From the IMG/VR virus record IMGVR_UViG_3300047476_000363, positions 1-24,987 of that record: 24,987 nt of DNA, one strand, 5' to 3'. Below the pieces are notes generated by a model. It saw only the letters and a list, made by a program, of their open reading frames with translations, was not told the origin of the DNA and searched no databases. Positions 1-24,987 of this stretch are shown piece by piece (positions within the stretch are counted from its first letter, which is position 1; each line of letters starts with the position of its first letter). The stretch comes from a virus. The position numbers were made by a program, and so were the translations under genes.

Positions 1-908
1 CTGATGTGCAGACTACACGTGGTCTTGTTTGGTTGGCTTCTGAACTCGAGAAGCAGAAGTTTGATTATGACAAGTGGTTGAGGGCGATCCTCAAGGAAAC
101 TGACAATCAGGAAATCTCTCGTCAAGCTGATGAGGTTCTACAGACCTATATCTCAGATACAACTTATGCTAACCCAGTTCACTCTGGTATCGCTGGTTGG
201 TTTGACCGTTATCCGCGCATTCCTTATGGTCGCGCTACTTCTTACACTCAACATAATTACGACAAGTTCAAGATGTCGTTCCCATTCCTTCAGTCACTGA
301 ACCGTGGTTTCAAGGATCTGCTTCCGTGGCGTTGGGGCAATCAGAAAGCAGCTGCCGATAAGATTGATTCAAAGTTCCTGGTTCCTGGCACTGTATTCAC
401 TACGGTAACTGTTAACAAGACTTTCCGTACTGCTTGCCATCGTGATGCTGGTGACTTCTCATCAGGCTTGAGCAATCTTCTTGTACTCTCGAACAATGGT
501 AACTACAGTGGTGGCTACCTTGTATTCCCTGAGTATCGTATTGCTGTTAATGTTCGACCAGGTGATTTGTTGCTCGTTAACAATCATGAGATTATTCACG
601 GTAACACACCAATCGTTATGCATGATGATGTTGCTGAACGTATCAGTCTTGTTTGCTATTTCCGCGAAAAAATGCTAGAATTAGGTTCCTACGAATATGA
701 GAACCTGCGCTATGAGTTTGTTGAGTCGCGACGTAAGAATCAAGAGCATGAACTCTGGCGTCCTCTGTGGAATGGTGTCTCTGCTGGTATGTGGGAAAGC
801 AAGGAATGGTATGGCTACCTTGAGTCCAATGGTGGACTTGAGATGCTGAATAATTATCATCCAGAAGCCAATCAAAAGAATGCATCCTTGGAGGATCTGT
901 TTCAGTGA
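1..908 (+). CDS. TET/JBP-type 2-oxoglutarate/Fe(II) DNA base dioxygenase, 5' partial
   Basis: Predicted 2-oxoglutarate- and iron-dependent dioxygenase that would hydroxylate a pyrimidine methyl group (thymine or 5-methylcytosine) in phage DNA. Numbering from the GTG at 6, the double-stranded beta-helix core is visible: HxD iron ligands H145 and D147 (CHRDAGD), a GGYLVFPEY strand near 169-177, RPGDLLL near 184-190, the distal iron ligand H198 in IIHGNTPI, and R212 as likely 2-oxoglutarate ligand. The HGN-P-I pattern fits the TET/JBP branch. The frame is open to the window edge and GTG 6 has no visible ribosome site, so the true start is probably upstream. The C-terminus is SLEDLFQ, nearly identical to the ends of the next gene and of the DNA polymerase; I infer a sliding-clamp-binding peptide. 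The stop overlaps the next GTG start (GTGA). Thymine versus cytosine specificity cannot be read from the sequence. Confidence 0.8.
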   Translation, partial: DVQTTRGLVWLASELEKQKFDYDKWLRAILKETDNQEISRQADEVLQTYISDTTYANPVHSGIAGWFDRYPRIPYGRATSYTQHNYDKFKMSFPFLQSLNRGFKDLLPWRWGNQKAAADKIDSKFLVPGTVFTTVTVNKTFRTACHRDAGDFSSGLSNLLVLSNNGNYSGGYLVFPEYRIAVNVRPGDLLLVNNHEIIHGNTPIVMHDDVAERISLVCYFREKMLELGSYEYENLRYEFVESRRKNQEHELWRPLWNGVSAGMWESKEWYGYLESNGGLEMLNNYHPEANQKNASLEDLFQ

Positions 909-2230
909 AAATCCTATCTGTAGTTCATGACTTTAACAACTTTGGTGGTATCATTTCCCATTGCGAGCAGCTAATCGCTGGCTTCAAGGATCTGGGCCAC
1001 CAAGCTGACTTTGTATATCTGCGTTCAACTCGATCTGGTGGTACGATCGCACCAACGGATGATCCTGGATTTGATATTGGAGAAGGCACTGGATTGCAGG
1101 TGCATCAGGGTAAGGGCTGGCGTGGTGAGTATCTGTCATTCATCAATGACAACGATATTGCTACTTTCGTCAAGAAGGCGAACGAGTACGATATCGTTAT
1201 CTGGCAATCAATCTTTGGGTTCAAGAATCAGGAGTCTGAGAAGAAGACTAACTGGCTAAAGATGATTCAAGATGTGAATGCCAAGCAGGTTGTTATTGTA
1301 CACGACGGTAACCTGCGCAAGAACTATCCTTGGATTCATCGTGTTCGTGACAAGATTGCTGGTCTTGCCTGCGTTCATCCTTCAGCATACAACCAAGCTG
1401 CTGCTATGGAGATTCCTCGCCGACTAATTGTGAATCCTCAGAAGATTTCTTCTATGCCAGAGGTTCCCTTTGATGATCGTAAGGATGTTGTTTTCTCACT
1501 TCAAACATTCAAGCGTTGGAAGCGAGTTGATGACCTAGTAGCAGCTGTGCCATATATAAATGGCAAGGTTGTTATTGCTGGTGATGGTATTGAACGTGCT
1601 TATATGGCATCAAAGGATAAGTGCAAGCCTGAGTATTATTGCACCAAGGATCGTGATCCGAATGCTGCTGATGCTCTTATCGGCAAGCCTATCTGGGCTA
1701 ACGCTGAGAATGCTGGTATGAAGTACATTGGCTTTGTTTCAGAAGCCAAGCGAGATGAGATTCTAAGCAAGGTGAAGTTCTTGCTTGATCCTTCTTGGTC
1801 CAAGACTTATGGCGAGCACTTCAATCGTGTTGTTGTAGATGCTATGAAGCAGGGAGTTGTTCCTATTGCTCGTAACCTTGGGATCAGTGATAATGAGTCT
1901 GGCGTTGGCTTCTTCAAGCCTAACGAAAATTATCTGATGATTCCTTGGAATGCAACACCGCAGGAGTTCGGTGAACTAATCAACACTTGGTTCAATATGT
2001 CTGAGTCTGACTACAATCGCATTGTCCAGAATAACTGGAAGCTGATTCAGCAGTTCGACCGCAAGTTGATTGCTCAGCAATACATTGATCTTGCTACTGG
2101 AATTGCCAGCACTGAAACTGGCAAGTATGATAGCAAGCTTGATAGCACCATTGATTCTGTTTGGTGCGACCACTTCGGGTTTCCTGAGAAGATGAACCCT
2201 GTATCTTCTCTAGAAGATTTGTTTGGTTGA
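905..2230 (+). CDS. GT-B (GT4-like) glycosyltransferase with C-terminal clamp-binding-like tail
   Basis: 441-aa protein with a two-domain GT-B layout. The N-terminal acceptor domain starts MKILSVVHDFNNFGG, and a C-terminal nucleotide-sugar domain runs from about residue 195 (VFSLQTFKRWKRVDDL, then VVIAGDG near 222-228). An E/D pair typical of GT4 donor sites lies in TYGEHFNRVVVDAMKQG (E304, D312). It starts at GTG 905, which overlaps the dioxygenase stop, with GGAGG at 889-893 as ribosome site; that site is encoded by the codons of the upstream SLEDLF tail. Coupled to a base dioxygenase, it most likely glycosylates the hydroxymethyl group made by that enzyme, as in hypermodified phage DNA. 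It ends in SSLEDLFG, matching the dioxygenase and polymerase tails. Established parallel: T4 alpha-glucosyltransferase interacts with gp45. Donor sugar and acceptor are not determinable. It could instead act on a non-DNA substrate, but its position argues against that. Confidence 0.8.
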   Translation: MKILSVVHDFNNFGGIISHCEQLIAGFKDLGHQADFVYLRSTRSGGTIAPTDDPGFDIGEGTGLQVHQGKGWRGEYLSFINDNDIATFVKKANEYDIVIWQSIFGFKNQESEKKTNWLKMIQDVNAKQVVIVHDGNLRKNYPWIHRVRDKIAGLACVHPSAYNQAAAMEIPRRLIVNPQKISSMPEVPFDDRKDVVFSLQTFKRWKRVDDLVAAVPYINGKVVIAGDGIERAYMASKDKCKPEYYCTKDRDPNAADALIGKPIWANAENAGMKYIGFVSEAKRDEILSKVKFLLDPSWSKTYGEHFNRVVVDAMKQGVVPIARNLGISDNESGVGFFKPNENYLMIPWNATPQEFGELINTWFNMSESDYNRIVQNNWKLIQQFDRKLIAQQYIDLATGIASTETGKYDSKLDSTIDSVWCDHFGFPEKMNPVSSLEDLFG

Positions 2231-2269
2231 TATATAGTAGGTTGTTATTAATTTTGATTGGAGTATAAT

Positions 2270-3085
2270 ATGCAATTAGAAATCTCGGTAGAGAAGCTGC
2301 GAAAAAACAAGCTGTTCGTAGCGACGCCAATGTATGGCGGTCAGTGCTTTGGTATGTACACCAAGTCGGCGCTAGATTTACAGGCTTTGTGCAATAGTTA
2401 TGGCATTGAAGTTAGGTTCTCGTTTATCTTTAACGAGTCTCTGATCACGCGTGCTAGAAACTATCTTTGCGACGAGTTCATTCGTTCTGGCTTCACGCAT
2501 ATGCTGTTTATTGACAGCGATATTCACTTTGATCCGCGAGATGTTATTGCGCTGATGGCTCTTGATAAGGATGTCAGTGGCGCACCTTATCCAAAGAAGT
2601 CTCTTAAGTGGCACGCAGTCAAGGAAGCTCTTACCAAGAATCCCAATCTATCAGCTTCTGAACTGGAAAAGGTTGTTGGCGACTTTGTCTTCAATCCAGT
2701 TCCTGGCACAGAGCGATTTAATGTTGGCGAGCCTGTTTCGGTTCTTGAGATTGGCACTGGGTTTATGCTCATCAAGCGTCCTGTCTTTGACAAGCTTGCT
2801 GAGAAGTTCCCGATGATCCATTACAAGCCAGATCATGTTGGCCAGGCTAACTTTGATGGTTCGCGTTACATTCATGCGTATTTCGATACCGTCATTGATA
2901 CCAAGGATAGCATCACTGGTGGTGGCTCTGATCGTTACCTGTCTGAGGACTATATGTTCTGTCAGATGTGGCGAAAGATCGGTGGCGAGATCTTCCTGTG
3001 TCCTTGGATGAAGACTCACCATATCGGAACCTATGCGTTCACTGGTGACCTGCCTGCTGTAGCCAATTACGTGGGCAACCTGTGA
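2270..3085 (+). CDS. GT-A fold glycosyltransferase (phage type)
   Basis: 271-aa protein with the hallmarks of a GT-A enzyme: an N-terminal strand LFVATPMYGG (15-24), NESLITRARN (55-64), and the metal/donor DxD in LFIDSDIHFDP (D82, D84). A C-terminal SEDYMFCQMWRKIGGEIFL and HHIGTYAF segment resembles the acceptor and metal-ligand region of such enzymes. I chose ATG 2270 because GGAG at 2260-2263 sits 6 nt upstream; an in-frame TTG at 2258 would add four residues and overlap that site. Its stop overlaps the GTG of the dNMP kinase. Third in line after the dioxygenase and the GT-B enzyme, it may add a second sugar to the modified base or act on the same intermediate. It lacks the LEDLF tail. The family is known in phages, usually without an assigned substrate. 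Confidence 0.7.
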   Translation: MQLEISVEKLRKNKLFVATPMYGGQCFGMYTKSALDLQALCNSYGIEVRFSFIFNESLITRARNYLCDEFIRSGFTHMLFIDSDIHFDPRDVIALMALDKDVSGAPYPKKSLKWHAVKEALTKNPNLSASELEKVVGDFVFNPVPGTERFNVGEPVSVLEIGTGFMLIKRPVFDKLAEKFPMIHYKPDHVGQANFDGSRYIHAYFDTVIDTKDSITGGGSDRYLSEDYMFCQMWRKIGGEIFLCPWMKTHHIGTYAFTGDLPAVANYVGNL

Positions 3086-3750
3086 TCATCGGACTAGTCG
3101 GCTCAATCGGCAGTGGTAAGGGAACCATTGCCGATACATTAGTTGACTACCATGGTTTCTTCAAAGAGAGTTTCGCTAATAGTGTGAAGGACGCGGTCTC
3201 AGTCATCTTTGGCTGGGATCGCAGCCTCCTCGAAGGCGACACAGATGAATCTAGGTGGTGGCGTGAACAGAAAGACTCATGGTGGTCTGAGAAACTGAAT
3301 CGCGATTTCTCTCCCAGACTAGCGTTACAGTTGATGGGTACAGAAGCAGGTCGTGACGTATTTCACCAGGATCTGTGGGTTTACACAATGCTACAGAGAC
3401 TTGAAAATGCACCTTGGAATGACTATGTGATTGCCGATGTAAGATTCCCAAACGAGATCAAGATGATCAGTGATCTTGGTGGTAAGATCGTTCAAGTAAA
3501 CCGAGGTGAAAAGGTTGCTTGGTATGAAAAGGCATATGAAACGAATACCAAGGCCAACTATTATGGCATGGCTGAAAACTTCCCAGACGTTCATTACAGT
3601 GAATGGGCTTGGATTGGTCATCCTAAAATTGACATGGCGTTCGATAACAACTGTGAACTGAGTCAGTTGCCAAGACGAGTTGACATTATGCTTGATAACT
3701 TATATAATAAACACATTGATGGCGTTGATACAAGTGAGGTAATACTATGA
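3082..3750 (+). CDS. 1: Deoxynucleoside monophosphate kinase (T4 gp1-like)
   Basis: 222-aa P-loop kinase (T4 gp1 is 241 aa). The Walker A motif lies at the N-terminus in GLVGSIGSGKGTIADTL (GSIGSGKGT near residues 7-15). A DVRFPNE segment near 119-125 is the usual second active-site stretch of the dNMP kinase family. It phosphorylates dNMPs to dNDPs; T4 gp1 acts on dTMP, dGMP and hydroxymethyl-dCMP. It starts at GTG 3082, overlapping the upstream stop, and its own stop overlaps the clamp ATG at 3747, so it links the base-modification block to the replication block in one predicted transcript. With the downstream dUTPase and dCMP deaminase it would feed dTTP synthesis. Substrate range here is inferred from the family. 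Confidence 0.82.
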   Translation: MIIGLVGSIGSGKGTIADTLVDYHGFFKESFANSVKDAVSVIFGWDRSLLEGDTDESRWWREQKDSWWSEKLNRDFSPRLALQLMGTEAGRDVFHQDLWVYTMLQRLENAPWNDYVIADVRFPNEIKMISDLGGKIVQVNRGEKVAWYEKAYETNTKANYYGMAENFPDVHYSEWAWIGHPKIDMAFDNNCELSQLPRRVDIMLDNLYNKHIDGVDTSEVIL

Positions 3751-4418
3751 AGTTGAGTGCTGAGACTATTGAAATTCTTAAGAATTTCTCCACGATTAAC
3801 CAGAGCATCCAGGTCAAGAGTGGTAACACTCTGTCTACGATCTCTGCTCTTAAGACTGTGCTGGCCACTGCGCAAGTGCCCGACACGTTCCCAACTGAGT
3901 TTGCGATCTATGATCTGAACAAGCTGCTCGCCAAGCTTTCTCTGTATAAGGATTCGGAACTGACGTTTGATGCTGATAAGGTTAACTTCGCCAGTGCTGA
4001 TAAGAAGCGCGCAGACTATATCAAGTATTGCTCGCCTAGCGTTATCGTCACGCCTCCCGATAAGAAGCTGTCGATCGGCGTTCCTGACTTTGAGTTCAAG
4101 CTGAGCAAGTCTGATCTTGAGTGGCAGCGCAAGTCGGCAAGCATTTCTGGTTCGCCTAATTTCGTTTTCGTTGGTGATGGCAGTAAGGTATACTTCGTGT
4201 CGAAGGACATTAAGGATAACTCGGCTGACGTTTCCAAGACTGAGATTGGCGCAACGGATCAGACGTTTGAGATTGTTATGAAGGTTGAGAACTTCAAGAT
4301 GATTGATGACACGTACACCGTGCAGATTGCGAAGCGTGGTCTGGCAAAGTTCACTGCCGAGTCGCGTAGTCTTGAATACTATGTTGCCATTGAGGCAGCG
4401 CAGTCGAAGTTTGAGTAA
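3747..4418 (+). CDS. 45: Sliding clamp, DNA polymerase processivity factor (gp45)
   Basis: 223 aa, close to the 228 aa of T4 gp45. Recognised by the N-terminal MKLS...ILKNF.TIN...KSGN pattern, by AIYDLNKLLAKLSL (compare T4 AIYDLNGFLGILSL), and by the C-terminal ...AKFTAESRSLEYYVAIEAA, which lines up with T4 AAKFEGEHANYVVALEA. It forms a trimeric ring loaded by gp44/gp62 that tethers the polymerase to DNA; in T4 it also activates late transcription and binds alpha-glucosyltransferase. ATG 3747 overlaps the kinase stop (ATGA), with GAGG at 3736-3739 as ribosome site. This is the presumed receptor for the LEDLF tails seen on the polymerase, dioxygenase and GT-B enzyme. Confidence 0.92.
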   Translation: MKLSAETIEILKNFSTINQSIQVKSGNTLSTISALKTVLATAQVPDTFPTEFAIYDLNKLLAKLSLYKDSELTFDADKVNFASADKKRADYIKYCSPSVIVTPPDKKLSIGVPDFEFKLSKSDLEWQRKSASISGSPNFVFVGDGSKVYFVSKDIKDNSADVSKTEIGATDQTFEIVMKVENFKMIDDTYTVQIAKRGLAKFTAESRSLEYYVAIEAAQSKFE

Positions 4419-4435
4419 GAACGGAGATATATACT

Positions 4436-4702
4436 ATGAGAACGTTGAATGAACAGCAGAGGAAGGACATTAAGAACTGCCTCTCTGAGATCTCTAACTC
4501 GTACACTCGTATTGAGGCCGAGCGCGATCTGATCAAGGAAGTGATCAATCGCATGGCTGATGAGTTTGAGATGAACAAGAAGCTGTCTCGTCGTCTTGCC
4601 AAGATCTACCATAAGCGTAATCTTGAAGAGGAGATGGCAGCTGCTGAAGAAGTTAGTGATACATATGAATTAATTGTTGGACATAATCCCAACAATACTT
4701 GA
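4436..4702 (+). CDS. Small helical protein, similar to T4 DsbA
   Basis: 88 aa, charged and predicted mostly helical. From memory it resembles T4 DsbA (89 aa, a double-stranded DNA-binding protein linked to late transcription) in length and in a mid-to-C-terminal pattern: a D-I-K-E-V helix, an acidic MADEFEMNKKLSRRLAKIYHK stretch containing the shared YHK, then an acidic helix ending near SDTYELI. The ATG is preceded by CGGAGA at 4422-4427. It lies between clamp and clamp-loader genes and is followed by a 105-nt gap holding a folded element. The family call rests on a short pattern only; the safe statement is a small T4-type conserved protein. Confidence 0.5.
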   Translation: MRTLNEQQRKDIKNCLSEISNSYTRIEAERDLIKEVINRMADEFEMNKKLSRRLAKIYHKRNLEEEMAAAEEVSDTYELIVGHNPNNT

Positions 4703-4708
4703 TTTTTC

Positions 4709-4784
4709 TTGGGGCGAGCGTTATAGTACGCTACGGCACTTCCGCCAGACTGCTCGTCGTGGGACTTCACCCTCCCCGCCCCAA
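4709..4784 (+). promoter_or_regulatory. GC-rich structured leader element upstream of gp44
   Basis: A 76-nt segment closed by a perfect 8-bp helix: TTGGGGCG (4709-4716) pairs with CGCCCCAA (4777-4784). Inside it is a perfect 5-bp hairpin AGCGT-TATAGT-ACGCT (4717-4732), followed by possible short stems CGG/CCG, GAC/GTC and GTG/CAC. It is GC-rich between AT-rich flanks, and the ribosome site and ATG of gp44 follow 24 nt later. It is not a tRNA: there is no anticodon arm with a 7-nt loop and no TTC-type T loop. It may be a translational control element, an RNA-processing site or a terminator without a U tract. Function is inferred only from the fold. Confidence 0.5.
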
Positions 4785-4807
4785 CCTTTATATTATGGAG
4801 TTACACT

Positions 4808-5743
4808 ATGTCTGATATGCTTTGGGTTGAGGTTTATCGGCCGAAGACTGTGCAGGATTGCATTCTGCCAGAGGATCTAAAGAATACGTTTCAACAGTAC
4901 GTGGATCGCAAGGAAATTCCCAATCTCCTTCTCTGCGGAACAGCTGGTGTTGGTAAGACTACTGTAGCCAAGGCTCTTTGTGAAGAGGTTGGTTGCGACT
5001 ATATGATGATCAACGGTTCAGACGAGTCTGGTATTGATACCTTCCGTATGAAGATCAAGAACTATGCTTCGTCGATGTCGTTCACTGGAACCAAGAAGGT
5101 CATTATTATTGATGAAGCGGATTATCTGAATCCGAATAGTACGCAGCCAGCTATGCGTGCTGCGATGGAAGAGTTCGCTCATAACTGTACGTTCATTATG
5201 ACCTGTAACTTCAAGAACAGGATTATTGAGCCGCTGCATTCTCGGTGCGCTGTCATCGACTTCAAGCTTCGTAAGGAAGACAAGCCAAAGATGGCTGCGC
5301 AGTTTATGAAGCGAGCGGCTAACATTCTAAAGCAGGAAAATGTGCCTTTTGACAATTCAGTTCTTGCTGAGGTTGTCAAGAAGTATTTCCCTGACTATCG
5401 CCGAGTGCTAAATGAACTGCAGCGTTATGCGGTCAGTGGTAAGATCGACAACGGAATCCTTTCGTCAGTTGCTGATGTCAGCGTCAAGGAGTTGGTCGCG
5501 GCTCTCAAGGCCAAGGACTTCACCTCTATGCGCAAGTGGGTTGTAGATAATGGTCATGATGATGCAGCCAGGGTGTTTCGTAAGATCTACGATAACCTGT
5601 ACGATTACATGGACAAGGGTTCTATTCCCCAGGCTGTGCTGATTCTGGCTCGCTACCAGTACCAGGCTGCATTCGTTGCGGATCATGAGTTGAATCTGGT
5701 TGCTTGCATGACTGAACTGATGACAGAATGTGAGTATGTGTGA
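4808..5743 (+). CDS. 44: Clamp loader ATPase large subunit (gp44)
   Basis: 311-aa AAA+ ATPase (T4 gp44 is 319 aa). It shows an N-terminal WVEVYRPKT box, Walker A GTAGVGKT (44-51), Walker B IIIDEAD (99-105), a sensor-1-like TCNFKNRI (132-139), and the clamp-loader SRC arginine-finger motif (145-147). A C-terminal helical collar follows. With gp62 it opens the gp45 ring and places it on primer-template junctions using ATP. ATG 4808 has GGAG at 4797-4800. The stop overlaps the gp62 start (TGATG), consistent with translational coupling and a fixed subunit ratio. The GC-rich folded leader just upstream may control its translation, and RegA, encoded two genes on, represses gene 44 translation in T4. 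Confidence 0.93.
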   Translation: MSDMLWVEVYRPKTVQDCILPEDLKNTFQQYVDRKEIPNLLLCGTAGVGKTTVAKALCEEVGCDYMMINGSDESGIDTFRMKIKNYASSMSFTGTKKVIIIDEADYLNPNSTQPAMRAAMEEFAHNCTFIMTCNFKNRIIEPLHSRCAVIDFKLRKEDKPKMAAQFMKRAANILKQENVPFDNSVLAEVVKKYFPDYRRVLNELQRYAVSGKIDNGILSSVADVSVKELVAALKAKDFTSMRKWVVDNGHDDAARVFRKIYDNLYDYMDKGSIPQAVLILARYQYQAAFVADHELNLVACMTELMTECEYV

Positions 5744-6123
5744 TGGCTGATCTGTTCAGAGAGATTATACCAAGCATTCTTCAGACCAAGAAGAACTGTA
5801 TGCTGACTGAGCAGGACGAGAAGTCTTATCCTGCGTTCATGGTTGGTCGAGCCATGTCGCAGTATCCAGATACCGTTCTAGACGCCAACTATGTCAATAT
5901 GTGCGGTCATATCGACAACAAGCTTAAATACGACTTTTTACTAAATAAGGTCAAGCCTTACAAAAGACCTTATGTCAAATGGCATAAGAAGGCTGAAACC
6001 GATGATTTGGAAGTCGTAAAAGAATACTATGGCTACAGCACTGCCAGAGCACTAGAAGCTCTCCGTATTCTCACCGATGATCAGATCAAAGATCTAAGAA
6101 AAAGAATACAAAAAGGTGACTAG
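5743..6123 (+). CDS. 62: Clamp loader small subunit (gp62)
   Basis: 126 aa, shorter than T4 gp62 (187 aa). Recognised by its position directly after gp44 and by the pattern KSYPAFMVGRAMSQYPD, which matches T4 DYSKFMVENALSQFPE, followed by a KYDFLLNKV segment and RPYVKW. It is the non-ATPase subunit that completes the clamp-loader pentamer. I chose ATG 5743, which shares one base with the gp44 TGA stop; a GTG at 5740 is also in frame. The stop is followed one base later by the regA ATG. The missing length is at the C-terminus and in the N-terminal extension, as I recall for other distant T4 relatives. Confidence 0.82.
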   Translation: MADLFREIIPSILQTKKNCMLTEQDEKSYPAFMVGRAMSQYPDTVLDANYVNMCGHIDNKLKYDFLLNKVKPYKRPYVKWHKKAETDDLEVVKEYYGYSTARALEALRILTDDQIKDLRKRIQKGD

Positions 6124-6124
6124 C

Positions 6125-6523
6125 ATGGTTGAACAATTTATTGAAATTGAATTGGCAGAAAAAAATGACTTCCTGAAGGTTCGCGAGACTCTTACTCGTA
6201 TTGGCGTTGCTGCTAAGAACCAGAATGTTCTCTACCAGTCTTGTCACATCCTGCATAAACAGGGCAAATACTACCTCGTACATTTCAAGGAACTGTTTGC
6301 TCTAGATGGTAAGCCAAGCAATATGTCTGAGAACGATGTTGCCAGACGTAACGCAATCGCTAATCTGATTGCAGAATGGGGTCTCGTGAAGTTGGTTGAT
6401 CCAATCAGATCAAAGGAACCTATCGCCCCATTGAGCCAGATCAAGATCCTACCGCATAAGGAAAAGCTTGACTGGGAGTTGGTTGCCAAGTACAATATTG
6501 GAAAGAAGAAGCGAGAGGAATAA
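6125..6523 (+). CDS. regA: RegA translational repressor
   Basis: 132 aa (T4 RegA is 122 aa). Very clear conservation: DFLKVRETLTRIG, NVLYQSCHILHKQGKYYLVHFKE, RRNAIANLIAEWGLV and a C-terminal DWELVAKYNIG, each with close counterparts in T4 RegA. It binds AU-rich translation-initiation regions of early phage mRNAs and blocks ribosome binding; T4 targets include gene 44 and regA itself. I chose ATG 6125 with AAAAGG at 6111-6116 as ribosome site; an in-frame GTG at 6116 would lie inside that site. It is the last member of the 45-44-62-regA cluster and is followed four bases later by dUTPase. Confidence 0.95.
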   Translation: MVEQFIEIELAEKNDFLKVRETLTRIGVAAKNQNVLYQSCHILHKQGKYYLVHFKELFALDGKPSNMSENDVARRNAIANLIAEWGLVKLVDPIRSKEPIAPLSQIKILPHKEKLDWELVAKYNIGKKKREE

Positions 6524-6527
6524 CTGT

Positions 6528-7067
6528 ATGTTGACTTTGTCATTTTACAAGATAAATCCTGACGTTCAGATGCCAACATATGGGACTGGGATGTCAGCTT
6601 GTTTTGATCTGCGATTCTGCCCGACTGAACTCAAGGTCAAGGGTTTTGATGAGTGGAACTACCCCTGTGAACGTGTGCTTAACACAAACAGGAAATTGAG
6701 TGTATTCCCAGGCGATCGTCTGATGCTGCCCACTGGCTTGATCTTCAAACTCGAATTCCAATCGAATTCGGCTAGAGAAGATATTATGAAGCGATACTCT
6801 ATTCGAGTTCATGCTCGTTCAGGTCTTTCGCTAAAGAAAGGTTTGACTCTGGTCAATGCTGAAGGTGTTATCGACCTTGATTATCAGCAAGAGATTTTCG
6901 TTCTGATGACCAATAAGAGTAAGGCTATCGCTGAGATTGACTTCAACGAACGCATTGCTCAGGCTGAGGTTGTTCGTAACGAGGAAGTCTTTATGCATGA
7001 ATTATATCATGCGCCAGAAGCTCACGGTGAACGAGATGGTGGTTTCGGTTCTACTGGTAGTGTATGA
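6528..7067 (+). CDS. dut: Trimeric dUTPase
   Basis: 179 aa. It hydrolyses dUTP to dUMP and pyrophosphate. All five motifs of the homotrimeric family are visible: GMSACFDLR (21-29), PTGLIF (68-73), ARSGLSLK (96-103), the uracil-binding beta hairpin NAEGVIDLDYQ (110-120), and the flexible C-terminal ERDGGFGSTG (168-177). The stretch between motifs 1 and 2 (about 30-67) is longer than in the compact bacterial enzymes. ATG 6528 is preceded by GAGAGG at 6512-6517. The more upstream in-frame codons overlap regA and are unlikely. T4 itself uses an unrelated dUTPase/dCTPase (gp56), so this is a different solution in the same pathway. Together with the following dCMP deaminase it provides dUMP for dTMP synthesis. 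Confidence 0.93.
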   Translation: MLTLSFYKINPDVQMPTYGTGMSACFDLRFCPTELKVKGFDEWNYPCERVLNTNRKLSVFPGDRLMLPTGLIFKLEFQSNSAREDIMKRYSIRVHARSGLSLKKGLTLVNAEGVIDLDYQQEIFVLMTNKSKAIAEIDFNERIAQAEVVRNEEVFMHELYHAPEAHGERDGGFGSTGSV

Positions 7068-7534
7068 AGCCAAAGTTCATCAACCTATACATTGACCTCG
7101 CTCAACGTATAGCAGAATTGTCTCACGCCAAGAGGCTACAGGTTGGTGCGGTGGTTGTAAAAGACCACCGCATTCTTTCCTATGGATACAACGGCACACC
7201 AGCTGGATTCCCAAATGAGTGTGAAATTGAAATCCCAGAACAAGTTTATGACGGACATGTTGTTGAACCAGCCCAGCTAGTGACCAAGCCAGAAGTTATC
7301 CATGCTGAGATGAACGCGCTGACCAAACTAGCCAAGCATGGCGACAGCTGCGACCAAGCAGCGTTGTTCATATCACACGCTCCGTGTATTGAGTGCGCCA
7401 AACTAATCCTACAGTCAGGAATCAGTGACGTATACTTCGCCGACGTATACCGTTCGCTGGATGGCCTCAAGCTTCTGGAACAGGGCAAGGTACAGACCCA
7501 CCACGTGGCCCGTCCCCCAAAGATTCCCAAATAA
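7064..7534 (+). CDS. cd: dCMP deaminase
   Basis: 156-aa zinc-dependent deaminase that converts dCMP to dUMP. It shows the family zinc site: HAE (H80, catalytic E82) and PCIEC (C108, C111). Upstream is a QVGAVVVKDHRILSYGYNGTPAGFPNECE segment typical of dCMP/ComEB-type enzymes. ATG 7064 overlaps the dut stop. It is shorter than T4 Cd (193 aa). It is the last gene of the left operon: its TAA lies inside the first copy of a 20-nt repeat, and a 227-nt gap with hairpins, repeats and a promoter follows. Confidence 0.92.
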   Translation: MKPKFINLYIDLAQRIAELSHAKRLQVGAVVVKDHRILSYGYNGTPAGFPNECEIEIPEQVYDGHVVEPAQLVTKPEVIHAEMNALTKLAKHGDSCDQAALFISHAPCIECAKLILQSGISDVYFADVYRSLDGLKLLEQGKVQTHHVARPPKIPK

Positions 7535-7549
7535 AATCAATGACTTGCA
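7530..7549 (+). repeat. 20-nt direct repeat, copy 1
   Basis: AATAAAATCAATGACTTGCA, overlapping the stop codon of dCMP deaminase. It is identical over 20 nt to copy 2 at 7575-7594. It belongs to a set of five related sites between 7530 and 7992. Confidence 0.85.
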
Positions 7550-7552
7550 CAA

Positions 7553-7567
7553 GGTCCTTCCAGGACC
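7553..7567 (+). terminator. Short hairpin after dCMP deaminase
   Basis: GGTCC-TTCCA-GGACC, a 5-bp GC-rich stem with a 5-nt loop, 19 nt after the stop codon. There is no real U tract, so it is only a candidate 3'-end or RNA-stability hairpin between repeat copies 1 and 2. Confidence 0.3.
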
Positions 7568-7574
7568 AGTTTCC

Positions 7575-7594
7575 AATAAAATCAATGACTTGCA
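7575..7594 (+). repeat. 20-nt direct repeat, copy 2
   Basis: AATAAAATCAATGACTTGCA, identical to copy 1 and 45 nt downstream of it. It lies in non-coding sequence. Confidence 0.85.
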
Positions 7595-7637
7595 TCCGTT
7601 TGGGTCAAATTCTGTCCCTCCCAGCGCCTCAGTGTAC

Positions 7638-7656
7638 GCCTGGGCGTCCAGGCTTT
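7638..7656 (+). terminator. Hairpin with short T run
   Basis: GCCTGG-GCGT-CCAGGC (7638-7653) is a perfect 6-bp stem with a tetraloop, followed by TTT. It could be a weak intrinsic terminator closing the replication operon before the accessory-region promoter. The T run is too short to be sure. Confidence 0.4.
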
Positions 7657-7678
7657 CCTGCAGCCAAAAGTACCCCTT

Positions 7679-7714
7679 AAAAATCAATGACTTGCGCAAG
7701 TTATTGATTTTATT
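7679..7714. repeat. Palindrome made of repeat copies 3 (direct) and 4 (inverted)
   Basis: Copy 3 (ATCAATGACTTGC, 7683-7695) is joined directly to inverted copy 4 (GCAAGTTATTGATTTTATT, 7696-7714). Together they make a near-perfect dyad of about 16 bp per arm centred on TTGC|GCAA, with one non-complementary position that would be a G-U pair in RNA. It sits at about -83 to -48 relative to the predicted start of the next promoter, so it is a candidate operator or activator site. Confidence 0.75.
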
Positions 7715-7727
7715 AGAGTTTTACCGA

Positions 7728-7761
7728 TTGCGGTTTTTCGCCGTTCAGCTATAATGACTGT
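7728..7761 (+). promoter_or_regulatory. Predicted sigma70-like promoter P1 (leaderless)
   Basis: -10 box TATAAT at 7750-7755, with TTGCGG at 7728-7733 as a weak -35 at 16-nt spacing. Exactly 6 nt (7756-7761) separate the -10 box from ATG 7762, so the expected +1 is the A of the start codon and there is no room for a ribosome site. The whole block 7698-7772 is repeated at 7976-8050. Confidence 0.7.
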
Positions 7762-7977
7762 ATGATGAAGATATATGAAATTCTGGCTTGGTCCTCGGTC
7801 ACCGCGTTTGACAAGGCGTTCTTCTTTGAGATCGAGGCTTCTGACCGCGCTAGTGCGTCGGCGAAGTTCGCCGAGGTGGCTGAGTCCCAGGAATATTCCT
7901 GGCGCAAGCTTCGCCTCGAGCGCATCGAGGCGCGGGAAGACCGCCTCGCTCGCCTCGCGGATCTGGGGCTTGTGTAA
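7762..7977 (+). CDS. Small charged helical protein, leaderless
   Basis: 71 aa starting MMKIYEILAWSS and ending in a strongly charged helical part (RKLRLERIEAREDRLARLADLGLV), a possible coiled coil. I recognise no family. ATG 7762 is directly at the predicted transcription start of P1. The codons are GC-rich (GCG, CGC, CTC, GAG), unlike the AU-richer replication genes. Its stop codon is the first bases of the second promoter unit, so this gene appears to be a single-gene module flanked by two copies of the same promoter. Confidence 0.6.
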   Translation: MMKIYEILAWSSVTAFDKAFFFEIEASDRASASAKFAEVAESQEYSWRKLRLERIEAREDRLARLADLGLV

Positions 7978-8050
7978 GTTATTGATTCCATTAGAGTTTT
8001 ACCGATTTACTTTTTAGCCGAATCAGGTATAATGTAATTATGATGAAGAT
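7976..8050 (+). repeat. Second copy of the promoter unit (direct repeat of 7698-7772)
   Basis: The unit shares AAGTTATTGATT, ATTAGAGTTTTACCGATT, GCCG, TATAATG and ATGATGAAGAT with the first copy, in the same order and spacing over about 75 nt. The first bases overlap the TAA of the upstream gene. It carries one half-site of the ATTGATTT repeat (7979-7992). Confidence 0.75.
8006..8039 (+). promoter_or_regulatory. Predicted sigma70-like promoter P2 (leaderless)
   Basis: -10 box TATAAT at 8028-8033 and TTTACT at 8006-8011 at 16-nt spacing. As in P1, exactly 6 nt separate the -10 box from ATG 8040, so the transcript should begin at the start codon. Confidence 0.7.
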
Positions 8051-8414
8051 GAACGAAAAGAAACTCCGTACCGAGCTCGCTCGGCTCCAGGCTCAACTCG
8101 CGGCTCTCGAAGCCAAGCCCACGGCGAAGCCGAAGGCGAAGCGGAAGGATGTCTTCCGCAAGGGCGAGAAGACCTATCGCTGCATTTCCTGCGACCATAT
8201 GACTCGTCGTACGAAAGTCCAGTCGATCGGTTCGGAACTGTGCCCCGACTGCTACGAAATCGCTGGTATCTACAACCTGTACTGCGATTATGGCGCGGAC
8301 AGCGAAGATTTCCGTCGCGAAATCCCCTACCTGCGCGACCTCATCGACAACGTCGTCGCGAAGGGTGGCAAGTTGGATTCTGATGCTCGTGAATTGCTGA
8401 AGGTGATCAAGTAA
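8040..8414 (+). CDS. Small coiled-coil/zinc-ribbon protein
   Basis: 124 aa. The N-terminal 30 residues form an amphipathic helix rich in L, A, E and K (ELARLQAQLAALEAK), followed by a basic Ala/Lys/Pro linker (KPTAKPKAKRK). A four-cysteine zinc-ribbon-like module follows: CISC near 48-51 and CPDC near 68-71, with the phage-typical continuation YEIAGIYNLYCDYG. A C-terminal helical part ends the protein. It has a leaderless start at ATG 8040, and its stop overlaps the next ATG (TAATG). It probably binds nucleic acid or another protein; the exact role is unknown. Small ribbon proteins of this sort are common phage accessory genes. Confidence 0.65.
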   Translation: MMKMNEKKLRTELARLQAQLAALEAKPTAKPKAKRKDVFRKGEKTYRCISCDHMTRRTKVQSIGSELCPDCYEIAGIYNLYCDYGADSEDFRREIPYLRDLIDNVVAKGGKLDSDARELLKVIK

Positions 8415-8824
8415 TGGCTTACATGTCTCAAGAAAAGAAGCAGAAGCTGGCTCCCAAGATTACGACCATCCTCAAGAAGTATGGCGTCAAGGGTTCGCTT
8501 TCTGTCTACCACCACTCTACGCTGCGCCTGACGCTCAAGTCTGGGAAGATTGACTTCATCGCCAACAGCAACCGTGTCTGTGGGTCGAGTCACTACCAGG
8601 TCGCGAACGGTTTCGTGCCGAATACTTCTGGCAGCTGCGACGTCAACCCGTATTGGTTCCAGGAACACTACGACGGTCAGGCACTCAAGTTTCTTAAGGA
8701 TGTCCTGGAAGCCATGAACGAAGGCAATCATAATCGTTCAGATATTCAGTCCGATTACTTCGACGTCGGTTGGTACGTTGATGTCAAGATCGGTAAGTGG
8801 AACATGCCCTACGAGGTGGTGTGA
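8414..8824 (+). CDS. Phage protein resembling the large-polyvalent-protein-associated domain 29 (LPD29)
   Basis: 136 aa. The pattern GVKGSLSVYHHSTLRLTLKSGKIDFI in the first half and NHNRSDIQSDYFDVGWYVDVKIGKWNMPY at the end is one I recall from a widespread phage and plasmid domain (LPD29) of unknown function; I could not search to confirm it. It covers the whole protein. ATG 8414 overlaps the preceding stop, with AAGGTGA at 8400-8406 as ribosome site; a second ATG at 8423 is possible. It is part of the P2 operon. Confidence 0.6.
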   Translation: MAYMSQEKKQKLAPKITTILKKYGVKGSLSVYHHSTLRLTLKSGKIDFIANSNRVCGSSHYQVANGFVPNTSGSCDVNPYWFQEHYDGQALKFLKDVLEAMNEGNHNRSDIQSDYFDVGWYVDVKIGKWNMPYEVV

Positions 8825-8826
8825 TT

Positions 8827-9045
8827 ATGTCGTATACTGGTAAGATTGTCATGTCGATTGGTATCATCATTGTTGGGATCGTTGCAATCCCGATTCTGTA
8901 TATTCATCTGTTCAACTGGTTCTTCGGTATTCAAATCGAAACCACATTTATGAATGTATTGCGCCTCTACATGATTGGCTTCATCATGAGCATTTTCGGT
9001 GCAGGTATGCGGTTCATGGTCAAGGAAATTATGGAGGATGAGTGA
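8827..9045 (+). CDS. Small membrane protein with two predicted TM helices
   Basis: 72 aa. Two hydrophobic segments (about residues 6-30 and 41-62) are separated by a short polar loop, and the tail is charged (KEIMEDE). I chose ATG 8827, two bases after the previous stop, rather than the overlapping upstream TTG. Unknown function; small two-helix phage proteins can be superinfection-exclusion or lysis-related proteins, but nothing here decides this. Confidence 0.6.
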   Translation: MSYTGKIVMSIGIIIVGIVAIPILYIHLFNWFFGIQIETTFMNVLRLYMIGFIMSIFGAGMRFMVKEIMEDE

Positions 9046-9233
9046 TGATTCAATTTGCTGCAAAGATTACATTTGATCCGTCCAACAAGGAACATTTGCT
9101 TGACTTTCGCAACTTCCTCAAGTATAATGCATGGGGTGGTATGGGCTGTAAGTATGATCTAGAGTTTCCGTATCTGGACATTCCCAGCATGTGCCGCGAC
9201 AAGGTTGCTTCCCATTTTCTTGAGAGGATCTAA
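9045..9233 (+). CDS. Hypothetical protein, 62 aa
   Basis: 62 aa, aromatic-rich (NFLKYNAWGGMGCKYDLEFPYLDIP), with no family I recognise. ATG 9045 overlaps the upstream TGA, and its TAA overlaps the following ATG. Its gapless placement in the operon supports it being translated. Confidence 0.55.
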   Translation: MIQFAAKITFDPSNKEHLLDFRNFLKYNAWGGMGCKYDLEFPYLDIPSMCRDKVASHFLERI

Positions 9234-9589
9234 TGCTAGTCTACGCTGCTTCTTCGTTCAAGCATAAGAAGAACCGCAAGCCGAAGGGAGAGGTTGCACG
9301 CAAGCTTCCTTCTTCCATCACCACCAAGTTTTCAACGCCGAGGCCGACATATGATTACAGCCGCTTCCGCCCTGGCTATGTTTCTCATCCTTCTCTGGCT
9401 AGCACTTCTTGCACCACTGGGCGCAATAGTGTTATGGATCCTGTGTCTTTGGCGAAGGAAGCGCCAGAAGTCCGAGAAGCGATTATAGCCAAGAGCAAGC
9501 GTATTGCTATCGCATATTCCAAGGGCGCGTACCAGTACGTTACCGATGAAACCGATGCCAAGACTATTGGCAGAAAGAACGCTGTCTAA
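9233..9589 (+). CDS. Conserved-looking phage hypothetical protein, 118 aa
   Basis: 118 aa. It has a basic N-terminus (KHKKNRKPKGEVARK), a Ser/Pro/Tyr-rich middle, and a C-terminal SKGAYQYVTDETDAKTIGRK pattern that I recall from small phage proteins of unknown function. ATG 9233 overlaps the previous stop (TAATG). A second frame inside it (ATG 9351 to 9488) encodes a hydrophobic 45-aa segment ending in basic residues; I treat that as a likely shadow. Confidence 0.6.
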   Translation: MLVYAASSFKHKKNRKPKGEVARKLPSSITTKFSTPRPTYDYSRFRPGYVSHPSLASTSCTTGRNSVMDPVSLAKEAPEVREAIIAKSKRIAIAYSKGAYQYVTDETDAKTIGRKNAV

Positions 9590-9603
9590 TTCAGGAGAAT
9601 ACT

Positions 9604-9873
9604 ATGCCCAGCCTTTATGACCTTGAAGAACAGATTATGGGAACCTGGAACATCACCAGCGACCTCAAGACTATCACAGAAGCAATCGTCGAGAACGAAC
9701 TCTCGAAGGATCAGATCGCCAACATGCTGATTGGCTTGACTGAGTTGTACGAGATCAAGTTTGATAAGATGTTCCGCACGTTTGATGCTGCCTGCTTCCC
9801 GCAGGGCGACCACACCATCTTCTCTGAAGAAGTGACTGTAGACGATCAACTGGATTTGTTTGCATGCCGATAA
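9604..9873 (+). CDS. Small acidic phage protein, 89 aa
   Basis: 89 aa, predicted helical and acidic (DLEEQIMGTWNITSDLKTITEAIVENELSKDQIANMLIGL...). The pattern is one I recall from small phage early proteins of unknown function. A good ribosome site, CAGGAGAA at 9592-9599, lies 4-8 nt before ATG 9604, marking re-initiation after the preceding gene rather than overlap coupling. The C-terminus DQLDLFACR has a weak QLDLF similarity to clamp-binding peptides but is not at the very end. Confidence 0.6.
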   Translation: MPSLYDLEEQIMGTWNITSDLKTITEAIVENELSKDQIANMLIGLTELYEIKFDKMFRTFDAACFPQGDHTIFSEEVTVDDQLDLFACR

Positions 9874-9898
9874 ACTTATACTTCTTAAGGAGCAACTA

Positions 9899-10363
9899 AT
9901 GTGGCTGAGTAGGAAACCATACCATTTCACGCAGGCTGGTATCGACGAGATCAGCCGCCACTATGGCGCTCAGTACATGGGACATTGGTGCACCAGTAGC
10001 AAAGATGGCTATTGGCACGAAACTCCAGTAGACGTATTCTATCAGCCTAATCCTGATACATCCAAGGGCCACTCACACTACTTCGGGATGTTTACTCGTA
10101 ATGGCGATGTACTGATCACCAACGCCGAGTCTGCATTTCAGTGCTATATAGTTGGTGCTCTGGATACAGTGACTGATGAGGTTCTTGTGAGCCGTTATCG
10201 TCATGACTATCAGCGTAGCAACCAAGCGTTTATCGACGGTGGTCGCGACTATCTGAAAACGGATCCAGATGTGCCACTCGTACGAGTTACGGTGAATGGT
10301 TCCCAATTTAACTTTGAGGTGGTAGACGATGGAACTTGGCGAAGTGGAAGCACAGTACAATAA
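9899..10363 (+). CDS. Hypothetical protein, 154 aa
   Basis: 154 aa, soluble and rich in aromatic residues and His (HYGAQYMGHWCTSSKDGYWHETPVDVFYQ). It has no recognised fold; the middle GHSHYFGMFTRNGDVLITNAESAF looks like a beta-rich domain. I chose ATG 9899 with a strong AAGGAG at 9886-9891; the earlier in-frame TTG at 9860 would overlap the upstream gene. Its 3' end overlaps the next gene by 35 nt in another frame. Confidence 0.6.
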   Translation: MWLSRKPYHFTQAGIDEISRHYGAQYMGHWCTSSKDGYWHETPVDVFYQPNPDTSKGHSHYFGMFTRNGDVLITNAESAFQCYIVGALDTVTDEVLVSRYRHDYQRSNQAFIDGGRDYLKTDPDVPLVRVTVNGSQFNFEVVDDGTWRSGSTVQ

Positions 10364-10553
10364 GCTGAAAGAATATTTTGGAGACTCGCTGGCTGATCCT
10401 ATACATGAGCCGCGAGTTTTCGCATATCAGGTTCAGCTATATAATTGGCAACTAAACAGGAGCTACATCAATGCCAGCGAAAGTAGGATTGAAGAAAATC
10501 GGGAAGGGACGAGCGAAACTGGGGTCGAAGAAACGCCGAGCGAGGGCGGGTAA
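10329..10553 (+). CDS. Hypothetical small protein with acidic tail, 74 aa
   Basis: 74 aa. The N-terminal 45 residues look like an ordinary helical protein (MELGEVEAQYNKLKEYF). The last 27 are low-complexity and acidic, and are read in a different frame from the basic peptide at 10471. GAGGTGG at 10315-10321 is its likely ribosome site. The N-terminal part is more convincing than the tail, whose composition may be imposed by the overlapping frame. Confidence 0.45.
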   Translation: MELGEVEAQYNKLKEYFGDSLADPIHEPRVFAYQVQLYNWQLNRSYINASESRIEENREGTSETGVEETPSEGG

Positions 10554-10563
10554 GCGTGGCTAA
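10471..10563 (+). CDS. 30-residue highly basic peptide
   Basis: A 30-codon frame starting MPAKVGLKKIGKGRAKLGSK and ending in an Arg/Ala/Lys-rich tail; 13 of 30 residues are Lys or Arg and there are no acidic residues. A well-placed AGGAG (10458-10462) lies 8 nt before ATG 10471. Its TAA overlaps the GTG start of the next glycosyltransferase (10556), so it may couple translation into that gene. Composition suggests nucleic-acid or ribosome binding. It overlaps the end of the 10329 gene in another frame; whether one or both are expressed is open. Confidence 0.45.
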   Translation: MPAKVGLKKIGKGRAKLGSKKRRARAGKRG

Positions 10564-11299
10564 AGTTACTGTAATTACCGCAACTACAGGTAATCCAATC
10601 CTGAAGCGTAACATTGAGTCTGTCGCAAGACAGACTCATCAGGACATTACGCATTTAGTGATGATTGATGGACCCGAACACAATACCAAAGTGCAGAATA
10701 TCGAGAGCAGGCTGTATCTGCAAGATATGCATAAGGTCATATTCTATACTCTGCCATGGCCCCTTGGTAAAGATCGTTGGAATGGCCATAGAATCTATGG
10801 TGCATCAACTTATATGTGTGAGTCTGACTATGTGATGTATCTGGATGAAGATGTGTATCTGGAGCCTTCTCATATTGAAGATTGCATCAAAGTAATGGAA
10901 CAGGGTCATGACTGGGCTTTCTCACTACGAAAGATTGTTAACAAGGATGGCGACTATCTTTGTGATGATGACTGCGAGAGTCTAGGTAAGTGGTCAAGTG
11001 TTATGGATCCAAGAGATTATTTCGTCGATGTTAATTGCTACTTCTTACCATTAAAGCTGGCCATTCAGGTTTCGCCGATTTGGTATAGGAAAGCAAGAGA
11101 ACCTGGTGTGATGGAAGTAGATCGTGCAATGTGCCATGTTCTCCGACAGATAGCACCAAACTACGAGTCAACCTATAACCATACTGTGAATTATACTGTT
11201 GGCAACTCAGTCAATTCAGTGCAGCTAGAGTTTTTCACACAAGGCAACATTGAAATGAAGCGTAGGTATAACAATCAACTGCCTTGGAGAAAAGTATGA
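10556..11299 (+). CDS. GT2-like (GT-A) glycosyltransferase
   Basis: 247 aa. Typical GT2 start: VTVITATTGNPILKRNIESVARQTHQDITHLVMIDGP (strand, helix, then the DG of the donor site). The metal site is YVMYLDEDVYLEP (D97, D99). The GKDRWNGHRIYGASTYM helix between them is also family-like. The C-terminal part lacks a clear GT2 ED motif but contains MEVDRAMCHVLR. It starts at GTG 10556, overlapping the basic peptide stop; the stop overlaps the next ATG. It is the first of three consecutive glycosyltransferase-like genes. The substrate is unknown: modified DNA, virion protein or host glycan. Confidence 0.72.
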   Translation: MAKVTVITATTGNPILKRNIESVARQTHQDITHLVMIDGPEHNTKVQNIESRLYLQDMHKVIFYTLPWPLGKDRWNGHRIYGASTYMCESDYVMYLDEDVYLEPSHIEDCIKVMEQGHDWAFSLRKIVNKDGDYLCDDDCESLGKWSSVMDPRDYFVDVNCYFLPLKLAIQVSPIWYRKAREPGVMEVDRAMCHVLRQIAPNYESTYNHTVNYTVGNSVNSVQLEFFTQGNIEMKRRYNNQLPWRKV

Positions 11300-12045
11300 A
11301 AGCCTGTATCGCATCGTTCTTTATGAACAACATCAGCCATAAAACAGTACAACTACAAAAGAGTGTGGTTGAAAAATTCAATAAGAGTAAGTATCCGCAT
11401 TACTTGATGCAAGTCAATATGCCTCATGGTGTGGCTATAGATTATTTCTGGTCTCTAAATGGCAATCGAGTAAACAAAACATTCAAGCCAGAATTCAACA
11501 TCCAAAAGCAATTAGATTGCGACGTCATTCTTTTTCTAGACATTGATGCTATTCCTTTGCATGAAGATGCTATTGACTATTACATAGAGCAAGCAGCAAA
11601 GGGTAAGATCATCGGAAACGCTCAGCGCAGCAACCACATCGAAAACAATCAGCATGTATTCGCCGCGCCTTCAGCTATTGCTGTCTCAGCTGAGAACTTT
11701 GATCGCATGGGGCGTCCTTCAGCATATGAAACACCACGTGGTGATGTTGCAGAAGAATATACTTATGCTGCAGAAGCTGTTGGAATTGAAGTTGACTTGG
11801 TCATGCCATTACGGTATGATACTGCTCCTCAGAGATATGAGTGGGAAAAGAACCAACCACCATATTGGGCGCTTGCTGATGGTATGCCAGTCTATGGTAT
11901 GGGAACTACATATGGTAGAGAAGGAAAGGATCTGTTCTACCATAACTTCCAAATCCGTATGGAAGGGCAGCAGGAAAAGTTTTGGCGTAAATGTGAAGAT
12001 GTTTTAGTTGAGGGTATCTATGAAGATCGCAGTATTAAGCACTGA
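11296..12045 (+). CDS. GT-A-like glycosyltransferase
   Basis: 249 aa. The DxD-type metal site lies in DVILFLDIDAIPLHEDAI (D82, D84), preceded by a hydrophobic strand as in GT-A enzymes. A possible C-terminal metal-ligand His is in FYHNFQIR. The middle (NAQRSNHIENNQHVFAAPSAIAVSAENFDRMG) fits an acceptor loop. ATG 11296 overlaps the previous stop (ATGA); an earlier in-frame codon at 11284 is less likely. It overlaps the next gene by 26 nt. The call rests on the DxD context. Confidence 0.6.
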   Translation: MKACIASFFMNNISHKTVQLQKSVVEKFNKSKYPHYLMQVNMPHGVAIDYFWSLNGNRVNKTFKPEFNIQKQLDCDVILFLDIDAIPLHEDAIDYYIEQAAKGKIIGNAQRSNHIENNQHVFAAPSAIAVSAENFDRMGRPSAYETPRGDVAEEYTYAAEAVGIEVDLVMPLRYDTAPQRYEWEKNQPPYWALADGMPVYGMGTTYGREGKDLFYHNFQIRMEGQQEKFWRKCEDVLVEGIYEDRSIKH

Positions 12046-12859
12046 TTCAGAACAGTATCTGCTACAGTGGTGGTTGCCTCATCATGTTAAGAAGTTTGAT
12101 TTTGGTGTTATTCTTGACTTTGGTCTGACAGAAACAGATAACACATATGAGTTGTACAAGACTCATGCTCCTAATTGGAGATATCTTAAGATCAACCAAA
12201 AGACCATAGGATGTTTTCTTTGGGATGTGATCATCTCCAAGGTCGAACGAGATCTTCTGGATGAATTTCCTGGCAGTTGGGTTACCACACTAAACGCCAC
12301 TGAGTTTTTAATTGGCGATCTTCGCTCGCTAGACAAGATGTTGGAAAACACTCAAGTGTTAATGCCATGTCATTTGATGAACGACTCATTAGAACATGAA
12401 ATGGTTGAGCCTGATGTCAACAAGCCTCTTCTAGAACAGAGAACTCATGGTGTGCATTACAACAATGATTTCCCACACCCACATCAAGGCGAATCAATTA
12501 AACTGTTTAACCAGTTAAATCCGCCCAATGTTATGTTGAACACCAGATGGATGAGAAGCATACATAACTATAATGTAGATTATCTCTCGACATCGGTTTA
12601 TTCAGTTGGGCGACACTACTGGGAACCGATGAAGATGTCAACGCACTTGGCAATATGCCATATGAATTATGCTCCGTTCACCAGAGCGTTTATTGACAGA
12701 AAGTTAAATGTTCAAAATCGTCTAACAGAAGAAGACCACCGCGCTGATCGAGGAATACACCATAGAATAAATGAACAGACGATATATGACAGAAAGAGAT
12801 TCTATGATAGGTTGACTGTTGATTTGAAATCTTATATTGATAACTTGGAGAATGTATAA
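12020..12859 (+). CDS. GT92/Glyco_tranf_2_4-like protein with altered DxD
   Basis: 279 aa. The layout of the N-terminal half resembles the GT2_4/GT92 group: an EQYLLQWWLPHHVKKFDFGVILDFG segment (11-35), then SWVTTLNATEFLIGD at 86-100, where related enzymes have a D-x-D-E-F signature. Here the Asp positions are N92 and T94, only E95-F96 remaining, so the metal-binding site looks altered. The second half is His- and Trp-rich. ATG 12020 is chosen over the TTG at 12008; the gene overlaps the previous one by 26 nt. It may be an inactive partner, a metal-independent enzyme, or a distant family member that I have mis-aligned. Confidence 0.45.
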   Translation: MKIAVLSTDSEQYLLQWWLPHHVKKFDFGVILDFGLTETDNTYELYKTHAPNWRYLKINQKTIGCFLWDVIISKVERDLLDEFPGSWVTTLNATEFLIGDLRSLDKMLENTQVLMPCHLMNDSLEHEMVEPDVNKPLLEQRTHGVHYNNDFPHPHQGESIKLFNQLNPPNVMLNTRWMRSIHNYNVDYLSTSVYSVGRHYWEPMKMSTHLAICHMNYAPFTRAFIDRKLNVQNRLTEEDHRADRGIHHRINEQTIYDRKRFYDRLTVDLKSYIDNLENV

Positions 12860-13059
12860 TGGCTAATCGAAGTGACTTTTATGAGGCGAAGCTACCTCGC
12901 TATCTGAAGCGAATGCTGACGATGGCACAGGCAAGTGGCCATGTGACAAATGCGCATGAGGCTGGTGCTATGCGTCGCGCATTTATAGCGGCACACGCTA
13001 ATCATGTTGGATACAAGTTGCGCCGTCCTGGTGCAGATACATCAGAATCTGAAGAATAA
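12859..13059 (+). CDS. Conserved-looking small phage protein, 66 aa
   Basis: 66 aa, basic and helical. RSDFYEAKLPRYLKRML and NAHEAGAMRRAFIAAHANHVGYKLR is a pattern I recall from small T4-type phage proteins of unknown function. ATG 12859 overlaps the previous stop (TAATG). The TAA lies in a TAAATAAG sequence 11 nt before the tRNA. Confidence 0.6.
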   Translation: MANRSDFYEAKLPRYLKRMLTMAQASGHVTNAHEAGAMRRAFIAAHANHVGYKLRRPGADTSESEE

Positions 13060-13069
13060 ATAAGAGGAT

Positions 13070-13144
13070 TGCGGGGTAGTTCAGCAGCAGAACACTGGAC
13101 TCATAATCCAGGGGTCATGGGTGCAACTCCCATCCCCGCTACCA
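13070..13144 (+). tRNA. tRNA-Met (CAT anticodon), unpaired 1:72, CCA encoded
   Basis: Complete cloverleaf: acceptor TGCGGGG (13070-13076) with CCCCGCT (13134-13140), six pairs and a T-T mismatch at 1:72. D stem is GTTC/GAAC with a 7-nt loop. The anticodon stem is CTGGA/TCCAG with loop CTCATAA and anticodon CAT at 13102-13104. The variable loop is 5 nt, the T stem ATGGG/CCCAT, and the discriminator A is followed by an encoded CCA (13142-13144). The 1:72 mismatch is an initiator-tRNA hallmark, but the D stem has Y11:R24 (elongator type) and only two of three anticodon-stem G-C pairs. The D loop lacks GG, and the T loop is TGCAACT with G at 55. Confidence 0.93.
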
Positions 13145-13151
13145 ATTAATC

Positions 13152-13661
13152 ATGCTGTTAACATCTTTTATTCTATTTCTCGTCTTTGGGTATCTCCCAG
13201 TTGTTTTGCTCTTGTTTGGTGCAAGAAGAAGGTTGAATATTGTAGTCAATAATTATATTGAACTTCGGCAAGAATACAACAAGACCAAAGAACTCGCTGA
13301 TCTGTGCGCCAAGTATGTTGTTAAACAACATGGTGGTTCTGATGAAGACGAGGAAGAAGATGACGAAGAAGATGACGAAGAAGATGAGTATGAGGAAGAA
13401 TATGTTCCAAGCTCATCTTATCGCAGAGAGCCGACAAGTAATCGCTCATATTCTCAACCAGAGAGAAAGCAAGAAAATGTCAGTTACATAATCGAGAGGA
13501 TGCCGCCACCGTATCGTCTTGGATATATGAACGCTGGCTATTCTTCTGATGAGATTAGTGCAATTAATAAAGCGCAATCAGTATCAAGATTCCACCCAGA
13601 AGACAAAGTTCGAGTTGTTGAGGTCTGCGGCAGCAGAAAATGTTCGATATGGAGTAATTGA
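13152..13661 (+). CDS. Membrane-anchored protein with Asp/Glu stretch
   Basis: 169 aa. One strong N-terminal hydrophobic segment (residues 2-22) is followed by RRR (25-27), as in a signal anchor with the C-terminus in the cytoplasm. A helical part follows, then an uninterrupted acidic run at about 64-83 (nearly all D or E), a Ser/Arg/Tyr-rich linker and a small C-terminal domain (YIIERMPPPYRLGYMNAGYSSDEISAINKAQ). ATG 13152 is 7 nt after the tRNA, with no good ribosome site. No family recognised. The acidic run could mimic nucleic acid. Confidence 0.55.
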   Translation: MLLTSFILFLVFGYLPVVLLLFGARRRLNIVVNNYIELRQEYNKTKELADLCAKYVVKQHGGSDEDEEEDDEEDDEEDEYEEEYVPSSSYRREPTSNRSYSQPERKQENVSYIIERMPPPYRLGYMNAGYSSDEISAINKAQSVSRFHPEDKVRVVEVCGSRKCSIWSN

Positions 13662-13662
13662 T

Positions 13663-13935
13663 TTGCACACTATAGTAGAGCTTCGAGAGCTGTTTCAGCA
13701 GCATAAGATCAGAATCGAAGAATCAATGGGCTGGTACTTGAAATGTAATGGCGACAGATGGACCATGTTAGATGATGTGTACTATCTGAATGACAAGCCA
13801 GTAACAAAGAAAGAAGTTTCAGCATACGCAAAGAAGGGTTCAGTTGCGAAACGGGATCCTGCATTTTCAAAAAAGATGACACCAAAAGAAGGATATGAAC
13901 ATGACAGTGAAAGCATTGAAGTTGACGACGAGTGA
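13663..13935 (+). CDS. Hypothetical protein, 90 aa, TTG start
   Basis: 90 aa with a basic middle and an acidic tail (ESIEVDDE). The best start is TTG 13663, just after the upstream TGA (13659-13661), with GGAG at 13651-13654 eight nt before it; this gives MHTIVELRELFQQHKIRIEESMGWYLK. An in-frame ATG at 13549 would overlap the upstream gene by 113 nt and has no ribosome site, so I reject it. The 3' end overlaps the next gene by 35 nt. No function recognised. Confidence 0.55.
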   Translation: MHTIVELRELFQQHKIRIEESMGWYLKCNGDRWTMLDDVYYLNDKPVTKKEVSAYAKKGSVAKRDPAFSKKMTPKEGYEHDSESIEVDDE

Positions 13936-14200
13936 AGAAATTCTTGGCGAAGTTGTAGTTGAAAACGACAAGGTCGTCGCACTCAAGAATGTAGTTGCAG
14001 TTGCTATTCAGCCTGGCCCAGATGGTCGTGCGGCATTGGGCTTCTTGCCTTTCATGCCATACCTTGGCAAGAACAAGACAATTACATTTGATATCGACCA
14101 TATTATTTTGTGTGAAGAAGTTGACGATGCGATGGCAAACCAGTATAATAGCGTATTCGGCGGAATTGTTGTGCCGCCAAAGCAGCTAATTACGGGGTAA
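13901..14200 (+). CDS. Sm/LSm-like small phage protein
   Basis: 99 aa. VKALKLTTSEEILGEVVVENDKVVALKNVVAVAIQP is the typical strand order of an Sm-like fold. The C-terminal EVDDAMANQYNSVFGGIVVPPKQLIT is very like a family I recall from T4-type cyanophages. ATG 13901 has AGAAGGA at 13887-13893; ATG 13895 is less likely. It lies directly before DNA polymerase (2-nt gap). It probably forms an oligomeric ring that binds RNA or protein, but no specific role is known. Confidence 0.65.
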   Translation: MTVKALKLTTSEEILGEVVVENDKVVALKNVVAVAIQPGPDGRAALGFLPFMPYLGKNKTITFDIDHIILCEEVDDAMANQYNSVFGGIVVPPKQLITG

Positions 14201-14202
14201 GA

Positions 14203-16707
14203 GTGAAATTCTACACGAATGTTTTGGTCTATGGTAAGTCGATCCTCTATCGCGGTGTTGAAGACGGCAAGCGAGTTGCTCGCCGCATAGAGTATCGGCC
14301 TACGTTTTATGTGCCCGCAAAGGGACGCTCTGAGTGGCGTACCCTTTCGGGTGACTACGTTGAACCCATCGAACCTGGGAACATCAACGATGCGCGTGAA
14401 TTCATCGAGAGATACAAGGACGTTGATACGTTTCCCATCTATGGTCTCAATCGTTATGAATATGCGTTCATCTCTGATGAATTCCCAGACGATGTCTTTT
14501 GGGATAGGGATCAGGTCAGGGTCTGCTATCTTGATATCGAGGTTGCTTCTGATGATGGCTTTCCTGAGCCAGCAGATGCTAACAAAGAAATTACAGCCAT
14601 CACCGTAAAGACTGGTGATTACACTCACACATATGGCTGTGGCGAATACACTCCTCATAAGACTGGCCTTGGGTACAGCAAGTGTTCCAACGAACATGAG
14701 TTGTTGACTAGGTTCGTAAATGACTTCAGTGAATCGCATCCAGATATCATCACTGGTTGGAACGTCAAGTTCTTTGACATTCCGTATCTCGTAAATCGTA
14801 TCACGCGTGTTCTTGGCGAGGACTACACGATCAAGCTTTCGCCATGGAAGAAGGTGAGCCAGCGCGAGACTACGATTATGAATCGTGTACAGATTCACTT
14901 CGACATCTTCGGTATCGCCATCCTTGACTATCTTGATCTGTACAAGAAGTACAGCTTCACACCTCAAGAGTCGTATAGGCTTGACCATGTTGCCTCTATG
15001 GAACTGGGTGAGAAGAAGATCGACTACTCTGAGTTCGCTAATCTTCATGAGTTGTACAAGCATGACTTCCAAAAGTTTATCGAGTATAACATCAAGGACG
15101 TTGAGCTTGTCGAGAAGCTGAACGATAAGGGCAGGTTGATTGAGCTTGCTCTGACTCTTGCGTACGATAACAAGGTTAACTATGATGATGTGTTCTCGCA
15201 GGTTCGTATGTGGGATACCATCATCTACAACCATCTGAAGAAGAGCAAGATCGTCATTCCTCAGATGAAGCAGGGCGAGAAGGCTGCAGCATACGAAGGC
15301 GCATATGTCAAGGATCCGCTCGTTGGTATGCATAACTGGGTTGCTTCGTTTGACCTGAACAGTCTGTATCCGCACTTGATTATGCAGTACAACATCTCAC
15401 CAGAGACGCTGACTCATGTCAATGGTATTCCTACGGTTGATGTTCTGACTCTGCTAAATCAAACTCATGATCTTTCTGCGCTCAAGGAATTGGAAGTTAC
15501 GCTGACGCCGAACAATCAGTTCTTCAAGACCAAGAAGCAGGGTTTCCTGCCGAAGATCATGGATACGATGTACAAGGATCGTAGCCGATACAAGAAGATG
15601 GCCATGGACGCCAAGAAGAAGATTGAGAAGGTTCGTGATGACAAGGTTCAGGTTGAGTATCTCGAGAAGGAAATCGCCAGATACAATAACCTACAGATGG
15701 CAAAGAAGGTATCTCTGAACTCAGCTTATGGCGCGATTGGCAATAAATACTTCCGATTCTTCGACATCCGCATCGCCGAAGCAATCACTCTATCGGGTCA
15801 GCTGTCGATTCGCTGGATTGAGAACAAGCTGAATGGCTACATGAGCAAACTTGTACAGAAGGAACAGGACTATGTCATTGCGTCAGATACTGATTCCATT
15901 TATCTCAACCTTGCTCCACTGGTTGATAAGTTCATACCGAAGGAAAAATCGACTGCTGACGTTATCAGACTCATGGACAAAATCTGTGAAGATAAGGTTC
16001 AACCTTTTATTGATAAGTCTTATCAAGAGCTTGCTGACTACGTTAACGCATATAGCCAAAAGATGCAAATGAAGCGAGAGACCCTCGCCAACAAAGCAAT
16101 CTGGACTGCAAAGAAACGATATATCTTGAATGCGTACAACGTCGAAGGCGTTGAGTATGCAGAGCCAAAGCTCAAGATCATGGGTCTTGAGGCGATCAAG
16201 TCGTCAACTCCTGCTGCTTGCCGTGACAAGATTAAGCAAGCGTTCAAGATTATCATGAGCCAAGACGAAGCTAGGATGATCTCTTTCATTGAGCAGTTCA
16301 GAGAAGAATTCAGGAAGCTGCCGATTGAGGATATTTCGTTCCCTCGCTCTGTGAATGGTGTGACTGAATACTATGACGCTCTACACATCTTCAAGAAGGG
16401 AACTCCTATCCATGTCAAGGGCGTGCTGGTGTATAACCATGCGATCAACGAGCGCAAACTAAATAAAAAGTATCAACTCATCAAAGAAGGTGAGAAGATC
16501 AAGTTTTGCTATCTCAAGCAGCCCAATCCGTTCAAGAACAATACTATAGCGTTCTTGAATGCTCTGCCTAAAGAGTTGCGCGTTGAAGAGTTTATTGACT
16601 ACGACTTGCAGCTTGAGAAGTCATTCATAGAACCTCTTAAGATTATTCTTGATTGTATTGGATGGCGAGTTGAACACACAGCTACTCTAGAGGATTTGTT
16701 CTCATGA
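14203..16707 (+). CDS. 43: DNA polymerase, family B (gp43)
   Basis: 834-aa replicative polymerase (T4 gp43 is 898 aa). The 3'-5' exonuclease motifs are intact: Exo I YLDIEV (D111, E113), Exo II GWNVKFFDIPY (N187, D192), Exo III YNIKDVEL (Y295, D299). Polymerase motifs: A SFDLNSLYP (382-390, D384), B KKVSLNSAYGAIGN (501-514), C ASDTDSIYL (560-568, D562, D564). It starts at GTG 14203, 2 nt after the Sm-like gene. The C-terminus ATLEDLFS is the expected gp45-binding peptide and closely matches the tails of the dioxygenase and GT-B genes at the left end. The GAGGA in the codons of that tail also serves as ribosome site for the next gene, whose ATG overlaps the stop. Confidence 0.97.
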   Translation: MKFYTNVLVYGKSILYRGVEDGKRVARRIEYRPTFYVPAKGRSEWRTLSGDYVEPIEPGNINDAREFIERYKDVDTFPIYGLNRYEYAFISDEFPDDVFWDRDQVRVCYLDIEVASDDGFPEPADANKEITAITVKTGDYTHTYGCGEYTPHKTGLGYSKCSNEHELLTRFVNDFSESHPDIITGWNVKFFDIPYLVNRITRVLGEDYTIKLSPWKKVSQRETTIMNRVQIHFDIFGIAILDYLDLYKKYSFTPQESYRLDHVASMELGEKKIDYSEFANLHELYKHDFQKFIEYNIKDVELVEKLNDKGRLIELALTLAYDNKVNYDDVFSQVRMWDTIIYNHLKKSKIVIPQMKQGEKAAAYEGAYVKDPLVGMHNWVASFDLNSLYPHLIMQYNISPETLTHVNGIPTVDVLTLLNQTHDLSALKELEVTLTPNNQFFKTKKQGFLPKIMDTMYKDRSRYKKMAMDAKKKIEKVRDDKVQVEYLEKEIARYNNLQMAKKVSLNSAYGAIGNKYFRFFDIRIAEAITLSGQLSIRWIENKLNGYMSKLVQKEQDYVIASDTDSIYLNLAPLVDKFIPKEKSTADVIRLMDKICEDKVQPFIDKSYQELADYVNAYSQKMQMKRETLANKAIWTAKKRYILNAYNVEGVEYAEPKLKIMGLEAIKSSTPAACRDKIKQAFKIIMSQDEARMISFIEQFREEFRKLPIEDISFPRSVNGVTEYYDALHIFKKGTPIHVKGVLVYNHAINERKLNKKYQLIKEGEKIKFCYLKQPNPFKNNTIAFLNALPKELRVEEFIDYDLQLEKSFIEPLKIILDCIGWRVEHTATLEDLFS

Positions 16708-17534
16708 TTATGATACCGTTAGTATTTCTTTCTGGCATTATGCTCTCAGTGACCGCAGCCTACTATTCCATAGTCGGACTAATTGCAATCTTTCCTGGCG
16801 AAACAGTTGCTATTATAGCAATGGGCGCAACTCTAGAAATAGGTAAGCTTGTTGCTGCTTCTTGGTTGTATAAGAATTGGAAGACTGCTCCTGTTCTTCT
16901 GAAGACTTATATGGTAATTGCGGTTGCCATGTTGATGTTCATCACATCGATGGGCATTTTTGGCTTTCTCTCCAAGGCGCACTTGGAGCATACAGCAACA
17001 ACCACATCAGATACTTCGTATGAACTTCAGACTGTGAATGATACAATTGCCTCTAGAGAAAAGAGTATCGCACTTATCGAACGCCAGCTGAATAACATTG
17101 ATCGCTCGCTTGAAAGATATCTTGACGGTGGTAATGTCGCAGTTGGACTTGCGCAAAAGCGTAGGCTTGATGGTGAACGTAAGGCTCTAGAAACTGAACG
17201 CAAGTCTGTTGAAGTTGAATTAGTTGAACTGAAAGGCCAGCGCAACAAGTTATCTGCAGAAGTTCAGAAACAAGAGGTTGAGGTTGGTCCACTGAAATAT
17301 ATTGCGGAGTTAGTGTATGGCGAGGAAGACGCTAAAAGTCATTTTGATTCTGCTGTTCGTGGTGTCATCATACTTCTCATTATGGTTTTTGACCCTCTTG
17401 CTGTGGTTCTACTTCTAGCTGCTAACGCCAGTATGACTGTAAACTCAGTTGACATCAAGCCCAAAAGAAAGTATACTAGGAGAAAGCCAATAGCTTCTCA
17501 CACAATAGAAGATGTAATGTATGTCACTACTTGA
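16704..17534 (+). CDS. Multi-pass membrane protein with long coiled coil
   Basis: 276 aa. Three hydrophobic helices lie in the first 90 residues, then a heptad-rich coiled coil from about 105 to 200 (REKSIALIERQLNNIDRSLERYL and similar). A fourth helix at about 218-243 (GVIILLIMVFDPLAVVLLLAAN) is followed by a basic tail (KPKRKYTRRKP). I recall membrane/coiled-coil proteins of this layout next to replication genes in T4-type cyanophages; the function is unknown. ATG 16704 overlaps the polymerase stop, and it overlaps uvsX by 14 nt, so it is translationally tied to replication genes. It could anchor replication or recombination at the membrane, which is pure inference from position. Confidence 0.65.
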   Translation: MIMIPLVFLSGIMLSVTAAYYSIVGLIAIFPGETVAIIAMGATLEIGKLVAASWLYKNWKTAPVLLKTYMVIAVAMLMFITSMGIFGFLSKAHLEHTATTTSDTSYELQTVNDTIASREKSIALIERQLNNIDRSLERYLDGGNVAVGLAQKRRLDGERKALETERKSVEVELVELKGQRNKLSAEVQKQEVEVGPLKYIAELVYGEEDAKSHFDSAVRGVIILLIMVFDPLAVVLLLAANASMTVNSVDIKPKRKYTRRKPIASHTIEDVMYVTT

Positions 17535-18585
17535 AAAATTGAAGAAGAACTCTACGATCAAGGATTCATCTATCCTAACCAAGTCGAAGTTCTTCGCTGC
17601 GAAGGATATGATTCCTACATCTATCCCCGCATTGAATATTGCGTTGTCTGGTAGTATTGATGGCGGATTTACGCCTGGCCTCACTATGTGGGCTGGTCCA
17701 TCGAAGCACTTTAAGACTGCCTTCAGCCTGTTGATGGTCAAGGCATATCAGGAGAAGTATCCTGATTCTGTAATCCTGTTCTATGACTCAGAGTTCGGCT
17801 CGCCTCAGAGCTACTTCAAGTCGTTCGGTATCAACACCGATCAGATTATCCACACTCCAATCACTGACGTTGAGCAGCTGAAGTTCGATATCATGAACCA
17901 GCTGAAGAACCTAGAGCGCGGTGAGCGTGTTATGATTGTTGTTGACTCCATCGGCAACCTTGCTTCCAAGAAGGAAGTCGAAGATGCGCTGGATCAGAAG
18001 TCTGTTGGTGATATGACTCGTGCCAAGCAGATCAAGTCGCTGTTCCGTATGGTGACACCGCATCTGACGCTGAAGGATATTCCTATGGTCGTGGTGAACC
18101 ATACCTATATGGAAATCGGCATGTTCCCCAAGGCTATTGTTGGCGGCGGCACTGGTTCGTACTACAGCGCCGATAACATCTACATCCTTGGTCGTCAGCA
18201 AGAGAAGGAAGGTACTGAGATCGTCGGTTACAACTTCATTATTAATGTTGAAAAGTCTCGCTATGTGCGCGAGAAGGCGAAGATCCCTGTGACTGTCACC
18301 TATGAGGGTGGTATCAACAAGTGGTCTGGTCTACTTGAGATTGCTCTCGAGACTGGTCACGTCACCAAGCCTAGCAATGGCTGGTACTCTCGCATGAATG
18401 CTGATGGTGAGATTGAGCAGAAGAAGTGGCGTGCTGCTGATACTGAGTCGGCTGAGTTCTGGGATCCTCTGCTAGCAATGCAGTCATTCACTGATGCCAT
18501 TCAGGGAATGTATCAGTTCTCGTCTAATGTCATGGGGTCACCTGATGACGTTGAGCTTGTTGCTGATGAGGATGAGGAAGCATGA
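17521..18585 (+). CDS. uvsX: UvsX recombinase (RecA family)
   Basis: 354 aa (T4 UvsX is 391). It has the UvsX-type Walker A GPSKHFKT (59-66) and Walker B RVMIVVDSIGNL (136-147, D142). FYDSEFGSP follows the first strand, SVGDMTRAKQIKSLFR and VVVNHTYMEIGMFPK lie around the L1 region, and VGGGTGSYYSADNI around L2. It forms filaments on ssDNA and carries out strand exchange for recombination-dependent replication. The acidic end DEDEEA parallels other UvsX tails. ATG 17521 lies inside the previous gene; the stop overlaps the next ATG. Confidence 0.95.
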   Translation: MSLLEKLKKNSTIKDSSILTKSKFFAAKDMIPTSIPALNIALSGSIDGGFTPGLTMWAGPSKHFKTAFSLLMVKAYQEKYPDSVILFYDSEFGSPQSYFKSFGINTDQIIHTPITDVEQLKFDIMNQLKNLERGERVMIVVDSIGNLASKKEVEDALDQKSVGDMTRAKQIKSLFRMVTPHLTLKDIPMVVVNHTYMEIGMFPKAIVGGGTGSYYSADNIYILGRQQEKEGTEIVGYNFIINVEKSRYVREKAKIPVTVTYEGGINKWSGLLEIALETGHVTKPSNGWYSRMNADGEIEQKKWRAADTESAEFWDPLLAMQSFTDAIQGMYQFSSNVMGSPDDVELVADEDEEA

Positions 18586-19112
18586 TACTTGCATATATGC
18601 TGAACAAGATTGCAACATTACAGTTCTGGTGGGTAGATAAGACCCTGAAGTTGGATAGAGACTTCAGGTATAGTCTAGACGATGCCCTAGAAGAAGATGC
18701 CTTTACGATAGAGATAATTAGTGGAAAGTTTGCTGGAGTAAAGATTCGATATGGCCAAATCAAAGTAAGAGAGGATTCAAATGGTAATGCCTTCATTGAC
18801 GTTGAGTCTACCGTAGTAGCTAACCCAAAGAACGTCAATGTAAAGTGTAAAAAGTTTGACAGACTATGCTCAAACATAGTAAGATTGATCCTGATCGAAT
18901 CTATTAAGGTGGCGGCGAATGAAACTAGAGACGTTGATTTTGTTGAATTTGATGAAGAACGAGGAGTTCGCGAGGAAGACGATCCCCTATATCAAGCCAG
19001 AGTACCTGCAAGAAAATCACGAAAGAGTAATGTTTCAGGAGATTCAGGAGTACATTCAAAAGTACAACGCCCAGCCAAGCGTCGCAGCCGTAAAGATCGC
19101 ACTGAAGGATAA
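18582..19112 (+). CDS. Small phage protein overlapping gp41 by 194 nt
   Basis: 176 aa. Residues 1-112 look like a real domain (FRYSLDDALEEDAFTIEIISGKFAGVKIRYGQIKV), a pattern I recall between uvsX and gp41 in cyanophage-like genomes. The last 64 residues are low-complexity, highly charged (KSRKS, KRRSRKDR) and read in another frame of the helicase gene. ATG 18582 overlaps the uvsX stop (ATGA). The tail may be translated but functionless, a consequence of a lost stop codon. A sequencing error near 18900 is another explanation. Confidence 0.6.
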   Translation: MILAYMLNKIATLQFWWVDKTLKLDRDFRYSLDDALEEDAFTIEIISGKFAGVKIRYGQIKVREDSNGNAFIDVESTVVANPKNVNVKCKKFDRLCSNIVRLILIESIKVAANETRDVDFVEFDEERGVREEDDPLYQARVPARKSRKSNVSGDSGVHSKVQRPAKRRSRKDRTEG

Positions 19113-20286
19113 TAAGAAACTCACCGAGACGCAGTTGAAGAACTGCGTCGAAGTCTTGAATGACATAAATAATGCTGATGCCGAGAAGGATCAACAGTGG
19201 CTTCTCGACGCGACTGAAAAGTTTTGTCAGGAACGAGCGATCTACAATGCTATCATGGATTCAATTCAAATTTTGGATGATAAAGATCCTGCAAGAGGCA
19301 AGGGGAGCATTCCTACGCTTCTCAGCGATGCTCTTGCTGTTTCCTTTGATCCTCATATTGGTCATGACTACATGGACATGTATTCTAATCGTTATGACTT
19401 TTACCATCGCGTGGAAAAGCGTATCCCGTTTGACCTCGACTACTTCAACAAAATAACCAGGGGTGGCCTGCCTCAGAAGACTCTGAACATTGCGTTGGCT
19501 GGTACTGGCGTTGGTAAGTCTTTGTTCATGTGCCATGTCGCGGCTAACTGTATGATGCAGAACTACAACGTTCTGTACATCACTCTCGAGATGTCTGAAG
19601 AAAAGATTGCCGAGCGTATCGACGCTAACCTGTTGAATGTGACTCTAGATGATCTGATGCTGATGCCGAAAGATCTCTACGATAAGCGAATGAAGAAGCT
19701 GAAGGAAACGGTCAAGGGTAAGTTGATCATCAAGGAATATCCAACTGCCGCCGCCAATCCAGCACACTTCAGAGCACTTATCAATGATCTTAAACTCAAG
19801 AAGAACTTTAAGCCTGATATCATTTTTGTTGATTATCTTAATATATGCGCTTCTTCAAGAATCAAGGCAGGAGCCAACATCAACTCCTACACCTACATTA
19901 AAGCCATTGCAGAGGAACTTCGAGGTCTTGCCGTTGAATGTAATGTGCCTCTGGTGTCAGCAACCCAGACCACTCGCTCAGGCTTCACCAACTCTGATCC
20001 TGGTCTAGAAGATACCTCTGAGTCGTTTGGCTTGCCAGCTACAGCCGACTTGATGTTTGCGCTGATCAGTACTGAGGAACTGCAGAACCTGAACCAGATA
20101 ATGGTGAAGCAGCTGAAGAACCGCTACAATGATCCTACGCTAAATAAGAGGTTCACCATTGGTATTGACAAGGCCAAGATGAAGCTATATGATCTGGAGT
20201 TAAGTGCCCAGATGAACATATCTGATTCTGGTCAAGCGGAACAACCAAAGAATAGCAAGTCAAAGTTTAGCGGACTCAAGGTGTAG
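18919..20286 (+). CDS. 41: Replicative DNA helicase (gp41, DnaB-like)
   Basis: 455 aa (T4 gp41 is 475). N-terminal domain like T4 (LILLNLMKNEEFARKTIPYIKPEYL), then SFDPHIGHDYMD (142-153, T4 SFDSYVGHDWMD) and the RecA-like motor. Walker A is AGTGVGKS (194-201), then LYITLEMSEEKIAERIDANLL (219-239), Walker B IIFVDYLNIC (301-310), and a SESFGLPATADLMFAL segment. It is a hexameric 5'-3' helicase that unwinds the fork. ATG 18919 is supported by alignment to the T4 N-terminus, which means the 194-nt overlap with the upstream frame is real in the sequence. Confidence 0.95.
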   Translation: MKLETLILLNLMKNEEFARKTIPYIKPEYLQENHERVMFQEIQEYIQKYNAQPSVAAVKIALKDNKKLTETQLKNCVEVLNDINNADAEKDQQWLLDATEKFCQERAIYNAIMDSIQILDDKDPARGKGSIPTLLSDALAVSFDPHIGHDYMDMYSNRYDFYHRVEKRIPFDLDYFNKITRGGLPQKTLNIALAGTGVGKSLFMCHVAANCMMQNYNVLYITLEMSEEKIAERIDANLLNVTLDDLMLMPKDLYDKRMKKLKETVKGKLIIKEYPTAAANPAHFRALINDLKLKKNFKPDIIFVDYLNICASSRIKAGANINSYTYIKAIAEELRGLAVECNVPLVSATQTTRSGFTNSDPGLEDTSESFGLPATADLMFALISTEELQNLNQIMVKQLKNRYNDPTLNKRFTIGIDKAKMKLYDLELSAQMNISDSGQAEQPKNSKSKFSGLKV

Positions 20287-20287
20287 A

Positions 20288-21316
20288 ATGGCTAAATTGA
20301 AACCACAAGATTTTACTGGTTTAGCTGGTAAAGAGATAACTGTATCTGCTCTTAAAGCATCTATAGTAAAATCAATTCAAGCCAGAAAAGATCTGGACAT
20401 GAACTTGAGAAATTATCTGCTGAAGTTGACAGAGTATGTTGATGGCAACGCAGGCGAACTTGCGACCATGAAGAAAATCTATTCAAAGGTAGAAGCTTCT
20501 GATAAGAACGCCATAAAGAAAGATTTCTCAGAAATAATTGCTGCTCTTGTTATCAGGAACATGCCAAAATCTCAGAGAGATAAGTTGAACCTAACGATAT
20601 CTGCACAGTCCAAGGTGTTTATTCCTACTGCTGGCAACTATCCTCTCGTAGATTTTATGATCAAGAGCTCTGGTGGAGTTGTTGATAATTACTCAGTTAA
20701 GATCATGGGCAAAACTACAAATACAGTTAAGGCTCAGGATGTGCTGGAAACAGTTTCACCTAAACTGAAAAAGAAAAATCCAAAAGAAACAGCTATTCTG
20801 GAATGCGTAGCTGAGAATGACGCAAAGCTTGGACCGATACTGGCTCTTGCAAGTATTATTGATGAGATGCCAGTGAAAAATGGTCCGATGAAGAACAAGT
20901 TCAAGACGTTATGCAAGTCTAAACAAATTAAAAATGATGTTCTAAAAGAACAAGATGTTGACTGGTGGGTATTCTTTGAGCCTATCATGGACAAGTATTA
21001 CTCCAAGGGAAAACCTACTCTAGCTAAAGCTTGGAAGAAAGGTTATTGCTATGATGCATTAACTGTCCTTGCGCAGTATAGCGTTGCTGATCACACCAAA
21101 GATATGAATTGGGGCGACTTCGTCGACGAGATTCAAAAGAAGGTCACATACTTCAAGTTCGACATCAACACTGCGGGTGTTCCAGCCCATGACGTAATTA
21201 ATGGCTTGTCTGAGAGAAAGCCTGGGCAAAAGTTCAGACTGAGAGCCAAGAGCCGACTGAAAGAATCAGATCCTTCTTCTAGATCTGGCCAAGATAAGTT
21301 AGGAATCCAACCATAA
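20288..21316 (+). CDS. Unknown protein, 342 aa, possible PD-(D/E)xK-like nuclease
   Basis: 342 aa, Lys-rich, with no clear family. In the middle, FIPTAGNYPLVDFMIKSSGG (111-130) is followed by NYSVKIMGKTTNTVKAQDVL (134-153). D122 and the SVK at 136-138, with E83 in an upstream helix (FSEIIAALVI), give the E...D...(S)xK order of a restriction-endonuclease-like core, so a nuclease is a reasonable but unproven idea. The C-terminal half is helical, ending in a basic Arg/Lys/Ser tail. ATG 20288 follows the gp41 stop by 1 nt with AAGGTG at 20279-20284. It could instead be a structural or DNA-binding protein. Confidence 0.55.
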   Translation: MAKLKPQDFTGLAGKEITVSALKASIVKSIQARKDLDMNLRNYLLKLTEYVDGNAGELATMKKIYSKVEASDKNAIKKDFSEIIAALVIRNMPKSQRDKLNLTISAQSKVFIPTAGNYPLVDFMIKSSGGVVDNYSVKIMGKTTNTVKAQDVLETVSPKLKKKNPKETAILECVAENDAKLGPILALASIIDEMPVKNGPMKNKFKTLCKSKQIKNDVLKEQDVDWWVFFEPIMDKYYSKGKPTLAKAWKKGYCYDALTVLAQYSVADHTKDMNWGDFVDEIQKKVTYFKFDINTAGVPAHDVINGLSERKPGQKFRLRAKSRLKESDPSSRSGQDKLGIQP

Positions 21317-21319
21317 TTT

Positions 21320-22300
21320 ATGACAATACTTGTGACTGGTGGCTGCGGCTTTATCGGCAGCAACTTTATTAGATTCCATGCAAAGAAGCATCCAAACGAG
21401 AAGATCATCAACGTGGATGCTCTCACCTATGCTGCTGGCTCAGTAGACATTGACATCCCAAACTATTCGTTGTATTGCGCAGACATTTCTGATCATCGGA
21501 TGATGCGCAGTATCATCAAACACGAACTTCCTAGGATTATCTACAACTTTGCTGCTGAGAGTCATGTAGATAACAGTATACGAAATCCCTTTGTATTCGC
21601 GCAGACCAATGTAATGGGTACGCTCTCTCTGCTAGAAGCAGCTAGAGTTGTTGGTAAAGGTCTTCGATTTGTTCACATTTCTACGGACGAGGTATATGGA
21701 AGTCTTAACCCACATGATGAACCTTTCACTATTCGGAGCCAGTATAATCCTCGGTCTCCTTACTCTGCTAGCAAAGCTAGTTCTGACCATTTCGTTTCTG
21801 CTTATCACCACACTTATGGGATGGATACTGTTATCACTAATTGCAGTAATAATTATGGTCCGTTCCAACACCCTGAAAAACTTATTCCGACGATCATAAG
21901 GAAAGCGGCAAATGAAGAAAGAATCCCTATCTACGGCAACGGCAGCAATATTCGTGATTGGATTTACGTTGACGATCATTGTCTCGGTGTTTATACAGCT
22001 GCTCAACTAGGCGTCTCTGGACAGAAGTATCTGTTCGGCGGAGAAAACCAGATGGCTAATCTGGACATCGCAAAGATGATTCTCTCCATCATGGGCAAGA
22101 GTGAGGACTTGATTGAGTTCGTTGAGGATCGTAAGGGACACGACTTTAGATACGATATAGATACTAGCGAGTCCAGGAAACTTCTAGGCTGGAAGCCAGA
22201 AGCAAAGTTCCAAGAGGCTCTGGCGAAAACAGTGGATTGGTACAACTCTAATATGGAATGGGTATATTCATGTCTAACAAAACACTCGGAATCATTTTAG
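21320..22300 (+). CDS. rmlB: dTDP-glucose 4,6-dehydratase (RmlB-like)
   Basis: 326-aa extended short-chain dehydrogenase. Rossmann NAD motif TGGCGFIG (6-13), the dehydratase signature STDEVYG (121-127, with the D-E pair characteristic of RmlB), catalytic YSASK (Y148, K152), and NCSNNYGPFQHPEKLIP typical of sugar-nucleotide 4,6-dehydratases. It converts dTDP-glucose to dTDP-4-keto-6-deoxyglucose. It is the first of three sugar-nucleotide genes; the order B-A-D-like is unusual only in lacking an adjacent RmlC. It overlaps rmlA by 31 nt. Confidence 0.92.
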   Translation: MTILVTGGCGFIGSNFIRFHAKKHPNEKIINVDALTYAAGSVDIDIPNYSLYCADISDHRMMRSIIKHELPRIIYNFAAESHVDNSIRNPFVFAQTNVMGTLSLLEAARVVGKGLRFVHISTDEVYGSLNPHDEPFTIRSQYNPRSPYSASKASSDHFVSAYHHTYGMDTVITNCSNNYGPFQHPEKLIPTIIRKAANEERIPIYGNGSNIRDWIYVDDHCLGVYTAAQLGVSGQKYLFGGENQMANLDIAKMILSIMGKSEDLIEFVEDRKGHDFRYDIDTSESRKLLGWKPEAKFQEALAKTVDWYNSNMEWVYSCLTKHSESF

Positions 22301-23169
22301 CCGCAGGACGTTCTTCTAGGCTGTATCCCGCAACTCTAGCATGCTCAAAGCAGCTTCTTCCGATCTACGATAAGCCTCTAATCTACTATCCACTGACTAC
22401 TCTGATGCTTGCTGGCATCAGAGATTTCATCATTATCACGAATCCTAAAGAAAAACAAATGTTCGAGCAGCTGTTCGTAGACAGCTATGTCTCTATGGGC
22501 ATTCGTATTCGTTTCTTGGTTCAGGACGAGCCGAAGGGTATCGCCGATGCATTCAGGATCGTACACAATGTTCTGGGCCCAGAGATTGATCCGTACGATC
22601 GTTATGCGCTCATCCTCGGCGATAACATTTTTCATGGTTCTTCTCTAACTGGTACGCTACAGAAAGCCATTGAGCTAGATGATGCTGTTGTATTTGCAAC
22701 TAAAGTGCATGATCCAGAACGATTTGGTGTTGTCGAAGTTGACAAGAACAACAAGGCAATCTCGATTGAGGAAAAGCCTACCGCACCAAAGAGCAACCTA
22801 GCAGTCACTGGCTTGTACTTCTATCCAAGAGATGTAATCGAGAAAGTCTACAACCTTCGGCCATCAGCTCGCGGAGAGCTAGAGATCACTGATCTGAACA
22901 ATATATACTTGAGCGAACAAAGACTCAGCGTAAATAAGTTGCTTCGCGGTACAGTTTGGTTTGATACTGGTACGCCAGATTCTATGATGGAAGCTTCCGT
23001 GTTTATTCAGACGTTGCAGAAACAGCAAAATACTGTAATAGGATCTCCGCATGAGGTTGCGTATTCTTCTGGTTGGATTGGAGATTTTGAACTAGAGATG
23101 ACATCTAATCTATGTTCTAAAACTACATATGGTAAATATCTCCTATCGCTGAAAACCGATAAAATCTAA
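22270..23169 (+). CDS. rmlA: Glucose-1-phosphate thymidylyltransferase (RmlA-like)
   Basis: 299 aa (bacterial RmlA about 292). It makes dTDP-glucose from dTTP and glucose-1-phosphate. N-terminal nucleotidyltransferase motif GIILAAGRSSRLYPAT (7-22), then SKQLLPIYDKPLIYYPLTTLMLAGI (26-50), which is nearly diagnostic for RmlA; ALILGDNIFHG holds the metal-binding Asp, and VVEVDKNNKAISIEEKP is also conserved. The G-x-G-T-R loop of most RmlA is here R-S-S-R, as in some other nucleotidyltransferases. I chose ATG 22270; the start lies inside rmlB. dTTP as a substrate links sugar synthesis to the nucleotide genes. Confidence 0.9.
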   Translation: MSNKTLGIILAAGRSSRLYPATLACSKQLLPIYDKPLIYYPLTTLMLAGIRDFIIITNPKEKQMFEQLFVDSYVSMGIRIRFLVQDEPKGIADAFRIVHNVLGPEIDPYDRYALILGDNIFHGSSLTGTLQKAIELDDAVVFATKVHDPERFGVVEVDKNNKAISIEEKPTAPKSNLAVTGLYFYPRDVIEKVYNLRPSARGELEITDLNNIYLSEQRLSVNKLLRGTVWFDTGTPDSMMEASVFIQTLQKQQNTVIGSPHEVAYSSGWIGDFELEMTSNLCSKTTYGKYLLSLKTDKI

Positions 23170-23184
23170 AAGTTAGAGGTACAA

Positions 23185-23961
23185 ATGAGAATTCTAGTAG
23201 TTGGACGAGGTTGGGTTGGACGAAAAGTAGTTAATGAGCTACTGAAGAGGAATCATTCGGTTGATTCTGTTTCTCATCTAGAAGCCTTTGATATTGAAGA
23301 AGATGTAGAATATGACTGGGTTGTAAACTGTGCTGGCGTCACTGGCTATCCTAACGTCGACGCTTGTGAACAAGATAAGTTCAACACAATGCATGGCAAC
23401 GTTGTAGTGCCTATGCTGCTACAACGAATGGCGGATGAGATAGGCGCCAAGTTTGCACACTTCTCCAGTGGTTGTATCTATCAGGGCGAGATCGTAGATC
23501 GTTGGGCTGAGCCAAATTTCTTCGGTAGCACTTATTCTCTGAGTAAGGGTGTTTCAGATTCGCACCTAAAGCATATTGCTCTAGTGTTCCGTATTAGAAT
23601 GCCATTTACTGGAACCAACGAACCAAAGAACTATCTTACCAAAGTCTTCAACTACGCCAAGAATGGTAGGCTGATTGACGCTGGTAAGAATTCTCTGACT
23701 GATCTAGATGAGGCTGTATTAGTTGCTTGCGATTTGATTGAGCGAGGAGCCATGGGCCCATATAATCTGGTCAACGAAGGTTCGGTAGATATGCATGAAC
23801 TGGCTGCGCTGATGGGTGTTGAGCCTGAATGGTATACCCCTGAACAATTCAAAGCAGATACAGCTTGCGCAAGATCGACTTGTACCATTCCTGGGCATCG
23901 CCTAATGCGCCCAGTCAAGGAAGCTTTGGCTGACGCAATCGCGAAAATGAAAAATGCCTAA
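23185..23961 (+). CDS. RmlD-like dTDP-4-keto-sugar reductase or epimerase
   Basis: 258-aa extended short-chain dehydrogenase, slightly short for RmlD (about 290-300). Dinucleotide site ILVVGRGWVG (3-12), NCAGVTGYPNVDACEQDK near 48-65 (compare the RmlD N-x-A-A-x-T-x-V-D-x-A-E pattern), FSSGCIYQG (93-101) in place of STDYVFDG, and catalytic YSLSK (Y117, K121). It most likely reduces the keto sugar made by RmlB. A preceding RmlC epimerase is not seen in this window, so the final sugar (rhamnose-like or another 6-deoxyhexose) is open. AGAGG at 23174-23178 precedes ATG 23185. Confidence 0.7.
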   Translation: MRILVVGRGWVGRKVVNELLKRNHSVDSVSHLEAFDIEEDVEYDWVVNCAGVTGYPNVDACEQDKFNTMHGNVVVPMLLQRMADEIGAKFAHFSSGCIYQGEIVDRWAEPNFFGSTYSLSKGVSDSHLKHIALVFRIRMPFTGTNEPKNYLTKVFNYAKNGRLIDAGKNSLTDLDEAVLVACDLIERGAMGPYNLVNEGSVDMHELAALMGVEPEWYTPEQFKADTACARSTCTIPGHRLMRPVKEALADAIAKMKNA

Positions 23962-23964
23962 ATA
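23957..23964 (+). promoter_or_regulatory. Weak T4-type late promoter candidate
   Basis: CCTAAATA matches the T4 late consensus TATAAATA at 6 of 8 positions. It overlaps the stop of the RmlD-like gene and lies about 32 nt before ATG 23996, a sensible distance. The motif is short and occurs by chance in this AT-rich genome (for example as Leu-Asn-Lys codons), so support is weak. Confidence 0.3.
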
Positions 23965-23995
23965 AAACAAAATAGTCCCACAGTGTGGAGTATGG

Positions 23996-24987
23996 ATGTT
24001 AAAGTTCAAGAGTTTTCTCTCAGAAGCCAAATCAGAAGCAGGTGGTATTCTACACCTGGAACATCCAGCAGACAGACTATTTGATGGACCTGAGGCCACT
24101 GCTCACGCAATCAAAACTCTAAGAGGCATTGTCAGTGGCCGAGTACCAATTACTCGTAAGATCGACGACAAGATGTCGTTCCATGCTATTCGCCGTCAAG
24201 ACGGTAAGGTCGGCGTCAAGTATAAAGGCTCTGGCGCCACATACAATTTTAGCCAGTCAGATATTGACCAGCAGCATGCTGATAAACCATATCTGGCAGC
24301 ACCACTCAAGCATATCCTAAAGCATGTAGGAAAAGTTATTCCAGACCGCCCAGGTGAATATCAGGGTGGATACATGTCTGCACCAGAAGAAAGAACGCAG
24401 AACGGTGCATATATCGGGCATACACCAAATACAGTACAATACATGGCGCATCAAAATACCCCAGAGGGAGCCAGACTAAAAGCGTCAAAAGTAAGTCTAA
24501 CAATACACAGTGAATTAAAAGGTCCTAATAGAACTGCCGAGCCAATCCTAGATACATCAGAGTTCAAAGAACATCCAGACGTTCATATAGTACAGCATAC
24601 AGTAGACGAACTAGAAAGACAGTTGCATCCTAAACACAAACAAGAAATAAGTGACCATATCAAACAGGCTGAGGCATTACTAGATAAACACGATCATAGT
24701 CATCAAGAAGGTCATTCTGAAACACTACGATCATACATCAATTCTACAGTAAGCAGCGGCGAGGCTCCCTCTGTTGAAGGTTACAAGACTCATTTAGAAA
24801 TTAAACATAACAAGCAAATAGAAAAGATGAAGTCCGACAAGGGTAAGGCTGCGGCAGAACAGAAGAAAGCTCTGGCCCTTGGTCATGTCGATAAGAATGC
24901 GTCTAAGTTCAAGAAGACGCTGGCTATTCATGGTCACCTGCAGGCAGCGGCAAATAAATTAGCCGACGGTATCTCTCGTAACGGTAC
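23996..24987 (+). CDS. DUF6267-like phage protein, 3' partial
   Basis: Open from ATG 23996 to the window end (330 codons, no stop). Start MLKFKSFLSEAK is a typical T4-type opening, with GGAG at 23987-23990. The first part resembles a protein I recall from T4-type cyanophages (DUF6267) carrying a nucleotidyltransferase-like K-x-D-G segment; here the equivalent is TRKIDDKMSFHAI (about residues 53-65), with D replacing G. GEYQGGYM and HTPNTVQYM follow as later conserved blocks. The rest is His/Lys/Glu-rich and helical. If the ligase-like fold is right, K54 would be the adenylylated lysine. It begins a new, possibly late, transcription unit. Confidence 0.55.
   Translation, partial: MLKFKSFLSEAKSEAGGILHLEHPADRLFDGPEATAHAIKTLRGIVSGRVPITRKIDDKMSFHAIRRQDGKVGVKYKGSGATYNFSQSDIDQQHADKPYLAAPLKHILKHVGKVIPDRPGEYQGGYMSAPEERTQNGAYIGHTPNTVQYMAHQNTPEGARLKASKVSLTIHSELKGPNRTAEPILDTSEFKEHPDVHIVQHTVDELERQLHPKHKQEISDHIKQAEALLDKHDHSHQEGHSETLRSYINSTVSSGEAPSVEGYKTHLEIKHNKQIEKMKSDKGKAAAEQKKALALGHVDKNASKFKKTLAIHGHLQAAANKLADGISRNG

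Follow-up and report, generated by a model that had tools for sequence, protein, structure and literature searches.

Clamp-binding C-termini of T4 and a probable clamp-associated DNA modification

In phages T4 and RB69, the polymerase gp43 and the late-transcription factors gp55 and gp33 carry similar epitopes for the sliding clamp gp45, each a short hydrophobic and acidic C-terminal peptide behind a flexible linker. These C-terminal motifs bind gp45 and are interchangeable, as described in PMC2988020. The T4 proteins gp43 and gp55 end in SLDFLFG and SLDFLYEAND, respectively, and a 112-aa ORF, which is gp33 by its length, ends in LDFLL. The pattern common to gp43 and gp55, L-[D/E]-x-[L/F]-aromatic, is the same as that of three C-terminal tails encoded in the window, i.e., the entire 24,987-nucleotide stretch of DNA, from a T4-like virus, analyzed here. 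In T4 and RB69, the known users of the epitope serve replication (the polymerase) and late transcription; in the window, it is found on enzymes of DNA modification as well.

Clamp-bound DNA modification as such has a precedent. The T4 alpha-glucosyltransferase (AGT), which glycosylates DNA bases and, like the glycosyltransferase of the window, is a GT-B enzyme, has been reported to bind gp45 (Sommer 2004, as cited in PMC13216743 and PMC6024577). However, AGT ends in SFCFKEQFDIITK and lacks the tail that is present in the window enzyme, and the pull-down of gp45 worked with a C-terminal His tag (PMC13216743), so AGT probably binds gp45 by other means and the tail is not the only route to the clamp. 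The same 2026 source credits most of the modification share of the alpha-glucosyltransferase to promoter and Shine-Dalgarno strength rather than to clamp binding, which implies that clamp binding need not be limiting.

Outside phages, the closest parallel is DNMT1, a eukaryotic DNA-modifying enzyme that is brought to the replication clamp PCNA via its own binding segment. The route to the modified base in T4 differs from the one implied by the window: in T4, hydroxymethylation takes place on the free nucleotide, prior to DNA synthesis, and a dioxygenase step is lacking, whereas the window encodes a TET/JBP-type dioxygenase. In this respect, the locus resembles the phage cassettes of a TET/JBP dioxygenase with a TAGT or another glycosyltransferase, reportedly described by Iyer in 2013 and Burke in 2021, in which neighboring genes provide for methyl oxidation on DNA followed by conjugation. 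A clamp tail on such cassettes was not found in a search of the open-licence literature, whose hits did not include the main phage TET papers, and the same literature yielded no report of a tagged TET/JBP enzyme or of one tag common to five modification families. Within the literature found, the tagged TET/JBP enzyme would be new, as the preliminary description proposed for the clamp-tethered pair; clamp-bound DNA modification itself is already exemplified by AGT. For mammalian Tet1, the putative PCNA-binding domain does not drive recruitment of the enzyme (PMC9440122); a clamp-tagged TET enzyme would be the working counterpart.

Modification and replication genes of the window

The first gene of the window (positions 3–908, plus strand) encodes a TET/JBP-type 2OG-Fe(II) DNA dioxygenase (Pfam Tet_JBP, E = 1.6e-24; phrog_24024, E = 9e-121). 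The end of this gene had been placed correctly at 908, but its start had not: the frame begins at base 3, and the window edge cuts the 5′ end. The whole protein, 455 aa, is encoded in the sister contig L007, which is 100% identical over the shared part. The Tet_JBP domain of the window protein contains the HxD...H motif and the 2OG arginine; H146, D148, H199, and R213 are invariant, and we take the first three to be the iron ligands and R213 to be the 2OG-binding residue, as is usual in the family. The top PDB fold matches are the NgTET1-DNA complex (the best), CcTet, CMD1, and TET2. A C5-cytosine methyltransferase (PF00145) was found in none of the 20 related records searched, a set that excludes the window's own fragment, and thymine is accordingly likelier than 5mC as the predicted substrate.

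The second gene (905–2230, plus strand) encodes a GT-B (GT4-like) glycosyltransferase (Glycos_transf_1, E = 2.5e-8), for which the structural model has a mean pLDDT of 88. In a fold search, AGT is the top match (1ya6; Z 25.5, rmsd 3.5, 333 aligned residues), but HepE and further GT4 enzymes with non-DNA targets tie with it, so the assignment of a DNA target relies on the tail and the gene neighborhood. At the sequence level, the protein matches the phrog_2888 alpha-glucosyltransferase weakly (E = 0.0085 over about 54 residues) and has no match in the named phages. Given its tail and gene order, it is best read as a DNA glycosyltransferase that would add a sugar to a hydroxymethylated base.

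The two genes overlap by 4 nt (905–908). The glycosyltransferase gene is followed by a short gap, from 2230 to an ORF that opens at TTG 2258, although ATG 2270, located behind GGAG, is the likelier start; further 4-nt overlaps (3082–3085 and 3747–3750) lead to the gene of a gp45-type sliding clamp (3747–4418; phrog_223, E = 2.4e-60; gp45-slide_C, E = 5.2e-7), the presumed docking partner, which is 30% identical to T4 gp45 (E = 8.6e-22). The run of overlaps with a single short gap, noted previously, agrees with these coordinates. On the same strand follow the clamp-loader subunits gp44 (large, 4808–5743; Gp44_lid, E = 6.7e-19) and gp62 (small, 5740–6123; Phage_clamp_A, E = 3.1e-11) and the T4-type family B DNA polymerase gp43 (14203–16707; phrog_262, E = 0, 1075 bits; DNA_pol_B, E = 1.3e-27). 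The phrog_1574 protein and the dNMP kinase encoded between the glycosyltransferase and the clamp have no tail. The tail also is missing in four other putative glycosyltransferases or unassigned proteins of the window (2258–3085, 10556–11299, 11284–12045, and 12008–12859).

Three common C-termini and their conservation

The dioxygenase ends in NASLEDLFQ, the glycosyltransferase in VSSLEDLFG, and the polymerase in ATLEDLFS, with the tails proper encoded at 885–905, 2207–2227, and 16684–16704 (all on the plus strand). A C-terminus of the form [S/T]LEDLF plus one residue is found in 3 of the 39 automatically predicted genes of the window, and only in these; the other 20 of the 23 listed ORFs end otherwise. 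The chance expectation for the gene set is 0.02 (Poisson P about 1e-6), although the pattern was chosen after the tails had been seen, and the independent evidence therefore comes from relatives. Without their tails, the three proteins show no significant similarity to one another (best cross-match, E = 0.087), so that homology or duplication is ruled out as the source of the common ending. Direct reading of the three ends and the comparison of the bodies thus bear out the preliminary description of one tail at the extreme C-terminus of three otherwise unrelated proteins.

In the relatives, where a search of TET/JBP proteins and glycosyltransferases for the tail had been suggested, it is kept in 83 of the 89 distinct C-termini of the dioxygenase, 32 of the 35 of the GT-B enzyme, and 74 of the 75 of the polymerase. 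The anchors of the dioxygenase tail are much less variable than the 22 preceding residues (entropy of 0.33 bits for the leucine and 0.22 bits for the last phenylalanine vs. about 1.6–3.3 bits), and its last residues have pLDDT values of 65 and 52; from entropy and low pLDDT, the segment that connects the tail with the rest of the protein appears to be a divergent and flexible one. In the GT-B enzyme, both anchors are invariant, the body immediately upstream is conserved as well, the linker consists of only a few, partly conserved residues, and the last residues of the model have pLDDT values of 57 and 46.

The LEDLF codons (CTN-GAG-GAY) might be a by-product of Shine-Dalgarno sites, with GGAGGA-like cores, for the overlapping downstream gene. 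Indeed, TTG GAG GAT in the dioxygenase gene contains GGAGGA where the ribosome-binding site of the glycosyltransferase gene, which starts at 905, is expected, and the polymerase tail adjoins a gene start at 16704. Nevertheless, fewer than half of the dioxygenase and polymerase tails (35 of 83 and 33 of 74) and no more than 2 of the 32 GT-B tails contain a GGAG, GAGG, or AGGA core, and the glycosyltransferase tail of the window (CTA GAA GAT) is coreless, with the next likely start about 40 nt away. Among the relatives, synonymous codons vary at each position of the tail while the residues stay, and FF, LW, and MF forms also occur. The core counts and the codon variation largely refute the Shine-Dalgarno explanation, which we consider extremely improbable.

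Recombination or common ancestry of the 3′ gene ends, without a function of the peptide, appears only marginally less improbable. Two of the tailed genes are neighbors, and their tails often agree (of 29 distinct pairs from the same locus, 20 have LF in both enzymes), but the window tails differ in synonymous codons and lack nucleotide-level identity, and such tails occur on unrelated families in different phages. Because several different synonymous codons encode the three window tails, selection acts on the peptide. A DNA-level version of the pattern limited to CTN leucine codons had no match in the record that contains the window.

Association of the tail with gp45

Among the dioxygenase records with gp45, 32 of 34 encode the full tail, whereas gp45 was found in none of the 47 records whose dioxygenase end is readable and lacks the tail. 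No gp45 is detectable in HTVC112P and P12024L, in which the relatives are tail-less, and two related dioxygenase groups for which gp45 was not found do not have the tail. Tail-bearing records in which gp45 was not found number 27 and are mostly contig fragments; among gp45-negative records, many of them fragments, a T4-type polymerase is encoded in the fetched stretch of 13 of 28, and contig L055 is 84 kb long. In a quick tree of the dioxygenases, which came with long-branch warnings, the tail requires only 2 changes. The association with gp45 thus appears to be close to a single switch, and Fisher's P overstates its strength.

Two gp45-positive exceptions are the dioxygenase of Cr30, with the degenerate end GATLF, and that of L028, which ends in TLDAFL. 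Tail-less homologues had been proposed as potential counterevidence to tethering: dioxygenases and glycosyltransferases of this kind do exist where gp45 was not found, and Cr30, with its degenerate dioxygenase end, is a case with gp45. The ADDT of Cr30 also has no tail although gp45 is present, and the same holds for the Dam methyltransferases of the cyanophages Syn19 and P-SSM4. A TAGT-like protein of the Caulobacter phage Cr30, gp122, ends in DLSKLF.

The tail might bind a different partner, such as the host beta clamp, the clamp loader, or a C-terminal protease/degron system, roles that short hydrophobic and acidic C-terminal peptides can generally play. The bacterial beta-clamp motif is QL[SD]LF-like, and the tail resembles both beta-clamp and PIP motifs. 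We nevertheless regard a different partner as unlikely: the phage's own family B polymerase carries the tail in 11 of 11 gp45-positive records of the census described below, and the two dioxygenase groups in which gp45 was not found lack the tail although bacterial hosts have beta clamps.

A proposed clamp-tethered pathway

The reading that we favor, with a probability of about 0.82, is that two modification enzymes of the window, dioxygenase and glycosyltransferase, act as sliding-clamp clients tethered through their C-terminal tails, such that new DNA would be oxidized and then glycosylated. Sequence, conservation, gene order, and the gp45 link make up its basis, whereas docking, the order of the steps, coupling to the fork, the substrate, and the sugar are inferred. 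The polymerase tail is, by analogy, most likely the hold of the enzyme on the clamp, and both modification enzymes end in a flexible segment followed by [S/T]-L-[D/E]-x-[L/F]-F, a peptide that the polymerase also carries. Each tail would dock on gp45, whose trimer offers more than one site. Once DNA has been synthesized, the dioxygenase would be kept on the new duplex by the clamp and would hydroxylate a pyrimidine at its methyl group, and the glycosyltransferase, likewise tethered, would cap the hydroxyl. Tethering as originally proposed gains support from the T4-like form of the epitope, the low-confidence end regions, the tail shared with the polymerase, and the 32 of 34 gp45-positive records.

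A weaker version, in which the tail does serve as a clamp tag yet gives only minor aid and raises the local concentration of enzymes whose action is mostly post-replicative and clamp-independent, is a less probable but tangible alternative. Such a role has been suggested for AGT, for which gp45 was pulled down yet regulatory strength was mostly credited (PMC13216743), and some gp45-encoding phages have the tail-less Dam enzymes mentioned above. In several enzyme families, most relatives have kept the tail, which argues, to the contrary, for a fitness cost of its loss. If correct, clamp tethering would bear on how phages get the bulk of a rapidly replicating genome modified ahead of host nucleases, and the tag would be a simple mechanism for in-DNA oxidation and conjugation, parallel to that of DNMT1 and PCNA.

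A census of tailed proteins

Across 12 phage records with 2,694 genes, 26 such tails were detected vs. 1.26 expected, with one match for an N-terminal motif and none for the reversed motif as controls. The tailed proteins are 11 polymerases, T4 gp55, 12 enzymes that modify DNA and belong to five families (dioxygenase, GT-B, TAGT, D12 methyltransferase, and ADDT), and 2 unexplained matches, one a gp26-like baseplate protein from C48C1 and the other a 74-aa ORF from G006. The tagged dioxygenase-glycosyltransferase pair of the preliminary description therefore stands, but not as the sole case, given that the tag reaches five enzyme families. The tail is present in 37 of 43 D12 methyltransferases and 7 of 10 TAGTs; among the ADDT homologues, only 22 of 87 distinct ends fit a loose pattern, and most others have a GLE-x-F/I/L-like variant that was left out of the count.

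That related viruses tag several unrelated DNA-decorating enzymes suggests that new DNA may be modified by enzymes riding the replication machinery. More tentatively, with the odds somewhat against it, the tail could be a general, portable address tag that T4-type phages attach to many acquired modification enzymes, including TET/JBP, GT-B, TAGT, ADDT, and N6-adenine methyltransferases and perhaps a BglII-like nuclease. Trimeric gp45 would then serve as a tool belt, with polymerase, oxidizer, and decorator on one clamp and assembly-line hypermodification just behind the fork, and new DNA-modification enzymes could be revealed by their C-termini alone. As an annotation rule for T4-like genomes, we suggest that proteins ending in [ST]L[DE]x[LF]F are those acting on replicating DNA; the rule may distinguish glycosyltransferases that target DNA from those of the envelope.

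The TAGT, the C48C1 methyltransferase, and the ADDT surfaced in the census before they were looked for. The census pattern was revised twice. The first version matched 3 of 39 genes in the window, 0 of 285 in Cr30, and 1 of 256 in DLP_6 (ELERLL, apparently a chance match); a looser version gave at most 5 matches in any one record, of which several fall in small, chance-like ORFs, and none in S-CBWM1. The final count over 12 records omits Cr30 and DLP_6, in which the ORF picker loses genes; in the annotation of DLP_6, the polymerase ends in LDSFFA and the TAGT in LSSFFN.

A common C-terminal tail in three window proteins

The window, a virus record of 24,987 bases, carries a T4-type replication set consisting of the gp45 sliding clamp (3747-4418; phrog_223, 2.4e-60), gp44, gp62, the polymerase gp43, UvsX and a DnaB-like helicase. 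The preliminary description held that the TET/JBP-type dioxygenase, the GT-B glycosyltransferase and the polymerase are unrelated except for a shared C-terminus, and both parts of this claim are borne out: translation of ORFs 3-908, 905-2230 and 14203-16707 places SLEDLFQ, SLEDLFG and TLEDLFS, respectively, at the extreme ends of the three proteins, whose bodies show no relationship by sequence comparison. The codons differ among the tails (TCC TTG GAG GAT CTG TTT, TCT CTA GAA GAT TTG TTT and ACT CTA GAG GAT TTG TTC). The window edge truncates the dioxygenase; the full protein, found in contig L007 and identical across the shared part, has 455 residues.

The pattern [STNADG][LI][DE]x[FLM][FWY], at most four residues from the protein end, matches 3 of the 39 window genes, where its frequency within proteins would predict 0.02 (Poisson P ~1e-6), although it was devised post hoc, with the window tails already seen, and the real test lies in the relatives. 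In the structural models, pLDDT-type confidence for the end residues is 57 and 46 (mean 88) in the GT-B enzyme and 65 and 52 (against 79) in the dioxygenase.

Conservation of the tail in relatives

Searches of IMG/VR yielded at least 80 dioxygenase, 57 glycosyltransferase and at least 80 polymerase loci, the matches listed favouring close relatives. Counted as distinct last-60-residue ends among these matches and all other loci gathered, 83 of 89 dioxygenases carry the tail, as do 32 of 35 GT-B enzymes and 74 of 75 polymerases. The motif sought in the TET/JBP and glycosyltransferase homologues of related phages is indeed there. The six off-pattern dioxygenase ends are those of L123 (TLTDLFG), L028 (TLDAFL), Cr30 (GATLF) and three phages without detectable gp45; the three GT-B exceptions are 36-39% relatives on contigs where the gp45 search found none, and the single polymerase exception, L180, has an apparently interrupted frame. 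In the dioxygenase, entropy is 0.33 bits at the anchor leucine and 0.22 at the last aromatic residue, compared with about 1.6-3.3 in the preceding 22 residues; in the GT-B enzyme, both anchors are invariant, yet the sequence just upstream is also well conserved.

Co-occurrence of the tail and gp45

For most loci, the source record was searched with the phrog_223 profile. A full tail is present in 32 of the 34 gp45-positive dioxygenase records, and gp45 was detected in none of the 47 records with a readable tail-less dioxygenase end, namely the genomes of S-CBWM1, HTVC112P and P12024L together with 44 contigs, of which many are fragmentary, from the HTVC112P-like and P12024L-like groups (a 45th, L414, ends before the dioxygenase end). 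The search round that covered these contigs gave a single gp45-positive record, L247, and its dioxygenase ends TLEDFF. Homologues lacking the tail, which the preliminary description regarded as counter-evidence, thus exist, but all 47 are without detected gp45, leaving Cr30 and L028 as gp45-positive records that nevertheless lack the full tail. Counting against the link, the same profile found no gp45 in 27 full-tail dioxygenase records, L055 and L248 included; with L029 (TLDAFL) these make 28 gp45-negative records. As 13 of them contain a T4-type polymerase in the fetched stretch, their clamp gene may just be outside the sequence available.

A quick tree built from 106 dioxygenase bodies (last 10 residues removed; long-branch warnings) requires two changes of the tail label. 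The link between gp45 and the tail therefore comes near to a single evolutionary switch, and the P value of Fisher's test, calculated with 48 tail-less records, is not independent evidence.

Comparable cases occur in other enzyme families: TAGTs without the tail in S-CBWM1 and, within the HTVC112P group, in L429 and L440, and tail-less ADDTs in L433, L434, L234, L238, L240 and L243 of the same HTVC112P-like and P12024L-like groups (the gp45 search covered all of these except L440 and L243). Cr30 possesses gp45, yet its ADDT has no tail. The S-CBWM1 TAGT (L004), beside a tail-less dioxygenase, ends HELEDLLP, a possible remnant tail, though the gp45 search of this phage found none. The gp55 proteins of Cr30 and DLP_6 (L222:21198-21788 and L224:20579-21211) have no recognisable clamp tail and the TAGT-like proteins of these phages end DLSKLF and DLSSFFN; T4 is the other way round, with a tail on gp55 and none on alpha-glucosyltransferase (alpha-GT).

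Other tailed proteins

A census of pieces of 12 records (T4, P-SSM4, C48C1, S-CBWM1, seven long IMG/VR contigs and the window) found pattern-type ends in 26 of 2,694 predicted genes against 1.26 expected, with 0 for the reversed pattern and 1 for the N-terminal control. The matches are 11 polymerases (one per gp45-positive record), T4 gp55, six dioxygenases, two GT-B enzymes, one TAGT (PF20691, 8.2e-9), two D12 N6-adenine methyltransferases (1.4e-23 and 1.8e-24), one ADDT (PF18724, 1.3e-21) and two unexplained genes; S-CBWM1 has none. The records were drawn from dioxygenase, glycosyltransferase, polymerase and methyltransferase searches, hence these families are expected in them, and the TAGT, the C48C1 methyltransferase and the ADDT surfaced before any targeted search. 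In the follow-up, the tail was found in 37 of 43 methyltransferases and 7 of 10 TAGTs, and 22 of 87 ADDTs fit a loose pattern, most others ending in a GLE-x-F/I/L-like variant. gp45 was detected in 12 of the 18 methyltransferase contigs searched. Among cyanophage Dam enzymes, those of Syn19 and P-SSM4 terminate before the tail position and those of P-TIM40, S-WAM1 and S-SZBM1 have diverged ends; all five phages possess gp45.

Among the tailed ORFs of at least 70 aa in the sequences gathered, 311 of 328 belong to six families, a biased set because loci were fetched with those families. The other 17 include T4 gp55, a GT4-like enzyme encoded next to a dioxygenase, another TAGT (4.6e-35) and two nucleases: an HNH/NUMOD4 endonuclease (L126:7242-7853) ending NNLETLFS, and a BglII-like restriction endonuclease (L337:4998-5528; PF09195, 5.2e-12), immediately after a tailed D12 methyltransferase, ending NNIENFFE and possibly, judging from this end, clamp-tagged. 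The AGIDDFF end of a T4 gp26-like baseplate protein of phage C48C1 (L292:7098-7805; PF12322, 1e-59) may be coincidental or may mean that tails of this sort also serve some other purpose.

Proposed docking on the sliding clamp

With the same tail confirmed in the window and its relatives, its interpretation as a predicted clamp tag is well supported by comparison. According to a 2010 review (PMC2988020), gp55, gp33 and gp43 bind gp45 through C-terminal motifs of hydrophobic and acidic character that can be swapped freely, and the RB69 clamp was crystallised with the gp43 11-mer in one of the three sites of the trimer. T4 gp43 ends SLDFLFG, gp55 SLDFLYEAND and a 112-residue ORF, gp33-like by length, TLDFLL. 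By analogy, the simplest reading is that the window dioxygenase and GT-B enzyme would dock on gp45 in the manner of these proteins.

Clamp-bound DNA modification is already known from T4 and, in eukaryotes, from DNMT1 on PCNA. Binding to gp45 is reported for T4 alpha-GT (PMC13216743 and PMC6024577), which, unlike the window GT-B enzyme, lacks such a tail; PMC13216743 also argues that clamp binding does not chiefly account for the alpha-GT share, and this speaks against a strong kinetic role. A putative PCNA-binding domain of Tet1 did not drive recruitment, according to PMC9440122. In the literature searched, we saw neither a tag on a TET/JBP enzyme nor one tag common to five kinds of modification enzyme.

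Substrate and gene cassettes

The dioxygenase retains the residues expected to bind iron and cofactor in TET/JBP enzymes (H146, D148, H199 and R213, all invariant), and the nearest folds to its model are DNA-bound TETs. ADDT enzymes are linked to hydroxymethyluracil. Because of this link, and because none of 20 records (DLP_6, C48C1 and Cr30 included, the window's own fragment being outside the set) gave a match to the C5-cytosine methyltransferase family PF00145, thymine would be the likelier target.

The gene right after the dioxygenase, in 89 distinct cases, encodes a GT-B enzyme (25), a TAGT (7) or another protein (55), two being unreadable. Both genes have tails or near-tails in 25 of 25 GT-B and 6 of 7 TAGT cassettes, the remaining one being that of S-CBWM1. 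Five of the other genes were looked up, two being glutamine-amidotransferase-like and three without a family match; ADDT genes lie nearby in many loci of this type. In L010:2630-4403 and L008:5177-6722, the glutamine-amidotransferase-like gene after the dioxygenase is followed by a glycosyltransferase-like or weakly amidoligase-like gene. Loci of this type perhaps make an amide-type hypermodified base.

The next gene in most cassettes belongs to phrog_1574, after the GT-B gene in 24 of 25 cases and after the TAGT gene in 6 of 7. Its window product (2258-3085) has no tail and weakly matches Anp1, below the Pfam threshold. Genes for an NDP-sugar dehydratase/epimerase, a nucleotidyltransferase and an RmlD-like protein (window 21320-23961) may make a sugar donor for glycosylation of DNA, in which case they could supply the GT-B enzyme, or of the surface.
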